64,000 bases of DNA from Conexibacter sp. CPCC 206217 (lineage in GTDB: Bacteria; Actinomycetota; Thermoleophilia; Solirubrobacterales; Solirubrobacteraceae). The stretch is taken from NCBI RefSeq assembly GCF_030646165.1, contig NZ_JAUTDO010000004.1, forward strand, positions 124,001 through 188,000, given 5' to 3'. Below are positions 1 to 64,000 of this stretch, piece after piece. The translations under genes and the position numbers were made by a program. Positions within the stretch are counted from its first letter, which is position 1. Each line of letters starts with the position of its first letter. The notes under the pieces are model-generated. The model was given only the letters and a program-made list of their open reading frames with translations, was not told the DNA's origin and did no database searches.

Positions 1-1219
1 CCGACCAGGTGCCGAGGTTGCACGTCAGTCTGCTGCCGATCGCGGAGCTGCCCGTGACCGTCGGGACGGCCGCGTTCGACGGGCCGGTCGTGACCGGGAT
101 CGTCAGCGCCGGCGTTCTCGACACGGTCGTTCCGGCGGCGTTGGTCGCCGTCACCTGGCAGGCGAGCTGCTGGCCGGCGTCGGCGGTCGCGAGCGTGTAC
201 GTCGCGCTCGTCGCGCCGGCGATCGGCAGGCCGTTGCGCAGCCACGCGACGGTCAGTGCCGGGGAACCGGTCCAGGTGCCCAGCTCGCAGGTCAGCGCTC
301 TGCCGACCTGCGCGACGCCGGAGAGCGTCGGCTGCGTGCGGATCTCGGGGGAGGCGAGCGGCTCGTAGCTGACCACCGCGATGCCGTTGTTGCGCTGCGT
401 CGCGAGCGCGGTCGCGACATTGCTCGCGCTCGCCGTGACGAAGTTCTGGCCGCCGGCACCACCGCCGCCGCCCGCGCCCTCTGTCGTCGCGTCGGTCGAG
501 CCGCCCGCGCCGCCGCCACCGCCGCCGACGAAGCCGCCTCCGCCGCCGCCGCCGTTGCCGCCGGCGCTCGCGACAGCCTGAGCGCCGCCCGCGCCACCCG
601 CGCTCGTCGTCGTGGTGAGGCCAGCGACGCCGGGGACCGTGCCTCTGCCGGCCGCACCGCCGACGCCACTCTGCAGACCGCCGCCGCCGGGCGTGGAGAC
701 GCCCGACAGCAGACCGGCCAGACCGGGGTTCTCGGCCGCACCGCCGTCGCCGCCGGTCCCGGGCGTGATGCCGTCGCCGGTGCCGCCGCCCCCGCCGCCG
801 CCGGCGGCGACGAGCAGGCTCGCGCCGCTGCTGCTGAGAATCGTGGTCGCGCCGCCGCCGGAGCCGGCGTCCGGCGCGAGGCCGTTGTCGCCGGCGAGGC
901 CGCCGCCGTTGTAGCCGGCGATGCCGGCCGACGTGCCCTGGCCGCCGACCTCGATCGTGAGTCTCTCGGTCGGGGTGACCGGGATCGTCGCGTGGACCTC
1001 CGCGCCGACACCGCCCTGGCCGCCGGCCTCGGCGCCGCCGCCAGCGGCGCCCTGCAGGGTGAAGGTCGCCTCGGTGACCCCGGCAGGCACGGTCCAGTAC
1101 TGCGTGCTGCCCGAGTACGCGAATGGAACCTGGACGGGTGCGGCGACGGCGGGCGCTGCGAACGCCGCGCTACCGGCGACGAGCGCCGCGAGTGCGGCTG
1201 CGGAATGACGGATACGCAT
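1..1219 (-). CDS. Secreted glycine-rich protein with Ig-like repeats (3' end outside window)
   Basis: The frame is open from an ATG at 1219 to the left edge (about 406 codons), so the C-terminus is missing. A GGGGAG ribosome-binding site lies just before the ATG. Residues 1-27 form a signal peptide (MRIRHS, then an Ala/Leu/Val stretch ending AVAA). Next comes a short segment with TVPAGV and TFTLQGAAGG. A glycine-rich stretch of roughly 200 residues with long Gly runs follows. After it come repeated Ig-like units with the pattern QVGRALTCELGTW...VAWLRNG and IGSRLTCNLGTWS. It is probably an exported surface or matrix protein; no enzyme motif is visible. A paralogous design (TVPAGVTVLHVRATGASGG, then poly-Gly) is encoded at 49866-52016. 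Ligand and function are unknown. Confidence 0.8.
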   Translation of the reverse strand, partial: MRIRHSAAALAALVAGSAAFAAPAVAAPVQVPFAYSGSTQYWTVPAGVTEATFTLQGAAGGGAEAGGQGGVGAEVHATIPVTPTERLTIEVGGQGTSAGIAGYNGGGLAGDNGLAPDAGSGGGATTILSSSGASLLVAAGGGGGGGTGDGITPGTGGDGGAAENPGLAGLLSGVSTPGGGGLQSGVGGAAGRGTVPGVAGLTTTTSAGGAGGAQAVASAGGNGGGGGGGFVGGGGGGAGGSTDATTEGAGGGGGAGGQNFVTASASNVATALATQRNNGIAVVSYEPLASPEIRTQPTLSGVAQVGRALTCELGTWTGSPALTVAWLRNGLPIAGATSATYTLATADAGQQLACQVTATNAAGTTVSRTPALTIPVTTGPSNAAVPTVTGSSAIGSRLTCNLGTWS

Positions 1220-1373
1220 GGAACTCCCCATGGACTTGGCAGTAGTGGTCACCGTTCGCCTTCGACGGACGGACGCGACTCCCTACCGATGGATGTGCCC
1301 ATGCAAACCCGGGCGACGGGCAGAAGACTCGCTTGTTGCGCCAACCTTCGGCCCGGGAGCGAGCGTGCGGGTT
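1220..1373 (-). other. Intergenic leader before the glycine-rich gene
   Basis: About 150 bases lie between the helicase stop and the glycine-rich gene start, both on the minus strand. I see no ORF. Read on the minus strand it contains GGCGCAACAAGCGAGTC (complement of about 1326-1342), which resembles part of the leader upstream of the amidase at 28683. A transcribed 5' leader is possible but unproven. Confidence 0.3.
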
Positions 1374-3953
1374 TCAGGACGCGAGTTCGTCGACCCCGAA
1401 CGAGAGCGTCCGGATCACCGGCTCGCCCGCCTGGTCGGAGGCGTCGAGGTCGACCTCGGCGACGATCGCGAAGTCGCGGTTGTCGTCGGGGTCGTCGACG
1501 ATCTGGCGGACGCTCCAGCGGCGGGCGCCGTCGCCGGCGGGCGCGCTGCGGTCGATCAGCAGCAGCTCCGGTGAGCGCGCGAGCTGGCCGGAGCCCATCG
1601 ACTCGTACTCGTCCCAGTAGGCGCCGAGCGCGTCCTCCCAGGCGGGGGCGCGCATCGCGATTCTGCCGGGCGGATCCGTCAGCGCGGCCGCGGCGGCGTC
1701 GAGCTGGGCCAGCTCGTCGACGCGGTCCTGCGCGGCGAGCTTGACCTTCTGGAACATCGCGTTGCGGACCATCGTCGTGAACGTGCGCACGTTGGCGGTG
1801 ATCGGTCGGGCCGGCGGCGGCGGCGCGCCGGCGGCGAGCGCCTCCGACGCGCGCGTGACCGACTCCGGATCGGTCAGCGCCTCCCACTCGTCCAGCAGGC
1901 TCGAGTCGGTCTGGCGGATCGTCTCGCCGAGCCATTCGATGATGTCCGACAGCTCGTCGGTGCGGACCTGCTCGGGCACCGTCTGGCGCAGCGCGCGATA
2001 GGCGCTGGAGAGGTAGCGCAGCACCACGCCCTCGGAGCGCGCGAGGCCGTAGTGCGAGACGAACTCGGTGAACGTCCGCCCCCACTCGTGCATGTCGCGC
2101 ACGACCGACTTCGGCGACAGGTCCGACTCGCGCACCCACGGATGCGTCTCGCGGAAGGTGCTGAGCGCCTCGCGCAGCGGCTCGTCGAGCGGCTTGGGGT
2201 AGGTGACCTGCTCGAGCAGCTCCATCCGCTCCTCGTACTCGATCCCCTGCTCCTTCATCTCGGCGACCGCCTCGCCGCGCTCCTTGTGCGCCTGCGCCAT
2301 CAGCACCGGGAAGGGGTCGTCGAGGATCGCCTCCACAACCGAGAGGACGTCGAGCGCGTACGTCTCAGCCTCGGGGTTGAGCAGCTCGAACGCGACCAGC
2401 GCGAACGACGCGAGCGGCTGGTTGAGCGCGAAGTCGTCCTGCAGGTCGACGGCCAGCCGCAGCGTGCGCCCGTGCTGGTCGGGCTGCGGCAGCCACTCCA
2501 GCACGCCCGCGTCGACCAGCTCGTCGCCGAGCGCCCGCGCCTGCTCGGAGAGGCGGCGGCGACCACGCTCGTCCTCGTGGTTGTCCTCCATCAGCGCCTG
2601 CATCGTCACGACCGGATCGGCCGGCTGGTTGACGACGTTGAGGATCATCGCGTGGTCGACGCGCATGCGCGAGACGAGCGCCTCGGGAGTGGCGGACTTG
2701 AGCCGCTCGAACGTCTCCTCGGTCCAGCTGACCGCGCCGTCCGCCGGCTTTCTGACCTGGACTCTGCGGCGCTTCTTGGGGTCGTCGCCGGCCTTCGCGA
2801 GCGCGCGCGTGCGCTCGATCACGTGCTCCGGCGCCTGCACGACGACGTAGCCGGAGGTGTCGAACCCGGCGCGCCCGGCGCGGCCCGCGATCTGGTGGAA
2901 CTCGCGCGCCTTCAGCAGCCGGTGCTTGGAGCCGTCGTACTTCGCCAGCGCGGTGAAGACGACGGTGCGGATCGGCACGTTGATGCCGACGCCGAGCGTG
3001 TCGGTGCCGCAGATCACCTTCAGCAGCCCGGTCTGCGCGAGCTGCTCGACGAGGCGCCGGTAGCGCGGCAGCATGCCGGCGTGGTGCACGCCGACGCCGC
3101 CGCGCACCAGCTTCGACAGCGTTCTGCCGAAGCCGGCCGTGAAGCGGAACGCGCCGATCGCGTCGGCGATCGCCTCGCGCTCCTCGCGCGTGCAGAGCTT
3201 CGCCGACAGCAGCGACTGCGCCCGCTCCATCGCCGAGGCCTGCGTGAAGTGCACGACGTAGATCGGCGCGCGGTCGACCGCGACCAGCTCCTCCAGCAGC
3301 TCGTGCAGCGGCTCGACCGACCACGCGTAGGTGAGCGGGACGGGCCGCTCGGCGTCGTCGATCAGGACCGTCTCGCGGCCGGTGCGGCGCGTCAGGTCGG
3401 TCGCGATCGCGCTGACGTCGCCGAGCGTCGCGGACATCAGCAGGAACTGCGCCTGCGGCAGGCACAGCAGCGGCACCTGCCACGCCCACCCGCGCTGCCC
3501 GTCGGCGTAGTAGTGGAACTCGTCCATCACGACCTGGCCGACGTCCGCGCCGGCGCCCTCGCGCAGCGCGATGTTGGCGAGCACCTCCGCGGTGCAGCAG
3601 ATCACCGGGGCGTCGGCGTTGACGGTCGCGTCGCCGGTCAGCATCCCGACGTTCTCGGCGCCGAAGACGGTGCAGAGGGCGAAGAACTTCTCGGAGACGA
3701 GCGCCTTGATCGGCGCCGTGTAGAACGTCACGCGGTTGTCGGCCAGCGCCGCGAAGTGCGCCGCGATCGCGACCATCGACTTGCCTGAGCCGGTCGGCGT
3801 GGCGAGCACGACGTTGTTGCCGCTGAACAGCTCGATCGCCGCCTCGTCCTGATGCGGATAGAGGTTCAGGCCCTCGTTCGCGGTCCACGTCGTGAACGCG
3901 TCGTAGAGCGAATCGGCGTCCGGCTGCTTGGGGAGAGCGTCGACCAGGGTCAT
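1374..3953 (-). CDS. Ski2-like DEAD/DEAH-box helicase with DUF3516 C-terminal domain
   Basis: This is a superfamily 2 ATP-dependent nucleic acid helicase of the Ski2/HelY-like group, likely acting on RNA in the cytoplasm. With the ATG at 3953, Walker A TPTGSGKS is at residues 52-59 and the DExH box DEFH at 144-147, followed by LLMSATLGD (motif III). The later helicase lobe carries GVGVHHAGMLPRYRR, FCGTDTLGVGINVPIRT-like residues and the QIAGRAGRAGFD motif VI. The remaining ~400 residues match the actinobacterial DUF3516 layout, and ~860 aa is the usual family length. An in-frame GTG at 4001 would add 16 residues; neither start has a strong ribosome-binding site, and I chose the ATG because MTLVDALP begins the conserved fold. 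Its neighbours are unrelated, so it is probably a stand-alone housekeeping gene. Confidence 0.88.
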   Translation of the reverse strand: MTLVDALPKQPDADSLYDAFTTWTANEGLNLYPHQDEAAIELFSGNNVVLATPTGSGKSMVAIAAHFAALADNRVTFYTAPIKALVSEKFFALCTVFGAENVGMLTGDATVNADAPVICCTAEVLANIALREGAGADVGQVVMDEFHYYADGQRGWAWQVPLLCLPQAQFLLMSATLGDVSAIATDLTRRTGRETVLIDDAERPVPLTYAWSVEPLHELLEELVAVDRAPIYVVHFTQASAMERAQSLLSAKLCTREEREAIADAIGAFRFTAGFGRTLSKLVRGGVGVHHAGMLPRYRRLVEQLAQTGLLKVICGTDTLGVGINVPIRTVVFTALAKYDGSKHRLLKAREFHQIAGRAGRAGFDTSGYVVVQAPEHVIERTRALAKAGDDPKKRRRVQVRKPADGAVSWTEETFERLKSATPEALVSRMRVDHAMILNVVNQPADPVVTMQALMEDNHEDERGRRRLSEQARALGDELVDAGVLEWLPQPDQHGRTLRLAVDLQDDFALNQPLASFALVAFELLNPEAETYALDVLSVVEAILDDPFPVLMAQAHKERGEAVAEMKEQGIEYEERMELLEQVTYPKPLDEPLREALSTFRETHPWVRESDLSPKSVVRDMHEWGRTFTEFVSHYGLARSEGVVLRYLSSAYRALRQTVPEQVRTDELSDIIEWLGETIRQTDSSLLDEWEALTDPESVTRASEALAAGAPPPPARPITANVRTFTTMVRNAMFQKVKLAAQDRVDELAQLDAAAAALTDPPGRIAMRAPAWEDALGAYWDEYESMGSGQLARSPELLLIDRSAPAGDGARRWSVRQIVDDPDDNRDFAIVAEVDLDASDQAGEPVIRTLSFGVDELAS

Positions 3954-4056
3954 GCGTCGCTCGATCACGCTACCGGTCTTTGTCGCCGGCGCGCTCCCCA
4001 CCGCTGGGTCGACCCCGACGCGGCCGGCGTCAGGGCCGCGAGCAGGGGCCGCTGAT

Positions 4057-5922
4057 CTAGCGCCCTCTTCTTCCGCTTCCCGCTCTCGCCGCCCGCACCG
4101 TCACGCTGAAGCGCTTCGTCGTGACGTTGCGGGCCGCGTCGCGCGCGGTCACGACCGCAACGGCTCTGATGCTTCTGCGCTGTCTCAGCAGTCTTCTCGC
4201 GGCTCTCTTCAGCGTGATCGTGACGGTCAGCGGTCTGCCCGCTCTGGCGCGGAACGATCTGCTGCCGAGCGCGACCGTTCTCGCCGCCGCGGCCGACGCC
4301 GCCGCTCTTCTGCCTCTCGGCGCGGCGCCGGCCTGCTGCAACGCGACGGTGCCGCTGGCGGCGGTCGAGAAGGGACCGAGTCTGAAGCCGACGACGCCTG
4401 CTCTGCTGGCGACCAGGGTCGCCCCGGCTCTGGGGCCTCTGAAGGCCGGGCCGCCTCTGCCGCCGCCCGCGCCTCTGCCAGCAGGACCCGCGCCTCTGCC
4501 GCCGTCACCGCCGCCGGGCGATCTCGGACCCGGTCCGGGGATCGGCGGGATCCCCGGGACCGCGTAGAAGTCGACGACGCGGTTCTGTCTCAGGCCGAGG
4601 CCGCAGGTGAAGACCGCGATCAGCGTGCAGCCGGCGCCCGCGTCCGGTGCGTAGGCGCCCAGGGGCGGCAGCGAGACCTGGTAGTCGCCGCGCAGCAGCG
4701 TCGTCTCGTAGCGGCCGTCGGCGCCGCTGACCACGGTCGGTGCGACGTCCTGGCCCGCCGCGTTGACGATCCGCAGTTGCGCTCCCGCGACCGGCGCGCC
4801 GTCGGTGCCCCAGATCGTGCCGGAGAGTCTGTGCGCGATCGACGCCGGCGACAGCATGAAGCCGACCTCCTTGCTGCCGTGCTTGCCGACGCCGACGATC
4901 ACGCCGTCGTCGTTGACGTCGAGCGCGTTGGCGTAGGACCAGCCCGTCGGGCCCAGCTCGAGCAGTGGGGTCGGCGGGGCGTCCGGGCGCCACAGCCATG
5001 CGTTGCCGACCTGTCTGTACTCGGCCTGCCAGTCCTCCGTCCCCGCGCGCCCGACGACCCAGTCGAGGTTGTTGATCGCGTTCGCGCGCGATCTCGGCTG
5101 CGCCGCGCCGACGTCGACGTAGCCGGCGCCGTTCCAGATCCGTGCGGAGAACGGGTTCGAGTTCGGGTCGGCGGTCGTGCGGCCGGCCATGTGGCCGAGG
5201 TCGTTGAAGCCCTGGTTGCCCGCGACGAGGTCGTAGGTCGCGCTCGCGACGCCGCCGCTCGACAGCCGCGGCCGGCCGCTCATGTTCGCGCCGCCGACCA
5301 TGATCAGCCCGTTCTCGTTGATCTGGACGGCGTCGCCGCCGATGATCTGCGCCATTCTGTCGGTTATCACGTCGGGCATCGGCAGCCGCGACCAGCCGCC
5401 GCCGCTGGTCAGCGCCGGGAAGCGGTTGTCGTAGTCGTCGTCCCACGGCGCCGGGATCGTGCCGGTGTCGCCGGCCGAGCCGGCGATCTGTCCTCTCTCG
5501 TTGATCCCGAACGCGTACGAGCCGTATCTGCCGCTGATGTTGTGAGCCGTCAGCGACAGCGCGCTTCTGTCTCTCGTCGCCGTCCAGACGGCGCCGTTGT
5601 CGCCGGCGTTGCCGACGATCACGCCCGCGTCGTTGACGTCATAGGCCTCGCTGCGCGTCGCGCCGCCGGTCGCCAGCTCGATCATCGTGCCGTCTTCCCA
5701 GCGGAAGGCGGTCATGTCCGCGCGGCCGGGGAAGTACGCCTTGCCGACGACGACGCCGTGCGCGTTGACGGCGTTCGGCTGGATCCATCTGGTGCCGGCC
5801 GGGCCGCTGATCTCGGCGACGGTCCAGTCGCCGGCGAGTGCGGCGGGAGCGGCGGCGAACGAGAGGGCGACGGCGGCAGCGGCGACGAGCGCGGCGATCG
5901 CGCGCAGGAGCGAGGAGGTCAT
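4057..5922 (-). CDS. Secreted HAF-repeat protein with carboxypeptidase-regulatory-like domain
   Basis: Residues 1-30 form a signal peptide ending APAALA before GDWTVAEI. Residues ~35-370 carry repeated HAF-type units: a short Asn-Asp loop followed by GVVVG or GVIVG, and an F/VW-x-DG strand, as in AYDVNDAGVIVG and DVNDDGVIVGVG. Such repeats usually build a beta-propeller-like extracellular domain. Residues ~370-440 resemble a carboxypeptidase regulatory-like (CarboxypepD_reg/B-type) domain (LSGTIWGTDGAPVAGAQLRI). A Pro/Gly/Arg-rich linker then leads to a C-terminal beta domain rich in Arg and Lys (VTITLKRAARRLLRQRR). That C-terminal type recurs in the amidase at 28683 and the protein at 49866. 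Many arginines here use AGA codons. No catalytic motif is seen; a role in the cell envelope or adhesion is inferred. Confidence 0.75.
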   Translation of the reverse strand: MTSSLLRAIAALVAAAAVALSFAAAPAALAGDWTVAEISGPAGTRWIQPNAVNAHGVVVGKAYFPGRADMTAFRWEDGTMIELATGGATRSEAYDVNDAGVIVGNAGDNGAVWTATRDRSALSLTAHNISGRYGSYAFGINERGQIAGSAGDTGTIPAPWDDDYDNRFPALTSGGGWSRLPMPDVITDRMAQIIGGDAVQINENGLIMVGGANMSGRPRLSSGGVASATYDLVAGNQGFNDLGHMAGRTTADPNSNPFSARIWNGAGYVDVGAAQPRSRANAINNLDWVVGRAGTEDWQAEYRQVGNAWLWRPDAPPTPLLELGPTGWSYANALDVNDDGVIVGVGKHGSKEVGFMLSPASIAHRLSGTIWGTDGAPVAGAQLRIVNAAGQDVAPTVVSGADGRYETTLLRGDYQVSLPPLGAYAPDAGAGCTLIAVFTCGLGLRQNRVVDFYAVPGIPPIPGPGPRSPGGGDGGRGAGPAGRGAGGGRGGPAFRGPRAGATLVASRAGVVGFRLGPFSTAASGTVALQQAGAAPRGRRAAASAAAARTVALGSRSFRARAGRPLTVTITLKRAARRLLRQRRSIRAVAVVTARDAARNVTTKRFSVTVRAARAGSGRRGR

Positions 5923-5978
5923 GGGCGGCCGACGCTAGACCGCCGACGCGCCCGCTCAAACTCGGCCCCCTCCCAGGA

Positions 5979-7556
5979 TTAGGCGCCGGCGGTCGATGCG
6001 CTGACCGCCCGCTCCGTCAGCAGCGCGCGATCGACCTTGCCGCTGCCCGTGCGCGGCAGGTCGTCGACGATCACCGCGTGCTTGGGGACCTTGAAGTTCG
6101 CCAGCCGCGCGCGGCAGCCGCTCAGCACGTCCGCCGGCTCGACGACCGTGCCGGGGATCGGGCGCAGGAAGGCGAAGCCGACCTCGGCCCAGCGCTCATG
6201 CGGAACCGGGACGACCACCGCGTCGGCCAGGCCGGGATGGCTGCGCAGCGCCTCCTCGACCTCCTCGATCGCGATGTTCTCTCCGCCGGACTTGATCATC
6301 AGCTTCGCCCGCCCGCGGTAGTCGAGGAAGCCGCCGGGTCGCAGACAGCCGAGGTCGCCGGTGCGCAGGAAGCCGTCGTCGCCGAAGACCGCGGCGGTCG
6401 CGGCCGGATCGTCGAGGTAGCCGATCATCACCGACGCGCCGCCGCGCACGTGGATCTCGCCGACCTCGCCGTCCTCGACCTCCTCGCCGGTCGCGAGGGA
6501 GCGGATCGAGACCTCGATCCCCTCCTGCGGGCGGCCGATGTGCGCGAGCCGCTCCTCCAGCGAGGAGCGCAGGTCGCCGACGCAGACGTTCGGCGAGCAC
6601 TCCGTCAGGCCGTAGACGTTGGAGACCTCCGCGCCGAGCGCCGCGTGCGCGCGCTCGAACAGCGCGCGGTCCGCGGCCGTCGAGACCAGCCGCAGGCTCG
6701 GCAGCGGCGGCGCGCCGCCCTCCGCCGCCGCGACGAGGTCGCGCACCGCCGCGTCGATCAGCGGGGCGATCGTGATGCCGTGCTCTTCGATCCGCCGCAT
6801 CCCGTCCTCCAGCCGCCAGCGCGACATCAGCACGACGCAAGCGCCGTGCGCCGCGCCCGCCATGAACGAGAAGACGGAGCCGCCGCAGTGGAACAGCGGG
6901 TTGGAGACGAGCACGCGGTCGGCGGGACCGAGCTGCCACGCGCGCCCGAGCCCCCAGCCGTTCTCGACCAGCCCACGGTTGCGCAGCATCGCGCCCTTCG
7001 GGAACGAGGTCGAGCCGGACGTGAACTGGATCAGGCCGACGGCGTCGCCGTCCTCCTCGCAGTCGGTCAGCAGCGTCTCGGCGCGCAGCGCGTCGAAGCG
7101 CAGCTCGTGCGCCGCGGTCGGCGTCCCGCCGACGACCGCGCGGCCCGCCAGCGGCAGCCCGCCACGCTCGAACGCGTCGAGCGCGGCGCCGTCGAGCAGC
7201 CCGTCGCCGGGCCGCCACACGAGCCGGCTGACGCGCCCGCGCCGCAGCACGTCCTCGGCCTCCGCGAGCGAGAAGCGCGTGTTGAGCGGGACGACGACCG
7301 CGCCCAGCCGCGCGAGCGCGAACCACAGCTCCAGCCACTCGCGGCAGTTGTCCATCCAGATCGCGACATGGTCGCCGCGCCGCACGCCCCACGCGCGCAG
7401 ACCGCCGGCGAGGCGCATCGACGCCTCTGCCAGCTCGACGACGGTGACCGCGCCGGCATCGTCGCGGATCTGCATCTGCGGCACACGCGCGGCCAGCGCG
7501 TCGAGCAGCTCGGTCAGGCCGGCCGGCAGCTCGGCGCGGGTCTCGAAGAGGCTCAT
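5979..7556 (-). CDS. AMP-forming acyl-CoA synthetase A
   Basis: The 525-aa protein belongs to the ANL superfamily and should activate a carboxylic acid to its acyl-CoA through an acyl-adenylate. Visible core motifs are FTSGSTSFPKGA (A3, phosphate loop), NVYGLTECSPN (A5), RTGDLG (A8), the hinge followed by KSGGENIAIEEVEEAL, and RTGSGKVDRALL with the catalytic Lys (A10). Start: ATG at 7556 with GGGAGGA upstream; the longer upstream reading frame is Arg/Gly-rich and not protein-like. The ATGA overlap with the cobalamin-binding subunit upstream shows translational coupling. It is the last gene of the 16-gene operon. The substrate cannot be read from the sequence; the operon context suggests a branched or dicarboxylic acid. 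Confidence 0.88.
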   Translation of the reverse strand: MSLFETRAELPAGLTELLDALAARVPQMQIRDDAGAVTVVELAEASMRLAGGLRAWGVRRGDHVAIWMDNCREWLELWFALARLGAVVVPLNTRFSLAEAEDVLRRGRVSRLVWRPGDGLLDGAALDAFERGGLPLAGRAVVGGTPTAAHELRFDALRAETLLTDCEEDGDAVGLIQFTSGSTSFPKGAMLRNRGLVENGWGLGRAWQLGPADRVLVSNPLFHCGGSVFSFMAGAAHGACVVLMSRWRLEDGMRRIEEHGITIAPLIDAAVRDLVAAAEGGAPPLPSLRLVSTAADRALFERAHAALGAEVSNVYGLTECSPNVCVGDLRSSLEERLAHIGRPQEGIEVSIRSLATGEEVEDGEVGEIHVRGGASVMIGYLDDPAATAAVFGDDGFLRTGDLGCLRPGGFLDYRGRAKLMIKSGGENIAIEEVEEALRSHPGLADAVVVPVPHERWAEVGFAFLRPIPGTVVEPADVLSGCRARLANFKVPKHAVIVDDLPRTGSGKVDRALLTERAVSASTAGA

Positions 7557-8035
7557 CGCACGTCCTCCCTCGTCGCTCCGTGCGCCCCGCCGCCGGCCGC
7601 CACGGCCCCAGGCGCCTCTGCCGCGGACGCACCGGCCGCAGGCGCGCGCCGCACCTCCGCGAACCACCGCTCGACGACCTCCAGCCGCGTCCCGACCGGG
7701 AACACCGCCGCGATCCCCGCCGCCTCCAGCGCCGGGATCTCGCGCCGCAGGATCGTCCCGCCCATCACGACCGGCACGTCGACCTGCTCGGCCCGCAGCG
7801 CGCCGATCACGTCGGCGGCGAGCGCGTGCTGGGTGCCCGACAGCACCGACAACCCGACGACGTCGACGTCCTCCTGCGCCGCGGTCCGCGCGATCCCTTC
7901 CGGCGTCTGGCGGCGGCCGAGGTAGACGACGTCGTGGCCGGCGTCGCGCAGCATCCGCGCGATCACCTTGATGCCGCGATCGTGGCCGTCCATGCCGACC
8001 TTCGCCAGCAGCACGCGCAGCCCCGTCCCTGCCAT
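7553..8035 (-). CDS. Cobalamin-binding small subunit of acyl-CoA mutase A
   Basis: This 160-aa protein is the B12-binding half of a two-subunit acyl-CoA mutase, like IcmB or HcmB rather than the fused MutB of methylmalonyl-CoA mutase. All base-off/His-on signatures are intact: DGHDRG (DxHxxG, the His that ligates cobalt), GLSVLSG (SxL) and VVMGGTI (GG). The fold ends near residue 135; the last ~25 residues are an Ala/Gly tail. It starts one base after the stop of the large subunit at 8037-9617 and overlaps the ligase downstream by ATGA, so the three are coupled. A paralogue serves mutase B at 16060-16488. Confidence 0.9.
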   Translation of the reverse strand: MAGTGLRVLLAKVGMDGHDRGIKVIARMLRDAGHDVVYLGRRQTPEGIARTAAQEDVDVVGLSVLSGTQHALAADVIGALRAEQVDVPVVMGGTILRREIPALEAAGIAAVFPVGTRLEVVERWFAEVRRAPAAGASAAEAPGAVAAGGGAHGATREDVR

Positions 8036-8036
8036 C

Positions 8037-9617
8037 TCAGACCACCGTCCCCGGCTCGGCGTACTCGCCGTAGCGCACGACGCAGCGGTCCATGATCTCG
8101 CCGACGGTTGCCCCGGCGCGCAGCGCCAGCCGCATCGGGTCGATCGTGTCGCCGTCGCCGTCGAGCGCCGCGGTCAGCTCGTCCAGCCGCTGCTGAACGA
8201 GCGCCGCCGGTCGCGCCGCGCGGTGCGCGGCCAGCGCCGCCCGCTTGCGCGCGCCCATCGTGTTGTCGTGCTCGTGCAGGTCGAAGTCCGGGTCGGCGAG
8301 CGGCGGGCTGCCGGGCGTGTTGACGCCGACGACCATCCGCTGGCCGCTCTCCTCCTCGAGCTGGTAGCTGTACGCGGCGTCGGTGATCGCGCGCTGCATC
8401 AGCCCGTCCTCGATCGCCGCGATCGCGCCGCCGGCCTCGTCGACCTCGGCGAGCGTCGCGCGCATCTCGGCCAGCAGCCGGTCGGTCGTCGCCTCGACGT
8501 AGTAGCTGCCGCCGAGCGGGTCGACGACCTCCGGCAGCTTCGACTCGTAGGCGATCACCTGCTGCGTGTAGAGGCCCAGCAGCGACGAGTACTCCGACGG
8601 GATCTCGAACGCCTCGTCCATCCCCGCCACCAGCATCGCCTGGCAGCCGCCGAGCACCGCGCCGAGCGCCCCGAGCGTGTTGCGCACGAGGTTCAGCTCC
8701 GGGTACTGCGCGCGCAGGTTGAAGTTGCCGATCGCGGCCGAGAAGCGCAGCCGCTGACCGGACGGCGCCTCGACGCCGTAGCGGTCGCGCACCAGCTCGG
8801 CCCACAGCACGCGCGCGGCGCGGAACGCGCACGCCTCCTCCAACAGGTTCGAGTCGGCGAAGAAGAGGAACGAGAAGCGCGCGGTCGCGACCTCCATGTC
8901 GACGTCGCGCTCGCGCAGCGCGTCGAGGCACGCGCAGGCGCAGGCGAACGCGAACGCGAACTCGTGGATCACGGAGCCGCCGGCCTCGTAGACGAGCGTC
9001 CCGCGCAGGTTGACCGGATAGTAGGAGGGGGTGTGGCGCAGCGCGTACGCGTACGTGTCGGCCATCAGCCGCATCGCGCCCGCGGGCGGCACGCGCCACA
9101 GGCCGCGCGCGACGAACTCGATCAGCGGATCGTTGGAGAGCGTCCCGGTGAGGCGGTCCAGCGGCACGCCCTGCGCGTCGGCGGTCTCCAGCAGCAGCGC
9201 GAACATGACGGGCGCCGCGGCGTTGATGTTGAAGGTCGCGGCGGTCTCCCCGAGCGGGATCCCGTCGAACATCGCGATCACGTCGTCGAGCGTGTCGACC
9301 GCGACGCCGAGGCGCCCCGCGTCGTCGTTGGCGCGCGGGTCGTCGGAGTCGAGCCCGAGCTGCGTCGGCAGGTCGAACGCGGCGCTGATGCCGTGCTGGC
9401 CCTTCGCGATCAGCTGCTTCCAGCGCTCGTTCGTGTCCTCGGGCGTGCCGAAGCCGGCGTACTGCCGCATCCGCCACAGCCGCTCGCGGTACATCTCGGG
9501 GTGGATCCCGCGACGGAACGGGAAGCTGCCCGGCCGCTCGGCGGCGGCCGCGGGGTCGACGTCCTCGGCGGTGTAGAAGGCGCGTGTCGCACGCGCGCCG
9601 TCGGGATGGATCGTCAT
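8037..9617 (-). CDS. Coenzyme-B12-dependent acyl-CoA mutase A, large (catalytic) subunit, atypical
   Basis: The 526-aa protein is the TIM-barrel subunit of the methylmalonyl-CoA mutase family; the radical carbon-skeleton rearrangement needs the small subunit at 7553-8035. Family marks are RQYAGFGTPEDTNERW, ISAAFDLPTQLGLDSD, GTLSNDPLIEF, FLFFADSNLLEE, ELNLVRNTLGAL and DPLGGSYYVE. By eye alignment to methylmalonyl-CoA mutase, the Tyr (QYAGF) and Arg (AMRLM) that contact the substrate carboxylate are kept. The active-site His of GYHMQEAG is Leu here (RGTLVYEAG), and LRTHxQTSG has become LRFSAAIGN. Known methylmalonyl-, isobutyryl-, ethylmalonyl- and 2-hydroxyisobutyryl-CoA mutases keep QTSG, so this is a divergent class with an unpredicted substrate. 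A short alternating stretch FAFAFACACAC lies just after the changed His position. It overlaps MaoC (9614-10033) by ATGA. Confidence 0.88.
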   Translation of the reverse strand: MTIHPDGARATRAFYTAEDVDPAAAAERPGSFPFRRGIHPEMYRERLWRMRQYAGFGTPEDTNERWKQLIAKGQHGISAAFDLPTQLGLDSDDPRANDDAGRLGVAVDTLDDVIAMFDGIPLGETAATFNINAAAPVMFALLLETADAQGVPLDRLTGTLSNDPLIEFVARGLWRVPPAGAMRLMADTYAYALRHTPSYYPVNLRGTLVYEAGGSVIHEFAFAFACACACLDALRERDVDMEVATARFSFLFFADSNLLEEACAFRAARVLWAELVRDRYGVEAPSGQRLRFSAAIGNFNLRAQYPELNLVRNTLGALGAVLGGCQAMLVAGMDEAFEIPSEYSSLLGLYTQQVIAYESKLPEVVDPLGGSYYVEATTDRLLAEMRATLAEVDEAGGAIAAIEDGLMQRAITDAAYSYQLEEESGQRMVVGVNTPGSPPLADPDFDLHEHDNTMGARKRAALAAHRAARPAALVQQRLDELTAALDGDGDTIDPMRLALRAGATVGEIMDRCVVRYGEYAEPGTVV

Positions 9618-10033
9618 CGCGCGCGCTCCGGTCGGGCCAGCCGCGCCGTCGCGGTCACGCCGGCGCTGCCGTCAGGGAGCAGGACGGCGAGGCGGACGTC
9701 GCCGTCGCGCACGTCGCCGCGTGCGCCGCGAGCGCCGGACTCGGCGCCGCCGCTCTCCACCGGCTCCCCGCTCACGACGTACTCGACCCCCGGCCGCAGC
9801 GGGGCGCGGAAGCGCAGGTCGGCGAGCGAGCCGTGCGTCAGCCAGGCCGCGCCCCACTCGCGCAGCGCCCACTCGCTCAGCCACGCGATCGTCAGGTGGC
9901 CGTGCAGGATCGTGCCGCCGTAACGCGTCCCCGCCGCGTAGGCGGGGTCGACGTGCAGCGGATTGAGGTCGCCCGACAGCTCACCCCAGTCGTTCAGCGT
10001 CGCCTGGTCGACCTGCTTGGTCAGCGGATTCAT
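9614..10033 (-). CDS. MaoC-like enoyl-CoA hydratase, catalytic half
   Basis: This is a 139-aa hot-dog protein with the MaoC active-site motif SGDLNPLHVDPAYA, in which Asp and His form the hydratase dyad. GGTILHGHLTIAWLSE follows, which lines the substrate tunnel. It should add water to an enoyl-CoA. The adjacent gene upstream (10030-10500) is a hot-dog half without the His, so the two probably form a heteromeric hydratase like ChsH1/ChsH2-type two-gene MaoC enzymes. The last ~30 residues are Gly/Arg-rich. ATGA overlaps join it to both neighbours. Confidence 0.82.
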   Translation of the reverse strand: MNPLTKQVDQATLNDWGELSGDLNPLHVDPAYAAGTRYGGTILHGHLTIAWLSEWALREWGAAWLTHGSLADLRFRAPLRPGVEYVVSGEPVESGGAESGARGARGDVRDGDVRLAVLLPDGSAGVTATARLARPERAR

Positions 10034-10500
10034 CTGCCATCTCCCTCAGGCCAGCGCGCATCGATCGTGACCGCGCCGGCGCGCGCGCCCGCCGCCGTGT
10101 GCGCCTCGCAGGCGAGCAGCACGCGGCGTCTGGGATCGTCCGGCTCGTGCTCGGCGACGCGCGCCGACAGCGTCAGCGTCTCGCCGACCGGCACCGCCGC
10201 GGTGAACGCGAGCTGCTGGCCGGCCATCACGCCGCCGGGCAGCATCCGGTGGCGCGCGAGGTAGGAGCGGCGCGCCCACACGCCCGCGAGGCCTGGCGGC
10301 ATCGCGGGTCCGTCGAGTCCGGCCGCGCGGGCGGCGCGGGCGTCGTCGTAGAGCGGGTTGTCGTCGCCGGTCAGCGCGACGTACGCGCGCACCAGCTCCG
10401 GCGTGACGGGGAACTGCTGCGCGTCGAACTCGCGTCCGGCGTACAGCGAGGCGTAGGGCAGCGGTGGCAGGCGATCAGCGGCGGGCGTCCGTGAGCTCAC
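10030..10500 (-). CDS. MaoC-like hot-dog protein, non-catalytic half
   Basis: This 156-aa protein has the N-terminal MaoC/FAS1-dehydratase-like hot-dog fold: FPVTPELVRAYVALTGDDNP, then a VMAGQQLAFTAAVPVGETL strand. In the position of the catalytic His (NPxHxD) it has Tyr (NPLYDD), so on its own it should be inactive. It probably completes the acyl-CoA tunnel of the catalytic half encoded next (9614-10033). It overlaps the lyase gene upstream by 26 bases, which is longer than the usual 4-base overlaps in this operon. Confidence 0.78.
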   Translation of the reverse strand: MSSRTPAADRLPPLPYASLYAGREFDAQQFPVTPELVRAYVALTGDDNPLYDDARAARAAGLDGPAMPPGLAGVWARRSYLARHRMLPGGVMAGQQLAFTAAVPVGETLTLSARVAEHEPDDPRRRVLLACEAHTAAGARAGAVTIDARWPEGDGR

Positions 10501-11377
10501 GGCTGCGCACCTCCTTCAGGACGTGGGTGATGTCGCGGGCCGCCGCGCTCAGCGCGGCGGCGTCGAGGTCGGTGGCGACGCCGGCGCGGTGCAGCGCCGC
10601 GACGACCAGCTCGGTCGGGACGTTGCCGGGCGCGTGCGGGACGAACGGGCAGGCGCCGAGGCCGCTCGTGGAGGCGTCGACGAGCGTCGCGCCGGCGTCG
10701 ATCGCGGCGAGCACGTCGCCGACCGCGCCGGGGCCGCCGTGCAGGTGGATCCCGAGCGGGATGACGGGCAGCTCGAACGCGAGCCGGCCGACGAGCGCGG
10801 CGACCTCGCCGTCCTTGGCGACGCCGATCGTGTCGGCGACGAAGAGGCTCTCGGCGGCCGACTGCGCAAGCTGGGACGCGAGCGCGGAGACCGTCTCGGG
10901 CGCGACCGCGCCCTCGAACGGACAGCCGAACGCGCCGCCGATCGTGACCGAGCTGCGCACGCCCGCGGCGTGCGCCTGCGCGACGACGGCCAGCACCTCG
11001 GCGAGCGCCGCGTCGCGGTCCATCCCGAAGTTCTCGCGTGAGAGCGTGTCGGTGCTCGCGACGGCGAGCGAGACCTCCTGCGCGCCGGCGGCGAGCGCAC
11101 GCTCGAGCCCGCGGCGGTTCGGCACGAAGACCGATCGCACGAGCCCGTCGAGGTCGCGCTCGGCGAGCTGCGCGAGCAGCTCCTGCGCGTCGGCGAACTG
11201 CGGCAGCTTGCGCGGGTGGACCATCGAGCTGACCTCGATCCAGCGCAGCCCGGCCTGCCACAGGCGCTCGACGATCGCGAGCTTCGTCGCGGTCGGGATC
11301 AGCGCGCGCTCGTCCTGGAAGCCGTCGCGCGGCAGCACCTCGCGCACGGACACGGGCCTGGGCACGGCGGCGGCCAT
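10475..11377 (-). CDS. Hydroxymethylglutaryl-CoA lyase-like enzyme
   Basis: The 300-aa protein belongs to the HMGL/DRE-TIM family and should make a retro-Claisen cleavage of a 3-hydroxy-3-alkyl-acyl-CoA carrying a terminal carboxylate. Visible are LPRDGFQDE (the Arg-Asp pair of VGPRDGLQNE), metal-binding HxH as GIHLHGG, and the Cys loop GLGACPFVPHAPGN (human GLGGCPYAKGASGN) with the catalytic Cys and the metal-binding Asn. The usual HCHDT is HLHGG, so it has some drift at the metal site. The ATG at 11377 overlaps the LLM gene stop by one base (TGATG). In this operon it may act after MaoC hydration to cut the rearranged skeleton; true HMG-CoA cleavage (leucine pathway) is an alternative. Confidence 0.82.
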   Translation of the reverse strand: MAAAVPRPVSVREVLPRDGFQDERALIPTATKLAIVERLWQAGLRWIEVSSMVHPRKLPQFADAQELLAQLAERDLDGLVRSVFVPNRRGLERALAAGAQEVSLAVASTDTLSRENFGMDRDAALAEVLAVVAQAHAAGVRSSVTIGGAFGCPFEGAVAPETVSALASQLAQSAAESLFVADTIGVAKDGEVAALVGRLAFELPVIPLGIHLHGGPGAVGDVLAAIDAGATLVDASTSGLGACPFVPHAPGNVPTELVVAALHRAGVATDLDAAALSAAARDITHVLKEVRSRELTDARR

Positions 11378-12339
11378 CAGACGCCGACCCCCGCGACGAC
11401 GTCCGCGAGCAGCTCCAACTGGCGCATCAGGACCGGCAGGTTGGGGTTCGGCAGGTCGATCGCGAGGCGTTCGAGACCGAGCGAGGCATAGCCGCCCAGC
11501 AGCTCCTCCAGCTCGCCGCGCTCGAGCGCGCGGCGGCGCCCCTGCGGGCCGCCGGCGGCGGCCGGGTCGACGATCCGCGTCACCATCGAGAGGCTGACGG
11601 GCACCGGCTCGCGCCCGACGGAGGCGGCGTACTCCTCCATGTAGGCGATCCCGCGGCCGAGGTGCTCGGGCGCCACGTGCGCCGGCAGCCAACCGTCGCC
11701 GCGGTCGACGGCGCGGCGGATCGCGGCTCTGGAGCCGCCGCCGATCAGGAACGGCGGCATCGGCCGCTGCACCGGCTCGATCAGCGGCAGCACCGACGGC
11801 AGCTTCACGGTCGGCCCGTCGAAGCTCGTCTCTCTGCCGCGCAGCAGTGCGCGCATCACGTCGATGTACTCGTCGGTCCGTCTGCCGCGCTCGCGGTAGG
11901 GGATCCCGAGCGCGTCGAACTCGGCCGCGACGTGGCCGGCGCCGATCCCGAAGACCATCCGCCCGCCCGACAGCACGTCGAGCGTGCCGAGCATCTTCGC
12001 CTGCGCGACCGGATCGCGGTACGGCAGCACGACGATCCCGCTGGCCAGCTCGACGCGCTCGGTGATCCCGGCGAGGAAGCCCCACAGCGCGTAGGGATCG
12101 AGCCACCAGTTCTCCTCGCCGTAGTACTCGACGGCGCTGAACGCCTCGTTGCCGTAGTCGTCCGGGTTCAGCCACGACGCCTGCAGCTCGACCGGCGAGC
12201 TGTCGCCGGTCGGCGCGACGAGATGGTCCTGCACCCACAGCGAGCCGAAGCCGAGCTGCTCCGCCGCGGTCGCGATCTGCCGCACCGCCTCGCCGCCGAT
12301 CCAACGGCGATAGCAGGGAATCCACACACCGACTCTCAC
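11377..12339 (-). CDS. LLM-class (F420- or FMN-dependent) oxidoreductase
   Basis: The 320-aa protein has the luciferase-like monooxygenase TIM barrel: N-terminal VGVWIPCYRRWIGGE, EQLGFGSLWVQDH, ELASGIVVLPYRDPVAQAKM, TLDVLSGGRMVFGIGAGH, and PPFLIGGGSRAAIRRA. Cofactor choice between F420 and FMN cannot be decided by eye; actinobacterial members with RDPVAQAK and GGRMxxGIGAG are often F420-dependent. It sits inside the mutase operon between the crotonase and the lyase. It may therefore carry out a redox step on the acyl-CoA or precursor. It overlaps the crotonase upstream by 4 bases (12336-12339). Confidence 0.82.
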   Translation of the reverse strand: MRVGVWIPCYRRWIGGEAVRQIATAAEQLGFGSLWVQDHLVAPTGDSSPVELQASWLNPDDYGNEAFSAVEYYGEENWWLDPYALWGFLAGITERVELASGIVVLPYRDPVAQAKMLGTLDVLSGGRMVFGIGAGHVAAEFDALGIPYRERGRRTDEYIDVMRALLRGRETSFDGPTVKLPSVLPLIEPVQRPMPPFLIGGGSRAAIRRAVDRGDGWLPAHVAPEHLGRGIAYMEEYAASVGREPVPVSLSMVTRIVDPAAAGGPQGRRRALERGELEELLGGYASLGLERLAIDLPNPNLPVLMRQLELLADVVAGVGV

Positions 12340-13100
12340 GCAAGCTCCTCCTCGGCACTGCTTTGCACGACGTCCTGCGGCCGCGGGTCAGCGGCGTCCT
12401 GCTGCTCGCTCGCGAACGACTGCGAGCCCAAGATCTCCAGTTGCTGAGCGGTGCGCTCGCGGGCCGCCTCGGTGCGGAAGCGCGCCTGCCAGGAGCGGCG
12501 GGCGGCGTCGGTCACCTGCGGGCGCGCGGCGGCGATCGCGCACCAGCGCTCGACGGCGGCGTCGAGCCGGCCGCCGTCGACCGCCTCCGTCGCGAGGCTC
12601 ATCGCGACCGCGTCGGCCGCCGTCACGCGCGCGCCCGTCAGCCCCATCTCCAGGCTGCGCCGCGCCCCCGCGAACGGCTCCACGTACGGCAGCACACCGG
12701 ACGGGAACAGCCCGATCTGCAGCTCCGGCAGCGCCAGCCAGGCATCGTGCGCCATCACCGCGACCGGGCAGATCGCCGCGACCGCGACGCCCGCGCCGAG
12801 CGCCGGCCCGTCGAGCGCGGCGATCCAGAACAGCGGCCGCTCCAGCAGCAGCGCGAAGAAGCGATCCGCGGCGGGACGGTCGCGCTCGGCGATCGCCTCG
12901 CCGAGGTCGTTGCCGGCGCAGAAGATCGGCGGATCGGCGCGCAGCAGCGCGACGCTGACGCCCGCGTCCTCGAACGCGTCGACCGCCCGCTCCGCCTCGT
13001 CGACGAGCGCGTGGCTGAGCGCGTTGCGCTTCGCCGGCCGCGTCAGCCGCAGCTCGCCGATGCCGTCGGGGCGCACGCGGCTGGTGACGAGCGGGGTCAT
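12336..13100 (-). CDS. Enoyl-CoA hydratase/isomerase (crotonase) family protein 1
   Basis: The 254-aa crotonase-fold protein has LTRPAKRNALSHALVDE, the oxyanion loop FCAGNDLGEA, and ALDGPALGAGVAVAAIC. Compared with rat enoyl-CoA hydratase, the first catalytic Glu (CELAM) is replaced, while the second is kept in LPELQIGLFP. It may be an isomerase or a specialised hydratase rather than a classical one. The C-terminal ~30 residues are acidic and Gln-rich. Start: ATG at 13100 with GGAGCG five bases upstream is preferred over an in-frame GTG at 13118. A 79-base gap, the only one of any size inside the operon, separates it from the ligase gene upstream. Confidence 0.8.
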   Translation of the reverse strand: MTPLVTSRVRPDGIGELRLTRPAKRNALSHALVDEAERAVDAFEDAGVSVALLRADPPIFCAGNDLGEAIAERDRPAADRFFALLLERPLFWIAALDGPALGAGVAVAAICPVAVMAHDAWLALPELQIGLFPSGVLPYVEPFAGARRSLEMGLTGARVTAADAVAMSLATEAVDGGRLDAAVERWCAIAAARPQVTDAARRSWQARFRTEAARERTAQQLEILGSQSFASEQQDAADPRPQDVVQSSAEEELA

Positions 13101-13179
13101 GCCACGCTCCGTTCGCACGCGACCGTGGCGAGCGTCGCCCGCGTGGGTGTCGCGCCCGTCCGCGAGTCCGTCGTGCGCG

Positions 13180-14814
13180 TCATGCGTAGCGCTCCTTCAG
13201 CGTGCGCTTGTCGAGCTTGCCGTTGGGCAGCAGCGGCAGCTGCTCCTCGACGAGCAGGTGCTTCGGCGTCTTGAAGCTGGCGATCCTGCCGTGGCAGAAC
13301 GTCTCGACGTCGGCGAGCTTCAGGTCTGCCCCCGGAACCGGCTGCACGACCGCCGCCGGGACCTCGCCGAGCCGCTCGTCCGGCACGCCGATGACGGCGA
13401 CCTCGGCGATCAGCGGATGACCGCGCAGGAACTCCTCGACCTCCGCGGCGGAGACGTTCTCGCCGCCCGGCTTGATCATGTCCTTCACGCGGCCGGCGAA
13501 CACGAGCCGCCCGTCCGCGCCGCGCCGCGCGAGGTCGCCGGTGCGCAGCCAGCCGTCTGGCGTGAAGGCGGCAGCGGTCGCGTTCGGATCGCCGCGGTAC
13601 CCGCGCAGGAGCTGGCGCCCGCGGACCTCGATCTCGCCCTCACCCGCCAGCCGGATCTGCGCCCCCGGTGCCGGCCAGCCGATGCCGCTCGCGCGCTGCG
13701 CGACCGGTTCCTGAAGCGAACCGGCGGCGACGAGGCCGAACTCGCTCATGCCGTAGACGGGGACGATTCCCTCGACGCCCATCTCGCTCGCGATCCGCTC
13801 GATCACCGTCGGCGGCGCGGCCGCCCAGCCCTTGCGCAGCCGCAGTTCGCCGAGCAGCCCGGCGGCCCTCGCGGCGTCGATCTGCATCGTGAACATCGCC
13901 GCGTGGCCCTGCTGCGCGGTGCAGCCGGCGGCGATCATCTGGCGGACGCTGCCGAGCGCGTCGTAGCGGCGCGGGATCACCATCCGCGCCCCGCTCACAT
14001 ACGCCCCCGGACCCGTGCAGATCGACCCGCCGACGTGGTAGAACGGCAGCGCGCTGTAGATGACGTCCTCGGCCGTGTAGCCCGCCGCCGAGACGACCTG
14101 GAAGGCCGTCGCAAGCAGCGCGTCGTGCGTCAGCTCGACCCCCTTCGGAGCGGCCGTCGAGCCGGACGTGTACTGGATCAGCGCGAGGTCGGAGGGAGCG
14201 ACCGACGGCCGCGAGGGGATGCCGCCGACGGCGCGTGCCGCGCGGCCGCGCGCGAGCAGATCGGCCGCGAGGACCGTCCCGGCGGGGGCGGTGCCGACCG
14301 CGTCACGCTCAGCCGCCGCGTCGTCGTCCGCGATCACGTGGATCGCGGGCGTGTCGAGCTGCCCCAGCGCCTCCGCCGCCAGCGACGCGAACGGCGACCG
14401 CTCCGTGTCGGCCTCGCTGATCAGCAGCCGCGGGCGGCAGTTGCGCAGGACCTGCGCCAGCTCGTGGCTGCGGTAGCGGGTGTTGATGCCGGCCATCACG
14501 GCGCCGGCCTCGGCGATCGCGAGCTGCACGACCGGCCACAGCGGGTCCGATCCGAGCGCGACGGCGACCACGTCGCCGGGCAGCACGCCGGCCGCGACGA
14601 GCGCGTCTGCCCACTCCGCCGCCGCGGCGCGCGCGCCGCCGAGCGTCAGCTCGACGCCGGCGTCCGGGTAGCTCCACGCGACCGACTGCTCGCCGTGGAG
14701 CGCGATCGCACGCTCCAACGCGGCGGGGATCGTCAGTCGCGGCCACGCCTCTTCCCGCCAGGGCAGGGGCGTGCCGCCGTCCACGGCGACCGGGACGGGC
14801 TCATGCACGGACAC
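13180..14814 (-). CDS. AMP-forming acyl-CoA synthetase B
   Basis: The 544-aa ANL-family ligase has YTSGSTAAPKGVELTH (A3), PVYGMSEFG (A5), RTGDLARRG (A8), DMIKPGGENVSAAEVEEFL and LPNGKLDKRTLKERYA with the catalytic Lys (A10). It is clearly different from ligase A at 5979-7556, so the operon carries two acid-activating enzymes, in line with two entry points or two acid intermediates. Its first 14 bases overlap the end of the CoA-transferase gene upstream. The substrate is unknown. Confidence 0.88.
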   Translation of the reverse strand: MSVHEPVPVAVDGGTPLPWREEAWPRLTIPAALERAIALHGEQSVAWSYPDAGVELTLGGARAAAAEWADALVAAGVLPGDVVAVALGSDPLWPVVQLAIAEAGAVMAGINTRYRSHELAQVLRNCRPRLLISEADTERSPFASLAAEALGQLDTPAIHVIADDDAAAERDAVGTAPAGTVLAADLLARGRAARAVGGIPSRPSVAPSDLALIQYTSGSTAAPKGVELTHDALLATAFQVVSAAGYTAEDVIYSALPFYHVGGSICTGPGAYVSGARMVIPRRYDALGSVRQMIAAGCTAQQGHAAMFTMQIDAARAAGLLGELRLRKGWAAAPPTVIERIASEMGVEGIVPVYGMSEFGLVAAGSLQEPVAQRASGIGWPAPGAQIRLAGEGEIEVRGRQLLRGYRGDPNATAAAFTPDGWLRTGDLARRGADGRLVFAGRVKDMIKPGGENVSAAEVEEFLRGHPLIAEVAVIGVPDERLGEVPAAVVQPVPGADLKLADVETFCHGRIASFKTPKHLLVEEQLPLLPNGKLDKRTLKERYA

Positions 14815-16063
14815 GCACTCTCTCCTCTCCCACCGCGCGCTCCAGCTCCTCGCGGAACGCGGGCGCGGCGATCTCGATCAGGGCTGCGGCGCGCTGCGCG
14901 AGCGTGCGGCCGCGCAGGTCCGCGACGCCGTGCTCGGTGACGATCACCTGGACGGCGTGGCGCGGGGCGGTCACCGGCGTGCCGGTCAACAGCGCGGGCA
15001 CGATCGCGGAGACCGTCCCGCCGCGCGCGGTCGAGCGCAGCGCGACGATCGACAGGCCGCCGTCGGACAGCGTCGCGGCGTCGAGGAAGTCGAACGAGCC
15101 GCCCGGCCCGCTGACCTGCCGCCCGCCCGCGAACTCGGCGTTGACCTGCCCGTGCAGGTCGACCTCGACGGCTCCGTTGACCGACACGAAGCGGGGGATC
15201 GCCGCCAGCCGCGGGACCGACAGGATCTCCGCGATCGGGTACTGCTCGATCGTCGGCTGCTCGTGCGCGTAGCGGTACAGCAGCTCGGAGCCCAGCAGCT
15301 CGCCGCCGACGAACGCGCCGGGCCGGTCGAGCGTGCGCAGCAGCGGCACCATCGCGTCGATCCCCATCCCGAACAGGCGCAGACCCGGCGGCGGCTCCTG
15401 CGCCCAGTGCGTCACGAGCGCCTCCGGCACCCCGCCGAGGCCGATCTGCACGGTCGCGTCGTCGGGCACCAGCTCGCGCAGGTGCGCCGCTATCGCCGCT
15501 TCGGCGTCGGACGGCTGCCGCGCCACGTGCGTCGGCAGCGGATGCTCGGCGTCGACCAGCGCCGCGAAACGCTCGACCGGCACGCGCGTGCGACCGCGCG
15601 TGACCGGCATCTCCGGATTGACCTCGGCGATCACCGTCGGCACGTGGTCGAGCGCGCCGAGCGCGTAGCTGACGGAGGCGCCGAAGCTGACGTGGCCGTC
15701 GCGGTCCGGGGGCGAGACGACGGTGAGGAAGACGTCGGGCGCGAGCCGCTCGATCGCGCGCGGGACGGCGCCGCCGCGCACGAGGTGGAAGCCGACGTCG
15801 CCGCGGGCGACGTCGTCGCGGATCGGAGGGGTGACGTGCCAGGTGTCATAGCTCGCGTGGCCGCTGCGGACCGCGTCGATGAAGTCGTACCCGCCCAGCT
15901 GCATCCCACCGCACAGGCGAATCCCCGCGAGCCGATCCCGCTGCTGCGCAAGCGCCCGCTGCAAGGTGGTCGCGGCGCCCGCGGCGGTGCCGAGCAGGAC
16001 GCGCCGGCCCGGCTCGACGTGGCGTTCGAGCGCTGCGGCGGCGGTCGTGGTGGCGACGCTCAT
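14801..16063 (-). CDS. Acetyl-CoA hydrolase/4-hydroxybutyrate-type CoA-transferase
   Basis: The 420-aa protein belongs to the family-I CoA-transferase/acetyl-CoA hydrolase group, which moves CoA between acids through a glutamyl-CoA thioester. Recognisable blocks are LTVVSPPDRDGHVSFGASVS, VQIGLGGVPEALV, FGMGIDAMVPLL, SVNGAVEVDLHGQVNAEF, GGRQVSGPGGSFDFLDAA and VIVTEHGVADLRGRTL, the family's usual order. It gives the pathway a ligase-independent way to activate its acid. Start: ATG at 16063 with AGGAGGG upstream; the upstream open extension in frame is a shadow of the next gene. It overlaps the small subunit of mutase B by 4 bases. Confidence 0.87.
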   Translation of the reverse strand: MSVATTTAAAALERHVEPGRRVLLGTAAGAATTLQRALAQQRDRLAGIRLCGGMQLGGYDFIDAVRSGHASYDTWHVTPPIRDDVARGDVGFHLVRGGAVPRAIERLAPDVFLTVVSPPDRDGHVSFGASVSYALGALDHVPTVIAEVNPEMPVTRGRTRVPVERFAALVDAEHPLPTHVARQPSDAEAAIAAHLRELVPDDATVQIGLGGVPEALVTHWAQEPPPGLRLFGMGIDAMVPLLRTLDRPGAFVGGELLGSELLYRYAHEQPTIEQYPIAEILSVPRLAAIPRFVSVNGAVEVDLHGQVNAEFAGGRQVSGPGGSFDFLDAATLSDGGLSIVALRSTARGGTVSAIVPALLTGTPVTAPRHAVQVIVTEHGVADLRGRTLAQRAAALIEIAAPAFREELERAVGEERVRVRA

Positions 16064-16488
16064 CGCGCGCCCTCCTGGTCCCGCTGGGCGGCGGAGCGAG
16101 CCGCTCCCGCATCCCGCTCCGCCGCCCAAGCCACGATCTCGTCCAACCGCGACCCGACCGGGAACACCGCGCCGCAGCCGAGCGCCAACAAGCGCTCGAC
16201 GTCGCGGTCCGGGATCGTCCCGCCGACGATCACGTCGCAACTCGCGTCCTGCGCCCGCAGCCGCTCGATCACCTCCGCCGTCAGGCCGAGATGGCCGCCC
16301 GCGAGGATGCTCAGGCCGACGACGTCGACATCCTCCTCCAGCGCCGCGCGCGCGATCGCGTCGGGGGACCAGAAGCGGCCGGTCAGGACGACCTCGTGAC
16401 CGGCGTCGCGCAGCGCGCGACCGAGCACGTGGACGCCGCGGTCGTGACCGTCGAGGCCCGGCTTCGCCAACAGGATCCGCACGCTCAC
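16060..16488 (-). CDS. Cobalamin-binding small subunit of acyl-CoA mutase B
   Basis: The 142-aa B12-binding subunit starts at GTG 16488, which overlaps the stop of the large subunit (GTGA). Motifs are complete: LDGHDRG (cobalt-ligating His), GLSILAGG (SxL) and VIVGGTIPD (GG). It is a paralogue of the subunit at 7553-8035 but diverges outside the motifs, which argues that each small subunit serves its own large subunit. Lengths of 135-160 aa match IcmB/HcmB. Confidence 0.9.
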   Translation of the reverse strand: MSVRILLAKPGLDGHDRGVHVLGRALRDAGHEVVLTGRFWSPDAIARAALEEDVDVVGLSILAGGHLGLTAEVIERLRAQDASCDVIVGGTIPDRDVERLLALGCGAVFPVGSRLDEIVAWAAERDAGAARSAAQRDQEGAR

Positions 16489-18083
16489 GCCCGCCCGAGC
16501 GCGCTGGCGGCCGGCGTCAGCGCCCGCGACAGCGCCGCCGAGATCTCCCCGACGGTCGCGTAGCTCTCGACCGCCGCGACGATCGCGTCCATCGCCGACG
16601 CGCCGGGATCGGACGCGACCGCTTCGAGCCGCTCCAGCGCATCGGCGACCAACGCGTCGTCGCGCTCCGCCCGCAGCGCCGCCAGCGCCGCGACGCGCCG
16701 CTCGCCGACGCCGTCGTCGGGCTCCCACAGCTTCAGCTGCGCCGCCGGCTGCTTGCTGCGGTGGACGTTGACGCCGACGACCGGCCGCTCACCGCGCTCG
16801 ATCTCCTGCGCGACCGCGTAGGAGCGGTCGCGCATCATGCCCTGGATCCGCTCGTCGGAGAGCGCCGCGTCGATCCCGCCCCAGTCCGCGATCTGCCGCC
16901 GCATCGCGCCGGCCTCCTGCTCGATCCGGTCGGTCATCGACTCGACGAACCACGAGCCGCCGAGCGGGTCGACGGTCGCGCGCACGTCGCTCTCCAGCGA
17001 GACGATCTGCTGCACCCGCAGCGCCAGCTCCTGCGCGCGCTCGCTCGGGATCTCGTACGCCTCGTCGATCGCGGTGCCGACCATCGTCTGCACCCCGCCG
17101 AGCGAGCAGGCGAGCACGCCGAGCGCGCTGCGCACGAGGTTCAGCTCCGGGTCCTCGCGCACGAAGTGGCTGCCGTTGCAGGCGACCGCGGTCATCCGCA
17201 GCCGCAGCGCGCGCGGGTCGCTGACGCCGTACTCGTCGCGCAGCATCCGCGCCCACATCCGCCGCGCGGCGCGCAGCTTGGCGGCGTCCTCGAACAGCCG
17301 CGGGCTGGTGCCGAAGAACAGCGACATGCGGGCGGCGCTCTCGGCTGCCGGGATCCCGCGCTCCAGCAGCAGGTCGATGTAGCGGGCCGAGATCGCGAGC
17401 GCGATCCCCAGCTCCTGCGCGGGGCTGGCGGCGATCTCGTGCAGCAGCGCGGCGCGCACGTTGAAGGCCCAGAAGCCCGGCATCCGCTCGATCAGGAACG
17501 CGGCGGCGTCGGTCTGCAGGCGCAGCGAGCCGGGCAGGTCCCAGATCGTCAGGCCGCGGCAGGCGATCTCGTTGAGCATGTCGTTGGAGAGCGTCCCGCG
17601 CAGCTGGTCGAGCGGGATCCCGCGCTGTCTCGCGACGGCCGCCAGCATCGCGACGACGACCGGCGCGAGCGCGTTCATGTTCATCGTGATCGGGACGCGC
17701 TCGAGCGGGATCCCGTCGAGCAGCGTCTCGAAGTCACGCAGCGAGTCGATCGCGGTGCCGACGCGGCCGACCTCGTGGCGCGCCTGCGGCGCGTCGGAGT
17801 CGAGGCCCAGCTGCGTCGGCAGGTCGAACGCGATCGAGACGCGGCCGTTGCCCTCCGCCAGCAGGAATCTGAAGCGCTCGTTCGCCTGCGCCGGCTCGCC
17901 GTGGCCGGAGTAGAGGCTCGGCTGCCACGGCCGGTCGCGGTAGCCCTCCGCGCGCACGTGGCGCGTGTAGGGGAACTCGCCGGGCGCGCCGAGCTGCTCG
18001 TCGTAGTGCGCGTCCGGCCACGCCGGGCGGTACTCGCGCTCGATCTCGAAGCCGGTCTCGGAGCGGATCGGGGTCGTGCTCAT
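16485..18083 (-). CDS. Coenzyme-B12-dependent acyl-CoA mutase B, large (catalytic) subunit, atypical
   Basis: The 532-aa paralogue of mutase A has VSIAFDLPTQLGLDSDAP, TMNMNALAPVVVAML, GTLSNDMLNEIACRG, SLFFGTSPRLFEDAAKLRAA, ELNLVRSALGVL and DPLGGSWFVESMTDRI. It keeps the carboxylate-contacting Tyr (SLYSG) and Arg (SLRLQ). As in mutase A, the active-site His position is Leu (RAALLHEIA), and QTSG is replaced (TAVACNGSHF). The same two losses in both copies suggest a shared divergent family rather than decay. Start: ATG at 18083, overlapping the LivF stop as TGATG, with GGGAG eight bases upstream. The partner small subunit follows immediately. Confidence 0.88.
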   Translation of the reverse strand: MSTTPIRSETGFEIEREYRPAWPDAHYDEQLGAPGEFPYTRHVRAEGYRDRPWQPSLYSGHGEPAQANERFRFLLAEGNGRVSIAFDLPTQLGLDSDAPQARHEVGRVGTAIDSLRDFETLLDGIPLERVPITMNMNALAPVVVAMLAAVARQRGIPLDQLRGTLSNDMLNEIACRGLTIWDLPGSLRLQTDAAAFLIERMPGFWAFNVRAALLHEIAASPAQELGIALAISARYIDLLLERGIPAAESAARMSLFFGTSPRLFEDAAKLRAARRMWARMLRDEYGVSDPRALRLRMTAVACNGSHFVREDPELNLVRSALGVLACSLGGVQTMVGTAIDEAYEIPSERAQELALRVQQIVSLESDVRATVDPLGGSWFVESMTDRIEQEAGAMRRQIADWGGIDAALSDERIQGMMRDRSYAVAQEIERGERPVVGVNVHRSKQPAAQLKLWEPDDGVGERRVAALAALRAERDDALVADALERLEAVASDPGASAMDAIVAAVESYATVGEISAALSRALTPAASALGRA

Positions 18084-18901
18084 CAGAAGTGCTCCCACAG
18101 GCCGCGGGTGTCGGCGACGTCGGCGGGCCGGCCGCTCCAGACGACGTCGCCCTGGCGCACCGCGACGAGCCGGTCGGCGCGCGTCAGCAGCACGTCGAGG
18201 TTCTGCTCGACGATCGCGACCGTGTAGCCGTGCTCGCGGCGGTGCTCGTCGACGGTCTCCATGATCTGCTTGACCAGCAGCGGCGCGAGGCCCAGCGACG
18301 GCTCGTCGAGCAGCAGCAGCTGCGGTGCCAGCCGCAGCGCCATGCCGATCGCGAGCATCCGCTGCTCGCCACCGCTGAGGTTGCCGGCCGGCGTCGCGAT
18401 CCGCTCGCGCAGGACTCCGAACATCTCCAGCACCGCGTCGGCCGGCACCAGCTCGCCGCCGGCTCTGCGGGCCAGCTCCGGCACCGCGAGGTTCTCCCCG
18501 ACGGTCATGCGCGGGAAGACCGACAGCCCCTGCGGCACGAGCCCGATCCGCAGCGCTCTGCCGCTCTCGTCCTGCGTGCGCACGGTGCCCTTGGAGACCG
18601 GCAGGAAGCCGGCCATCACCTTCAGCAGCGTCGACTTGCCGGCGCCGTTGTGGCCGATGATCCCGAGCAGCTCGCCGTCGCGGACGTCGAGGTCGACGCC
18701 GCGCAGCACGTCGAACGTGCCGTAGCCAGCGACGACGCCGCTGAGCGCCGCGACGGCGCGCGGCGCGGCCGACGGCTGCTGCGCCGCCGCCGTCGCGGCG
18801 GCGGAGCCGTTCGCGCTCGCGCTCTCCTGCGCGCCGACTCCGGCTCCGGCCTCGGCTCCGGCGCCCGCGCCTGCGCCCGTGGTGCTCGCCTGCACGCTCA
18901 C
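18083..18901 (-). CDS. livF: ABC transporter ATP-binding protein, LivF type
   Basis: The 272-aa ATPase of a branched-chain-amino-acid-type (HAAT) importer has Walker A GHNGAGKST, Q-loop LVPQGLSVFP, signature NLSGGEQRML, Walker B LLLLDEPSLGL and the switch region VAIVEQNL. The GTG start at 18901 overlaps the upstream stop (GTGA) and follows AGGAG. The first ~45 residues are an unusual Gly/Ala/Glu/Ser-rich low-complexity head that normal LivF lacks, followed by the canonical domain at AVAALSGVVAGYGTFDVL. It works with the LivM-LivG fusion and LivH encoded upstream. Confidence 0.88.
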   Translation of the reverse strand: MSVQASTTGAGAGAGAEAGAGVGAQESASANGSAAATAAAQQPSAAPRAVAALSGVVAGYGTFDVLRGVDLDVRDGELLGIIGHNGAGKSTLLKVMAGFLPVSKGTVRTQDESGRALRIGLVPQGLSVFPRMTVGENLAVPELARRAGGELVPADAVLEMFGVLRERIATPAGNLSGGEQRMLAIGMALRLAPQLLLLDEPSLGLAPLLVKQIMETVDEHRREHGYTVAIVEQNLDVLLTRADRLVAVRQGDVVWSGRPADVADTRGLWEHF

Positions 18902-20610
18902 ATCACTCCTTCCGGGGTCTTCTTCGGCGCGCTCTCCTCGGCGACGCCGAAGTAGATCGCGGCCAGTCTCGGATCGCTCGTGATCTGCTCCGGCGAGCCG
19001 GTCGCGAGCACCTCGCCGAGGTGCAGGAAGACCATCTCGTCCGACAGCTCGGACAGCACCTTCGTGTTGTGCTCGACGATGCAGACGCTGCGCCCGTCCT
19101 GCGCGAGGCCGCGGACGATCTCCGTCATCCGCGCGAGCGTCGCCGGGTCCAGCCCCGAGGCCGGCTCGTCGAGCAGCACGACGCGCGGCTTCGCCGCGAT
19201 CACGCGCGCGAGGCTGAGCAGCTTCTGCTCCGCGTAGGAGAGGTCGCGCGCGCGACGGTCGAGGCCCTCCGTCAGGCCGACCGCGCCCAGCGCCGCGCCC
19301 GCCTCCTGCGCGGCGCGTCTGAGCGCGGCACGCGCGCGGCGGCGGCGCAGCAGCGCGGTCACCGCGCCCTCGTCGTGCCCGAGCGGGACGGCGACCATCA
19401 CGTTCTCCAGCGCGGTCAGCTCCTCGAACAGCCGCAGCCCCTGGAAGGAGCGCAGCAGGCCGTGGCGGGCGCGCGCGTCGAAGCCGAGCTTGTCGATCGT
19501 CGAGGCGTCGAGCGCGACCGTGCCGGCGTTGGCCGGCTGCGCGCCGGTGACGAGGTCGAACAGCGTTGTCTTGCCGGCGCCGTTGGGGCCGACGACGCCG
19601 GTCACGCGCCCGGGGGCGAGCGACAGGTCGACGTCGGTGACCGCCTTGATGCCGCCGAAGGCGCGGGTCAGACCGCGCCCCTCCAGCGTCGCGCCGGACA
19701 CGTGCACGATCTCGCCGCCGACGTCGTGCGGGGCCGGCTGGGCGTGGCGCCGCGGCTTCACGATGCCGCGCCGCAGCACGACGACGACGAGCAGCAGCAC
19801 GACCCCGAACAGCAGCTCGCGGATGTAGACGACGGTGCTGCTGGTCGCGCCGAGCTGGTCCAGCAGCTCCGGCAGCGCGACGATCAGGATCGAGCCGACG
19901 AGCGGCCCGAGCATGCTGCCCGCTCCGCCGACGATCACCATCGACAGCAGCAGGATCGAGAAGTGCACGTCGAACGTCGCCGGCAGGATGTAGCCGAGGT
20001 AGCTGGCGTAGACCGCGCCCGCGACCGCCGCCAGCATCGCCGAGACGGTCACGACGGCGACCTTCGCCAGCGCCGGGCGCTTGCCGAGCGCGCGCGCCGC
20101 GACCTCGTCCTGCCCGGACGCGCGCAGCACCAGCCCGAACGGGGAGCGGTCGACGCGCCGCGCGGCCTCCATGCAGATCACGAGCACGATCGCGGCGGCG
20201 AAGACGAGGTCCCACGGCGTGTCGAAGGCGAAGCCGAAGATCTCGATCCCGGGGATCCCCGGGATGCCGTAGGTGCCGCCGGTGAAGTCGTGGAAGCTCT
20301 CCAGCGCCGAGGTCATCACGATCTGCAGCGCGAACGTCGCGATCGCGAGGTAGTCGTCGGAGATCCGCAGCGCGAGCAGGCCGATCATCAGCCCCGCGAC
20401 GCCCGCCAGCGCGATGCCGGCGATCGCCGCGACCAGCCACGGCAGGTCGTAGCGGATCGCGCCGATCCCGATCGCGTAGGCGCCGAAGCTGACGAAGGCG
20501 CCCTGCGCCACCGAGAAGAGGCGGCTGAAGCCGAGCAGCAGGTTGTACGAGCTGGCGATCGCGCCGAACAGCAGGACCTGCGTGATGATGCCGAGCGTGT
20601 AGGGACTCAT
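18898..20610 (-). CDS. Fused LivM permease and LivG ATPase of HAAT-type ABC importer
   Basis: Residues 1-~300 are a LivM-like permease with multiple membrane segments (VLLFGAIASSYNLLLGFSRL, IVGGAGSMLGPLVGSILIV). Residues ~325-570 are a LivG-type ATPase with Walker A GPNGAGKTT, signature DLSYAEQKLL, Walker B VVLLDEPASGLD and CIVEHNTKV. A LivM-LivG fusion is less common than separate genes but is known in this family. The signature is SYAEQ instead of SxGEQ, typical of LivG. It overlaps livF by 4 bases and lies 4 bases after livH. In this context the transporter should import the substrate of the mutase pathway rather than, or besides, amino acids. Confidence 0.88.
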   Translation of the reverse strand: MSPYTLGIITQVLLFGAIASSYNLLLGFSRLFSVAQGAFVSFGAYAIGIGAIRYDLPWLVAAIAGIALAGVAGLMIGLLALRISDDYLAIATFALQIVMTSALESFHDFTGGTYGIPGIPGIEIFGFAFDTPWDLVFAAAIVLVICMEAARRVDRSPFGLVLRASGQDEVAARALGKRPALAKVAVVTVSAMLAAVAGAVYASYLGYILPATFDVHFSILLLSMVIVGGAGSMLGPLVGSILIVALPELLDQLGATSSTVVYIRELLFGVVLLLVVVVLRRGIVKPRRHAQPAPHDVGGEIVHVSGATLEGRGLTRAFGGIKAVTDVDLSLAPGRVTGVVGPNGAGKTTLFDLVTGAQPANAGTVALDASTIDKLGFDARARHGLLRSFQGLRLFEELTALENVMVAVPLGHDEGAVTALLRRRRARAALRRAAQEAGAALGAVGLTEGLDRRARDLSYAEQKLLSLARVIAAKPRVVLLDEPASGLDPATLARMTEIVRGLAQDGRSVCIVEHNTKVLSELSDEMVFLHLGEVLATGSPEQITSDPRLAAIYFGVAEESAPKKTPEGVM

Positions 20611-20614
20611 CGCC

Positions 20615-21487
20615 TCACCCCGTCCGCGTCTGGACCGCCGCCCGCAGCCCCGAGGGGCGCGCCACGAGCATCAGCGCGAGGACGGCGAAGGTCACGATCG
20701 TCTGCCACTGCGCGCTGATCCACAGCAGCACGACGTTCTCCAGCAGGCCGAGCGCGAAGGCCGCGAGCATCGCGCCCGACTGCCGCTCGGTGCCACCCGC
20801 GATCACCGCGATGATCGCGATCAGCACGGGCGTGAAGCCGAGGTCGGGGTTGACGCCGGTGCGCAGCGCCATCACGACGACGGCCGGCACCAGCAGCGCC
20901 GAGCCGAGGGCGAAGGCGATCCGGTACACGCGCGCCACCGGGATGCCGAAGTAGCCGGCCAGCTCCGGGTTGCCCTGCACCGCCCGCATCGAGCGGCCCC
21001 AGCGCGAGCGGCTCATGATCAGCCACACCAGCAGCCCGAAGCCGACTGCGAACGCGACGATCAACCCGTCGTAGCGCGTCACGGTGAATTCAGCGGCGCG
21101 GTAGAGCGGCTCCGGCACCGTCGTCTCCAGCCCGCGCGCGTCCTCCTGGAACAGCAGCGCGAGCACCGCCTGGGAGATCGTCAGCAGTGCCGAGGCGGCG
21201 AGGAACAGCAGCAGCTGGTCGCCGCCGTGGCGCCGGATCGGCTCGTAGATCACGCTCTCGATCAGGACCCCGAGCGCGACCGCAGCGCCGAGTGCCGCGA
21301 CGATCGCCAACCAGATGTTGGTGTCGAGGTCGACGAAGACCCAGTAGAGCACGTACGCCGCCACGTTCAGCACGGCGATGTGCGCGAGGTGGAACGTCCG
21401 GGTGACCGCGAAGATCACCCAGAAGCTCAACGCGAGGAGCGCGTACAGCGCTCCCTGCGAGATTCCGTTGACGAGGATCTGGGACAC
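20615..21487 (-). CDS. livH: HAAT-type ABC transporter permease, LivH type
   Basis: The 290-aa polytopic membrane protein has about eight hydrophobic segments, beginning GISQGALYALLALSFWVIFA. It has the family motif block RSRWGRSMRAVQGNPELAGYFGIPV, the EAA-like coupling helix that touches the ATPases. It ends in a short basic tail. The gene lies 7 bases downstream of the binding-protein gene, and is followed by the LivM-LivG fusion. Confidence 0.87.
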   Translation of the reverse strand: MSQILVNGISQGALYALLALSFWVIFAVTRTFHLAHIAVLNVAAYVLYWVFVDLDTNIWLAIVAALGAAVALGVLIESVIYEPIRRHGGDQLLLFLAASALLTISQAVLALLFQEDARGLETTVPEPLYRAAEFTVTRYDGLIVAFAVGFGLLVWLIMSRSRWGRSMRAVQGNPELAGYFGIPVARVYRIAFALGSALLVPAVVVMALRTGVNPDLGFTPVLIAIIAVIAGGTERQSGAMLAAFALGLLENVVLLWISAQWQTIVTFAVLALMLVARPSGLRAAVQTRTG

Positions 21488-21494
21488 GACCCGA

Positions 21495-22712
21495 TCAGCA
21501 CTCCACGGTGTCGATCGGGACGAATCTGCCGTCTCTCACCTGCAGCACCTGGAACGGCTTGCGCGCGATCGGGTCGCCGTCTCTGAATTCAGCGGTGCCG
21601 GTCGCAGCGGGGAATCTGCCGACTCTGAAGAAGGCGTCGTAGACCGTCTGCGGATCGTCCATGTCGCCGCCGTCGGCCTTGACGGCTCTCATCGCGTCGG
21701 CCAGCGCCATCACGCCGTCATAGAGGGTCGCGTGGTAGAAGGTCAGGTCGCTGGTGGCGGTGTCGGGCGACACTCTTCTGTACGCCTCGACGAACGCTCT
21801 CGTCTGCGGGTCGGTGCTGTTGGCGTCGAACAGGCCGGCGGTGTAGTAGGAGCCGTCGGCGGCGTCACCGGCGACCTGGATCGTCTGCGGAACGGCGGCG
21901 CCGGAGTAGGAGAGCGTTCTCGCGGTCATGCCGAGCTCTCTCATCTGCTTGAGGATGTTCCCGGGGTCGGAGCCGAAGGTGTAGATGTAGATCAGGTCCG
22001 GGTCCTCCTGCTTCAGGCGCGTGAGGATCGAGCGGAAGTCGGTGCTGCCCTGCGGCGCGCTCTCGCTGCCGACGACCTGGCCGCCCTTCTCCTCGAAGTC
22101 TCTGGAGAAGGCCTCGACACCGGCGCGGTTGGCGGCGATGTCGGCGAAGATCGCGCCGACTCTTCTGGCGCCGAGGTCGTCGTACGCGTACTGCGCCGCG
22201 CACTGCATCTCGTGATCCTGGCCGTTGAGCGTATGTATCGTGTGCGCGCCCATCGCGTCGGCGTCGAACGGCGGCGCGCCGGAGTTGACCAGCAGCATGT
22301 CCTGTCTGGCCGCGAGCGGGCCGATCGCGGTGACGACGGCGCTGAAGCCGACGATCCCGAATCTGTAGCCGTCGCTGGCGAACTTGTTGTAGGCGTTGAC
22401 GCCGTTCTGCGGGTCGCCGACGGTGTCGAAGACCTCGTAGTCGATCTTGCGCCCGTCGATGCCGCCTCTGGCGTTGAGCTGCTCGATCGCGGCTCTCGCG
22501 CCGTCGGTCATGAAGCGGCCGGTCACGGCGGCGTCGCCCGACTGGGGGATCAGGATGCCGAGTCTGACCGGGTCCGACGAGCCGCTGCCTGCACCCGTCG
22601 AGCTGCCCCCGCTTCCGCTCGCGCCCCCGCTGTCGTTGTCGCTGCTGCTGCCGCACGCGGCGAGCATGAGCGCCAACAGCACTGTCACGGCAACCGTCGT
22701 GATCTTGCGCAT
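21495..22712 (-). CDS. HAAT-type ABC transporter substrate-binding lipoprotein
   Basis: The 405-aa first gene of the operon encodes an exported lipoprotein: MRKITTVAVTVLLALMLAAC with lipobox LAAC (Cys20), then a Ser/Gly/Asp linker. The rest is the periplasmic-binding fold I (Peripla_BP_6): RLGILIPQSGDAAVTGRFM, IDGRKIDYEVFDTVGDPQ, and RTLSYSGAAVPQTIQVAG. It delivers the imported compound to LivH/LivM; amino-acid-type binding proteins of this family also carry aromatic and dicarboxylic acids. Start: ATG at 22712 with GGAGGAG seven bases upstream. Arginines are mostly AGA, unlike the following genes. Confidence 0.88.
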   Translation of the reverse strand: MRKITTVAVTVLLALMLAACGSSSDNDSGGASGSGGSSTGAGSGSSDPVRLGILIPQSGDAAVTGRFMTDGARAAIEQLNARGGIDGRKIDYEVFDTVGDPQNGVNAYNKFASDGYRFGIVGFSAVVTAIGPLAARQDMLLVNSGAPPFDADAMGAHTIHTLNGQDHEMQCAAQYAYDDLGARRVGAIFADIAANRAGVEAFSRDFEEKGGQVVGSESAPQGSTDFRSILTRLKQEDPDLIYIYTFGSDPGNILKQMRELGMTARTLSYSGAAVPQTIQVAGDAADGSYYTAGLFDANSTDPQTRAFVEAYRRVSPDTATSDLTFYHATLYDGVMALADAMRAVKADGGDMDDPQTVYDAFFRVGRFPAATGTAEFRDGDPIARKPFQVLQVRDGRFVPIDTVEC

Positions 22713-22793
22713 CGCATCTCTCCTCCGGACGCCGCCGTCACGGCGTCGTCGTGGTCTCTCTCCTCGACCGTTCAGACCCAGACTCGGACCTTA

Positions 22794-22809
22794 CTTGCTC
22801 GCAAGCAAG
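22794..22809. promoter_or_regulatory. Operator site 1 of the proposed TetR regulon
   Basis: CTTGCTCGCAAGCAAG is a 16-base imperfect palindrome (14 of 16 positions symmetric). It is nearly identical to sites at 23698 and 28399: site 3 and this site match at 21 of 25 bases (CTTAC..TGC.CGCAAGCAAGCT..C). It lies 82 bases upstream of the binding-protein start and overlaps the likely -10 of that operon. This is a typical position for TetR repression. Confidence 0.65.
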
Positions 22810-22836
22810 CTACCTGTCCTTCGTCGCGCTTGTCAA
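22807..22836 (-). promoter_or_regulatory. Probable promoter of the 16-gene importer/mutase operon
   Basis: Read on the minus strand, TTGACA (complement of 22831-22836) is followed after 18 bases by TAGCTT (complement of 22807-22812). The -35 is perfect and the -10 is weak (3 of 6), which suits regulation. The -10 overlaps operator site 1. Confidence 0.5.
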
Positions 22837-22893
22837 CCGCGGCGGTCGGCGGGCGACGCGGGAAGCCGCGCCGCGCGGCCGGCGGCGAACCGC

Positions 22894-23676
22894 TCAGCGG
22901 GCCGGCGCGCGGACTGCCGAACGGGCCCGAAACGCCGCCACCGCGGCCGCGTGCTCGTCGGTCAGGCGCAGCAGCGACAACTCGGCCGCCTCCCGTTCGA
23001 GCAGGCGCGCGCGATCGGCGGATTCGAGCGCGCCGAAGAGGCGCTTGGTCGCCGCGACGGCTGGCGCCGGGGCGGCCGCGAGGCGGGTTGCGAGCGCTTG
23101 CGCTTCGGTGTCCAGCTCGTCGTGCGGGACGACCGCGTGGACGAGGCCCCAGGCGTGCGCCTCGGTCGCCGTGAGCCGCTCGCCGGTCAGCAGCAGCGCC
23201 CGCGCCCGCGCCGCGCCGACGCGCGCCGACAGCGTCGCGACGATGCCGAGATCGGGCGCCAGGCCGAGCGCCAGTTGCGGAGCGGAGAAGTAGGCCGTGT
23301 CGGCGGCGACGATCACGTCACAGGCGGCGGCGAGCGCGAAGCCGCCGCCGACAGCCGCGCCGTTGACGGCCGCGACGAACGGCTTCGGCGCGGCGGCGAT
23401 CCGCTCGATCAACTGCGCCTGCAGCGTCGCGAGGCGGTCGCGAAACGGCATCCCCTCCTCCGGCGCGAGGTCGGTCAGGTCGGCGCCGGCGCAGAAGGCG
23501 CGGCCGGCGCCGGTCAGCACGACGGCGCGCGTGACGGGATCGGCGACGACCCGTTCGAGCGCGTCGGCCAGTTCCTGCTTGAGCCGGAGGTCGAGCGCGT
23601 TGAGCTTGTCGGGTCGCCGCAGGCGGACGACGGCGACAGGGCCGTCGGAGGTGACGTCGAGCGTTGCGTTTGACAT
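22894..23676 (-). CDS. Enoyl-CoA hydratase/isomerase (crotonase) family protein 2
   Basis: The 260-aa crotonase has RRPDKLNALDLRLKQE, the oxyanion loop FCAGADLTDLAPEEG, and VNGAAVGGGFALAAACD. Both Glu residues of classical hydratase are missing (CELAM is FALAA, PEILLG is PQLALG), but an Asp is present in LGLAPDLG, as in isomerase-type members such as PaaG or ECI. A double-bond isomerase or other crotonase chemistry is therefore more likely than simple hydration. It is transcribed alone toward the importer operon, 181 bases upstream of the binding-protein gene, and shares operator site 2 with the divergent thioesterase gene. Confidence 0.82.
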   Translation of the reverse strand: MSNATLDVTSDGPVAVVRLRRPDKLNALDLRLKQELADALERVVADPVTRAVVLTGAGRAFCAGADLTDLAPEEGMPFRDRLATLQAQLIERIAAAPKPFVAAVNGAAVGGGFALAAACDVIVAADTAYFSAPQLALGLAPDLGIVATLSARVGAARARALLLTGERLTATEAHAWGLVHAVVPHDELDTEAQALATRLAAAPAPAVAATKRLFGALESADRARLLEREAAELSLLRLTDEHAAAVAAFRARSAVRAPAR

Positions 23677-23697
23677 GGCCCGACGTATACGCTCCTA

Positions 23698-23713
23698 TTT
23701 GCTTGCGAGCAAG
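23698..23713. promoter_or_regulatory. Operator site 2 of the proposed TetR regulon
   Basis: TTTGCTTGCGAGCAAG is the reverse-orientation match of site 1 (outer halves TTTGC/GCAAG). It lies 22 bases upstream of the crotonase start and 15 bases upstream of the thioesterase GTG, so a single bound dimer could control both divergent units. Confidence 0.62.
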
Positions 23714-23728
23714 TCAGGAGAGACTGCT

Positions 23729-24316
23729 GTGACCCCTACGCCCCTCGACAGCCGCGACGCGGCGGGCCCCTCGGCCGACCACGCGGCCGCCGCGGCCGCA
23801 ATCGCCGACAGCCCCACGCGGCCGCTCGACGGCGGCCGCACGGAGCCGTCCCGGATGGCCGCTTCGCCCGGCCTCGAGCGCCTGCTCGCCAACCTCACCG
23901 GCACGATCCCGCCGCCGCCCACCTGGTACGTGCTCGGCTACCGGCTGACCGCGGTCGAGCACGGACGGGTCGCGTTCGAGATGGCACCGCTGCCGGGCCA
24001 CACGAACTACGGCGGCACCGTCCACGGCGGCGTGATCTCGGCGCTCGCCGACTCGGCGATGGCGTGCGCGGTGCTGAGCGTCCTCGACGCCGACCACTGG
24101 TGCGCGACGATCGAGCTGAAGGTCAACATGCTGCGCCCGGTCGCCGCCCCCGGCGAGCTGCTGCGCGCGACCGGCTCGGTCCGCTGGCGCGGCGGCACCA
24201 CCGCCGTCGCGGAGGCGTCCCTGACCGTCGGCGACGAGGAGGTCGCGATCGGCCTCAGCACGCACGCGATCCGCGCCGCGAGGCGGTTGACGGGCGGACC
24301 GGAGGCGGGCGCATGA
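23729..24316 (+). CDS. PaaI-type hot-dog thioesterase
   Basis: The 195-aa protein has a PaaI/YdiI thioesterase domain at residues ~55-190: PLPGHTNYGGTVHGGVISAL with the HGG active-site motif, SAMACAVLSVL, and TIELKVNMLRPV. It should hydrolyse an acyl-CoA, perhaps to rescue CoA from dead-end intermediates. The first ~45 residues are Ala/Ser/Asp-rich and not conserved-looking. Start: GTG at 23729, chosen because AGGAGAG precedes it at good spacing; the frame is also open upstream, but that part is a shadow of the crotonase gene. It is followed by the 24-codon ORF and MeaB through ATGA overlaps. Confidence 0.8.
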   Translation: MTPTPLDSRDAAGPSADHAAAAAAIADSPTRPLDGGRTEPSRMAASPGLERLLANLTGTIPPPPTWYVLGYRLTAVEHGRVAFEMAPLPGHTNYGGTVHGGVISALADSAMACAVLSVLDADHWCATIELKVNMLRPVAAPGELLRATGSVRWRGGTTAVAEASLTVGDEEVAIGLSTHAIRAARRLTGGPEAGA

Positions 24317-24387
24317 CCGCCGACACGACGATCCCCCTCGCCGCGCCGCCCGCGGTGTCGCCGTCCGCTCGCGAGACCGCCGCATGA
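24313..24387 (+). CDS. 24-residue ORF coupled between thioesterase and MeaB
   Basis: The ATG at 24313 overlaps the thioesterase stop (ATGA), and its own stop overlaps the MeaB start (ATGA at 24384). The peptide begins MTADTTIPLAAPP and ends SARETAA. It has no recognisable motif. The double ATGA junction keeps ribosomes moving through a segment whose frame does not match MeaB, so it may be a coupling ORF rather than a functional peptide. No separate ribosome-binding site is evident. Confidence 0.45.
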   Translation: MTADTTIPLAAPPAVSPSARETAA

Positions 24388-25313
24388 CCACCGAAGCAAC
24401 GCTCTCGCCCGCGGCGCTGCTCGACGCGGCGCGCGATGGTTCGACGCGTGCGCTCGCACGTGCGTTGACCGTGCTCGAACGCGGCGAGGCGGACGCGGAG
24501 GCGCTCGACCGTGCCGCGAGCGCGGCGGCGACCGGGCACGCGCGGACGGTCGGGCTGACCGGGCCGCCCGGAGCCGGCAAGTCGTGCCTGGTCGACGCGC
24601 TGTCGGCGGAGCTGTGCCGGCGCGGGCGGCGCGTGGCGGTGCTCGCGGTCGATCCGTCGAGTCCGTTCAGCGGCGGCGCGCTGCTGGGCGACCGCACGCG
24701 GCTGCGCGCCGATCCGGACCCGCGGCTGTTCGTGCGCTCGATCGCCTCGCGCGGGCGACTCGGCGGGCTCGCGCCGATGACGCGCGCGGCGACGCGGCTG
24801 CTCGACGCGGCCGGCTTCGACGTCGTGCTGCTGGAGACCGTCGGCGTCGGCCAGAGCGAGATCGAGGTCGCGCGCGTCGCCGACTGCGTGATCGTCGTCT
24901 CGGTGCCCGGCAACGGCGACGGCGTGCAGCTCGCGAAGGCCGGCCTGCTGGAGACCGGCGACCTCTACGCGGTCAACAAGTCCGACCGCGACCCGTCGGC
25001 CGCGCAGCAGCTCGCACGGGCGCTGCGCGCGACCGTCGCCGCCGACGTCGTCGTCTGCTCGGCGCTGCGCGAGGAGGGAACCGCGGCGCTGTGCGACGCC
25101 GCCCAGCAGCAGCTCGCCGTCGCGGAGTCCTCCGGCGCGCTGCGCACCCGCCGCGCGGCCGCGGTCGAGCACGAGCTGCTCGAGCTGGTCGCCGCCGACG
25201 CGGTCGCGGCGGTGCAGGCCCGCGGCGACGGCCTGCGGGAGGCGGCCGCCGCGGTCGCGGCCGGACGCACGACGACCCGCGCCGCCGCGCGCGAGCTGCT
25301 CAGCACGAGCTGA
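24384..25313 (+). CDS. meaB: MeaB/ArgK-type G-protein chaperone of B12-dependent mutase
   Basis: The 309-aa P-loop GTPase has Walker A GLTGPPGAGKS, VDPSSPFSGGALLGDRTRL (the MeaB signature, including switch I), ETVGVGQSE (switch II/base III region), and VNKSD (guanine specificity). MeaB-type proteins load adenosylcobalamin into acyl-CoA mutases and protect them from inactivation. It probably serves both mutases of the adjacent operon. It is transcribed with the thioesterase from the site-2 promoter, away from the mutases. The C-terminal dimerisation region is Ala-rich but of normal length. Confidence 0.9.
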   Translation: MTTEATLSPAALLDAARDGSTRALARALTVLERGEADAEALDRAASAAATGHARTVGLTGPPGAGKSCLVDALSAELCRRGRRVAVLAVDPSSPFSGGALLGDRTRLRADPDPRLFVRSIASRGRLGGLAPMTRAATRLLDAAGFDVVLLETVGVGQSEIEVARVADCVIVVSVPGNGDGVQLAKAGLLETGDLYAVNKSDRDPSAAQQLARALRATVAADVVVCSALREEGTAALCDAAQQQLAVAESSGALRTRRAAAVEHELLELVAADAVAAVQARGDGLREAAAAVAAGRTTTRAAARELLSTS

Positions 25314-25338
25314 CGCGTTCGGCGCCGCGCCCCACCGC

Positions 25339-25355
25339 GAGCCGGCGACCGGCTC
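25339..25355. terminator. Hairpin between convergent meaB and tetR genes
   Basis: GAGCCGG-CGA-CCGGCTC forms a perfect 7-bp stem with a 3-base loop. It lies between the converging genes and overlaps the last bases of the tetR gene. There is no U-tract, as is usual in GC-rich actinobacteria. Confidence 0.5.
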
Positions 25356-26013
25356 ACCGCTTCTTGCCGACCCTCGCCGCTCGCCTGCCGTTGCCGCGTG
25401 CCGCTGGCGCCTCGTCAGCGCCGAACCCGCTGCGAAAGAGGTCCATCATCATCTCCGCGAGCTGCTCGGCGGACATCTCGCCGCGGTCCTCGCGGAACCA
25501 GCGGAAGGTCCAGTTGGCGGCGCCGAACAGCAGCGACATCGTCGGTCCGACGGGCAGGTCTCTGCGCACGCGACCGGCCGCTTGAGCGGCCGCGAGCGAC
25601 TCCGAGAACATCCCCTGGTAGAGCCTGCGCCGCTGCTGGATCTTGCTGCGCTCGTCCGGGACGAGGCTCTCGAACTCGCGCGTGAAGACCGACGACATCT
25701 CCGGATGGCGCGCGACCGTGACGATGTGCGCGCGCAGCATCGCCTCGAACTGCAGCGCCGGATCCGGCTGCGCAGCGCGCGCCTCGTAGACGCCCTCGCC
25801 GAGCCGGTCGAAGAAGCTCTCGAACAGCGCGAGCAGGATCGCGTGCTTGTTGCGGAAGTGGTAGTAGATCGCCTGCCGCGTGACGCCGAGCACCTCCGCG
25901 ACGTCCTGCAGGTTGGTCCCGCGGTAGCCGTTGCGCGAGAAGGCGCCGACCGACTCCGCGAGGATCTCCTCGCGGGACAGGCTGGTCTTCAGTTGTGATT
26001 CGTCGTCCTGCAT
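25354..26013 (-). CDS. TetR-family regulator, candidate controller of the mutase regulon
   Basis: The 219-aa protein has an N-terminal TetR HTH: SREEILAESVGAFSRNGYRG then DVAEVLGVTRQAIYYHFRNK. The ligand domain (residues ~70-200) contains FTREFESLVPDERSK and FGAANWTFRWFRE, similar to regulators of fatty-acid/acyl-CoA genes (TetR_C KstR2/FadR-like). It has a basic tail. Start: ATG at 26013 after GAGGAGG. It lies within the group of genes preceded by the shared CTTGC-N6-GCAAG dyads and is the only TetR there, so I infer it binds them, perhaps released by an acyl-CoA. No such dyad is seen before its own gene. Confidence 0.85.
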   Translation of the reverse strand: MQDDESQLKTSLSREEILAESVGAFSRNGYRGTNLQDVAEVLGVTRQAIYYHFRNKHAILLALFESFFDRLGEGVYEARAAQPDPALQFEAMLRAHIVTVARHPEMSSVFTREFESLVPDERSKIQQRRRLYQGMFSESLAAAQAAGRVRRDLPVGPTMSLLFGAANWTFRWFREDRGEMSAEQLAEMMMDLFRSGFGADEAPAARGNGRRAARVGKKR

Positions 26014-26115
26014 CTGGATGCCTCCTCACCTGCCCCTGACGCGCGTGCCGAACGTCGGCGTAGATCAAAGCAGCGTCGCCGCTCTCCCGGCGCACACGTT
26101 CGTCGTCCGGGAGGT

Positions 26116-27183
26116 CTACACCCCGCCCCGGTCCGACAGCGCGAGCGCCCGCTCCGCGAGCCGCGGCACGCCCTCCTCCAGCAGCACGAAGAACGGGTCG
26201 ACCGTCGTGCCGGCGAGGTGGCGCTTCCAGCTGCCCTCGAACAGCACCGCGAGCTTCCACAGCGCGAGGCACTCGTACCACTCGGCGCGCGCGACCGAGC
26301 GGCCGCTGCCCGCCGCGTAGCGCTCGACCAGCTGCGCGCGCGACAGCCCGCCCTCGCCACCGGTCGCGGCCGAGAAGCCGAGCACCGGGTCGACCACGTC
26401 GCCGGGCGCGACATAGGTGGCGAGCAGGAAGCCGAGGTCCGCGAGCGGGTCGCCGAGCGTCGCCAGCTCCCAGTCGATCGTCGCCAGCCGCCGCACCGGC
26501 GCGGTCGTCGAGAAGAGGATGTTGTTGAGCTTGTAGTCGCCGTGCACGACCGTCGTCTCACGTGTCACCGGCGGGTCGGCTGCCAGCCGGCGCGCGACCT
26601 CTTCGAGCGCGGGCAGCGGGCGGGTGCGGTTGTGCTCCCACTGCGACTGCCAGCGCCGCAGCTGCCGTTCGAGGTAGCCGTGCGGCCGGCCGATCCGCTC
26701 CAGCGCGCTGCCGCGCCAATCGATCGCGTGCAGCTCGACGAGGCCGTCGACGAACTGCTCGCAGACCGCGCGGCAGCCGGCGGGATCGTCGAACGCGGGC
26801 GGCAGCCTGTCGAGCACGACGACGCCGTCGACCAACTCCATCAGGAAGAACGGCGCCCCGATCGCGCGCTCGTCGTCGCACAGAACCACCGGCCGCGGGA
26901 CGCGTGCGCCGAGCGCGTGCAGCGCCGACAGCAGCGCGTGCTCGCGCCGCACGTCGTGCGCCGACGGCGGCACCGGCGGCCGCGGCGGCCGGCGCAGGAT
27001 CCAGCAGCCGTCGCCGCGATCGACGCGGAAGGTCTCGTTCGAGTGCCCGTCGCCGATCCGCCGCACCGAGATCTCTCCGCTGCCGGGCACCCACGGAGCG
27101 AGCCCTTCGAGCACGACGAGCGGCGGCACGTCGAGCGCGGCCGCCTCGGCACGCGAGGCGACGACGTCGCTGACGCCGCTCAC
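26116..27183 (-). CDS. APH-family phosphotransferase paired with acyl-CoA dehydrogenase
   Basis: The 355-aa kinase-like protein has the Brenner loop VVHGDYKLNNILF and Mg-binding TIDWELATLGDPLADLG. The N-lobe has GHSNETFRVDRG and WILRRPP. In human ACAD10/ACAD11 such a domain is fused to an acyl-CoA dehydrogenase. In Pseudomonas levulinate catabolism LvaA (APH family) with LvaC (dehydrogenase) phosphorylates and isomerises 4-hydroxyacyl-CoA. The same pairing here, with a GTGA overlap to the dehydrogenase gene, suggests 4-hydroxyacyl-CoA processing. Aminoglycoside resistance is much less likely. Start: GTG at 27183. Confidence 0.83.
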   Translation of the reverse strand: MSGVSDVVASRAEAAALDVPPLVVLEGLAPWVPGSGEISVRRIGDGHSNETFRVDRGDGCWILRRPPRPPVPPSAHDVRREHALLSALHALGARVPRPVVLCDDERAIGAPFFLMELVDGVVVLDRLPPAFDDPAGCRAVCEQFVDGLVELHAIDWRGSALERIGRPHGYLERQLRRWQSQWEHNRTRPLPALEEVARRLAADPPVTRETTVVHGDYKLNNILFSTTAPVRRLATIDWELATLGDPLADLGFLLATYVAPGDVVDPVLGFSAATGGEGGLSRAQLVERYAAGSGRSVARAEWYECLALWKLAVLFEGSWKRHLAGTTVDPFFVLLEEGVPRLAERALALSDRGGV

Positions 27184-28385
27184 GCCGCGCTCGCCCACTC
27201 GCCGGCCATCTGCGCCCGCGCGACCACCGTCAGATGAACCTCGTCGGCGCCGTCCACGAGCCGCAGCGTGCGGGCGTCGCGGGAGAGCGCCGAGAGCGGC
27301 GAGTCGCCGCTGACGCCGAGTGCGCCGTGCACCTGGATCGCGCGGTCGACGGCGCGCTGGGCGGTCGCCGGCGCCGACAGCTTCGCGAGCGAGATCAGCG
27401 GCGCGGCCTCGGCGCCGCCGACGGCGTCGAGCCGCTGCGCGGCGGCGCGCACGAGCGCCCGCGACTGCTCGATCTCCACGCGCGACTGCGCGACCAGCTC
27501 CTGCACGAGCTGACGATCGGCGAGCGGGCGGCCCCGCAGCACCCGCGCGCGGGCCCGCTCGCACAGCAGCTCCAGCGCCCGTTCGGCGTGGCCGATCGCG
27601 CGCATGCAGTGGTGCAGCCGGCCGGGGCTCAGGCGCGTCTGCGCGACGGAGAACCCCGTGCCGACCTCGCCGAGCACAGCGTCGTCGGGAACGACGCAGC
27701 GCTCGAAGCGCAGCTCGCAGTGGCCGGGGAAGCCGTCGTGGCCCAGCACCGGGATCGAGCGCACGATCCGCACGCCGGGCGTGTCCGCCGGCAGCACGAA
27801 CAGCGTCGCGCGCTCGTGGCGCGGCGCCGACGCGTCGGTCACCGCCATCACGATCACGGTCGCCGCGCCCTGCGCGCCGGTCGTGAACCACTTGCGGCCC
27901 TCGATCGTCCAGCCGCCGCCGGGCCGTCGCGTCGCGCTCGTCTCGATCGACACGGGGTCGGAGCCGGCGACGTCGGGTTCGGTCATCGCGAAGCAGCTGC
28001 GCGTGCGGCCGTCGAGCAGCGGATCGAGGTGGACGGCGCGCTGCTCGTCGGTGCCGAAGCGGTGCAGGATCTCCGCGTTGCCGGTGTCGGGCGCGGCGCA
28101 GTTGAAGGCGTGCGGCGCGGGCAGGCTGCGCCCCATCTGCTCGCACAGCGGCGCGTAGTCGGCCGCGCTGTGCGTCAGGAAGAGGTTCCACAGACCCTGC
28201 TCGCGGGCTTCGTCGCGCAGGCGCGCGATCGCGGGCGGGAAAACAGCCGCAGAACCGCTGCCAGGGTCGTGCTCGCACGCGACCTCGAGCGGGATCACCC
28301 GCTCGTTGACGAATGCCCGCACGCGCTCCTGCAGTGCGCGCACGTCTCCCGATGCGCGCGTCCCATCACTGGAGTAAGTCGTCAT
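27180..28385 (-). CDS. Acyl-CoA dehydrogenase (ACAD11/LvaC-like)
   Basis: The 401-aa flavoprotein has CFAMTEPDVAGSDPVSIET (FAD/substrate loop), WTIEGRKWFTTGAQGA, HGDGFPGH-like residues (GHDGFPGHCELRF), QVHGALGVSGDSPLS, and the C-terminal DGADEVHLTVVAR typical of ACAD10/11 relatives. It should form or process enoyl-CoA together with the kinase encoded next. Start: ATG at 28385. The -10-like TAAGAT is only 7 bases upstream, so the transcript may have almost no leader. Operator site 3 lies directly upstream. Confidence 0.87.
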   Translation of the reverse strand: MTTYSSDGTRASGDVRALQERVRAFVNERVIPLEVACEHDPGSGSAAVFPPAIARLRDEAREQGLWNLFLTHSAADYAPLCEQMGRSLPAPHAFNCAAPDTGNAEILHRFGTDEQRAVHLDPLLDGRTRSCFAMTEPDVAGSDPVSIETSATRRPGGGWTIEGRKWFTTGAQGAATVIVMAVTDASAPRHERATLFVLPADTPGVRIVRSIPVLGHDGFPGHCELRFERCVVPDDAVLGEVGTGFSVAQTRLSPGRLHHCMRAIGHAERALELLCERARARVLRGRPLADRQLVQELVAQSRVEIEQSRALVRAAAQRLDAVGGAEAAPLISLAKLSAPATAQRAVDRAIQVHGALGVSGDSPLSALSRDARTLRLVDGADEVHLTVVARAQMAGEWASAA

Positions 28386-28392
28386 CGTCACG

Positions 28393-28421
28393 ATCTTACA
28401 TGCGCGCAAGCAAGCTGGCAC
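28393..28421 (-). promoter_or_regulatory. Promoter with operator site 3 before the acyl-CoA dehydrogenase
   Basis: CATGCGCGCAAGCAAG (28399-28414) matches operator site 1 closely in the same orientation. On the minus strand, GTGCCA (complement of 28416-28421), a 17-base spacer and TAAGAT (complement of 28393-28398) form a plausible promoter, so the operator fills the spacer. Confidence 0.58.
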
Positions 28422-28512
28422 GAAGAAGGGCGCACCGCGTGAATGCTGCGCGCCGCTGTCGCGGTACGACCGATGACGCGTCGACCGACGGTGCATTTCA
28501 CTGGCTGATACT

Positions 28513-28682
28513 CCCCGCTGGAAAGCCCCGCGCTGAGTTAACAGATGGCTTGCGGGGACGCAAGGGACAAAAAGCGAGACCCGAGATGCTCCGATTTCCG
28601 ACGCCGGGCGGAGGGAAAGCGGTCGGTCGCGGACTACGGTCGGCCTCCAACCCCCCCGACGTTCGAAGGATGGAGCATCTCC
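28513..28682 (+). ncRNA. Structured 5' leader of the secreted amidase, candidate regulatory RNA
   Basis: The leader contains hairpin CTTGCG-GGGA-CGCAAG (28549-28564). An alternative pairing is possible between CCCCGC (28513-28518 or 28526-28531) and GCGGGG (28552-28557). A 10-bp perfect long-range pairing of GAGATGCTCC (28583-28592) with GGAGCATCTC (28672-28681) would bury the GGAG ribosome-binding site just before the GTG at 28683. A further stem TTTCC/GGAAA (28595-28599 with 28614-28618) lies inside. Competing pairings that hide or free the ribosome-binding site are what translational riboswitches do. I cannot match it to a known class. The hairpin 28549-28564 could instead be a fourth, weak TetR site (CTTGC-N6-GCAAG). 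Confidence 0.4.
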
Positions 28683-31643
28683 GTGCACACCGCACGTTCC
28701 AGAAGGACCCGGCGGCTCGCGCCGGCAGCGGGCGGGCTGATCGCCGCGGCGGCCGCCTGCCTGCTCGGCGCCACCCCGGCGTCAGCGCTCAATTACGTCA
28801 CCACCGCCAACGGCACCTCGTGGCAGATTCAGGACGCCGCGGCACCCGGCCTCGACACCGGCGCGATCCGCGCTACGCAGTCGGGCTCCTCGGCGCCGTC
28901 CGGCTTCGGCGGCATCCGCGTGCGGGTGCGCGTCGGCGACGGCGCCGCGCCGCGCGGCAACGACCAGCTCGTGCGCGGCTACGGCCTGCGCTTCGACGGC
29001 GGCGAGGACTTCCGCACGACGACCGCCGTGCCACTCGGCGACGTCGCGATCTCGCGCGCGATCCATATCGACAAGGACGGAGACTGGGGCCGCTTCACCG
29101 ACACCTTCGCCAACCGCGGCCGCACGGCCCGCACGCTGGACGTCGTCTTCGGCGGCGCGCTCGGGCAGTACTCCGCGACCCCGGGCTCGCAGATCCAGAT
29201 CGCCGCGACCGCCAGCGGCGACACGGCGATCGGCGGCGACGACGCGTGGGCCGTGATCGCGACGCCGACCGCCGCCGCCACGACGCCGACGTCGGGCCCG
29301 ACCAGATCCGGCCCGATCGGGATCGTCTTCGGCTCGCCGACGCCGTTCGCCGGGGCGCTGGCCGGGATGAGCAACGCGATGTTCTCGCCGTTCGACGCAC
29401 CGCTGCCCGCCGGCGGCCCGGAGGCCAACCTGCAGGGCTACCGCCACGCGCTGACGCTGCAGCCCGGCGAGACGAAGTCGCTCGTCCACTTCGTCGCGAT
29501 CGGCCTCTCGGAGACGCGCAACGTCACCGGCGCGCCCGCGATCCCGGCCGCGGGAACGCAGATCGCGGCCGTCAGATCGACCGTCGAGACGCTCGCTGCG
29601 GCGCCTGACCTGAGCGGGATGACGACCGCCGAGATCTGCGCGATCGACAACCTCGACGTCGACAGCCTCGCGATCGCCGGCTTCGACCCGGCCGACTGCG
29701 CGACGGTCGCGGACCCGTCGGTCGGACCGCTGCCGCAGCAGCCCGCGCCGACGACCACCTCGCCGTACGACGTCGTCGACAAGACGATCGTGCAGCTGCA
29801 GGCCGACATGACGTCCGGCGTCACGACCTCGCAGGAGATCACGCGCGGGTACCTCGACCGGATCGCCGCCTACGACACCGGCCAGTGGGGCCTGCACGCG
29901 TTCATCACCGTCTCGAGGACTGCGATGGCGCAGGCCAGGCAGGCCGACCAGGAGCGCGCCGACGGCCGCACCGGGCCGCTGCTGGGGATCCCCGTCGCGC
30001 TGAAGGACAACTACGACACGAAGGACATGCAGACGACCGGCGGCACACTGACGCTGGAGGGCTACGTCCCGCAGAGAGACGCCTTCCAGGTCGATCGCCT
30101 GCGCAGAGCCGGCGCCGTGCTGATCGGCAAGACGAACCTGTCCGAGCTGGCCTACTCCGGCGCGTTCAGCGAGAGCGGTTTCGGCACCACCTGGCATGCC
30201 TTCAGACCGTCGAAGACGTCGCTGGGATCCAGCGGCGGCTCAGGCGCGGCGGGCGCGGCCAGCATGGCCGGCTTCGCGATGGGCTCCGACACCTGCCGCT
30301 CGCTGATCGGCACCTCGGGGACGGAGAGCCTCGCCTCGATCCGCACCACCTACGGCCTCACCAGCCGGAGCGGGATCCTGCCGCTGAGCATGTTCCAGGA
30401 CACCGGCGGGCCGATGACGCGCTCGATCACGGACCTCGCGACGATCCTCAACATCACCGCGGGCTCCGATCCGGCCGACCCGATCACCGCGGAGGCGGAC
30501 GCGCGCCGTCCGGCCGACTTCACCGCCGCGCTCGACCCCGACGCGCTCAGAGGCAAGCGGATCGGCTACGACCCGGCGATGTTCAGCGACTCGTTCGGGA
30601 CGACGCACCAGCGCGACGCGATGCTCGCCGAGCTGGCCGTGCTGAGAGCGGCCGGCGCCGAGGTCGTCGTGATGTCGGCGATCCCGACGCCCGGTCCGAT
30701 CAGCGGCGTGGCCGACACCGGCTACCGCGGCAACCAGTTCATCGAGTCGCTGAACCGCTGGGTCGCGGCTCACCCCGACGCGCCGGTCAGATCCGGCCTG
30801 GAGATCCGCAACAGCCCGCTGACGCTCCCGTACAACCGCCTCACGACGCAGACGGCCGGGCTGACGCCCGACCAGGTGCAGCAGTACGAGACGCGCCGGC
30901 AGGCATTCGCCGCCGCACTGGAGGGCTGGATGAACGGCGCCGGCGTCGACGCCGTCGTCTACCCGTCGGTCACGACCGACCTGCCTGACAACGACGGCTC
31001 GCTGTACACCGGCGGCGGCTCGTGCGAGACCAGCTCGATCTCCGGCCTGCCGGACGTGATCGTCCCGGCCGGCATGTCGTCCTACGGCGAGCCGAACGGC
31101 ATGCAGTTCCTCGGTCGTGCGTGGGAGGACGAGAAGCTGATCGGGCTCGCGTACGCGTTCGAGCAGCAGGGCAGAGGCCACGTCGCCCCGACGGGCCTGC
31201 CGGCGCTGACCTACGACGCCGACGCGACGCCGCAGCCGATCAGAATCGAGCAGCCGGCGCCGCCGATCAGCGGCCCGACGCCGCCGGCCCCGCCGGCCCC
31301 GCCCGCGCCGCCGGCGAGAACGGTCACCGTGCCGGCCAGAGCGGGCGCGCTGAGCCTGCGCTCGTCGCGCCTGACGCTGAACGCGAAGGGCCGCGTGCGC
31401 GTCTCCGTGCGCTGCGCGGGCGGGACCGCATGCGGCCTCTCGCTGACGCTGCGGCTCGGCAGACGGACCGTCGCGCGCAGCGTCACGACGCTGAAGGCCG
31501 GGCGCACGACGGTGATCGCGCTGGCGCCGTCGAGAGCGAACCGCGCACGGCTGAAGCGCGCGAGACGCGTCACGCTCGTGCTGACGCCGGTCGGCGCGAG
31601 CACGAGCAGAAAGGTCACGCGGACGGTGCGACTGTCGCACTGA
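28683..31643 (+). CDS. Large secreted amidase-signature protein
   Basis: The 986-aa protein starts at GTG 28683, with GGAG seven bases upstream; upstream in-frame ATGs lack a ribosome-binding site. The signal peptide (residues 1-~35) ends TPASA. Residues ~36-330 are a beta-rich domain of unknown function. Residues ~360-840 are an amidase-signature domain: LLGIPVALKDNYD (catalytic Lys), LGSSGGSGAAGAASMAGF (cis-Ser region), and GGPMTRSITDLATIL. The usual GTDTGGSIR nucleophile motif reads GSDTCRSLIG, followed by extra TSGTESLASIRTTYGL, so the active site departs from the norm. A Pro-rich linker leads to an Arg-rich C-terminal beta domain like that at 4057-5922. It probably hydrolyses extracellular amides or peptides. 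Arginine codons are often AGA. Confidence 0.82.
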   Translation: MHTARSRRTRRLAPAAGGLIAAAAACLLGATPASALNYVTTANGTSWQIQDAAAPGLDTGAIRATQSGSSAPSGFGGIRVRVRVGDGAAPRGNDQLVRGYGLRFDGGEDFRTTTAVPLGDVAISRAIHIDKDGDWGRFTDTFANRGRTARTLDVVFGGALGQYSATPGSQIQIAATASGDTAIGGDDAWAVIATPTAAATTPTSGPTRSGPIGIVFGSPTPFAGALAGMSNAMFSPFDAPLPAGGPEANLQGYRHALTLQPGETKSLVHFVAIGLSETRNVTGAPAIPAAGTQIAAVRSTVETLAAAPDLSGMTTAEICAIDNLDVDSLAIAGFDPADCATVADPSVGPLPQQPAPTTTSPYDVVDKTIVQLQADMTSGVTTSQEITRGYLDRIAAYDTGQWGLHAFITVSRTAMAQARQADQERADGRTGPLLGIPVALKDNYDTKDMQTTGGTLTLEGYVPQRDAFQVDRLRRAGAVLIGKTNLSELAYSGAFSESGFGTTWHAFRPSKTSLGSSGGSGAAGAASMAGFAMGSDTCRSLIGTSGTESLASIRTTYGLTSRSGILPLSMFQDTGGPMTRSITDLATILNITAGSDPADPITAEADARRPADFTAALDPDALRGKRIGYDPAMFSDSFGTTHQRDAMLAELAVLRAAGAEVVVMSAIPTPGPISGVADTGYRGNQFIESLNRWVAAHPDAPVRSGLEIRNSPLTLPYNRLTTQTAGLTPDQVQQYETRRQAFAAALEGWMNGAGVDAVVYPSVTTDLPDNDGSLYTGGGSCETSSISGLPDVIVPAGMSSYGEPNGMQFLGRAWEDEKLIGLAYAFEQQGRGHVAPTGLPALTYDADATPQPIRIEQPAPPISGPTPPAPPAPPAPPARTVTVPARAGALSLRSSRLTLNAKGRVRVSVRCAGGTACGLSLTLRLGRRTVARSVTTLKAGRTTVIALAPSRANRARLKRARRVTLVLTPVGASTSRKVTRTVRLSH

Positions 31644-31661
31644 CCGCGTCGTGAGCGCGGT

Positions 31662-31687
31662 GCCCCGGTCGCAGCGGCGGCCGGGGC
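31662..31687. terminator. Hairpin after the amidase gene
   Basis: GCCCCGG (31662-31668) pairs perfectly with CCGGGGC (31681-31687) across a 12-base loop. It lies 18 bases after the amidase stop, between it and the convergent small gene at 31733. It lacks a U-tract. Confidence 0.45.
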
Positions 31688-31732
31688 CGCGCGCCGTCGA
31701 GCGCGGACGACGCGCCAGGGTGCTGGGCGCTG

Positions 31733-31948
31733 CTACTGCAGCGGCTGCGCCAGCTGCGCTTCGCCGGGCTCGCTCGCCGTGTCGTCCTCGGCGGCGTCAG
31801 CGTCGGTGTCGGCTTCGGGCGCCGGGCCCAGCGCCGCCTCGCGCTTGCGCGCGTCCTTGCGGGCGAGCTTGTCGAGTCTGCGCTCGCGCAGCTTGTTCTC
31901 GCGCATGATCTTCGCCATCGTCGTCTTCTTCTTGCCGTTTGACGCCAT
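31733..31948 (-). CDS. Small basic protein of unknown function
   Basis: The 71-aa protein has a Lys/Arg-rich first half (MASNGKKKTTMAKIMRENK, then RERRLDKLARKDARKREA) that should form a charged helix or coiled coil, and an acidic Ala/Glu/Asp-rich tail. The ATG at 31948 follows GGGAGACGC, a good ribosome-binding site. The frame continues open upstream, but that part is Arg-rich noise. A nucleic-acid-binding role is possible from its charge; I do not recognise a family. Confidence 0.6.
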   Translation of the reverse strand: MASNGKKKTTMAKIMRENKLRERRLDKLARKDARKREAALGPAPEADTDADAAEDDTASEPGEAQLAQPLQ

Positions 31949-32117
31949 GCGTCTCCCAGGGATCGGTGCGTGCGAGACGCGGAGGGTGCGGGAGGGCAAC
32001 GACAGCGAAAAGCGAACACGTCTGTCGGCCGAGCGGACGCCCGACCGTGCCTTGACTGTAACGCGTACGCGGCCGTGCATCCGCCAGAGCGGACGGACGG
32101 CCGCGCGCCCGGCGGGG

Positions 32118-32355
32118 TCAGTCGCGCGCCAGCGCCGCCCGCAGCTGGCGCTCCAGGTCGACGTAGCCGTCGTCGCCCGCGGCGATCTCGACCTTCACGA
32201 TCCGCCCTCCCGTGCGACTCGCGGTACTGGCCGACCGACTCCTGCGCGCAGATCACGCCGTGCGCGTCGGCGTCGTCGAGCACGACCTCGCCGAGCACGC
32301 TGAACGAGACTGAGTCGCGGATGTCCAGTCTGATCGTGCCTCTGAAGTCAGCCAC
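32118..32355 (-). pseudogene. Remnant of an arylsulfatase gene
   Basis: From GTG 32355 the frame reads VADFRGTIRLDIRDSV, which matches the N-terminus of large actinobacterial arylsulfatases (F-x-G-x-I-x-LD-x-RDS). It then jumps directly to FSVLGEVVLDDADAHGVICA, which matches the C-terminal beta domain of the same enzymes. In another frame, 32198 to the stop at 32118 reads VKVEIAAGDDGYVDLERQLR and ends ALARD, the usual sulfatase C-terminus (YLDLEKLAAAALARD type). The CxPxR catalytic region and several hundred residues are gone and the frames do not agree, so this is a decayed gene. The match is from memory of family sequences. Confidence 0.65.
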
Positions 32356-32523
32356 GCCGCGATCGCCCTCCCGCGCTCGGAACCGTTGCCGCCGCGAGCA
32401 TCCCGCGCGGGCGGGTGAGCGGGCATCACACGCGGAGGGTGAGAGAGGGTGACGCCGCGGGCTGATCACACGAGCAGAGCCCCACGGGTGCGACGGCCAT
32501 GCGGCCGTCGCACCCGCGCTCGC

Positions 32524-33381
32524 TCAGCTCGTCCGCCTGATCGAGATGTAGACCCTGCCGCTGACCGTGCACTTCGAGCGCTCGCCGCCGTCGCTCGCCT
32601 CGGCCGGCGGCGCTCTGCCGATCAGCACGTGGTCGCAGGCGCCGTCGAGCGTGATCACTCGTCTCAGCGTCGCGCCGCTCGCGAGGTGCGCGAAGTCGAC
32701 GTCGTTCGCGCGCAGCGGCAGCACCACGGCCGATGCCGGCGTCTCGAAGACGCTCAGCTCGGCGCCGTCCTTCGGCCGCGCCGGGCGCAGGCCGGAGGTC
32801 AGGTAGGTGAGACACGACGGGTCCTGCACTCTGCCGCCGACACGCCCGATCGCGATGTCGACGCCGCGCGCCAGCGGCGCCAGCTCCTCGTCGCGTCCGG
32901 GGACCTCGCTGGCCATCGTCCCGAACGAGACGAGCAGTCTGCCCTTGCCGCTCGTGCATCTCGGCGCTCTCAGCGTCGCCGGCTTCGTCGGCGGACAGTA
33001 GTTCGTCTCGCGGTAGGCGGCGACCGTGCCCTTGTGCGTGACGCCGCCGGGAGCGATCGCGACCGAGCCGCCGGCGACGATCCCGTTGAGGATCGAGATC
33101 GTCGTTCTTCTCGGCCGGCCCAGCTCGAACGCGCTCTCGAACTCGATCGTCACGTCCTGCCCCGGGCTGCATCTGTTGGTCGAGTCGCGCTCGGACTTCA
33201 CGTCGATGTAGCCGGCGACGTCGATCGTCGCGGTGTACGTCGTGAGCTTCGGAGCTCTCGGCAGTCTCGAGAGGTCGGGCCGTCTGGCCGCACCGCCGTT
33301 CGGAGCAGCGACCAGTGCGGCGGTTGCGCCGACCGCGACGGCGGCGGTCAGGGCGAGGGAGCGGAGCTTGCGGTTGCGCAC
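32524..33381 (-). CDS. Secreted protein of unknown function
   Basis: The protein is about 285 aa, with N-terminal VRNRKLRSLALTAAVAVGAT forming a signal peptide or anchor, then a Cys-containing extracellular domain. Six cysteines are seen in NRCSPGQD, NYCPP, PRCTSGKG, PSCLTYL, GACDHV and SKCTVSG, suggesting disulfides. The middle has a beta-rich pattern (TYTATIDVAGYIDVKSERD). The start is uncertain: GTG 33381 gives a clean signal peptide, while TTG 33423 is the longest frame and overlaps the LysG gene; neither has a good ribosome-binding site. AGA codons are common. No family recognised. Confidence 0.65.
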   Translation of the reverse strand: MRNRKLRSLALTAAVAVGATAALVAAPNGGAARRPDLSRLPRAPKLTTYTATIDVAGYIDVKSERDSTNRCSPGQDVTIEFESAFELGRPRRTTISILNGIVAGGSVAIAPGGVTHKGTVAAYRETNYCPPTKPATLRAPRCTSGKGRLLVSFGTMASEVPGRDEELAPLARGVDIAIGRVGGRVQDPSCLTYLTSGLRPARPKDGAELSVFETPASAVVLPLRANDVDFAHLASGATLRRVITLDGACDHVLIGRAPPAEASDGGERSKCTVSGRVYISIRRTS

Positions 33382-33415
33382 AAGGTGACGAAACCAAGCC
33401 GCGCGTGCGACCGCA

Positions 33416-34297
33416 TCAGTCAAACCACGGAACGAGCGCGGCGCGCCCGGCCGCGACGACGACCTCCGACAGCTGCGTCAGCGAGGCCGTGTCAAGCGCC
33501 CACTGCTGCCAGTAGAGCGGGACGTCGAAGTGCTCGTCGGCGAGCGTGACGAGCCCATCGGCGGTCGCCGCCTGCAGCTCCGGAACCAGGCCCCAGCCGA
33601 AGCCGAGCTGGATCGCGCGGAAGAAGTCGGCCGAGGAGGGGATGCGGTGAAACGGCGGCGACACGTCGACCACGCGATGACGCAGGAAGCGGTGCTGCAG
33701 CTCGTCCTCGTCGTCGAACGTGACCATCGGCGCGCGCTCGAACGCGGCGTCGGCGTCGGTCCCGGCGAACCAGCGCGCGGCGAACGCCGCCGACCCCATC
33801 GGCCGGTAGCGCATCGCTCCCAGCGGCGTGACGCGACAGCCGGCGAGCGGCTCGCGCTCGGTCGTCACCGCCGCCATCGTCACGCCCTTGCGCAGCAGGT
33901 CGCCGGTGCGGCTCTCGTCCTCGCGATGGATCCGCAGCTCGACCGCGGCGGCCAACGGCGCGACGGCCGTCAGGAACCAGGTCGCGAGCGAGTCGGCGTT
34001 GACGGCAACGGACAGGATCGCGCGCTCCGACGCGTCGCGCCCGCCCGCCAGCTCGCGCGCGGCTTCCTCCTCCAGCAGCGCGATCTGCCGCGCCAGTCGC
34101 AGCAGCGCCTCGCCGGAGGGCGTCAGCCGGATCGGCCGCGAGCGGACGACGAGCACGCGGCCGGCGGCGCCCTCCAGCGCCCTCAGCCGCTGGCTGACGG
34201 CGGAGGGCGTCACGTGCAGCATCCGCGCGGCGGCGTCGAGCGAGCCGCCCGCGGCGATCGCCGCGAGCGCGCGCAGCTGCTGGGCGTCGAAGTCCAC
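33416..34297 (-). CDS. lysG: LysR-family regulator LysG/ArgP
   Basis: The 293-aa regulator has the N-terminal winged HTH FDAQQLRALAAIAAGGSLDA followed by ARMLHVTPSAVSQRLRALE, and the LysR effector domain with LSVAVNADSLATWFL, typical of ArgP/LysG (IciA group). It is divergent from the LysE-type exporter at 34372, as in lysG-lysE of Corynebacterium. It should activate exporter transcription when basic amino acids accumulate. The 74-base intergenic space holds the regulatory region. Confidence 0.88.
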   Translation of the reverse strand: MDFDAQQLRALAAIAAGGSLDAAARMLHVTPSAVSQRLRALEGAAGRVLVVRSRPIRLTPSGEALLRLARQIALLEEEAARELAGGRDASERAILSVAVNADSLATWFLTAVAPLAAAVELRIHREDESRTGDLLRKGVTMAAVTTEREPLAGCRVTPLGAMRYRPMGSAAFAARWFAGTDADAAFERAPMVTFDDEDELQHRFLRHRVVDVSPPFHRIPSSADFFRAIQLGFGWGLVPELQAATADGLVTLADEHFDVPLYWQQWALDTASLTQLSEVVVAAGRAALVPWFD

Positions 34298-34371
34298 TGA
34301 AGCAACGCTACAGGTACAGCAGGAACTTTCGTTGGTCTTCTGTTGGCCGATCGCCCACCATCCGCCTCCCG

Positions 34372-34995
34372 ATGCTCTCCTCCGACGCGCTCCTCGCCGC
34401 TCTCGCCGGCCTCACGTTCGGCCTCTCCCTGATCGTCGCGATCGGCGCCCAGAACGCGTTCGTGCTGCGCCAGGGGCTGCTGCGTCAGCACCGCGCGATC
34501 GTCGTCGTCACCTGCGCCGCCTCCGACGTCGCGCTGATCGCCTTGGGGGTCGGCGGCGCCGGCGCGGTGCTGGCGACCTCCTCGACGCTGAGCTTCGTCG
34601 CGCGTGCGGGCGGGGCGATCTTCCTGATCTCCTACGCGGTCATCGCCGCGCGCCGGGCGTTGCACGGCGAGACGCTCGAGATCGCCGAGCGCGGCGAGCA
34701 GCACGGCCGGCTCGCCGTGTTCGGGACGACGCTCGCGCTGACGTGGCTGAATCCGCACGTGTACCTCGACACGGTCCTGCTCGTCGGCACCGCCGCCAAC
34801 GCCCACGGGGCCGAGTGCTGGTGGTTCGCCGCGGGCACCGGCGCCGGCAGCGTCGTCTGGTTCACCGCGCTCGGCTACGGCGCCGCCGCGCTGCGCCCGC
34901 TGTTCGCCAAGCCGGCGGCGTGGCGCGTGCTCGACGCCGTGATCGCGACGATCATGCTCGCGCTCGGCGTCTCGCTGGCGATCAGCGCGTTCTAG
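34372..34995 (+). CDS. lysE: LysE/ArgO-type amino acid exporter
   Basis: The 207-aa membrane protein has about six hydrophobic segments. The LysE family start is visible: GLTFGLSLIVAIGAQNAFVLRQG, with the conserved IGAQN-FVLRQG, and later LTWLNPHVYLDTVLLVG (NPHVYLDT signature). It exports lysine or arginine under control of the divergent LysG. It lacks an obvious ribosome-binding site before ATG 34372. Its last 14 bases overlap the convergent tetR gene. Confidence 0.9.
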   Translation: MLSSDALLAALAGLTFGLSLIVAIGAQNAFVLRQGLLRQHRAIVVVTCAASDVALIALGVGGAGAVLATSSTLSFVARAGGAIFLISYAVIAARRALHGETLEIAERGEQHGRLAVFGTTLALTWLNPHVYLDTVLLVGTAANAHGAECWWFAAGTGAGSVVWFTALGYGAAALRPLFAKPAAWRVLDAVIATIMLALGVSLAISAF

Positions 34996-35581
34996 GCGGG
35001 TCCGCCGCGACACGCACGACCTGGCGCGCCGTCGCGGCCGTGATCGCGCCGACGACGGCGGCGTCCTCGCCGTCGTGCAGCAGCCGGATCGCGGCGTTCA
35101 GCGCGCCGGTCACGAGCTGCGCGGCGACGTGCGGGCGCGGGTGGCCGGCGGTTGCGAGCGCACCCTGCAGCCGCTCGGCCGCACGGTCGGGGAGCGCGTG
35201 GATGCGGGCGAGCGCGTCGGCCGGCAGCGGCGCGTGCGCCAGCGCCTGCGCGAGCCGGTGGCGACCGCCGGCGACCATCTCCAACTGCACGCGCACGTAC
35301 GCCGCGGCGCGCGCGCCGTCGCCGCGAGCGGCTGCGAGCGCCGCGTCGATCTCCTCGATCCAGTCCGGCAGCTCGCGTTCGCACAGCTCGACGACGATCG
35401 CGGCGCGCGAGTCGAAGTAGCGGTAGATCGAGTTGCGCGCCAGCCCCGTGCGCGCGCCGAGCGCGGCGAACGAGAGCGCCTCGTAGCCGTCGGCGAGCAG
35501 GATCGCCTCGGCCGCGTCGAGCAGTGCGTCACGCTGCTGCGCGCGGTGCTCCTGGACGGTGTCGGCATCGATCCGCGGCAT
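34982..35581 (-). CDS. TetR-family regulator
   Basis: The 199-aa protein has an N-terminal HTH (RDALLDAAEAILLADGYEAL, then ARTGLARNSIYRYFDSR) and an Ala-rich ligand domain. Start: ATG at 35581 (MPRIDADTV); the in-frame ATG at 35620 lies inside the operator array. It is divergent from the methyltransferase at 35652, and the repeats between them (GCGACA/TGTCGC) are its likely binding sites. It overlaps lysE tail to tail. Confidence 0.83.
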   Translation of the reverse strand: MPRIDADTVQEHRAQQRDALLDAAEAILLADGYEALSFAALGARTGLARNSIYRYFDSRAAIVVELCERELPDWIEEIDAALAAARGDGARAAAYVRVQLEMVAGGRHRLAQALAHAPLPADALARIHALPDRAAERLQGALATAGHPRPHVAAQLVTGALNAAIRLLHDGEDAAVVGAITAATARQVVRVAADPPRTR

Positions 35582-35613
35582 CGCCCGCCAAGAGTACGGC
35601 GGGCGCCGTCGCA

Positions 35614-35658
35614 GCGACATCGCGACGATCTGTCGCTATGATCGCGACACTATGTCGC
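35614..35658 (+). promoter_or_regulatory. Promoter and TetR operator array before the methyltransferase
   Basis: GCGACA (35614-35619, -35-like), a 17-base spacer and TATGAT (35637-35642, -10) form a promoter whose start point would be about 3 bases before the ATG at 35652. Four alternating half-sites, GCGACA 35614, TGTCGC 35631, GCGACA 35644 and TGTCGC 35653, form inverted repeats across the -35, -10 and start codon. Binding of the divergent TetR would block both genes. Confidence 0.6.
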
Positions 35659-36545
35659 CAAGTTCCCCGGAGCCGACATCCGCCATCAGCCGCATCGCCG
35701 AGCTGCCCGCCGTCGCCGCCACGGCCGTCGCGATCGCGCACGAGCGCGCGGTCGAGTCGGCGCGCGGCGACCGCCTCTTCGCCGACCCGCTCGCGGCCGG
35801 CTTCCTCGCCGCCGCCACTCCGCCGGGCGCGACGGCGCCGCTGCCGCTCGGCGAACAGGTCCCGCTGATGCACGGCTACGTCGCATTGCGCACCCGCTGC
35901 TTCGACGACGAGCTGCTCGCCGCCGCCCGCGGGACCGGCGTGCGCCAGCTCGTGCTGCTCGCCGCCGGCCTCGACACGCGCGCGTTCCGGCTCGCGTGGC
36001 CGCGCGGAACTCGCCTGTTCGAGCTGGACGTGCCCACGCTGCTGGCCGTCAAGGAACCGCTGCTGCGCGCCGCCGGCGCGGTCGCCGCGTGCGACCGCAC
36101 CACCCTTGCCACCGACCTCGCCGGCACCGGCTGGCCGGCCGCGTTGACCGCGGCGGGCTTCGATGCGAGCGTGCCGACCGCGTGGCTCGCCGAGGGCCTG
36201 CTGATGTACCTCGCCCCTGACGAGAACGACCGCCTGCTGGAGACGGTCGGCGCGCTGTCGGCGCCGGGCAGCGTGCTGCTCGCGGAGCACGTCCCGGCGG
36301 CGGGAACGCGGCCGCCGGAGTCCGACGCGGACGGCCATGTCCTGGACGCCGGCGGCGCCTCGTGGCGCTCGACGCTCGACGACCCGCTCGCCTGGCTCGA
36401 CGCGCACGGCTGGGCGGCGGAGGCGATCGACGCACGCGCGCTCGCGACCGCCGTCGACCGCCCGCTGCCGGCGGTGCTCGACCGCGCCGCGGTCGGCGAC
36501 GCCTGCGCCTGGCTGCTGCGGGCGAGGCGTCGGGCGGTCAGCTGA
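35652..36545 (+). CDS. SAM-dependent methyltransferase, TIGR00027/LCM-like family
   Basis: The 297-aa protein belongs to the actinobacterial leucine-carboxyl-methyltransferase-like family. It has AISRIAELPAVAATAVAIAHERA, HGYVALRTRCFDDELLAA, QLVLLAAGLDTRAFRLAW (SAM-binding glycine region), LFELDVPTLLAVKEPLL (acidic residue for SAM ribose) and WLAEGLLMYLAPDE. The acceptor is unknown. The start at 35652 has no ribosome-binding site; a near-leaderless transcript is likely (promoter at 35614-35642). Regulation by the divergent TetR is inferred. Confidence 0.85.
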   Translation: MSPSSPEPTSAISRIAELPAVAATAVAIAHERAVESARGDRLFADPLAAGFLAAATPPGATAPLPLGEQVPLMHGYVALRTRCFDDELLAAARGTGVRQLVLLAAGLDTRAFRLAWPRGTRLFELDVPTLLAVKEPLLRAAGAVAACDRTTLATDLAGTGWPAALTAAGFDASVPTAWLAEGLLMYLAPDENDRLLETVGALSAPGSVLLAEHVPAAGTRPPESDADGHVLDAGGASWRSTLDDPLAWLDAHGWAAEAIDARALATAVDRPLPAVLDRAAVGDACAWLLRARRRAVS

Positions 36546-36574
36546 TCCACGGCGCCGCGAACCCGTCCGCATCG

Positions 36575-36592
36575 CGCTCGCCGCCGCGAGCG
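36575..36592. terminator. Hairpin between convergent methyltransferase and tetR
   Basis: CGCTCGC-CGCC-GCGAGCG gives a perfect 7-bp stem with a 4-base loop in the 54-base gap between two converging genes. It could terminate in both directions. Confidence 0.5.
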
Positions 36593-36599
36593 AGTCCGC

Positions 36600-37259
36600 T
36601 CAGCTCCGCCGCGCGTCCGGGTCCGCGACGTCGGCGCGCAGTTCGGGATCGCGCTCGATGCCGCGGATGAAGACCGACAGCGCGGTACCCAGCAGCGACG
36701 GGGAGACGCTGTCGCGGTCGGCGAGGCGGACCATGCCGAGGCCGATGCTGAGGCCGACGGCGACGTTGCCGACGTTGCGCTCCAGCGCCGCCGAGGGCTC
36801 GAGGCCGGCGTCGGCGGCGCTCTCGTGCGAGAACGCGGCGAACATCTGGCGCAGCGCCTCGAAGCCGGCCGCGAAGCGCTCCCGCAGGCGCTCGTCGCGG
36901 TTGGCCACGAGCCAGAACTCGACCAGCAGGCGGAACGCCTCGGGCGCCTCCTCCAGCTCGTCCATGAAGCGGTCGCTGCCGACGAACGGGCGCTTCCAGG
37001 TCGTCTCGTCGCGGTCGAACAGCGCGACCTGCTCGGCGATCTCGGCCGCGACGTACTCCTCCATCAGCGCGACGAGCAGGTTGTCCTTGGAGCCGAAGTG
37101 GCCGTAGACGGCGCCCTTCGTCAGCCCTGCCTCCTCGGCGACGTCGTCGAGCGTCGCGCCCGCGAAGCCGCGGGCCGCGTAGACGCGCGCCGCCGCCTCC
37201 AGCAGTCTCGCGCGCGTGGCCGCCTTGCGCGCACTGCGATCGAACTCACCGCGCGGCAT
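36600..37259 (-). CDS. TetR-family regulator divergent from cytochrome P450
   Basis: The 219-aa protein has a clear HTH (ARLLEAAARVYAARGFAGAT, then VAEEAGLTKGAVYGHFGSKD) and a TetR ligand domain with FRLLVEFWLVANRDERLRER. The ATG at 37259 is 107 bases from the divergent P450 start at 37367. It probably represses the P450 gene and itself. Confidence 0.85.
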   Translation of the reverse strand: MPRGEFDRSARKAATRARLLEAAARVYAARGFAGATLDDVAEEAGLTKGAVYGHFGSKDNLLVALMEEYVAAEIAEQVALFDRDETTWKRPFVGSDRFMDELEEAPEAFRLLVEFWLVANRDERLRERFAAGFEALRQMFAAFSHESAADAGLEPSAALERNVGNVAVGLSIGLGMVRLADRDSVSPSLLGTALSVFIRGIERDPELRADVADPDARRS

Positions 37260-37299
37260 CAGCGCACCGCCCGGCGCATCCGATGATACACCGGATTAC

Positions 37300-37327
37300 T
37301 TGACAGATACTCATCAGTACATATACT
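37300..37327 (+). promoter_or_regulatory. Promoter of the cytochrome P450 gene
   Basis: TTGACA (37300-37305), a 16-base spacer and TATACT (37322-37327) form a strong sigma-70-type promoter about 40 bases before the P450 start. AGTA-CATA-TACT (37316-37327) is a short dyad over the -10, and ATACTC occurs twice (37307 and 37323); either could be a TetR contact. The region is markedly AT-richer than its surroundings. Confidence 0.6.
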
Positions 37328-37366
37328 CGCCGGCACGCTCTGACCCTAGCGAGGAAGGACGACGAG

Positions 37367-38713
37367 ATGCAGGCCAAGCTGCCCCCCGGATCGCGCATGC
37401 CCGCCGCACTGCAAACGATCGGCTGGTGGACGCGCCCGCTCGCCTACACCGAGCGCCTGCGCGCACGCTACGGCCCCCGCTTCACGATGCGGCTCGCCGG
37501 CCAGCCGCCGTTCGTCGTCCTGACCGACCCCGCCGACCTCAGAGCGCTGTTCACCGCGCCGCCGGACGTCCTGCACCCGGGCGAGGGCGCGCGCCTGCTG
37601 GAGCCGATCGTCGGCCCCAACTCCGTGATCCTGCTCGACGGCGCGACCCACCTGGAGCAGCGCAAGCTGATGCTGCCCGCCTTCCACGGCGACCGCATGC
37701 AGCGACTGACCGGCCTGATGCAGCAGCTGACCGAGCGCGAGCTGGACGGCTGGCCTGTCGACGCGCCGGTCGAGCTGCACCCGCGGCTGCAGCGGTTGAC
37801 GCTGGAGATCATCCTGCGCGCGGTCTTCGGGCTCGACGAGGGCGAGCGGCTCGACCTGCTGCGCGATCGCCTGCCGGCGATCCTGAGCTTCGGCGACAGC
37901 CCGATATCGCTGCTGCCGCAGGCGCAGAGACTGCTCAGAGGGCGCGGCACCTTCGGCCGCTTCGAGCGTGCCAGAGCCGAGGTCGACCGTGAGCTGTTCG
38001 CGCTGATCGAGGAACGCCGCCGCGAGGACGCCGAGCGCGACGACGTGCTCGCGATGCTGCTGGCCGCGCGTCACTCCGACGGCTCGCCGATGACCGACGA
38101 GGAGATCCGCGACGAGCTGGTGACCGCGCTCGTCGCCGGCCACGAGACGACCGCCTCCTCGCTCGGCTTCGCGTTCGAGCAGCTCGCGCGCTCGCCAGAG
38201 GTCCAGGAGCGGCTCGCCGCGGAGGCCGCGGAGGACGGCGACGACTACCTCGACGCGACGATCAACGAGGTGATGCGGCGCCGGCCGGTGCTGCCGAACC
38301 CGGAGCCGCGGCTGGTCAAGCAGGAGGTGACGATCGGCGGCTGGACCTATCCCGCGGGCGTCGTGCTGATCGGCGGCGCCTACCTCGTCCACCACGATCC
38401 GCAGATCTACCCGGACCCGTACGCGTTCCGCCCCGAGCGCTTCCTCGCCAGCAAGCCCGGCACCTACACCTGGCTGCCGTTCGGCGGCGGCCGGCGCCGC
38501 TGCCTCGGCGCGAGCTTCGCGCTGCTGGAGATGCGGCTCGTCCTGCGCGCCGCGTCGCAGCGCTTCACCGTCGCCGCGACCGGCCCGAGACAGGGCACGC
38601 GCCGGCGGATGATCACGATCACGCCCGGCGACGGCGCGCGCGTCGTGCTGAGCCGGCGGACGACCTTCCAGGAGGATCGCACGGCGCCGACGCGCCAGCT
38701 CGTCGCCCGCTAG
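37367..38713 (+). CDS. Cytochrome P450
   Basis: The 448-aa haem monooxygenase has an I-helix oxygen motif ALVAGHETTASS, ExxR in NEVMRRRP, PERF as FRPERF, and the haem-binding loop FGGGRRRCLGASFA with the Cys ligand. The N-terminus (KLPPGSRMP) lacks a membrane anchor, so it is soluble and needs a ferredoxin; the ferredoxin/FprA pair at 52068-53733 could serve. GAGGAAGGA precedes ATG 37367. It is convergent with the adenylation-reductase gene and under a divergent TetR. The substrate is unknown; tailoring of the product of that enzyme is possible. Confidence 0.9.
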   Translation: MQAKLPPGSRMPAALQTIGWWTRPLAYTERLRARYGPRFTMRLAGQPPFVVLTDPADLRALFTAPPDVLHPGEGARLLEPIVGPNSVILLDGATHLEQRKLMLPAFHGDRMQRLTGLMQQLTERELDGWPVDAPVELHPRLQRLTLEIILRAVFGLDEGERLDLLRDRLPAILSFGDSPISLLPQAQRLLRGRGTFGRFERARAEVDRELFALIEERRREDAERDDVLAMLLAARHSDGSPMTDEEIRDELVTALVAGHETTASSLGFAFEQLARSPEVQERLAAEAAEDGDDYLDATINEVMRRRPVLPNPEPRLVKQEVTIGGWTYPAGVVLIGGAYLVHHDPQIYPDPYAFRPERFLASKPGTYTWLPFGGGRRRCLGASFALLEMRLVLRAASQRFTVAATGPRQGTRRRMITITPGDGARVVLSRRTTFQEDRTAPTRQLVAR

Positions 38714-38775
38714 CCTGGCGCGTTCCACAACGAGCGAAATTCAGTGCGGCGGTGTGACGGAATGCAGCTCGCTCG

Positions 38776-41700
38776 CTACGCGGCGACCGCGCCCGCCTGC
38801 GGCAGGTAGCCGACGCTGACGAGGTAGTCGAGCATCCGCCAGACGTACTGCGCGTCGACCGGCGGCGAGTCGGGACCGGGCAGGCGCGGGGTCAGGTCCC
38901 ACTGCCGCCCGGCGGGCACGTCGCCGCCGAGCTGCGGGCCGCCGTCGGCGTCGAGCCCGAACTCGGCGAAGACCGCCGCGGCCGCGTTCGTCGCGCCGGC
39001 CGCGTGCAGCCGCTGCCGCCACGCCGCGAGCGGCAGCGATTCCAGCTCGAACCCGTACGCCGCGACGGCGCGCAGGACGGTCGCGAACGGAGCGATCGCG
39101 GCAGGCGGGTAGACGACGGCGCCCGCTCCGGCCGGCGCGGTGTCCGCTGGCGCGACTCCGACCGCGGCGGTGTCCTCCGGCGCGACATCGGCCTGCGCCG
39201 CCCCCACCCCGAACGGATCGTGCGCGAGCGCGACGGCGAGGTCGTCGACCGGGGCCCACGGCTCCCAGCCGTTCCACTGCGGATAGGCGCCCAGCTCCAT
39301 GCAGCCGCGAATCAGCCGCACGGCGGCGTCGTGGGTCGAGGTCGCCCCCGAATGCTCGGCGCCCATCGCGCGCGGCAGCCGCACGACCTCCGTCGGGACG
39401 CCCTCGGCGGCGGCCTTCAGCACCATCCGCTCGGCGACCCACTTCGTCTCGGCGTAGCCGCCGCCCTCCGGCGGCGTGGTCGCCACATCGGCGCGCTCGA
39501 CCAGCCGCCCGCGCTCGAACTCCAGCGCGGTCGAGATCGAGGAGACGTAGCGCAGCGGAATCCCGCCGGCCAGCTTCGCGAGCCGCAGCGCCGTGCGCGT
39601 GCCCTCGACGTTCGCGGCGCGCAGGCGGCCGTAGTCGTAGAGGTGGTGGACCATCGCGCCGCTGTGCACGATCGCGTCCAGCTCGCCCGCGAGCTGGACG
39701 AACGCCGCCTCGGTGAGGCCGAAGCGCGGCTGCGCGAGGTCGCCCGGCAGCACGACGATCCGCTCCCAGTCGGCCGACAGGTCGCGCCGCTCGGCCAGCA
39801 GCGAGCGCTGCAGCCGCTGCGCCCCCGCCGCCGCCGACGGCGCCCGCACGAGCGCGAAGACCCGGCCGCCCTCGGCGCGGGTCGCCGCCGCCAGCTCGGC
39901 CAGCAGGTGGGGACCGAGGAAGCCGCTGGCGCCGGTCAGCAGGACCGAGCGGGCGCCGCGCGCCGCGCCAGCCGCGCCGCGCGCCTCGGCCGCGCCGGCC
40001 GTCTCGACAGCTGCGCCTGTCGCGGCAGCGACCCGCTGGACCGCCGCGACCTCGCCCAGCCGCGGCTCCATCTCAGCCGCCCAGTCGATCGCCGCGGCGC
40101 GCTCGCCGTCGCCGTCGACCGCCGCCAGCAGCTGGGCGATCGTGGGGGCGTGGTAGAGCTGCTGGACGGGCAGCTCCCGGCCCAGCTCGTCCGACAGCGC
40201 GCCGACGCACTCGACCGCGTCGAGCGAGTCGCCGCCGAGCGCGAAGAAGTCGTCCTCGATCCCGACCGCGTCCAGCTCCAGCAGCTGCGCGAACAGCTCC
40301 GCGCAGCGCTCCTCGCGCGCGGTGCGCGGCGCGACGTAGTCACCGTCGAGGTCGACGCGGCGCAGCGTCGGCGCCGGCAGCGCTCTGCGGTCGATCTTGC
40401 CGTTCGGCGTCAGCTCGAAGCGGGCGACGCGCGTGAACGTGGTCGGGACCATGTACTGCGGCAGGATCGAACGCGCATGGGCGCGCACCTCCGCGACGGC
40501 CGGCGGCGGCTCGGTCGCCGTGTAGTACGCCGCCAGCTGGTGCCCGCGGCGGCCGTGCTGGACGGCCACCACGACGGCGTCGACGATCGCGGGCAGCGAC
40601 GTCAGCGCCGCCTCGACCTCCTGCGGCTCGATCCGGTAGCCGCGCAGCTCGATCTGGTCGTCGGCCCGCCCGTGGAACTCCAGCTCCCCGTCCTCGCGCC
40701 AGCAGCCGACGTCGCCGGTGCGGTACATGCGCGGCACATCCGCCGCGCCGCCCGCTCCCGCGCCGTCCACGCCGCTCGTCCCACGCGCATACGGATCGAC
40801 CACGAACCGCTCCGCCGTCAGGTCCGGCCGGCCGCGATAGCCGCGCGCGACCTGGGCGCCGCCGATCCAGATCTCGCCGCGCGCGCCGAGCGGGAGCTGC
40901 TCGCGCTCCGGTCCCAGGATGTGGATCAGCGTGTTGGCGAGCGGACGGCCGATCGTCGGCGGCGCGTCGCCGACCGGCGGGACGATCCCCTGCGTCGCGA
41001 CGACGGTCGTCTCGGTCGGCCCGTACATGTTCACGAGCGGGTAGGGCGTGTCGGCCGCCGGGCGCGTCAGCAGCGCCGCGCCGCCGGTCGACAGCCAGCG
41101 CATCCGCGGCAGCCGCCGGTACAGCTCGCCGCGCCCGAACAGCATCGCGACGAGCGCCGTCGCGACCATCGTGACGGTGATCTCCTGCTGCGCCATCCAC
41201 TCGACCAGCGCGCGCGGGTCGCGCCGCAGCGGGCGCGGCGCGATGTGCAGCGAGGCGCCGGCGACGAGCGGATGCCAGATCTCCATCACGGTCGCGTCGA
41301 AGGCCGGCGAGGCCGTCTGCGCGAAGCGGTCCGCGGCGGTCGAGCCGCAGTCGAGCGCGAGCGCGTGCGTGAGGTTGACGAGCGAGCGGTGCTCGACCTC
41401 GACGCCCTTCGGCCGGCCGGTCGAGCCGGACGTGTAGACGACGTAGGCGAGGTTGCGCGGCCCGGCGGGATGCGGCGGCGGGACGTCGGCGGTGCGCCCC
41501 GCGGCGTCGTGCTCCTCGGGCTCCGCGGAGAGGTGGATCGCGCGTTCGGCAGCGGATCTGAGCACCTCCTGCGGCGTCGTCTCGTCGACCAGCACGGCGA
41601 CCGGATCGGTGTCCTGCAGGATCAGCGCGATCCGCTCCTGCGGGTAGTCCGGGTCGATCGGCACGTAAGCGGAGCCGGCCTTCAGCGTCGCGAGCGCGCC

Positions 41701-41961
41701 GAGCACCATCTCTGTCGAGGCGCCGACGCAGATCGCGACGCAGCGCTCGTCGCCGGCGCCGTGCGCGCTGAGCACGTGCGCGAGCCGGTTCGCGCGCGCG
41801 TCCAGCTCGCGGTAGGTCAGCCTGCTGCGGCCGTCGTCGACCGCGAGCGCCTCGGGCGTGGCAACGGCGTGCTCGGCGACCAGCTCGACGACGGTCCGCT
41901 CGAGCGGGAACGCAGCGGAGTCGTCGTTGAAGCGGGCGTCGGGCGGCGTCGGCTGCGGCAT
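38776..41961 (-). CDS. Single-module NRPS-like enzyme: adenylation, carrier and thioester reductase
   Basis: The protein is 1061 aa. The adenylation domain (~20-540) has YVVYTSGSTGRPKGVEVEHR (A3), NMYGPTETTVVAT (A5), YRTGDVGCWREDGELEFHG (A7/A8) and LTPNGKIDRRALP (A10). Carrier domain: FFALGGDSLDAVE with the phosphopantetheine Ser. C-terminal NAD(P)H reductase: VLLTGASGFLGPHLLAEL, PGDLAQPRFGL, YVSSIS and YAETKWVAERM (YxxxK). There is no condensation domain. It should activate one amino or carboxylic acid and release it as an aldehyde or alcohol, like carboxylic acid reductases or Lys2. My reading of the specificity pocket is D-A-M-M-S-G-M-V-V, with Asp favouring an amino acid. ATG 41961 follows AGAGGA. 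A TetR gene lies upstream in the same direction. Confidence 0.88.
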   Translation of the reverse strand: MPQPTPPDARFNDDSAAFPLERTVVELVAEHAVATPEALAVDDGRSRLTYRELDARANRLAHVLSAHGAGDERCVAICVGASTEMVLGALATLKAGSAYVPIDPDYPQERIALILQDTDPVAVLVDETTPQEVLRSAAERAIHLSAEPEEHDAAGRTADVPPPHPAGPRNLAYVVYTSGSTGRPKGVEVEHRSLVNLTHALALDCGSTAADRFAQTASPAFDATVMEIWHPLVAGASLHIAPRPLRRDPRALVEWMAQQEITVTMVATALVAMLFGRGELYRRLPRMRWLSTGGAALLTRPAADTPYPLVNMYGPTETTVVATQGIVPPVGDAPPTIGRPLANTLIHILGPEREQLPLGARGEIWIGGAQVARGYRGRPDLTAERFVVDPYARGTSGVDGAGAGGAADVPRMYRTGDVGCWREDGELEFHGRADDQIELRGYRIEPQEVEAALTSLPAIVDAVVVAVQHGRRGHQLAAYYTATEPPPAVAEVRAHARSILPQYMVPTTFTRVARFELTPNGKIDRRALPAPTLRRVDLDGDYVAPRTAREERCAELFAQLLELDAVGIEDDFFALGGDSLDAVECVGALSDELGRELPVQQLYHAPTIAQLLAAVDGDGERAAAIDWAAEMEPRLGEVAAVQRVAAATGAAVETAGAAEARGAAGAARGARSVLLTGASGFLGPHLLAELAAATRAEGGRVFALVRAPSAAAGAQRLQRSLLAERRDLSADWERIVVLPGDLAQPRFGLTEAAFVQLAGELDAIVHSGAMVHHLYDYGRLRAANVEGTRTALRLAKLAGGIPLRYVSSISTALEFERGRLVERADVATTPPEGGGYAETKWVAERMVLKAAAEGVPTEVVRLPRAMGAEHSGATSTHDAAVRLIRGCMELGAYPQWNGWEPWAPVDDLAVALAHDPFGVGAAQADVAPEDTAAVGVAPADTAPAGAGAVVYPPAAIAPFATVLRAVAAYGFELESLPLAAWRQRLHAAGATNAAAAVFAEFGLDADGGPQLGGDVPAGRQWDLTPRLPGPDSPPVDAQYVWRMLDYLVSVGYLPQAGAVAA

Positions 41962-42087
41962 CGAGATCCTCTGCGTGGTGGGGTCGCCGGGCGGTCGGCG
42001 CTCGTCCCAACCACTATCGGCGCGCGCCCGGCGTTCCTGAACGGTGTCGCGGCACCGCTCGGCGCAGCGGCCGGCACGGCGGCGCGC

Positions 42088-42669
42088 TCAGTCCGGCTCA
42101 GGCGACTGCAGCGCCCGCGCCATCGGCTCCAGCAGCTCCAGCAGCTCGGCGGTCGACGCGCCCTCCAGCTCGCCGAGCATGCCGTTCAGGCGCAGCGTCT
42201 GGATCCCGACGAGCGCGCCCAGCAGCAGCTCGGCGCGGCGACGCGGATGGCTCAGGCCGCGCTCGCCGAGCTGCTCCGCGAGCGGATCGAGCAGCACACG
42301 GCCGAAGATCGCACGCACCTGCTCGCGCGCCTGGGCGGTCGGCGTCGGGCTCATGATCGTGCGCACGGCCGGGCTGGCGCCGTTCTCGTCCCAGTGCTCG
42401 AACAGCATCCGCGTGACTTCGGCGAGGTCGCCCTCGCCGACCTGCGCGTGCGGGGGCGAGTAGCGCTCGTCGGCCAGCGCGGCCAGATAGAGGCCTTCCT
42501 TGCCGTCGAAGTAGCGCGCGATCAGGGCGGCGTCGACGCCGGCGCGCTCGCCGATCTCGCGGACGGTCGCGCCCTCGTAGCCGCGCTCCTGGAACAGCTG
42601 CGCGGCGGCGTCGAGCAACGCCCGGCGGGAAGCCTCGGCGTCGTGTGGTCGGCGAGTGGTGCTGGACAT
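42088..42669 (-). CDS. TetR-family regulator
   Basis: The 193-aa protein has an HTH (RRALLDAAAQLFQERGYEGA, then IGERAGVDAALIARYFDGKE) and a TetR_C_17-like domain with FEHWDENGASPAVRTIM and PRRRAELLLGALVGIQTLRL. It is divergent from the MFS exporter at 42781 and directly upstream of the adenylation-reductase gene. The long perfect inverted repeat at 42727-42759 is its probable operator. Confidence 0.86.
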   Translation of the reverse strand: MSSTTRRPHDAEASRRALLDAAAQLFQERGYEGATVREIGERAGVDAALIARYFDGKEGLYLAALADERYSPPHAQVGEGDLAEVTRMLFEHWDENGASPAVRTIMSPTPTAQAREQVRAIFGRVLLDPLAEQLGERGLSHPRRRAELLLGALVGIQTLRLNGMLGELEGASTAELLELLEPMARALQSPEPD

Positions 42670-42726
42670 GGGAGTCGCTGTTGATCTTGGCAGGCCCGGA
42701 TACGGCTCGATCCATCATGGTACGTT

Positions 42727-42759
42727 TTGTCAGCGCCGGATGACATCGGGCGCTGACAA
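42727..42759. promoter_or_regulatory. Perfect inverted repeat, probable TetR operator
   Basis: TTGTCAGCGCC (42727-42737) and GGCGCTGACAA (42749-42759) are perfect 11-base arms around an 11-base centre. The repeat lies 22 bases before the MFS start and 58 bases before the tetR start. Confidence 0.62.
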
Positions 42760-42780
42760 CTGCTCCCGACTCAGGCCCAG

Positions 42781-44214
42781 ATGACTTCCTCCCACGCTTC
42801 CGACCGTCAGCACTACGGGCTGACGTTCGCCGTCCTGGCGATCGCCGGCCTCGCCTACGCACTGATGTCGGCGATGGTCGCGCCGGCCCTGCCCGACATC
42901 CAGCGCGAACTGGGCGCGAGCCCGACCGGCGTCGCGTGGGTGCTGACCGCGTTCCTGCTCAGCACCTCGATCTTCACGCCGATCGCGGGTCGTCTCGGCG
43001 ACATGTTCGGCAAGGAGCGGATGCTGATCGTCACGCTCGGCCTGCTCGTCGCGGGCAGCGTCGTCTCGGCGCTCGCGTCGTCGCTGAACGTGCTGATCCT
43101 CGGTCGCGTGATCCAGGGCGTCGGCGGCGCTGTCTTCCCGCTCGCGTTCGGGATCATCCGCGACGAGTTCCCGCGCGAGCGGATCGCCAGCGGCATCGCG
43201 CTGATCTCGGCGATCCTCGGCATCGGCGGCGGCCTCGGCATCGTGCTGGCCGGCCCGATCGTCGACAACCTCAGCTACCACTGGCTCTTCTGGATCCCTG
43301 CGATCCCGGTCGCGCTGGCGCTGGTCGCGGCGATCTTCTGGGTGCCCGAATCGCCCGTCAAGACGCCGGGCAAGATCAACTACGTCGGCGCCGCGCTGCT
43401 GTCGGCGTGGCTCGTCTGCCTGCTGGTCGCCGTCAGCGAGGGACAGGACTGGGGCTGGACGAGCGGTCGCGTGATCGGCCTGATCGTGGCGGCGGCGGTC
43501 ATCGCGTTCGTCTGGGTCCGCAACGAGCAGGCCGCCGGCGAGCCGCTCGTCGACATGAACATGATGCGGATCCGCGGGGTCTGGACCGTCAACGCCGCCG
43601 CGCTGCTGATCGGCGCCGGCATGTACAGCTCCTTCATCCTGATCCCGCAGTTCGTCGAGGAGCCGGTCAGCTCCGGCTACGGCTTCGGCGCGTCGGTCAC
43701 GCAGGCCGGTCTGTTCATGCTGCCCTCGACGGTGATGATGCTGGTCGTCAGCCCGCTCGCCGGCCGCCTCTCCAACACGCTCGGCTCGCGCGTGCCGCTG
43801 ATGCTCGGCGCGCTCGTGACGACGATCTCCTTCGCGATGCTGGCGTTCCTGCACGCGGAGAAGTGGGAGATCTACGTCGGCGCCGGCCTGATGGGCATCG
43901 GCATCGGCCTCGCGTTCGCCTCGCTGGCGAACCTGATCGTCGAAGCGGTCCCGCCGCAGCAGACCGGCGTCGCGACCGGCATGAACACCGTCATGCGCAC
44001 GATCGGCGGCGCGATCGGCTCGACGATCGGCGCCGCGGTCATCGCCGGCACCGTCGTCGGCTCCGGCTCGCCGACCGAAAGCGGCTTCACCACCGCCTTC
44101 GCGATCTCCGCGATCGCCTGCCTGCTCGCCCTGCTCGCCTCCCTCTACGTCCCCCGCCGCCCCGCCGCCCAGGCGGTGCCGGCGAACGTGGAGGCGGCGC
44201 CGGCGCGGGCGTAG
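42781..44214 (+). CDS. MFS drug/metabolite exporter, DHA2 (EmrB/QacA) family
   Basis: The 477-aa membrane protein should have 14 transmembrane segments. Family motifs: AMVAPALPDIQRELG (motif D1 region), AGRLGDMFGKERMLI (motif A) and LILGRVIQGVGGAVFPLAFG (motif B). The second half contains NTVMRTIGGAIGSTIG. It exports organic compounds in exchange for protons. Divergence from a TetR gene across a perfect operator implies induction by its substrate, perhaps the product of the adenylation-reductase enzyme. The ribosome-binding site is weak. Confidence 0.9.
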   Translation: MTSSHASDRQHYGLTFAVLAIAGLAYALMSAMVAPALPDIQRELGASPTGVAWVLTAFLLSTSIFTPIAGRLGDMFGKERMLIVTLGLLVAGSVVSALASSLNVLILGRVIQGVGGAVFPLAFGIIRDEFPRERIASGIALISAILGIGGGLGIVLAGPIVDNLSYHWLFWIPAIPVALALVAAIFWVPESPVKTPGKINYVGAALLSAWLVCLLVAVSEGQDWGWTSGRVIGLIVAAAVIAFVWVRNEQAAGEPLVDMNMMRIRGVWTVNAAALLIGAGMYSSFILIPQFVEEPVSSGYGFGASVTQAGLFMLPSTVMMLVVSPLAGRLSNTLGSRVPLMLGALVTTISFAMLAFLHAEKWEIYVGAGLMGIGIGLAFASLANLIVEAVPPQQTGVATGMNTVMRTIGGAIGSTIGAAVIAGTVVGSGSPTESGFTTAFAISAIACLLALLASLYVPRRPAAQAVPANVEAAPARA

Positions 44215-44229
44215 CGACGAGTTGGACGG

Positions 44230-45303
44230 TCAAGCTCCGGGCGCTACGCCGCGCGCGAGCTGGTCGACGAACGTCAGCTTGCGCTGCACCGCCGGGCCGA
44301 GCACGAACGGGTAGAGGTCGTCGACGCCCATGCTGCGGTTGATCGCGTTGAGCGCGAGCGTCAGCGGGATCCACGCCTCCAGCAGCTCGCTGATGTCGCC
44401 GTCGGCGTCGGGCGGGTCGGACTGCAGCGGCTGCTGCTCGGCGAGGCCGGCGGCGGGACCGTCGACGCGCACGCCCCATGCGGCGGCTGTCCGCAGCGCG
44501 TCGTTGATGTGGAGATAGTGGGCGAACGTCTCGGCCCAGTCCTCCCACGGGTGCATCGACGCGTAGGCGGAGACGAAGCGCTCGCGCCAGTCCCGCGGCG
44601 CGCCGTGCGCGTAGTGGCGGTCGAGCGCGGCCTGGTAGTCGGCGCGCTCGTCGCCGAAGATCCGCCGGCACGCCTCCTGCTGCGGCGAGCCCTCCGCGAC
44701 GAGGACCGTCTCGTACCAGTGCCCGACCTCGTGGCGCAGGTGCCCGAGCAGCGTCCGGTACGGCTCGCCGAGCTGCACCCGCATCCGTTCGCGGTACGAC
44801 GGCTCGGCCTCCGCCAGGTCGACCGTGACGATCCCGTCCTGATGGCCGGTCGTGACCGGCTCGTACGCGCTGGAGAGCAGGTCGAAGCCGAGCCCGCCGG
44901 GACCGTCGCTGAAGCGCCGCAGCGGCAGCCCCAGCTCGATCAGCTCGAACAGCAGCCGTCGCTTCGCCGCCTCCACGAGCGCGAACGCGGCAAGCCCGGC
45001 GACGTCGCCGTCGGCCGGCCGCGTGCGCGTGTAGGCGCAGCTCTCGCACAGCGCGCCCGGCGCGCGCCCGACCCAGTTGCAGCCGGCGATCCGCGCGTTG
45101 GCGCACGGGCTCCCGCTCGACGCGCGCACGATCGCGCGCGCCCCCGGGTCAAACGCGACCGCCGTCGCGCAGTTGACGCAGCTGGTCGCGTCGAAGTAGA
45201 CGACGTGCCGGCAGTGGGGGCAGCTGAAGTTGCGCACACGGGCCACGCTACTCGCCGCGGCGGCGCCCCGCCGCGGCGACACGGGCGCACGCGGCAGGCT
45301 CAT
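44230..45303 (-). CDS. Zinc-ribbon putative zinc metallopeptidase (Peptidase_Mx type)
   Basis: The 357-aa protein has N-terminal zinc-ribbon Cys pairs (FSCPHCRHVVYF, TSCVNC, SPCANARIAGC, LCESCAY). A domain with the zinc-protease motif LRHEVGHWYE (HExxH) follows, then WAETFAHYLHINDAL, which may supply the third ligand. The arrangement matches the putative zinc-binding metallopeptidase family (PF15887-like). The ATG at 45303 overlaps the stop of the upstream gene by ATGA, which supports this start; GTG codons just before the first zinc ribbon are alternatives. No signal peptide, so it is probably cytoplasmic. Confidence 0.78.
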   Translation of the reverse strand: MSLPRAPVSPRRGAAAASSVARVRNFSCPHCRHVVYFDATSCVNCATAVAFDPGARAIVRASSGSPCANARIAGCNWVGRAPGALCESCAYTRTRPADGDVAGLAAFALVEAAKRRLLFELIELGLPLRRFSDGPGGLGFDLLSSAYEPVTTGHQDGIVTVDLAEAEPSYRERMRVQLGEPYRTLLGHLRHEVGHWYETVLVAEGSPQQEACRRIFGDERADYQAALDRHYAHGAPRDWRERFVSAYASMHPWEDWAETFAHYLHINDALRTAAAWGVRVDGPAAGLAEQQPLQSDPPDADGDISELLEAWIPLTLALNAINRSMGVDDLYPFVLGPAVQRKLTFVDQLARGVAPGA

Positions 45304-47687
45304 CGGCGCGGCGCCTTCAGCGCCCGCACCGCCGCCTCGTAGCGACGGCCCGAGCGGCCCGCGACCTCGACGCCGTAGTCGCCGTCGGGTCGCAGCGCGA
45401 CCTTCGCCGGGCGACGTCTGGTGGCGGTGACGCGCACGGTCGTCTGCGTCACGTGGTCGGTGACGCGGATCCGCAGCGGGCCGTCGAGCGTCCGCACCGT
45501 CAGCTGCGCGCGGCGCGCGAGCGTGCCGACGTCGTGCTCGTCGTGGCCGGAGCCGGTCACGCCGAGCACGCCCGGGGCGCCGCCGCCGAGCGGCGTGCCC
45601 TGCTCCGGGAAGACCTCGCCGAGGCGGGTCAGCCCGGCGCGGTCGGCGACCGCGGCGAAACGCTGCAGCTCGCGCGCGCTGCGCGTCGCGAGCACCGCGC
45701 CGCCGGTCGCCTCGACCGCGGCGATCACCGGAGCGGGTGCGGACTCCCTGCCGAAGATCGCCAGCGAGACGACGGCACCGGCCTCGCCGAGGGCGCGCAC
45801 GCGCGCGACCAGCGCAGCGACGTCACCGACGCGGTCGGTGATCAGCACGGCGCCCTGCTGCCCGCGCGGCAGGTCCGCGTTGCCGAGCAGCCCGTCGACG
45901 CTGCGCAGCGCGGCGGCGGTCGTGGAGGCGATGCCGCGCTCCTGCGCGGCGAAGGCGGCCGCGACGAACCGCGCGGCCGGCGCCGGCTCGGTGAGGCGCG
46001 CCGCGGCGGTAGTCGGCTCGTCCCGGACCGCGTCGTCGGCGGAGAGGCGATCGCCGTCGCCCGCACGGTCTTCCCCGTCATCGCCGACCACCGGCGCCGA
46101 GTCCGGCGCCAGCGCCGGCGCCGGCGGCGCCGCCTGGCTCGCGTCGGTCTCCTCGTTCTCCTGCGCGCCCTCCTCGCTGCCGTGCGTGTAGTCGCCCTCG
46201 GGACTCGGCTCGGCGACGAACGGCTCCGGCTCGGGCGTCACCGTCGGGTCGGCGCCCTTGCGCGGTCTGCCGTCGTCCACGACGGACGGGTCCGGCGCCG
46301 GGTCGCCCTCGCGCGGATCGTCGATCTGCGCCTGCGCGGGCGCGACGAAGGGGTCGACGTCCTGCTCGCCGGTCGCGCTGTCGGAGGTGATGACCGCGAC
46401 GCGGTCGCTCTTCCCCAAGCGGTCGATCAGCGCGGCGGCGGCCGCCTCCACGGGCGAGCGGCGGGCGGAACCGTCCTCGCCCGGCGCCAGCTGGTAGCCC
46501 TCGGCCGTCGGGTCGTAGTTGATCGAGACGACGACGTTGCGCGTGTCGCACGTCTCGGAGCGGTCCAGCACGAGCGCGCAGATCATCTTCGCGGCGTCCG
46601 CGAGGCCGTAGCGTCTGGCCAGCTCGGCACGGAAGACGCTCCACTGCCGTCTCGCCTCGCGCGTGGCCAGCGTGACCGCGCGGCTGAAGTTGGAGACGCC
46701 GTCGACGACGATCTGGCCGCGCGGCGTGGTCGGCTCTCTGACGGCGCCGGTGGTGGTGTCGATCAGTCCCTTGTCCTTGTTGAGCCCGAGGTCCTTGCTC
46801 GACTCGCCGTGGATCACGCGCCCGGCGCACTCCTTCTTCGGATAGCAGCTGGAGGTGAAGTCGGCCGGCACCGCCTCCGGCGCCGTCCACTGCGCGCGCA
46901 GGTCGAGGAATCTCGCGATCTCGCGCTTGCCGAGGCCGATCGGGTTCGTCAGCGACAGCGCCTTCGTCGGGTCCTGGAGGTCGGCCCAGTTCGTGTGCGA
47001 GTAGAAGTCCTCCGCCATGTGCAGCACGTAGCCGAACGGCTCCAGCACGTTGCACTTGACGCGCCGGCTGAGGACGCCGTTGTAGGTGCAGTCGGGGCTG
47101 AAGCGGCCGACGCCGGGGTTGGAGTCGTCGACGCGGCCGCTGGCCTTGATCAGCGTTCTGGCCTCGGCCACAGCGCCCGTCTGCGGCGTCGCGGTCGGGA
47201 AGCTCCAGGCATCCTCGCCGCCGTCGTAGAGCTTGTCCCTGCCCCACTCGACGCAGGCGCGCAGCTTGTCGAGCGCGGTTCTGCGCTCCTGCGGGTAGGG
47301 GCCCGGCAGGCCGTGCGTTCTCGCGTCGACCCAGTCCGCGTTGTCGCAGTGCCAGTAGTCGCGATCTCTGTTCAGGTGCATCGGGATGTCGTCGGGCGCG
47401 CCGACGGCGCCGAACGAGCGCGACTGCCCGGCGAGGTTGTCGAGCGAGACCGGCTGGAAGCAGTCGGGCGGCTGCACGTCCGGTCCGCCGGCGACGCTGC
47501 CGCACTGCAGCGCCAGGCGCGTGATGCGCTCATGTTCGCTGTGCTGGCCGAGCGAGCCTTCGATCGTGCCGAATGCGGCGGCCTGCGAGCTGCCGAGCGC
47601 CGCGACGACGACGACGACGGCGAGCGCGCCGCCGAAGCGCCGCGCGATCCGGCGCGCGGCGGCGCCGCGGGCGGAGTGGAAGCGCAT
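45300..47687 (-). CDS. Large secreted protein: CinY-like domain and interrupted VWA-like domain
   Basis: The 795-aa protein has signal peptide MRFHSARGAAARR then a hydrophobic stretch ending QAAA (residues 1-~38). Residues ~40-380 resemble actinobacterial CinY-type proteins: FGTIEGSLGQHSEHERITRL, DDIPMHLNRDRDYWHCDNAD and VLHMAEDFYSHTNWADL, with His/Asp/Glu residues like zinc phospholipase C/S1-P1 nucleases. Residues ~385-470 look like the first half of a VWA-type domain (NVVVSINYDP, SDRVAVITSDS). An acidic, Pro-rich segment of ~160 residues follows, then the second half (GAVLITDRVGDVAALVARVR, VSLAIFGRES). It ends in a beta domain. Function unknown. ATG 47687 is preferred to an upstream in-frame start because it begins the signal peptide. 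Confidence 0.7.
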   Translation of the reverse strand: MRFHSARGAAARRIARRFGGALAVVVVVAALGSSQAAAFGTIEGSLGQHSEHERITRLALQCGSVAGGPDVQPPDCFQPVSLDNLAGQSRSFGAVGAPDDIPMHLNRDRDYWHCDNADWVDARTHGLPGPYPQERRTALDKLRACVEWGRDKLYDGGEDAWSFPTATPQTGAVAEARTLIKASGRVDDSNPGVGRFSPDCTYNGVLSRRVKCNVLEPFGYVLHMAEDFYSHTNWADLQDPTKALSLTNPIGLGKREIARFLDLRAQWTAPEAVPADFTSSCYPKKECAGRVIHGESSKDLGLNKDKGLIDTTTGAVREPTTPRGQIVVDGVSNFSRAVTLATREARRQWSVFRAELARRYGLADAAKMICALVLDRSETCDTRNVVVSINYDPTAEGYQLAPGEDGSARRSPVEAAAAALIDRLGKSDRVAVITSDSATGEQDVDPFVAPAQAQIDDPREGDPAPDPSVVDDGRPRKGADPTVTPEPEPFVAEPSPEGDYTHGSEEGAQENEETDASQAAPPAPALAPDSAPVVGDDGEDRAGDGDRLSADDAVRDEPTTAAARLTEPAPAARFVAAAFAAQERGIASTTAAALRSVDGLLGNADLPRGQQGAVLITDRVGDVAALVARVRALGEAGAVVSLAIFGRESAPAPVIAAVEATGGAVLATRSARELQRFAAVADRAGLTRLGEVFPEQGTPLGGGAPGVLGVTGSGHDEHDVGTLARRAQLTVRTLDGPLRIRVTDHVTQTTVRVTATRRRPAKVALRPDGDYGVEVAGRSGRRYEAAVRALKAPRR

Positions 47688-47707
47688 CTCGATCGTCCTC
47701 GTCCGAC

Positions 47708-48529
47708 TCAGCGGGCGTACGGCGCCAGCAGGCGCGACCAGGAGCGGTTGACCTGTCTCCACTCGTCCTTGCAGCGCGGCGCGCGCGCCTTCGTCAGGCC
47801 GTTCTCGCCGACGAGCGAGCGGTAGCGCTTCGTGTTGCTGCCGTAGATCCAGCAGAGGAACTGGTAGACACGCTGCTTCGGCAGCGAGTGCTCGTCGGCG
47901 AAGTCGCTCTCGCCCGGCTCCTGCACGCGCGAGAGCGCGTCGAACAGCAGCGCGGCGCTGAAGGCGCTGCGCGGCCCGAAGTCCGGCGAGTCCGTCAGCA
48001 GGTAGGTCGCGAAGCCGTCGACCGCGTCCTCCTCACGACCCGTGATGGGGATGTCGAGCACGTTGACGAGCGCGTGGCCGATCTCGTGCGCGACGACGAA
48101 CTCGTTCGCGAAGATCATCGCCTCGCGCGGCGTCGGGTTCTTCGCGCCCCTGCCCAGCTCGTCCTCGAGCGCGGTCAGCTCGATGTCGAGGAAGCTGCCG
48201 GGGAAGTGGATGAAGCTGACGGGCTTCTTCTGGCCCTTCAGCGTCACCTCCGGCAGGAACGCGGGGCCGACGTCGAGCTCGTCGGAGAAGTAGATCGGGA
48301 TGCTGCGGGGGGTCGTGTAGCGTCTGTTGACGAGGCGAACGAGGCTGTCCATCGCGCCGGAGCGCTGGAGCGTCTGCGCGATATCTCTGTGCTCCGGGGT
48401 GAACTCGCCCCATTCGAGCGTGAAGGCCTGTTTGGCGGGGGCAGCCGAGGCCGAGCCGGCAAGGGCCGAGCAGAGTGCCGCGACGGCCGCAAACAGGAGC
48501 AGCGCGCGGGCGAGATTACGGAAGCGCAT
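47708..48529 (-). CDS. Secreted DUF4344-type metallopeptidase
   Basis: The 273-aa protein has a signal peptide (MRFRNLARALLLFAAVAALC, cleavage near SASA). The putative metallopeptidase domain has FVVAHEIGHALVNVLDIPIT (HExxH), then REEDAVDGFATYLL, where the Glu/Asp supply further zinc contacts. PIYFSDELDVGPAFLPE precedes. This is the DUF4344 pattern. It lies 20 bases upstream of the CinY/VWA-like gene in the same direction, so the three genes at 44230-48529 probably form one unit. AGA codons are frequent. Confidence 0.82.
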   Translation of the reverse strand: MRFRNLARALLLFAAVAALCSALAGSASAAPAKQAFTLEWGEFTPEHRDIAQTLQRSGAMDSLVRLVNRRYTTPRSIPIYFSDELDVGPAFLPEVTLKGQKKPVSFIHFPGSFLDIELTALEDELGRGAKNPTPREAMIFANEFVVAHEIGHALVNVLDIPITGREEDAVDGFATYLLTDSPDFGPRSAFSAALLFDALSRVQEPGESDFADEHSLPKQRVYQFLCWIYGSNTKRYRSLVGENGLTKARAPRCKDEWRQVNRSWSRLLAPYAR

Positions 48530-48659
48530 GCCCCGACAGTCGGCTCCGCCCGCCCCCGACTTGAGGCCGCCGCGCCGAGAACGTCGGCCGACGCTGCCGC
48601 GGGACTGGCCGCGGCGGGTGCGCGGACGACGCAGCGCTCCGCAGAGAGCGGCGCGCGAG

Positions 48660-49805
48660 TCAGCCGCGCCGCGCGTCCGCCGCGCCGATCGCGTCCACCG
48701 CCGGCACGGCGCCCACCCCGACCGCCGCCCACGCCGTCGCGGTCGCCTCGTAGCGCGAGCTGACGCCGAGCTTCGCGTAGACGTGCTGGAGGTGCTTGTC
48801 GAGCGTGCGCGGGGCGATCCCCAGCTCGCGCGCGGCGTCGGCCGGGGTGCGGCCGAGCGCGAGCAGGCGCAGCGCCTCGGCCTGGCGCGCGGTCAGGCCG
48901 AGCGTGCGCAGCGCGCCCGTCGTCAGCTCGCCGCTGTCGCGCTCGATCAGCAGCACGTCGCGCCGGTCCGAGCGGCGGCTCGGCAGCAGGCGCACGAGCA
49001 CGGTCGCCTCGGCGGTGCGCAGCACGAGCGGTTCGGCGCCGCTGTGTGCATCGGCGCCGCTCCCGCCGGCGCCGTGCGCCCCGGCGACGCGGCCGCCGCC
49101 CCGCTGCGCCTCGACCCACGCGTAGATCGCCGGATCGAGCGATCTGCGACCGGAGCGTGCGCCCAGCAGCCGGCGCGCGTCGGGGGTCGCGAACTCGACG
49201 CGGCCGCGCGGGTCGAGCACGACGACCTGGCGGCCGAGCGTCTCGAAGCCGTCCTCCAGCGCCCGCAACGTCGCCTCGCGCGCGCTCGTCAGCTCGGCCG
49301 AGCGGTACGCCTGGATCAGGTGCGGCCGTGCGAGCGTCAGCAGCAGCAGCTCGTCCGCGTCGTAGTCGTCCGGGCCGCGGCTGAGCGCGAGCGCGATCAC
49401 CAGCGGCGGCCGTGCCGGCAGCGTGAAGGCGACCTGCGACTCGATCCCGAGCGGCCGGTAGAAGTCGCGGTAGATCGCCAGCCGCTCCAGCGCTGCCCGC
49501 TCGATCACGTCGCTGAAGCGCTTCGGCCGTCCGTCGCCGGTGCGTCGCAGCTCGAGCAGCAGCGGGTTCTCGTGCGCGACGCGGACCCAGCGGCGCAGCT
49601 GCTCGTCGTCGAGCGGCGGGTCGGAGGCGCCGTAGACGGCGTCCGGCTCCTCGCCGACCTCGTTGTAGGAGACGTAGTCCGACGGCACCGCGCGCCGCAG
49701 CAGCTCGAGGATCCCGGCGCGGAAGTCCTCCAGCAGCTCGAACCCGTGCGCGTCGCCGACGAGCTCGACCAGGCGGCGTGTCGTGACCAGCGATCGCGCG
49801 CTCAT
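48660..49805 (-). CDS. LuxR-family transcriptional regulator
   Basis: The 381-aa protein has a C-terminal GerE HTH: LGLTARQAEALRLLALGRTP, then AARELGIAPRTLDKHLQHVY and AKLGVSSR. The N-terminal ~300 residues are a GAF-like sensory region (DYVSYNEVGEEPDAVY, FYRPLGIESQVAFTLPARPP, VVLDPRGRVEFATPDARRLL, the last PAS-like). No receiver or ATPase domain is seen. Start: ATG at 49805. It is divergent from the glycine-rich secreted protein at 49866, which it may regulate. Confidence 0.82.
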   Translation of the reverse strand: MSARSLVTTRRLVELVGDAHGFELLEDFRAGILELLRRAVPSDYVSYNEVGEEPDAVYGASDPPLDDEQLRRWVRVAHENPLLLELRRTGDGRPKRFSDVIERAALERLAIYRDFYRPLGIESQVAFTLPARPPLVIALALSRGPDDYDADELLLLTLARPHLIQAYRSAELTSAREATLRALEDGFETLGRQVVVLDPRGRVEFATPDARRLLGARSGRRSLDPAIYAWVEAQRGGGRVAGAHGAGGSGADAHSGAEPLVLRTAEATVLVRLLPSRRSDRRDVLLIERDSGELTTGALRTLGLTARQAEALRLLALGRTPADAARELGIAPRTLDKHLQHVYAKLGVSSRYEATATAWAAVGVGAVPAVDAIGAADARRG

Positions 49806-49865
49806 GCTCGTCAGACCGTAGCCGGTCGCGCTCAAGCTGGCACGCCGACAGGCGATTCCCTGGGC

Positions 49866-52016
49866 ATGAGTCCATTCGCCCTCCCCCTCCGGCGCAGAGC
49901 GCGTCGCGGCACGTTGCCGCTGCTGCTCGCGAGCGCGGCCGCGCTCGCCGTGCTGCCGGCCGCGGCCGCCGACGCGGCCTCCGACGACACCGTCTACAGA
50001 ACCTTCGACGCGATCGGCTGCGGCGGCGCCAACGTCTTCACGGTGCCCGCGGGCGTGACCGTCCTGCACGTCAGAGCCACGGGCGCGTCCGGCGGCGCCC
50101 GCGGCGGCAACGCCGCGCTCATCCAGGCCGACGTCGCGGTCACCGCCGGGGCGACCTTCGAGGCCTGCGTCGACGTCGGCGGCGGCGCGGGCGGCCCCAC
50201 CAACGGCTGGCAGAACGGCAACCCCGGCGGCGGCTACTCGTCCTTCGGGCAGCCGTCGAGTGCGCCCTTCGTCGTCGCCGGCGGTGGCGGCGGCATGGGC
50301 GGCGACGGCCCCAACGGCGGTGCCGGCGGCGACGCCGGAACGCTCACCACGGCCGGTGCGGCAGGCGGCGCCGCGAGCGTCGACGCGTTCGGCAGCTCCG
50401 CGCTCGGCGGCAGCGGCGCGGACGTCGTCGGCCCCGGCGCGGGCGGCACCTACGGCGTCTATCCGACCGAAGGCGCAGACGGCGTCAGCCTCGCCGGCGG
50501 CGCGGGCGGCAGCGGCGACATGACCGCCGGCCAGTCCGGCAGCGGCGGCGGCGGTGGCGGTGGCGGCTACTTCGGCGGCGGCGGCGGCGCCGGCGGTCAC
50601 CGCGCCTCGAGTGCCGGCCAGTACGGCGGCGGCGGTGGCGGCGGTTCGAGCGCCTGCCTCGCCCCGGCGACGGACTGCGAGGGCAGCCTCACCGCCGCCT
50701 CGGCGCAGGTCGAGGTCTCCTACCTGAAGCCGAGACCGGTCGTCACGGCGAGCGTCTCGCCGGACCCGGTCGTGCGCGACACCCCCGTCACGTACACGGC
50801 GACGTTCGACGTCGCCCCCGGCGACGGCACGGTCGCGTTCAGCCTCGACGGCGAGGAGCTGCCGGAGTGCCCGGCGCAGCCGATCTTCGGCACGACCGCG
50901 ACGTGCCAGCCGTACGCCCCGTTCGACACCGGCGCGCACACGCTGACGGTCGACTACAGCGGCGGCGACGAGTACCAGTCGGGCAGCGACGACGCCGGCT
51001 TCACCGTCGTCGGACCGATCGCGACGGTCTCGCCGACGAGCCTCGACTTCGGCCAGACAGCGCTGACGCAGACGAGCGCGGCGCAGACGGTCACGCTGAC
51101 CAACAGCGGCGCCGGCTACCTCGTGATCGGCAACCCGCCGTCGTTCGCCGGCGGCATCGGCGCGCGCGGCGCGATCGATACCGGCGTGACGCTGACCGGG
51201 GCCGACGCGGCGCGCTTCGCGATCGCCGGCGACAGATGCACCGACACCGTCCTGCTGGCCGGCGAGAGCTGCACCGTCGACGTGACGTTCTCCCCGACCG
51301 AGGAGGGTGCCCGCACCGCCGCGCTGCAGTTCGCGACCAACACCGACGACTCGCCGCAGCTGGTCGCGCTCAGAGGTGTCGGCGTTGCGAGACCGACGCC
51401 CGATCCGGACCCGGACCCCGATCCGCAGCCGAGACCCGATCCGACGCCGGACGCCAGACCCGACCCGACGCCGGTCGTCCCGACCCCGCCGGCGACGCCG
51501 GCGACCCCGGCCGCGCCCGTGACCCGGCAGCCGCCGCCGACGAGCCCCGCTCCGACGTTCCAGCCGGCCACGCTCGCGCCGTCCGCGCAGGGTCGCGTCA
51601 CGGTCACCAGAAGCGACGACGTGACGCTGCCGCTGGAGTGCCCGAGCACGACGCCGTGCAGCGTCAGCGGATCGCTGACGCTGTCGGCCGACGCGTTCGC
51701 GTCGAAGGCGACGGCGCGCTCCAGCGCCGCCAAGGTGCAGGTGCTGGTGCGCTTCGCCGGCGTCAAGGTCGGCGCCAACCAGGTCAAGCAGCTGAGACTG
51801 CGGCTGCCGCGCGCGTTCGTGCGCAAGGCCCAGGCCGCCGGCCTGCGGACCGTCCGCGCGACGCTGACGATCACGACCAGATTCGGCGCCACCGGCGCCA
51901 GATCGATCACCAAGCGCGAGCGGGTCACGCTCGTCATCCCGCGTGCGAGAAAGGCGCAGAAGCCCGCGTCCAGAACGCAGAGCAAGCCTGCGCAGCGGCC
52001 CAGCTTCACCGGCTGA
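49866..52016 (+). CDS. Secreted glycine-rich surface protein with Ig-like and HYDIN/ASH-like repeats
   Basis: The 716-aa protein starts at ATG 49866; upstream open frame is not protein-like. The signal peptide runs to about residue 40 (VLPAAAADAAS). Then come NVFTVPAGVTVLHVRATGAS and a glycine-rich stretch (~70-260). A bacterial Ig-like domain (VTASVSPDPVVRDTPVTYTA) follows, and an ASH/choice-of-anchor-type domain (TVSPTSLDFGQTALTQTSAA to VDVTFSPTEEGARTAALQF). Next is a Pro/Asp-rich linker with repeated DPDPDPDP and DPTPD, and finally an Arg/Lys-rich beta domain (ARSSAAKVQVLVRFAGVKVG) shared in style with 4057 and 28683. It is probably an envelope or matrix protein, a relative of the gene at 1-1219. 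Confidence 0.8.
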   Translation: MSPFALPLRRRARRGTLPLLLASAAALAVLPAAAADAASDDTVYRTFDAIGCGGANVFTVPAGVTVLHVRATGASGGARGGNAALIQADVAVTAGATFEACVDVGGGAGGPTNGWQNGNPGGGYSSFGQPSSAPFVVAGGGGGMGGDGPNGGAGGDAGTLTTAGAAGGAASVDAFGSSALGGSGADVVGPGAGGTYGVYPTEGADGVSLAGGAGGSGDMTAGQSGSGGGGGGGGYFGGGGGAGGHRASSAGQYGGGGGGGSSACLAPATDCEGSLTAASAQVEVSYLKPRPVVTASVSPDPVVRDTPVTYTATFDVAPGDGTVAFSLDGEELPECPAQPIFGTTATCQPYAPFDTGAHTLTVDYSGGDEYQSGSDDAGFTVVGPIATVSPTSLDFGQTALTQTSAAQTVTLTNSGAGYLVIGNPPSFAGGIGARGAIDTGVTLTGADAARFAIAGDRCTDTVLLAGESCTVDVTFSPTEEGARTAALQFATNTDDSPQLVALRGVGVARPTPDPDPDPDPQPRPDPTPDARPDPTPVVPTPPATPATPAAPVTRQPPPTSPAPTFQPATLAPSAQGRVTVTRSDDVTLPLECPSTTPCSVSGSLTLSADAFASKATARSSAAKVQVLVRFAGVKVGANQVKQLRLRLPRAFVRKAQAAGLRTVRATLTITTRFGATGARSITKRERVTLVIPRARKAQKPASRTQSKPAQRPSFTG

Positions 52017-52025
52017 GCCGCACCA

Positions 52026-52055
52026 TGACGGCCCCGCAGCGATGCGGGGTCGTCA
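52026..52055. terminator. Bidirectional hairpin terminator
   Basis: TGACGGCCCCGC (52026-52037) pairs with GCGGGGTCGTCA (52044-52055) in a 12-bp stem (one G-U) with a 6-base loop, in the gap between the convergent genes at 49866-52016 and 52068-53471. It is the strongest terminator-like structure in the window. Confidence 0.65.
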
Positions 52056-52067
52056 CGGGGTTCGGCG

Positions 52068-53471
52068 TCAGCCGCCGCGCACGACCGCGTGCATGCGGTC
52101 CAGATCGACCAGCTTCACGCGCGGGCGGCCGTGCGGTTCGCCCGCCGCCTGCTCGTGCGCGTCGATCGCGTCCCAGCCGGACCATGCGACGGCATGACCG
52201 CAGCGCTCTTCCAGCCACGCCTCCAGCGCCGCATCGGACGCGTCCGCCGCGGCCGGATCGCTCGCGTCGGCGGAGCCGTCCCCGCGCGCGAGCAGGCCCG
52301 CGTCGCGGTCGGCGACGATCGCCGCGACCGTCTCCAGCGCACACTGCTTGTTCGTGCCGATCACGCCGCTGGGACCGCGCTTCACCCATCCGGTCACGTA
52401 CTCGCCGACGCGGATCGCGTCGTCTTCGAGCACGCGGCCACCAGCGTTCGGGATCAGGCCGCGCTCGTCGTCGAACGGGACGCCGGGAAGCGCGCGACCG
52501 CGGTAGCCGACGGCGCGCACGACCAACCCGCACGGGATCGTCTCCTCCTCGCCGCTCGGGCGCGCCGCGAGGCGCCCGTCGGGCTGCAGCTCCAGGCGGT
52601 TGACCGCGACGCGCACGCCCGTCACGCGCCCGTCCTCGCCGAGCAGGATCTCGCGCGGGGAGCGCAGGAATCTGAGCGCGACGTTGTGCGAGGCGCCGCT
52701 CGGGGCGCGCGCCGCGTACTCGCGCAGCAGCTCGATCCGCACCTGCAGCTCCGGGTCCGCCTCGACGGCGGCCGCGCTGGCCGCGTCGAGCGGCAGTTGC
52801 GCGGCGTCGGCGCTGACGTCGGCGCGCGACAGTCTGCCCAGCTCCGCCAGCTCCGGCGTCGTGAACGCCGCCTGCGCGGGGCCGCGGCGGCCGAGCACCG
52901 TCACGTCGCGCACGCGCGAGCCGGCGAAGGCGTCGAGCGCGTGGTCGGCGACGTCGGTGGTGCGCAGCTCGTCGGGGTCGAGCACGAGCATCCGCGCGAC
53001 GTCGAGCGCGACGTTGCCGTTGCCGATCACGACGGCGCGTTCGACGTCGAGGTCGAGGCTGGTGTCGGCGTGCGTCGGGTGGCCGTTGTACCAGGAGACG
53101 AAGGCGCTGGAGGCGACCGACCCGCGCGCGTCCTCGCCGGGGATCCCGAGCTGGTTGTCGTGCGGCGTGCCGACGGCGTGCAGGACCGCGTCGTAGCGGG
53201 CGCGCAGCTCGGCGACCGCCACGTCGACGCCGATCTCGACGCCGCCGAAGAAGCGGAAGCCGTCGCGCTTGGCGGTCTTGTCGAAGACGCGCGTGACGAG
53301 CTTGATCTTCGGATGGTCCGGCGCGACGCCGGAACGGATCAGGCCGAACGGGGTCGGCAGCGCGTCGAACAGGTCGACGGCGAAGCCGGCCTGCAGCAGC
53401 GCGCCGCACGCGTAGAAGCCGGACGGGCCGGCGCCGATCACGGCCGCGCGCAGCTGCGCCGCCTCAGACAC
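52068..53471 (-). CDS. fprA: FprA-type NADPH-ferredoxin reductase
   Basis: The 467-aa flavoprotein has the N-terminal FAD site AAVIGAGPSGFYACGALLQ, LPTPFGLIRSGVAPDHPKIK, the NADPH site RAVVIGNGNVALDVARML with downstream VLGRRGPAQAAFT, and the C-terminal GWVKRGPSGVIGTNKQCA. These are the classical FprA/adrenodoxin-reductase motifs. It overlaps the ferredoxin gene by 8 bases and should pass electrons from NADPH to it. The pair may feed oxygenases in this operon or the P450 at 37367. Confidence 0.9.
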   Translation of the reverse strand: MSEAAQLRAAVIGAGPSGFYACGALLQAGFAVDLFDALPTPFGLIRSGVAPDHPKIKLVTRVFDKTAKRDGFRFFGGVEIGVDVAVAELRARYDAVLHAVGTPHDNQLGIPGEDARGSVASSAFVSWYNGHPTHADTSLDLDVERAVVIGNGNVALDVARMLVLDPDELRTTDVADHALDAFAGSRVRDVTVLGRRGPAQAAFTTPELAELGRLSRADVSADAAQLPLDAASAAAVEADPELQVRIELLREYAARAPSGASHNVALRFLRSPREILLGEDGRVTGVRVAVNRLELQPDGRLAARPSGEEETIPCGLVVRAVGYRGRALPGVPFDDERGLIPNAGGRVLEDDAIRVGEYVTGWVKRGPSGVIGTNKQCALETVAAIVADRDAGLLARGDGSADASDPAAADASDAALEAWLEERCGHAVAWSGWDAIDAHEQAAGEPHGRPRVKLVDLDRMHAVVRGG

Positions 53472-53733
53472 TGCGGTTCTCGAAGAACTCGCGGTTGAGC
53501 GCTTCGAAGTGCGCCCATCTCTCCGGCAGCCGGTCGTCGGAGAAGGTCGCTCTGACTGGGCAGGCCGTCACGCAGGCGTCGCAGTCGATGCACTCGGTCG
53601 CGTCGATGTAGAGCTGCTCGACGGAGTCGTAGTCGGGGTCGCCGGGCAACGGCTTGATGCAGTCGACCGGGCACACCTCGGTGCACGAGTTGTCCTTCTG
53701 GCCGATGCAGGGCTCGGCGATCACGTACGGCAT
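53464..53733 (-). CDS. fdxA: Seven-iron ferredoxin
   Basis: The 89-aa ferredoxin has C9-x7-C17-x3-C21-P-x2-C25 and C48-x2-C51-x2-C54-x3-C58-P. By analogy to Azotobacter FdI, C9, C17 and C58 bind a 3Fe-4S cluster, and C21, C48, C51 and C54 a 4Fe-4S cluster; the non-ligand Cys of FdI near position 11 is absent. Start: ATG at 53733 after GAAGGAGA. The reductase gene follows with an 8-base overlap. Several arginines are AGA. Confidence 0.88.
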   Translation of the reverse strand: MPYVIAEPCIGQKDNSCTEVCPVDCIKPLPGDPDYDSVEQLYIDATECIDCDACVTACPVRATFSDDRLPERWAHFEALNREFFENRSV

Positions 53734-53759
53734 TGCAGGGTCTCCTTCAGAAGTCGTTT

Positions 53760-54527
53760 TCAGTGCGTCGAGAAGCCGCCGTCGACCACGACTTCGCTGC
53801 CGGTGATGAACGCCGACTCGTCGCTGAGCAGGAACAGCACGGTCGCGGCCACCTCCTCGGGGGTTCCCTCGCGGTTGAGCGGGCTCATCGCCTGAAAGGC
53901 GCGGCGCGCGTCGCCGTCGACCGGCCCGCCGGCGGCCGCGGCCATCGGCGTGTCGATCGTGCCGGGATGGATGCTGTTGACACGGATCGCGTCCCTGCCG
54001 AACTCCATCGCGGCGCCCTTCGACATCGCCTGGATCGCGCCCTTGGTGGCCGCGTAGGCGGCCGCGATGCCGCCCTGGCCGCCGCAGAACGACATCACGG
54101 ACGAGACGTTGACGATCGAGCCGCTGCCGGCCGCGCGCAGCGCGGGCAGCGCCGTCTGCATCCCGAGGAAGGTCCCGGTCTGGTTGACGGCGAGCACGCG
54201 CTGCCAGCTCTCCAGCGTCGTCTGCTCGATGTTCTCGGTCGGGCAGATCCCGGCGTTGTTGACGAGCCCGTCGAGCCCGCCGAACTCGTCGACGGCGACC
54301 GCGACCGCCCGCTTCCAGTCCTCCGCAGAGGAGACGTCGAGCTGCACGAAGGCCGCCCGTCCGCCGTCGGCGACGATCGACGCGGCGACCGCCTCGCCCT
54401 CGGCGAGGAGCACGTCGCCGAGCACGACGGCGGCGCCTTCGCGCGCGCACACGCGTGCGTCCGCCTCGCCCATCCCGCGCGCGGCGCCGCTGACCAGCAC
54501 GACCTTCCCGTCCAGACGGCCGGGCAT
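53760..54527 (-). CDS. Short-chain dehydrogenase/reductase
   Basis: The 255-aa classical SDR has VVLVSGAARGMGEADARVCA (TGxxxGxG-type NAD(P) site), LVNNAGIC (NNAG), SIVNVSSVMS (catalytic Ser), YAATKGAIQAM (YxxxK) and HPGTIDTPMA. A Asp in LGDVL after the second strand suggests NAD(H). The ATG at 54527 overlaps the hydrolase stop as TGATG. It oxidises or reduces a hydroxyl/keto group; the substrate is unknown. Confidence 0.88.
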   Translation of the reverse strand: MPGRLDGKVVLVSGAARGMGEADARVCAREGAAVVLGDVLLAEGEAVAASIVADGGRAAFVQLDVSSAEDWKRAVAVAVDEFGGLDGLVNNAGICPTENIEQTTLESWQRVLAVNQTGTFLGMQTALPALRAAGSGSIVNVSSVMSFCGGQGGIAAAYAATKGAIQAMSKGAAMEFGRDAIRVNSIHPGTIDTPMAAAAGGPVDGDARRAFQAMSPLNREGTPEEVAATVLFLLSDESAFITGSEVVVDGGFSTH

Positions 54528-55324
54528 CAGTCGTAGAACTCCGGCGCCTGCTTCAGCGTCGGCCACAGGTCCGGGTCGTGCCCGGGGATGACCGTCGCCT
54601 GCTCGCGCCACGCGAGGTAGCGCAGGCGCTTGAGCGAGCGGCCGGCTTCCTTCGGCATCAGGTTGAAGCCGGGGATCAGCCGCTCCTCGAGGTGGTCGAT
54701 CGTGTTGGCCGCGTCGACCGTCAGCAGGTACGCGCGCTCGCTCGGCATTCTCACCAGCAGCGACATGTGGCCGGGCGTGTGGCCGGGCGTGAACCAGCAC
54801 GTCAGGACGCCGTCGCCGAACAGGTCGAAGCCGTCGTCGCCGTCCTCCAGGAGGAACCAGTCGATCCCGTCCTTGACGTAGTCGGCCGGGCAGTAGCCCA
54901 TCGCGACGAAGCCCTCGGGCGCCTGCGCCCAGGTGAACTCCGTGCGCGTCGCCAGCACCTGCGCGTTCGGCAGTCTGTCGATCACCGCGACGGCGCCGGT
55001 GTGGTCGTTGTGCAGGTGGCTCTGCACGACCCAGCGGATGCTCTCCGGGTCGACGCCGATCCGCTCCAGGCCGGGCAGCACGGCCTGGTCCGGGGTCATG
55101 ACGACTCTGGAGATGTCGAGGATTCTGCCCCAGTGTCTGCGCGCGTCGACCGCGACCTCGGGGGCGTTGCCGCCGTCGATGATCACGTTGCCGCGCGGGT
55201 GCACGAGCACCGACCACGTGATCGGGGTGGTGATGAAGTTCTCGCCGCCGCCGAGGATGTGGTTCTTCTCCGGCAGGTGGACCGTGCCGCCCTCGAACAG
55301 GTACAGACGGATGTCGTCAGCCAT
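54527..55324 (-). CDS. Metallo-beta-lactamase-fold hydrolase, AHL-lactonase-like
   Basis: The 265-aa protein has SHLHNDHTG (HxHxDH dizinc motif), FTPGHTPGH, LTVDAANTID (metal Asp), and VIPGHDPDLW (last His). WSVLVHPRGNVIIDGGNAPE at the N-terminus is typical of N-acyl homoserine lactonases. In this catabolic operon it more likely opens a lactone intermediate than quenches signalling. Start: ATG at 55324; the longer in-frame start runs into the upstream gene. Confidence 0.84.
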   Translation of the reverse strand: MADDIRLYLFEGGTVHLPEKNHILGGGENFITTPITWSVLVHPRGNVIIDGGNAPEVAVDARRHWGRILDISRVVMTPDQAVLPGLERIGVDPESIRWVVQSHLHNDHTGAVAVIDRLPNAQVLATRTEFTWAQAPEGFVAMGYCPADYVKDGIDWFLLEDGDDGFDLFGDGVLTCWFTPGHTPGHMSLLVRMPSERAYLLTVDAANTIDHLEERLIPGFNLMPKEAGRSLKRLRYLAWREQATVIPGHDPDLWPTLKQAPEFYD

Positions 55325-55326
55325 GA

Positions 55327-55707
55327 CTAGCCCTCCACCGAGACGCGCTCGCCGATCGGCGTGCAGTTCCATGACGCGAATCTGACGTCGGACCACCAGG
55401 TCGGCAGCTCCGGCCCGTCGTCGCCCGCGTCCTTGCGCTCTCTGTAGGAGTCGACGTCGACGAGCTTCATCTCCTCCATCTCGCGCATCAGCTTGTCGGT
55501 GTCGGAGTCGACCTCGTAGACGACGAGGCGCCGGAACGGACCGGAGTGGCCGTCGTCGATCGCCGCTTCGAGTCTGTAGCGCTGCGCCGCCTTGAAGCCC
55601 GGGATCGACAGGATCTCCTCCAGGTGCTCCTCGTACCAGCCGTCGAACTGCTCGTCGGTGACGTTGTCGCCCGGGTCGCTGAACACCAGCTGCAGGTGCT
55701 TGGCCAT
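55327..55707 (-). CDS. EthD/dimeric alpha-beta barrel family protein
   Basis: The 126-aa protein starts at ATG 55707 after AGGAGAG. FSDPGDNVTDEQFDGWYEEH with EILSIPGFKAAQRYRL has the ferredoxin-like dimeric alpha/beta barrel pattern of EthD-type proteins, which often accompany oxygenases or lyases. It ends two bases before the lactonase-like gene begins. A role in binding or processing an unstable intermediate is inferred. Arginines are often AGA. Confidence 0.75.
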   Translation of the reverse strand: MAKHLQLVFSDPGDNVTDEQFDGWYEEHLEEILSIPGFKAAQRYRLEAAIDDGHSGPFRRLVVYEVDSDTDKLMREMEEMKLVDVDSYRERKDAGDDGPELPTWWSDVRFASWNCTPIGERVSVEG

Positions 55708-55741
55708 CTCGTCTCTCTCTCCTGAAAATCGAGTTCGTCGG

Positions 55742-56626
55742 CTACGCGGCGCTGACGAGCGCCGGCGCGATGCGACGCCAGATGTCGAGCTGGAGCGTGC
55801 CGTTGGGCACGCCGACGACCTGCACGGCGACGTGGTCGGCGCCGGCCGCGTGGTGCTCGGCGACGCCGGCGGCGATCGCCTCCTCGTCGCCGTACGCGAC
55901 GAGCGCCTTGACGAGCCGCTCGCTGCCGCCGTCGGCGACGTCCTGCTCGGTGAAGCCGAGCCGCAGCAGGTTGTTGACGTAGTTCGGCAGCGCGAGGTAG
56001 TCGGCGACGAACGCGCGGGCGCGCTCGAAGCCGCTCGCCGGGTCGTCGTCGAGCACGACCGACACCTCGGGCGCCAGCAGCCGGTCGGGCCCGAGCGTCT
56101 CGCGCGCGATCCGCGTGTGCTGCACCGGGACCAGGTACGGGTGCGCGCCGCCGGCGCGGTCGCGCGACAGCTCCAGCATCTTCGGGCCGAGCGCCGCGAG
56201 GATGCGGCGCTCCTGCGGCACCGGCGTCGGGCCGGCGTCGAGGCCGTCGAGGTACGCCTTCATCGCCGACAGCGGTCTGCCGTAGCGCGGCTCTCTGCCC
56301 TCGGCGTCGACGACGGCCGCGTGGCTGGCGCCGAGCCCGACCGTGAAGCGGCCGGGGTGACGCGTCTCGAGGTCGGCGATGCCGGCCGCGATCGCGCCCG
56401 CGTCGTGCATCCAGATGTTGAGGATGCCGGTCACGACCGCGACCTCTCTGGTCGCGTCGAGCACGTGCTCGACGTCGCCGAGCACGTCGCCGCCGACGTC
56501 GGGCAGGAACAGCGCGTCGTAGCCGAGCTGCTCCAGCTCGGCCGCCGCGTCGGCGATCGCCGCGCGGTCTTCGGAGTAGCGCAGGCCGTTGGACCAGATC
56601 CCGACTCTGCCGATCGACGAAGCCAT
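55742..56626 (-). CDS. LLM-class F420-dependent oxidoreductase
   Basis: The 294-aa luciferase-like protein starts at ATG 56626 (TGATG overlap with the gene upstream). Motifs: RVGIWSNGLRYSEDR, ELEQLGYDALFLPDVGGDVL, VVTGILNIWMHDAGAIAAG, and RHPGRFTVGLGASHAAVV. This matches the actinobacterial TIGR03620-like F420-dependent family. It is a second LLM enzyme, unrelated in detail to that at 11377-12339. It probably performs a redox step in the operon's pathway. Confidence 0.82.
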   Translation of the reverse strand: MASSIGRVGIWSNGLRYSEDRAAIADAAAELEQLGYDALFLPDVGGDVLGDVEHVLDATREVAVVTGILNIWMHDAGAIAAGIADLETRHPGRFTVGLGASHAAVVDAEGREPRYGRPLSAMKAYLDGLDAGPTPVPQERRILAALGPKMLELSRDRAGGAHPYLVPVQHTRIARETLGPDRLLAPEVSVVLDDDPASGFERARAFVADYLALPNYVNNLLRLGFTEQDVADGGSERLVKALVAYGDEEAIAAGVAEHHAAGADHVAVQVVGVPNGTLQLDIWRRIAPALVSAA

Positions 56627-57102
56627 CAGACGGCCGGCACGTCGGTCGGGGCGTGGCGATGCGTGAACAGCCAGCGGCCGTCCTCGCGCACGAGTCTGTC
56701 CTCGTAGTGCCCGATCTTCGCGAGGTCCGGCTGGTCGTCCTCGCCGCGCAGCACGTACGTCCACGTGCTGCGCGCGCTGGCGCGGTCGCCGTCGAGCACG
56801 ATCTGCACGTTGCCGACGATGTGGAAGTCGTCGCCGCCTCTGGGAGTCAGCATCGAGCCGACCATGCCGGTGACCATTCTGTGGATCTCCGCACGGCTGC
56901 CGGCCTGCCACGCCGGGTCGGTCGTCGTGAATCTGCCGTCCTCGGTGAAGAGGTTCGCGTAGCCCTCGAAGTCCTTCTCGTCGAGCATGCGGCGGTACTC
57001 CATGAACAGCGCGTGGATCGCCTCGCGGTCCTCCAGCTGCTGCACGCGTTGCTGGAGCTGCGCGAGCTGCTCCTCGATCGATGACGCGACGTCATGCGAC
57101 AT
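56626..57102 (-). CDS. SnoaL-like (NTF2 fold) protein
   Basis: The 158-aa protein has a helical start (a possible coiled coil, EEQLAQLQQRVQQLEDREAI), then the SnoaL_4/NTF2 pattern MEYRRMLDEKDFEGYANLFT EDG and IGHYEDRLVREDGRWLFTHR (split across the text, same domain). Members are small cone-shaped enzymes or binding proteins for polyketides, steroids and dihydroxy-type substrates (dehydratase or isomerase). ATG 57102 with AGGAGGG nine bases upstream is chosen over a TTG at 57111. It overlaps the UxaA-like gene by 11 bases. Confidence 0.8.
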   Translation of the reverse strand: MSHDVASSIEEQLAQLQQRVQQLEDREAIHALFMEYRRMLDEKDFEGYANLFTEDGRFTTTDPAWQAGSRAEIHRMVTGMVGSMLTPRGGDDFHIVGNVQIVLDGDRASARSTWTYVLRGEDDQPDLAKIGHYEDRLVREDGRWLFTHRHAPTDVPAV

Positions 57103-58267
57103 GCAGTCCAACCCTCCTGTCGTAGCGGGTCCGCCGGATCGCGAACTCGCGGTTGCCGCGCTGCTCTGAAGCCGTCTGCTCGCCGTTCGCCGCGCTCAAC
57201 AGCGCGGCGTGGATCGCATCGCCCATCGACTGCAGCGTGTGCGAGCCGTCGAGGATCCTGCCCGCGTCGAGGTCGATGTCGCCGGCCATCCGCTCGAAGA
57301 TCGCGGTGTTGGTGGAGATCTTCAGGCACGGCGCGATCGCCGAGCCCGTGGGGGTGCCGCGGCCGGTCGTGAACGCGACGATCTGGCAGCCGCCGGCGAC
57401 GAGGCCGACCATCTGCTCGATGTCGTGGCCGGGCGTGTCCATCACGTAGAGGCCCGGGACCGTCGGCGTCTGCGCGAAGTCGACGACGCCGGTGAGCGGC
57501 GCGTTGCCGGCCTTCTTGGCCGCGCCGAGCGACTTCTCCTCGATCGTCGTGAGGCCACCCTCGATGTTGCCGGGGGTCGGCTGCGCGCCGCGGATGTCGA
57601 CGCCGAGCGCTTCGACGGAGCGCTCGAAGTCGTGGATCGTCTTGATCATCCGCGCGCCGACCGCGGGCGTGATCGCGCGTGCGGCGAGGATCTCCTCCGC
57701 GCCGACCAGCTCCGGCACCTCCGACAGCATCGTCGTCGCGCCCGCGGCGACGAGCCGGTCGCTGGCGACGCCGAGCGCCGGGTTGGCGGTGATGCCCGAG
57801 AGCGCGTCCGAGCCGCCGCACTCCAGCCCGATCGCGAGCGCCGACCACGGCATCGGCTCGCGCTGCTGCGCGGCCGCCTCGGACGCCAGGTGCGCAGCCA
57901 TCGTGCGACCCGCGAGAATCGTGCCGGCGGTGCCGCCGTGGGCGGACATCGCGAGCCGCTCGACGCGCTGGCCGCGGGCGGAGATCGCCTCGGCGAGCTC
58001 CTCGTCGGCCCTGATGACCGTGACGAGCAGGACCGCCGCCACGTTCGGGTTCGCCGCGAAGCCCGCGAGCGTGCGCTCGACGAGCGCATGGTCGGGGTCG
58101 CCGGGGACGCCCTCCCACTCGTGCGTGACGGCGACCGTGCCCGACACGGCGGAGGCGATCTCCTCCGCAGCCCGGTTGGCCGCCGCGCGCGCCGGCAGCA
58201 CGAGGACGTGGTTGCGCACGCCCCAGCTGCCGTTCGGGCGGGGGAAGCCGGTCAGTTGTTCACTCAT
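57092..58267 (-). CDS. UxaA-family (altronate/galactarate dehydratase) large subunit
   Basis: The 391-aa protein has GSWGVRNHVLVLPARAAANR, GLECGGSDALSGITANPALG (iron-site Cys and Gly-Gly region), ELVGAEEILAARA, EGGLTTIEEKSLGAAKKAGN, MDTPGHDIEQMVGLVAGGCQ and FTTGRGTPTGSAIAPCLKIS. These are the marks of GD_AH_C/UxaA large domains. Its N-terminal SAF domain is encoded separately at 59177-59530. It should dehydrate a sugar acid or other 2,3-dihydroxy acid. GGAGG precedes ATG 58267. Confidence 0.86.
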   Translation of the reverse strand: MSEQLTGFPRPNGSWGVRNHVLVLPARAAANRAAEEIASAVSGTVAVTHEWEGVPGDPDHALVERTLAGFAANPNVAAVLLVTVIRADEELAEAISARGQRVERLAMSAHGGTAGTILAGRTMAAHLASEAAAQQREPMPWSALAIGLECGGSDALSGITANPALGVASDRLVAAGATTMLSEVPELVGAEEILAARAITPAVGARMIKTIHDFERSVEALGVDIRGAQPTPGNIEGGLTTIEEKSLGAAKKAGNAPLTGVVDFAQTPTVPGLYVMDTPGHDIEQMVGLVAGGCQIVAFTTGRGTPTGSAIAPCLKISTNTAIFERMAGDIDLDAGRILDGSHTLQSMGDAIHAALLSAANGEQTASEQRGNREFAIRRTRYDRRVGLHVA

Positions 58268-58346
58268 GTTGTGGCCTCCAACGTCGGAAGAACGAGCCGC
58301 CAGGCGAGTTCTTCCAGTGGGACGCAAGGCCTCCGGCCGCAGCGTC

Positions 58347-59180
58347 TCACATTGTCACCGCGAGCCGACGCAGCACGAAGTCGCGCGCGCCGCGGCGCTC
58401 GGACGCGGTCCGCTCGCCGTCGGCGACCGCCGCGACGCGCTCTGCGATCCGCTCGGCCAGCGCGGCCGGGGCGTCGTCGCCCGCGTCGAGGTCGAAGTCG
58501 TCGTGCAGCGCCGCGTACAGCTCGGGATCGCCGGCGACGGCGATCACGGGGCAGGTCGCGAAGCCGATCGGCGCCTCCTGCGCGCCGCGCAGCGAGACGA
58601 TCGCCTGCGCGCCCTGGCCGGCGAGCGAGACGTGCGCCTCGGCACCGGACAGCTCCGGATCTGCGAGCAGGGTGCGCCAGCCACGCGCGTCGAAGACCTC
58701 CCGCAGCGGCGCGACCAGCGCGTGGTCGGCACGGTCGATGCCGACCGCCAGCGCACCCGCGTCCAGCGGCGTGCGGGCATCGGCGTCGAGCAGCTCGCGC
58801 ATCCGCGCGACCTCCGCGCGACCTTCCTCGATCGCGCGCGCCGTGCCGCCGGCCTGCTGGATCCCGACGAACGCGACGCGCTGGTCGCGCTGGGCGATCC
58901 GTCTGGCGAGGCGGCGGCCCTGGATCGTCTCGCAGCCGAGGCTGACGACGACCACGCCGCCGACGTTCGGGTTCGTGGCGGTCCCGATCAGCTCGTCCTC
59001 GGTGTGCGTCAGGTCGTCGCCGACGTGCAGGCAGCCGTGCTGGTGCGTGATCGCGATCGCGTCGTCGCCGTCGCGCGCGATCTCCATCGCCGCGTGCGTC
59101 GAGCAGACGACCGACGGCAGCACCAGCACGTGGTTGCGGATCCCGACGCGGCCGTCGGCGCGCAGGTAGCCGGCGCTCAT
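58347..59180 (-). CDS. Shortened UxaA-family paralogue
   Basis: The 277-aa protein begins like the 391-aa UxaA protein (LRADGRVGIRNHVLVLPSVV, ITHQHGCLHVGDDLTHTE, VVVVSLGCETIQG). It ends like it too (ERTASERRGARDFVLRR). The middle, with CGGSD and the EGGLTTIEEK block, is missing and replaced by a short linker. It may be a regulatory or structural partner, or a two-domain variant with different chemistry. It overlaps the SAF-domain gene by 4 bases and precedes the full-length copy by 79 bases. Confidence 0.75.
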   Translation of the reverse strand: MSAGYLRADGRVGIRNHVLVLPSVVCSTHAAMEIARDGDDAIAITHQHGCLHVGDDLTHTEDELIGTATNPNVGGVVVVSLGCETIQGRRLARRIAQRDQRVAFVGIQQAGGTARAIEEGRAEVARMRELLDADARTPLDAGALAVGIDRADHALVAPLREVFDARGWRTLLADPELSGAEAHVSLAGQGAQAIVSLRGAQEAPIGFATCPVIAVAGDPELYAALHDDFDLDAGDDAPAALAERIAERVAAVADGERTASERRGARDFVLRRLAVTM

Positions 59181-59530
59181 GACGATGCCTCCGCGCCGGC
59201 CGCGCGCGCAGCCGCTGCGGCGGCCGCCGCAGCGACCTCCGGCCCCGGCAGCCGTGCGCTGACGACGTTGTGCACGTGCACGTGCGTCCCGGGCTCGATC
59301 GCCGTCGACGCGCGCCCGATCGTCTCGTTGTACTTGACGACCGGCTCACCGGCGGGGATCGCACGCAGCGCGAGCTTGTGGCCGAAGCGGATCGGCTCGC
59401 TCAGCGTCACGGCGCCGCCCTCGAGCTCCACCACCTCGCCCGCCGACAGCGCGATCACTGCGACCGCGACGTTGTCGGCGGGGTCGAGCACGAGCGCCCG
59501 CGGGCGCTCGCTGACAGGGGTCTCAGCCAT
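59177..59530 (-). CDS. SAF-domain small subunit of UxaA-type dehydratase
   Basis: The 117-aa SAF-domain protein has LDPADNVAVAVIALSAGEVV, IRFGHKLALRAIPAGEPVVK, YNETIGRASTAIEPGTHVHV and HNV. The HKLA/IPxG/YGxxIG pattern is the standard N-terminal domain of altronate and galactarate dehydratases, here as its own gene. An Ala-rich tail follows. It overlaps the aldehyde dehydrogenase gene by 8 bases and the shortened paralogue by 4 bases. Confidence 0.87.
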   Translation of the reverse strand: MAETPVSERPRALVLDPADNVAVAVIALSAGEVVELEGGAVTLSEPIRFGHKLALRAIPAGEPVVKYNETIGRASTAIEPGTHVHVHNVVSARLPGPEVAAAAAAAAARAAGAEASS

Positions 59531-60977
59531 GGTGGTGGTAGGCCGTCTTGATCTGGGTGTAGCGCAGCATGCCCCACTTGCCGTCCTCGCCGCCCATGCC
59601 GGACTCCTTGTAGCCGGTGTGGTGCGCGTGGACGGACTCGCCGAGCGTGCGGTTGATGTAGATCTCGCCGAAGTCCAGCTCGTCCACGGTCCGCATGACC
59701 GTCGGGTAGTCGCGCGAGAAGAGGTACGCGGACAGCCCGTAGCGCGAGTCGTTGGCGACATCGAGCGCCTCGTCGAGCGAGTCGATCGCCATGATCGGCG
59801 TGACCGGGCCGAACGTCTCGTCGACCATGATCCGCATGTCGCGTCTGACGCCGGCCACGACGGTCGGGGAGACCCAGTAGCCGGGGCCGAAGGAGGCGTC
59901 GGCGGCGCTGCCGTCGAGCAGCACCTCGGCGCCCTCGCCGCGCGCGGTCTCGACCGCGCCGCGGACCTTCTCCAGCTGCGCGGCGGAGGCCAGCGGCCCC
60001 ATGTCGGTGCCGGCCGCCGACGGCGCGCCGACGGTCAGCTGCGAGACGGCCGCGACGTAGCGCTCGGTGAACTCGCCGACGATGTCGCGGTGCACGAAGA
60101 CGCGCTCGGCCGAGGTGCAGACCTGGCCGGCGTTCGCGTGACGAGCCTGCACGATCGCCGGGATCGTGACGTCGAGGTCGGCGTCGCGCCAGACGATCGC
60201 CGGCGCCTTGCCGCCCAGCTCCAGCGACACGCGCGTGAGGTGCTTGGAGGCGGCCGCCATGATGCCCTTGCCGGTGTCGCGGTGGCCGGTGAAGGAGATC
60301 AGCGACGTCAGCGGCGAGTCGACCAGCGCGCGGCCGGTGACCTTCGCGCCGGCGACGACGTTGATGACGCCCTTCGGCACGTCGAGCCGCTCGTCGATCA
60401 GCCGCACCAGCTCGATCGTGCTCAGCGGCGAGACCTCGCTCGGCTTGACGACGACCGTGTTGCCGGTCACCAGCGCCGGGCCGATCTTGCGGCAGAGGAC
60501 GGCGAGCGGGAAGTTCCACGGGCAGATCGCCGCGATCACGCCGACCGGCACGCGCAGCAGGTGGATCGTCTCGCCGCGCACGTCGCCGGGCAGGATCTCG
60601 CCCTCCAGGCGACGGTCCCACTCGGCGTTGTAGCGCAGGTAGGCCTCGGCGAAGTCGACCTCGCCGAGCGCCTCGCTCAGCGGCTTGCCGACCTCGCGCG
60701 AGAGCAGCTTCGCCAGCGGCTCGCGCTCGGCGCGGATCAAGTCGGCGATCGCGCGGATGTGCGCGCCGCGCTCGGGCGCCGGCGTGCGGGCCCAGTCGCG
60801 CTGCGCCGCGCGGGCGGCGCTCAGCGCCGCCTTGACGTCGGCCTCCGTGCCCTCGTTCACGCGCGCGAGGACGCTGCCGTCGGTCGGGTCGAAGACGTCG
60901 ACCGTCGCCCCGCCGGCGGACGACCACTCGCCCGCGACGTAGCGCGATCCCGCGAACTGCTCAGTCGTGGTGCTCAT
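59523..60977 (-). CDS. NAD(P)-dependent aldehyde dehydrogenase
   Basis: The 484-aa protein has the ALDH motifs ICPWNFPLAVLCRKIGPALV, VVKPSEVSPLSTIELVRLID, SFTGHRDTGKGIM, SLELGGKAPAIVW (catalytic Glu), NAGQVCTSAERVFV (nucleophilic Cys), ETFGPVTPIMAI and GYKESGMGGEDGKWGM. It resembles lactaldehyde/glycolaldehyde dehydrogenase (AldA) relatives. It oxidises an aldehyde to the acid in this pathway. ATG 60977 overlaps the MetE-like gene stop by 4 bases. Confidence 0.9.
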   Translation of the reverse strand: MSTTTEQFAGSRYVAGEWSSAGGATVDVFDPTDGSVLARVNEGTEADVKAALSAARAAQRDWARTPAPERGAHIRAIADLIRAEREPLAKLLSREVGKPLSEALGEVDFAEAYLRYNAEWDRRLEGEILPGDVRGETIHLLRVPVGVIAAICPWNFPLAVLCRKIGPALVTGNTVVVKPSEVSPLSTIELVRLIDERLDVPKGVINVVAGAKVTGRALVDSPLTSLISFTGHRDTGKGIMAAASKHLTRVSLELGGKAPAIVWRDADLDVTIPAIVQARHANAGQVCTSAERVFVHRDIVGEFTERYVAAVSQLTVGAPSAAGTDMGPLASAAQLEKVRGAVETARGEGAEVLLDGSAADASFGPGYWVSPTVVAGVRRDMRIMVDETFGPVTPIMAIDSLDEALDVANDSRYGLSAYLFSRDYPTVMRTVDELDFGEIYINRTLGESVHAHHTGYKESGMGGEDGKWGMLRYTQIKTAYHHHG

Positions 60978-62038
60978 ACCTCACCCCACACGTCCTGGGC
61001 CACCTGCACGACCAGCTCGAGCTTCGCCTTCTGCGCGTCGTACGTGATCGCGTTGCCTTCGGCGTTGGAGCCGAAGCCGCACTGCGTCGACAGGGCGAGC
61101 CGCTCCAGCGGCACGTATCTGCTGGCCTCTTCGATCCGTCCCTTGAGCTCGTCGGCCGACTCCATGTCGGACCTCTTCGTCGTCACCAGGCCGAGCACGA
61201 CCGTCTGGTCCTCGCGCGCGTGGCGCAGCGGCGAGAAGCCGCCGGAGCGCTCGTCGTCGTACTCCAGCAGCAGCCGCTCGGCGGCGACGTTGGGGAGCAC
61301 GGCGGCGGCGAAGTCGTCGTACGGCTCCGTCCCGGTGAAGTGGCTGCGGTCGTTGCCGCGGCAGATGTGCAGCGCCGTCGTCGCGCCCTCGACGCCCGCG
61401 AAGACGCGGTTGTCGATCTCGACCAGGCGCTTCAGCTCGGCATCGCGGTCGCCGATGTCTCTGACGACCTTCTGGATGTACGCGTAGTGCGGCGCGTCGA
61501 GCTGGATGTGGTCGGCGCCGGCGGCGGCAAGCGCCTTGGCGTCCTCGTTCATCAGCTCGCAGAGGTGGTCGAGGTACTCCTCTCTGCTGGCGTAGGCCTG
61601 GTCGGAGGTCCCCTCCTTCCAGTACACCGACAGCAGCGACGGGCTCGGCATCGTGACCTTCACGAGCTTTCTCGTGTGGTCGCGCACGTAGTCGAGCTCG
61701 TACTCCTTCAGCAGCGATCTGCGCGTCAGGCGCGCGACCGGCGTGGGCGTGCGCAGCTCGTGCTCGACGCCCTCCTCGTCGCGGTGATGACGCACGAAGC
61801 CCTGCGGATCGATCCCGTCGACCAGCACCTCGATCGTCGAGAAGAAGAAGCGGCGGCGGTACTCGCCGTCGGTCACGACCGGCAGCCCGGCGTCCTCCTG
61901 CAGTCTGATCGCGTCCTCGACCGCTCTGTCCTCCACGGCCCGCAGCTCGTCCGCCGGCAGGTTCGCGGCGCGCGCCTCCAGCAGGTAGTCGGGACGCAGC
62001 AAGCTGCCCAGGTTGTCAGCTCGCACGATGCTGGCCAT
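60974..62038 (-). CDS. MetE C-terminal-like (cobalamin-independent methyltransferase fold) protein
   Basis: The 354-aa protein matches the C-terminal catalytic barrel of MetE: GSLLRPDYLLEARA, LPVVTDGEYRRRFFFST, KVTMPSPSLLSVYWKEG, HIQLDAPHYAYI, ALHICRGNDRSHF (His and Cys zinc ligands) and LSTQCGFGSNAEGN (second Cys). It lacks the N-terminal folate domain, as in stand-alone 'methionine synthase II-like' proteins, which often move methyl groups or cleave C-S/C-O bonds in catabolic clusters rather than make methionine. Start: ATG at 62038 after GAGGAGAG. Confidence 0.8.
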   Translation of the reverse strand: MASIVRADNLGSLLRPDYLLEARAANLPADELRAVEDRAVEDAIRLQEDAGLPVVTDGEYRRRFFFSTIEVLVDGIDPQGFVRHHRDEEGVEHELRTPTPVARLTRRSLLKEYELDYVRDHTRKLVKVTMPSPSLLSVYWKEGTSDQAYASREEYLDHLCELMNEDAKALAAAGADHIQLDAPHYAYIQKVVRDIGDRDAELKRLVEIDNRVFAGVEGATTALHICRGNDRSHFTGTEPYDDFAAAVLPNVAAERLLLEYDDERSGGFSPLRHAREDQTVVLGLVTTKRSDMESADELKGRIEEASRYVPLERLALSTQCGFGSNAEGNAITYDAQKAKLELVVQVAQDVWGEV

Positions 62039-62082
62039 GTCTCTCCTCAGGTCGATGGGTGAACATGATCGTAGATGATTTC

Positions 62083-62739
62083 CTATGCAACCGGATAGCA
62101 CTCGAACAGCAGCGCCACGGTGACCGCGCCGGGATCGATCACGCCGCGCGCGACGTCGCCGACGTAGCTGGCGCGACCGCGTCTGGCGACGAGGTCGGCC
62201 GTCTCCTCGGCGCCGCCGCGGGCGGCCGCGCCGGCGCTGGCCAGCGCGTCGGCCAGCGCGGCTCCGGAGTCGGCCGCGGCCTGCAGCGCCTGCGCCGCCG
62301 GAACCATCGCGTCGACCATCGTCTTGTCGCCGAGCTTCGCTCTGCCGAGCCGCATGACGGCGTCGACGCCGCCCTGCGCGGCGGTCGCCAGCGCGGCGAC
62401 GTCGAGCGTCGCGCCCGCGGCGTCACCGCTCGCGGCGGCCGCGTCTCTGCCCGCTCTGGCGAACGCGCGGAAGTACATGCCGAACAGCGGACCGCTCGTG
62501 CCGCCCGTCTGCATGAAGCCGCTGGAGACGGCCGCGAACGGCTCGGCGACGCTCGCCGAGGCCTCGCCGAGCGCCTCGCGGATGCGCGCGACGGCGGTCT
62601 GCAGGTTGGAGCCGTAGTCGCCGTCGCCGGCCTGGCGGTCCAGCTCGCCGAGCGCGAGCCGCTCGGCGTCGACAGCGGTCAGGAACGCCTCGACCCACGC
62701 GCGGGCGCGGTCGGCGTCGAGCACTGCGGTCGAGGACAT
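62083..62739 (-). CDS. dhaL: Dihydroxyacetone kinase subunit DhaL
   Basis: The 218-aa protein is the ADP/ATP-binding subunit of dihydroxyacetone kinase. It has LDRQAGDGDYGSNLQTAV with the Asp residues that bind two Mg, GGTSGPLFGMYFRAFA, LGDKTMVDAMVPAAQAL and GRASYVGDVARGVIDPGAVT. The GTG at 62751 overlaps the DhaK stop (GTGA) and is an alternative start; I prefer ATG 62739, which begins the conserved fold. It works with DhaK encoded upstream. The phosphoryl donor (PTS protein or ATP) cannot be decided here; no DhaM is seen. Confidence 0.87.
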   Translation of the reverse strand: MSSTAVLDADRARAWVEAFLTAVDAERLALGELDRQAGDGDYGSNLQTAVARIREALGEASASVAEPFAAVSSGFMQTGGTSGPLFGMYFRAFARAGRDAAAASGDAAGATLDVAALATAAQGGVDAVMRLGRAKLGDKTMVDAMVPAAQALQAAADSGAALADALASAGAAARGGAEETADLVARRGRASYVGDVARGVIDPGAVTVALLFECYPVA

Positions 62740-62747
62740 CGACCCGC

Positions 62748-63749
62748 TCACCAGCGCAGCGCGGCGGTCGTGACCGGCGCGTCCCACAGTTCCAGCAGAT
62801 CGTCGTCGGCGCGCAGCAGCGTGATCGAGACGCCGCCCATGTCGAGCGCCGTCACGTACGCCCCGACAAGCGCCCGCTCGACGCTGACGCCGCGCTCCCG
62901 CAGCAGCGCGACCAGCTCGCGGTGCACGACCGACAGCTCCAGCGGGTGCGTCGAGCCGAGCCCGTTGACGATCGCGATGACGCGGTCGCCGTCGGCCAGC
63001 GAGAGCGCGTCGGCGACCGGCGTCGCGAGCGCCGCGACCAGCTCTCTCGCCGGTGCGAACGGGATCCGCGCTCTGCCGCGCTCGCCGTGGATGCCGATCC
63101 CCAGTTCGACCTCGCCGTCGGGCAGGTCGAACGAGGTGCGGTCGGCGCCGGGGTGCGTCAGCGGCTCCAGCGCCAGCGCCATCGTGCGCGCCGTGCCGTT
63201 GACGCGCTCGGCCAGCGCGACCAGCTCGTCGAGCGAGGCGCCGCGCTCGGCGGCGGCGCCGCAGAGCTTCTCGACGGCGACGACGGCCGCGGTGCCGCGG
63301 CGGCCGGGGCCGTCCTCCTGCCCGTCGGTCGCGAGGTCGTCGTCGACGATCACGTGCTTGACGGTGACGCCGTCGTCCGCGGCCAGCTCGGCCGCGATCG
63401 AGAAGTTCATCACGTCGCCGGTGTAGTTCTTGACGATCTGCAACACGCCCTGGCCGCGGTCGGCCGCGACGGTCGCGGCGTGCACCTGGGCGGCGGTCGG
63501 GCTGGAGAAGATCGCGCCCGGGACGGCGGCGTCGAGCATGCCCTCGCCGACGAAGCCGGCGTGCAGCGGCTCATGGCCGGAACCGCCGCCGGAGACCAAG
63601 CCGACCTTCGGCGCGGCGGCCTCGCCGGCGCGCACGACGATGCGTGCGGCGCGGTCGTAGCGCACCAGTCGCCCATGCGCGAGCTCGAACCCTTCGAGCG
63701 CCTCGCTGACGAAGTCCTGCGGATCGTTGACGAACTGACGACGTGCCAC
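62748..63749 (-). CDS. dhaK: Dihydroxyacetone kinase subunit DhaK
   Basis: The 333-aa substrate-binding subunit has GLVSGGGSGHEPLHAGFVGE, VLQIVKNYTGDVMNFSIAAE, VIVDDDLAT, GRRGTAAVVAVEKL and LGIGIHGERG, whose His covalently binds the substrate carbonyl. IVNGLGSTHPLELSVVHREL follows. Start: GTG at 63749 after AGAAGGAGAG; the in-frame extension to 63809 enters the divergent promoter region. It is the first gene of the leftward catabolic operon. Confidence 0.88.
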   Translation of the reverse strand: MARRQFVNDPQDFVSEALEGFELAHGRLVRYDRAARIVVRAGEAAAPKVGLVSGGGSGHEPLHAGFVGEGMLDAAVPGAIFSSPTAAQVHAATVAADRGQGVLQIVKNYTGDVMNFSIAAELAADDGVTVKHVIVDDDLATDGQEDGPGRRGTAAVVAVEKLCGAAAERGASLDELVALAERVNGTARTMALALEPLTHPGADRTSFDLPDGEVELGIGIHGERGRARIPFAPARELVAALATPVADALSLADGDRVIAIVNGLGSTHPLELSVVHRELVALLRERGVSVERALVGAYVTALDMGGVSITLLRADDDLLELWDAPVTTAALRW

Positions 63750-63770
63750 GACTCTCCTTCTCTCGCGGAA

Positions 63771-63797
63771 GATCCTACAGGGAAAAGGTATAGGATC
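63771..63797. promoter_or_regulatory. Inverted repeat and promoter between dhaK and FAH-family gene
   Basis: GATCCTA (63771-63777) and TAGGATC (63791-63797) are perfect 7-base arms around 13 bases. TAGGAT (63791-63796) also sits exactly where a -10 for a leaderless FAH-gene transcript would lie (ATG at 63803). The repeat is a good candidate operator for both divergent units; the regulator is not in the window. Confidence 0.5.
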
Positions 63798-63802
63798 GCC
63801 GA

Positions 63803-64000
63803 ATGTCACCGCCTCCGCCTTCGAAAGTCATCGCGGTCCACCTCAACTACCGCAGCCGCGCGGAGCAGCGCGGACGGGTGCCCGAGGAGCCGTCCTACTT
63901 CCTCAAGCCGCCGTCGTCGATCTCCGGTGACGGCGACCCGATCGTGCGCCCGCGCGGCACCGAGCTGCTCGTGTTCGAGGCCGAGATCGCGGTCGTGATC
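63803..64000 (+). CDS. Fumarylacetoacetate hydrolase-family protein (5' part only)
   Basis: Sixty-six codons are present before the right edge. The N-terminus SKVIAVHLNYRSRAEQRGRV, then PSYFLKPPSS and GTELLVFEAEIAVVI, is typical of FAH-family hydrolases/decarboxylases (2-hydroxyhepta-2,4-diene-1,7-dioate or acylpyruvate type), with Glu residues of the metal site beginning at FEAEI. No ribosome-binding site precedes ATG 63803, so the transcript may be leaderless. It is divergent from the dhaK operon. Confidence 0.8.
   Translation, partial: MSPPPPSKVIAVHLNYRSRAEQRGRVPEEPSYFLKPPSSISGDGDPIVRPRGTELLVFEAEIAVVI

Follow-up and report, generated by a model that had tools for sequence, protein, structure and literature searches.

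Two predicted adenosylcobalamin acyl-CoA mutases of a sequence-defined new clade in a putative regulon for the uptake and CoA-dependent degradation of an organic acid

The stretch of DNA analysed here, called the window, comprises 64,000 nucleotides of Conexibacter sp. CPCC 206217, a high-GC bacterium with a genome of 5.94 Mb. All 16 co-directional genes proposed by the first-pass annotation were found again, as a single row of coding genes on the minus strand running from position 22712 to 5979. The GC content at the third codon position was 0.90-0.98 in every one of them. The lengths of the 15 junctions depend on the start codons that we picked among the listed candidates; overlaps of 4 bases (seven times), 1 base (twice), 14 bases and 26 bases were found, together with gaps of 7, 4, 1 and 79 bases. 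The earlier description of 1-, 4- and 14-base overlaps with one 79-base gap (13101-13179) was nearly right; only the 26-base overlap at the first MaoC gene and the gaps of 7, 4 and 1 bases were missing from it.

The row starts with a LIV-type ABC importer, consisting of a substrate-binding protein (21495-22712; PF13458 with 209 bits, LIV-binding relatives in the PDB) and, by profile matches, a LivH-type permease (20615-21487), a LivM-LivG fusion of permease and ATPase (18898-20610) and a LivF-type ATPase (18083-18901). It is followed by the large (16485-18083) and small, B12-binding (16060-16488) subunits of mutase B, a CoA-transferase-like protein (14801-16063; PF13336, relatives among 4-hydroxybutyrate CoA-transferases) and acyl-CoA ligase B (13180-14814; profile match). 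Beyond the 79-base gap lie a protein of the enoyl-CoA hydratase/isomerase (crotonase) family (12336-13100; profile match), an LLM-class oxidoreductase (11377-12339; TIGR03619 with 208.6 bits, cutoff 166.9), an HMG-CoA-lyase-like enzyme (10475-11377; PF00682), MaoC-like protein 1 with Tyr replacing the motif His (10030-10500; PF13452/PF01575) and MaoC-like hydratase 2 with an intact motif (9614-10033; PF01575). The large (8037-9617) and small (7553-8035) subunits of mutase A and acyl-CoA ligase A (5979-7556; profile match) complete the row. Importer, mutases, ligases and the lyase-like enzyme had been named before, while the CoA-transferase-like gene (16063-14801) had been left out. The catalytic residues missing from the mutases and the palindrome, both described below, had likewise gone unnoticed.

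The 5.94-Mb genome contains just two exact copies of a 16-base palindrome, one at each promoter region of this cluster, an arrangement beyond chance. The operator-like first copy (22793-22810) lies 80 bases from the start codon of the binding protein, the second (23697-23714) between a second enoyl-CoA hydratase (22894-23676, minus strand; PF00378 with 194 bits) and a 4HBT thioesterase (23729-24316, plus strand; PF03061, GTG start picked by eye). Next to them MeaB, a mutase-associated GTPase (24384-25313, plus strand; TIGR00750 with 278.3 bits, cutoff 240.75), and a TetR regulator (25354-26013, minus strand; PF00440, PF17932) are encoded. As the palindrome is common to both places, the second hydratase, the thioesterase and MeaB are tied to the operon and may belong to the same regulon, and the TetR protein is a candidate regulator acting at the palindrome. 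The earlier view of acid import and acyl-CoA catabolism as one unit is borne out by the gene set, its packing and the shared palindrome.

Both large subunits scored above the TIGR00641 cutoff of 303.8 bits (B 403.4, A 442.4), and both small subunits, each with the DGHDRG (DxHxxG) motif intact, above the TIGR00640 cutoff of 57.45 (125.8 and 116.3 bits). With the methylmalonyl-CoA mutase equivalog model NF006944 337.7 and 378.2 bits were obtained, below a cutoff of 876 that is out of reach for split mutases because the 721-position model spans both domains. The best solved relative was 2-hydroxyisobutyryl-CoA mutase (4r3u; 376.7 and 305.2 bits), followed by methylmalonyl-CoA mutase. Searching 72,556 plasmid records with the two mutases yielded 422 and 424 matching records, all below 60% identity, the best of the matches listed showing approximately 40%. 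An AlphaFold model of mutase A, calculated from a two-row alignment, had a pLDDT of 43.5. In a tree of 49 rows A and B grouped with a support of 100/98; in a tree of 30 rows the protein from G774, a genome of another genus, joined B (100/99) and the two joined A (99/98). In both trees the branches are long and the positions therefore unsure. By sequence, A and B thus represent a new clade of predicted adenosylcobalamin acyl-CoA mutases, so far consisting of three proteins from two genomes, that of the window (contamination estimate 6.56%) and that of G774 (75% complete). Among the matches listed, no description of such a clade or operon was found in the open-licence PMC literature.

The clade stands out by its active site. 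Gln197 was found in all 55 comparison mutases and His244 in 53 of them; the three clade members carry Ser, Ser and Ala at position 197 and Leu throughout at position 244. The comparison mutases are no census, coming mostly from the same order and family as best matches to A or B, with plasmid and PDB rows added. Rows below 400 residues were left out, including an IcmF-like protein of the same genome (L006/L007), which keeps positions 197, 243, 244, 328 and 330. We take Gln197 and His244 to be the partners of the thioester carbonyl. Tyr243, His328 and Gln330 are also replaced in the clade, mostly by smaller residues, with positions 328-331 in B and G774 adjoining a one-residue insertion and possibly off by one. 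Since 197, 244 and these neighbours are replaced, the pocket may offer more room for a large group, or the migrating group may have changed. Retained in all three proteins are Tyr89, Thr195, Glu203, Arg207, Glu247, Arg283, Arg326, Gln361 and Glu370, and positions 89/116/207 read Tyr/Ala/Arg in both A and B. Among 90 near-invariant positions, 17 (A), 21 (B) and 16 (G774) are changed, six of them in all three proteins, including 197 and 244. In the CoA channel Arg87, present in 55 of 55 comparison mutases, is Ser in B and G774, and position 236 is Tyr, Trp and Tyr in the three rows; G774 additionally has Asn114 and Thr117. The numbering of human MUT agrees with the alignment at one constant offset. 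PMC4441004 describes MUT Gln218 (position 197) as implicated in stabilising the transition state and Q218H as a catalytic mutant; according to PMC11988910, Tyr110, His265 and Arg228 (positions 89, 244 and 207) contact the substrate. Tyr89 and Arg207 of the new clade are predicted to hold a substrate carboxylate, and the loss of the two catalytic residues hints at an undescribed substrate or reaction.

The order of mutase large subunit, small subunit and CoA-transferase-like gene recurs with 4-base overlaps in the second genome (locus L077), at 51, 52 and 40% identity to mutase B and its neighbour. That 10.9-kb contig showed no relatives of the importer, ligase, LLM, HMG-lyase, MaoC or MeaB genes. 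The CoA-transferase-like protein of the window is similar to 3eh7 over residues 9-409 of 420 (217.5 bits). A Glu of 3eh7, presumably the catalytic Glu of 4-hydroxybutyrate/butyrate CoA-transferase, is Gly in this protein and in five of five other relatives (L061-L064, and L077 by eye). The relatives with this change include proteins from Rhodococcus. Two further loci (L055 and L057) combine a hydratase, a mutase pair with a partly widened pocket and a family III CoA-transferase; these mutases may be arylsuccinyl-CoA mutases.

The best reading of these data is a single regulon by which an organic acid, probably a bulky dicarboxylic one, is taken up and degraded in a CoA-dependent manner via a substituted succinyl-/malonyl-CoA-type rearrangement by the new mutase clade; regulon and mutase chemistry taken together, we see about an even chance that it is correct. 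The ligases would activate the imported acid as CoA ester, and the CoA-transferase-like protein, despite its missing Glu, might direct CoA to the correct carboxylate. Next, the mutases would interconvert substituted succinyl-type and malonyl-type CoA esters, the second carboxylate resting on Arg207/Tyr89, while Ser/Ala and Leu in place of Gln197 and His244, beside mostly smaller neighbours, would leave room for a large group or let another group migrate. Hydratases, LLM enzyme and lyase would complete the breakdown by C-C cleavage. Of the unusual branched or quaternary substrate suggested before, the unusual and probably bulky nature is retained on account of the mostly smaller pocket residues; a pivalate-like quaternary monoacid finds no support, Tyr89/Arg207 being kept as in methylmalonyl-CoA mutase, versus Ile/Gln in 2-hydroxyisobutyryl-CoA mutase. 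Going further, we tentatively propose that the methylmalonyl-CoA mutase fold here serves a new class of adenosylcobalamin enzymes, employed twice in an undescribed catabolic pathway. In these, Gln197/His244 would not hold the group that moves, either since a different group migrates or since the reaction is no carbonyl shift.

For A and B, the function of an ordinary methylmalonyl-, isobutyryl- or 2-hydroxyisobutyryl-CoA mutase, in housekeeping or in a known pathway, is very improbable. Their best solved relatives and the methylmalonyl-type Tyr89/Arg207 pair fit such a role; however, both proteins lack Gln197 and His244, fall into a separate clade and had only plasmid matches below 60% identity, and further mutase loci lie elsewhere in the genome (C12, C24, C28 and C26), that on C24 carrying Ile89, Asp116 and Gln207 like 2-hydroxyisobutyryl-CoA mutase. 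The ordinary identity was rejected on residues and trees, in agreement with the earlier expectation that the mutases are neither ordinary methylmalonyl- nor isobutyryl-CoA mutases. We also regard it as unlikely that A and B are catalytically dead, either as decaying copies or in the manner of the beta subunit found in two-subunit methylmalonyl-CoA mutases. The two missing catalytic residues and the number of changed near-invariant positions would agree with this, and the readable beta-subunit rows (four of eight, one of the four above the TIGR00642 cutoff) also lack 197 and 244, one with the same Leu244. Of the other rows, the longest frame of L099 was a catalytic-type neighbour, and L101, L102 and L104 gave non-mutase frames judged to be antisense. 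All four readable rows, however, show a wider pattern with Tyr89, Thr195, Arg207, Gln361 and Glu370 lost as well, whereas in A and B the carboxylate and other positions and the B12-subunit motif are intact, and the operon holds no canonical partner large subunit. As the losses at 197 and 244 are common to a protein of another genus, they have been kept over time. The beta-type explanation is thus weakened.

A different radical reaction (another group moved, or an elimination) or a substrate other than a CoA thioester appears similarly unlikely, and we know of no precedent for either in this fold. The loss of the putative carbonyl partners in all three proteins, Ser for Arg87 in two and Tyr/Trp at 236 in three would suit it, against the richness of the operon in acyl-CoA enzymes and the retention of Arg283, Arg326 and Gln361. 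Somewhat less probable still is a division of the row into two separately controlled units at the 79-base gap, the widest of the run. The palindrome is absent from this gap, its two copies being located ahead of the first gene and at the divergent promoter, and simple scans of the whole region, which say little at such GC, found no promoter or terminator.

His244 and Gln197 are considered central to the movement of the thioester by these radical enzymes. A clade devoid of both, occurring in two genera beside the same CoA-transferase-like gene, offers a direct test of the need for carbonyl partners. New-clade mutases could also make it possible to rearrange the carbon skeletons of bulky acids, be it in degradation or in synthesis.

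Compared to known systems, A and B share TIGR00641 membership, Tyr89, Arg207, a separate B12 subunit and a nearby MeaB with methylmalonyl-CoA mutase, and differ from it by the replaced Gln197, Tyr243, His244, His328 and Gln330 and by a clade of their own. 2-Hydroxyisobutyryl-CoA mutase (4r3u), the closest solved sequence, likewise has a separate small subunit and in Methylibium adjoins AMP-binding ligase and MeaB genes; unlike A and B, it has retained Gln197 and His244, and its positions 89, 116 and 207 are Ile, Asp and Gln. For isobutyryl-CoA mutase we assume Phe89/Gln207, in contrast to Tyr/Arg here. Positions of RDG, Glu, HxH, Cys and Asn, which we take to be the catalytic residues of HMG-CoA lyase, are present by eye in the aligned lyase-like enzyme, which however has HLHG for HCHD and stays 9.3 bits below the NCBIfam NF004283 cutoff (236.7 versus 246). 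The CoA transferase of the anaerobic indoleacetate (iaa) operon belongs to family III. Compared by gene content, the 16-gene row differs from this operon by two mutases and another transferase family, and no IaaF-like acyl-CoA dehydrogenase is among its genes. According to PMC8360864, a phenylsuccinyl-/benzylmalonyl-CoA mutase acts alongside a CoA transferase in the indoleacetate pathway, and the iaa operon, like the row described here, brings together a binding protein, a CoA ligase, a CoA transferase and a dicarboxylyl-CoA mutase.

Sixteen consecutive genes, all on the minus strand, run from 22712 down to 5979. Genes for a binding protein, the LivH permease, a LivM-LivG fusion, LivF, mutase B (large, then small subunit), a CoA-transferase-like protein and ligase B are followed, after a gap of 79 bases, by those for a hydratase, an LLM oxidoreductase, an HMG-CoA-lyase-like enzyme, MaoC1, MaoC2, mutase A (large, then small subunit) and ligase A. 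Third-position GC was 0.90-0.98 in all 16 genes, GC per 2-kb block of the window 0.69-0.76, and the host genome (28 contigs, 5.94 Mb) carried a contamination estimate of 6.56%. The palindrome ACTTGCTCGCAAGCAA was found at two sites, one upstream of the binding-protein gene and one between a second hydratase gene (23676-22894) and a plus-strand thioesterase-MeaB pair (23729-25313). Using a cutoff of 3 mismatches, the window scan yielded 6 rows versus 0.30 expected matches, 4 of them being these two sites, each read on both strands. Genome-wide the exact word occurred twice, both times at the cluster, and with up to 2 mismatches at 5 places versus 3 for the reversed control. A TetR protein (26013-25354) would be the natural candidate acting at this putative operator. 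Together, the cluster and the palindrome-linked genes are predicted to be a dedicated regulon. The 16-gene run described in the first-pass annotation was confirmed, its route for highly branched or quaternary-carbon acids was not clearly borne out, and no corresponding known pathway was found in the searches made.

Three more MeaB paralogues (41-50% identity) were found in the genome, two of which (contigs C24, C28) adjoin mutase genes; a further relative is part of a fused IcmF-like protein. At L047 (G000:C24:489000-508000, in the same genome) a MeaB paralogue adjoins a 2-hydroxyisobutyryl-CoA-mutase-type protein (Ile89, Asp116, Gln207). A putative exported protein with weak matches to DUF3466 and carboxypeptidase-regulatory-like models lies immediately downstream of ligase A (4057-5922, minus strand), 56 bases past its stop. 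Elsewhere in the window, 38776-41961 (minus strand) encodes a 1061-aa AMP-binding/carrier/reductase protein with carboxylic-acid-reductase-like Pfam domains.

Mutases A and B share 42-43% identity. No close relative was found for mutase B in 61 relatives or 399 class genomes, for mutase A in the 61 relatives or 396 phylum genomes, or for either in 72,556 plasmid records. Short-pattern scanning of one genome per species (84,980 species) gave 8 stretches and 1 relative (41% identity, Rokubacteria), again not a close one. The best rows outside the group reached 43-45% identity (G238 among class genomes, G041 among relatives and phylum genomes, G486, G506 and G515 in the phylum), and those examined (L044, L045, L050-L052) carried Gln197 and His244. 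A two-row profile run over 146 family genomes produced a single new match, in genome G774 (621 bits; next outside the window's own genome, 494). With three rows, the window's genome (twice) and G774 scored 947-990 bits among 232 order genomes, all others at most 567; in the phylum sample of 396, which did not include G774, only the window's own genome matched (1/396).

Mutases A and B grouped with support 100/98 in a 49-row tree. With the G774 protein added (30 rows picked from 58, 10 of them randomly), support was 99/98 for all three and 100/99 for mutase B with G774, and we regard them as a new clade of B12 mutases. As the branches are long, its position within the family is unsure, and on the tree alone the grouping itself may be long-branch attraction; the residue replacements common to all three speak against this. 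The small subunits of A and B share 51% identity, and one from genome G028 is slightly closer to each (57.5 and 58.3%).

These replacements were read from a 58-row alignment (P. shermanii numbering), three clade rows versus 55 others. Position 197, Gln in all 55, is Ser, Ser and Ala in A, B and G774; position 244, His in 53, is Leu in all three. The two other rows without His244 are a 1e1c chain, presumably an engineered mutant, and the Rokubacteria protein. In the same order, Thr, Ala and Ile stand at 243 (Tyr in 51 of 55), Ser, Ala and Ser at 328 (His in 49), Ala throughout at 330 (Gln in 50), and Tyr, Trp and Tyr at 236. Ser87 of B and G774 is Arg in all 55. G774 also departs at 114 (Asn) and 117 (Thr). 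Asn166, Leu178, Arg241 and Glu373 are common to the clade. Retained were Tyr89, Thr195, Glu203, Arg207, Glu247, Arg283, Arg326, Gln361 and Glu370. Among 90 positions kept in at least 95% of other mutases, six (85, 166, 197, 202, 244, 362) were altered in all three. A very divergent mutase of the same genome, L048 (G000:C28:163000-181000), changed 22 of the 90 yet kept Gln197 and His244; the clade pattern is therefore not simply fast evolution. With their own clade and both residues replaced, mutases A and B are not ordinary. The Rokubacteria protein, L040 (MGBT01000175.1, match 10001-11305), has Val89, His203, Gly207 and Asp244, and thus departs from the common active site in another way than the clade does.

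We take the thioester carbonyl to be held by Gln197 and His244 and the free carboxylate by Tyr89 and Arg207. Given these roles, the retained and replaced residues suggest an intact carboxylate site and a rebuilt carbonyl site. In human MUT, substrate contacts are described for Tyr110, His265 and Arg228 (positions 89, 244, 207; PMC11988910), and Gln218 (197) is reported to be implicated in transition-state stabilisation, Q218H being a catalytic mutant (PMC4441004). That mutases A and B are dead, like the inactive beta subunit of two-subunit methylmalonyl-CoA mutase, seems improbable to us. Eight loci were found with a beta-subunit model, and all four readable ones had lost 197 and 244, as in the clade; they had, however, also lost Tyr89, Thr195, Arg207, Gln361 and Glu370, all five of which the clade keeps. 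This makes working enzymes the more probable reading.

The 10.9-kb G774 contig (L077) carries two hydratase genes, an FMN-dependent hydroxyacid dehydrogenase gene (minus strand) and a GlcD-like FAD oxidase gene, then mutase large, mutase small and CoA-transferase-like, followed by one unassigned and two SDR genes (minus strand). Its mutase and transferase genes overlap by 4 bases each, and their products share 51% (large), 52% (small) and 40% (transferase) identity with the mutase B subunits and the transferase-like protein of the window. These three genes are a conserved module of window and L077; the contig yielded nothing related to the HMG-lyase, MaoC, LLM, ligase, importer or MeaB genes. 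The window transferase and its relatives in L077 and four plasmid loci (L061-L064) have Gly at the Glu position of 3eh7, a solved 4-hydroxybutyrate CoA-transferase. An HMG-CoA lyase gene adjoins the relative in two of the four plasmid loci (L062, L064) and does not in L061 or L063. The window's HMG-CoA-lyase-like enzyme has the RDG, Glu, HxH, Cys and Asn positions (236.7 bits versus a cutoff of 246). MaoC2 carries GDxNPLHxD, and Tyr replaces the motif His in MaoC1, as expected of the helper partner in a putative MaoC1/MaoC2 heterodimer. Neither ligase gave a pointer to the substrate, nor did the LLM enzyme or the binding protein.

Plasmid loci L055 and L057 each join a hydratase gene to genes for the large and small mutase subunits and for a CoA-transferase of family III. 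In L057 there is, in addition, a divergent MFS gene, its nearest model an aromatic-acid symporter (score under cutoff). Their mutases and that of L053 show Ala243, Gly328 and Val330 and retain Gln197 and His244. With this part-widened pocket, the L055 and L057 enzymes are candidates for arylsuccinyl-CoA mutases. In the indoleacetate pathway, phenylsuccinyl-CoA is turned into a benzylmalonyl-CoA type by a CoA transferase and a mutase, and the cluster also carries a binding protein and a ligase (PMC8360864). By this likeness to L055 and L057, drawn from the described pathway and cluster, a widened pocket with a CoA-transferase neighbour may go with bulky dicarboxylyl-CoA substrates.
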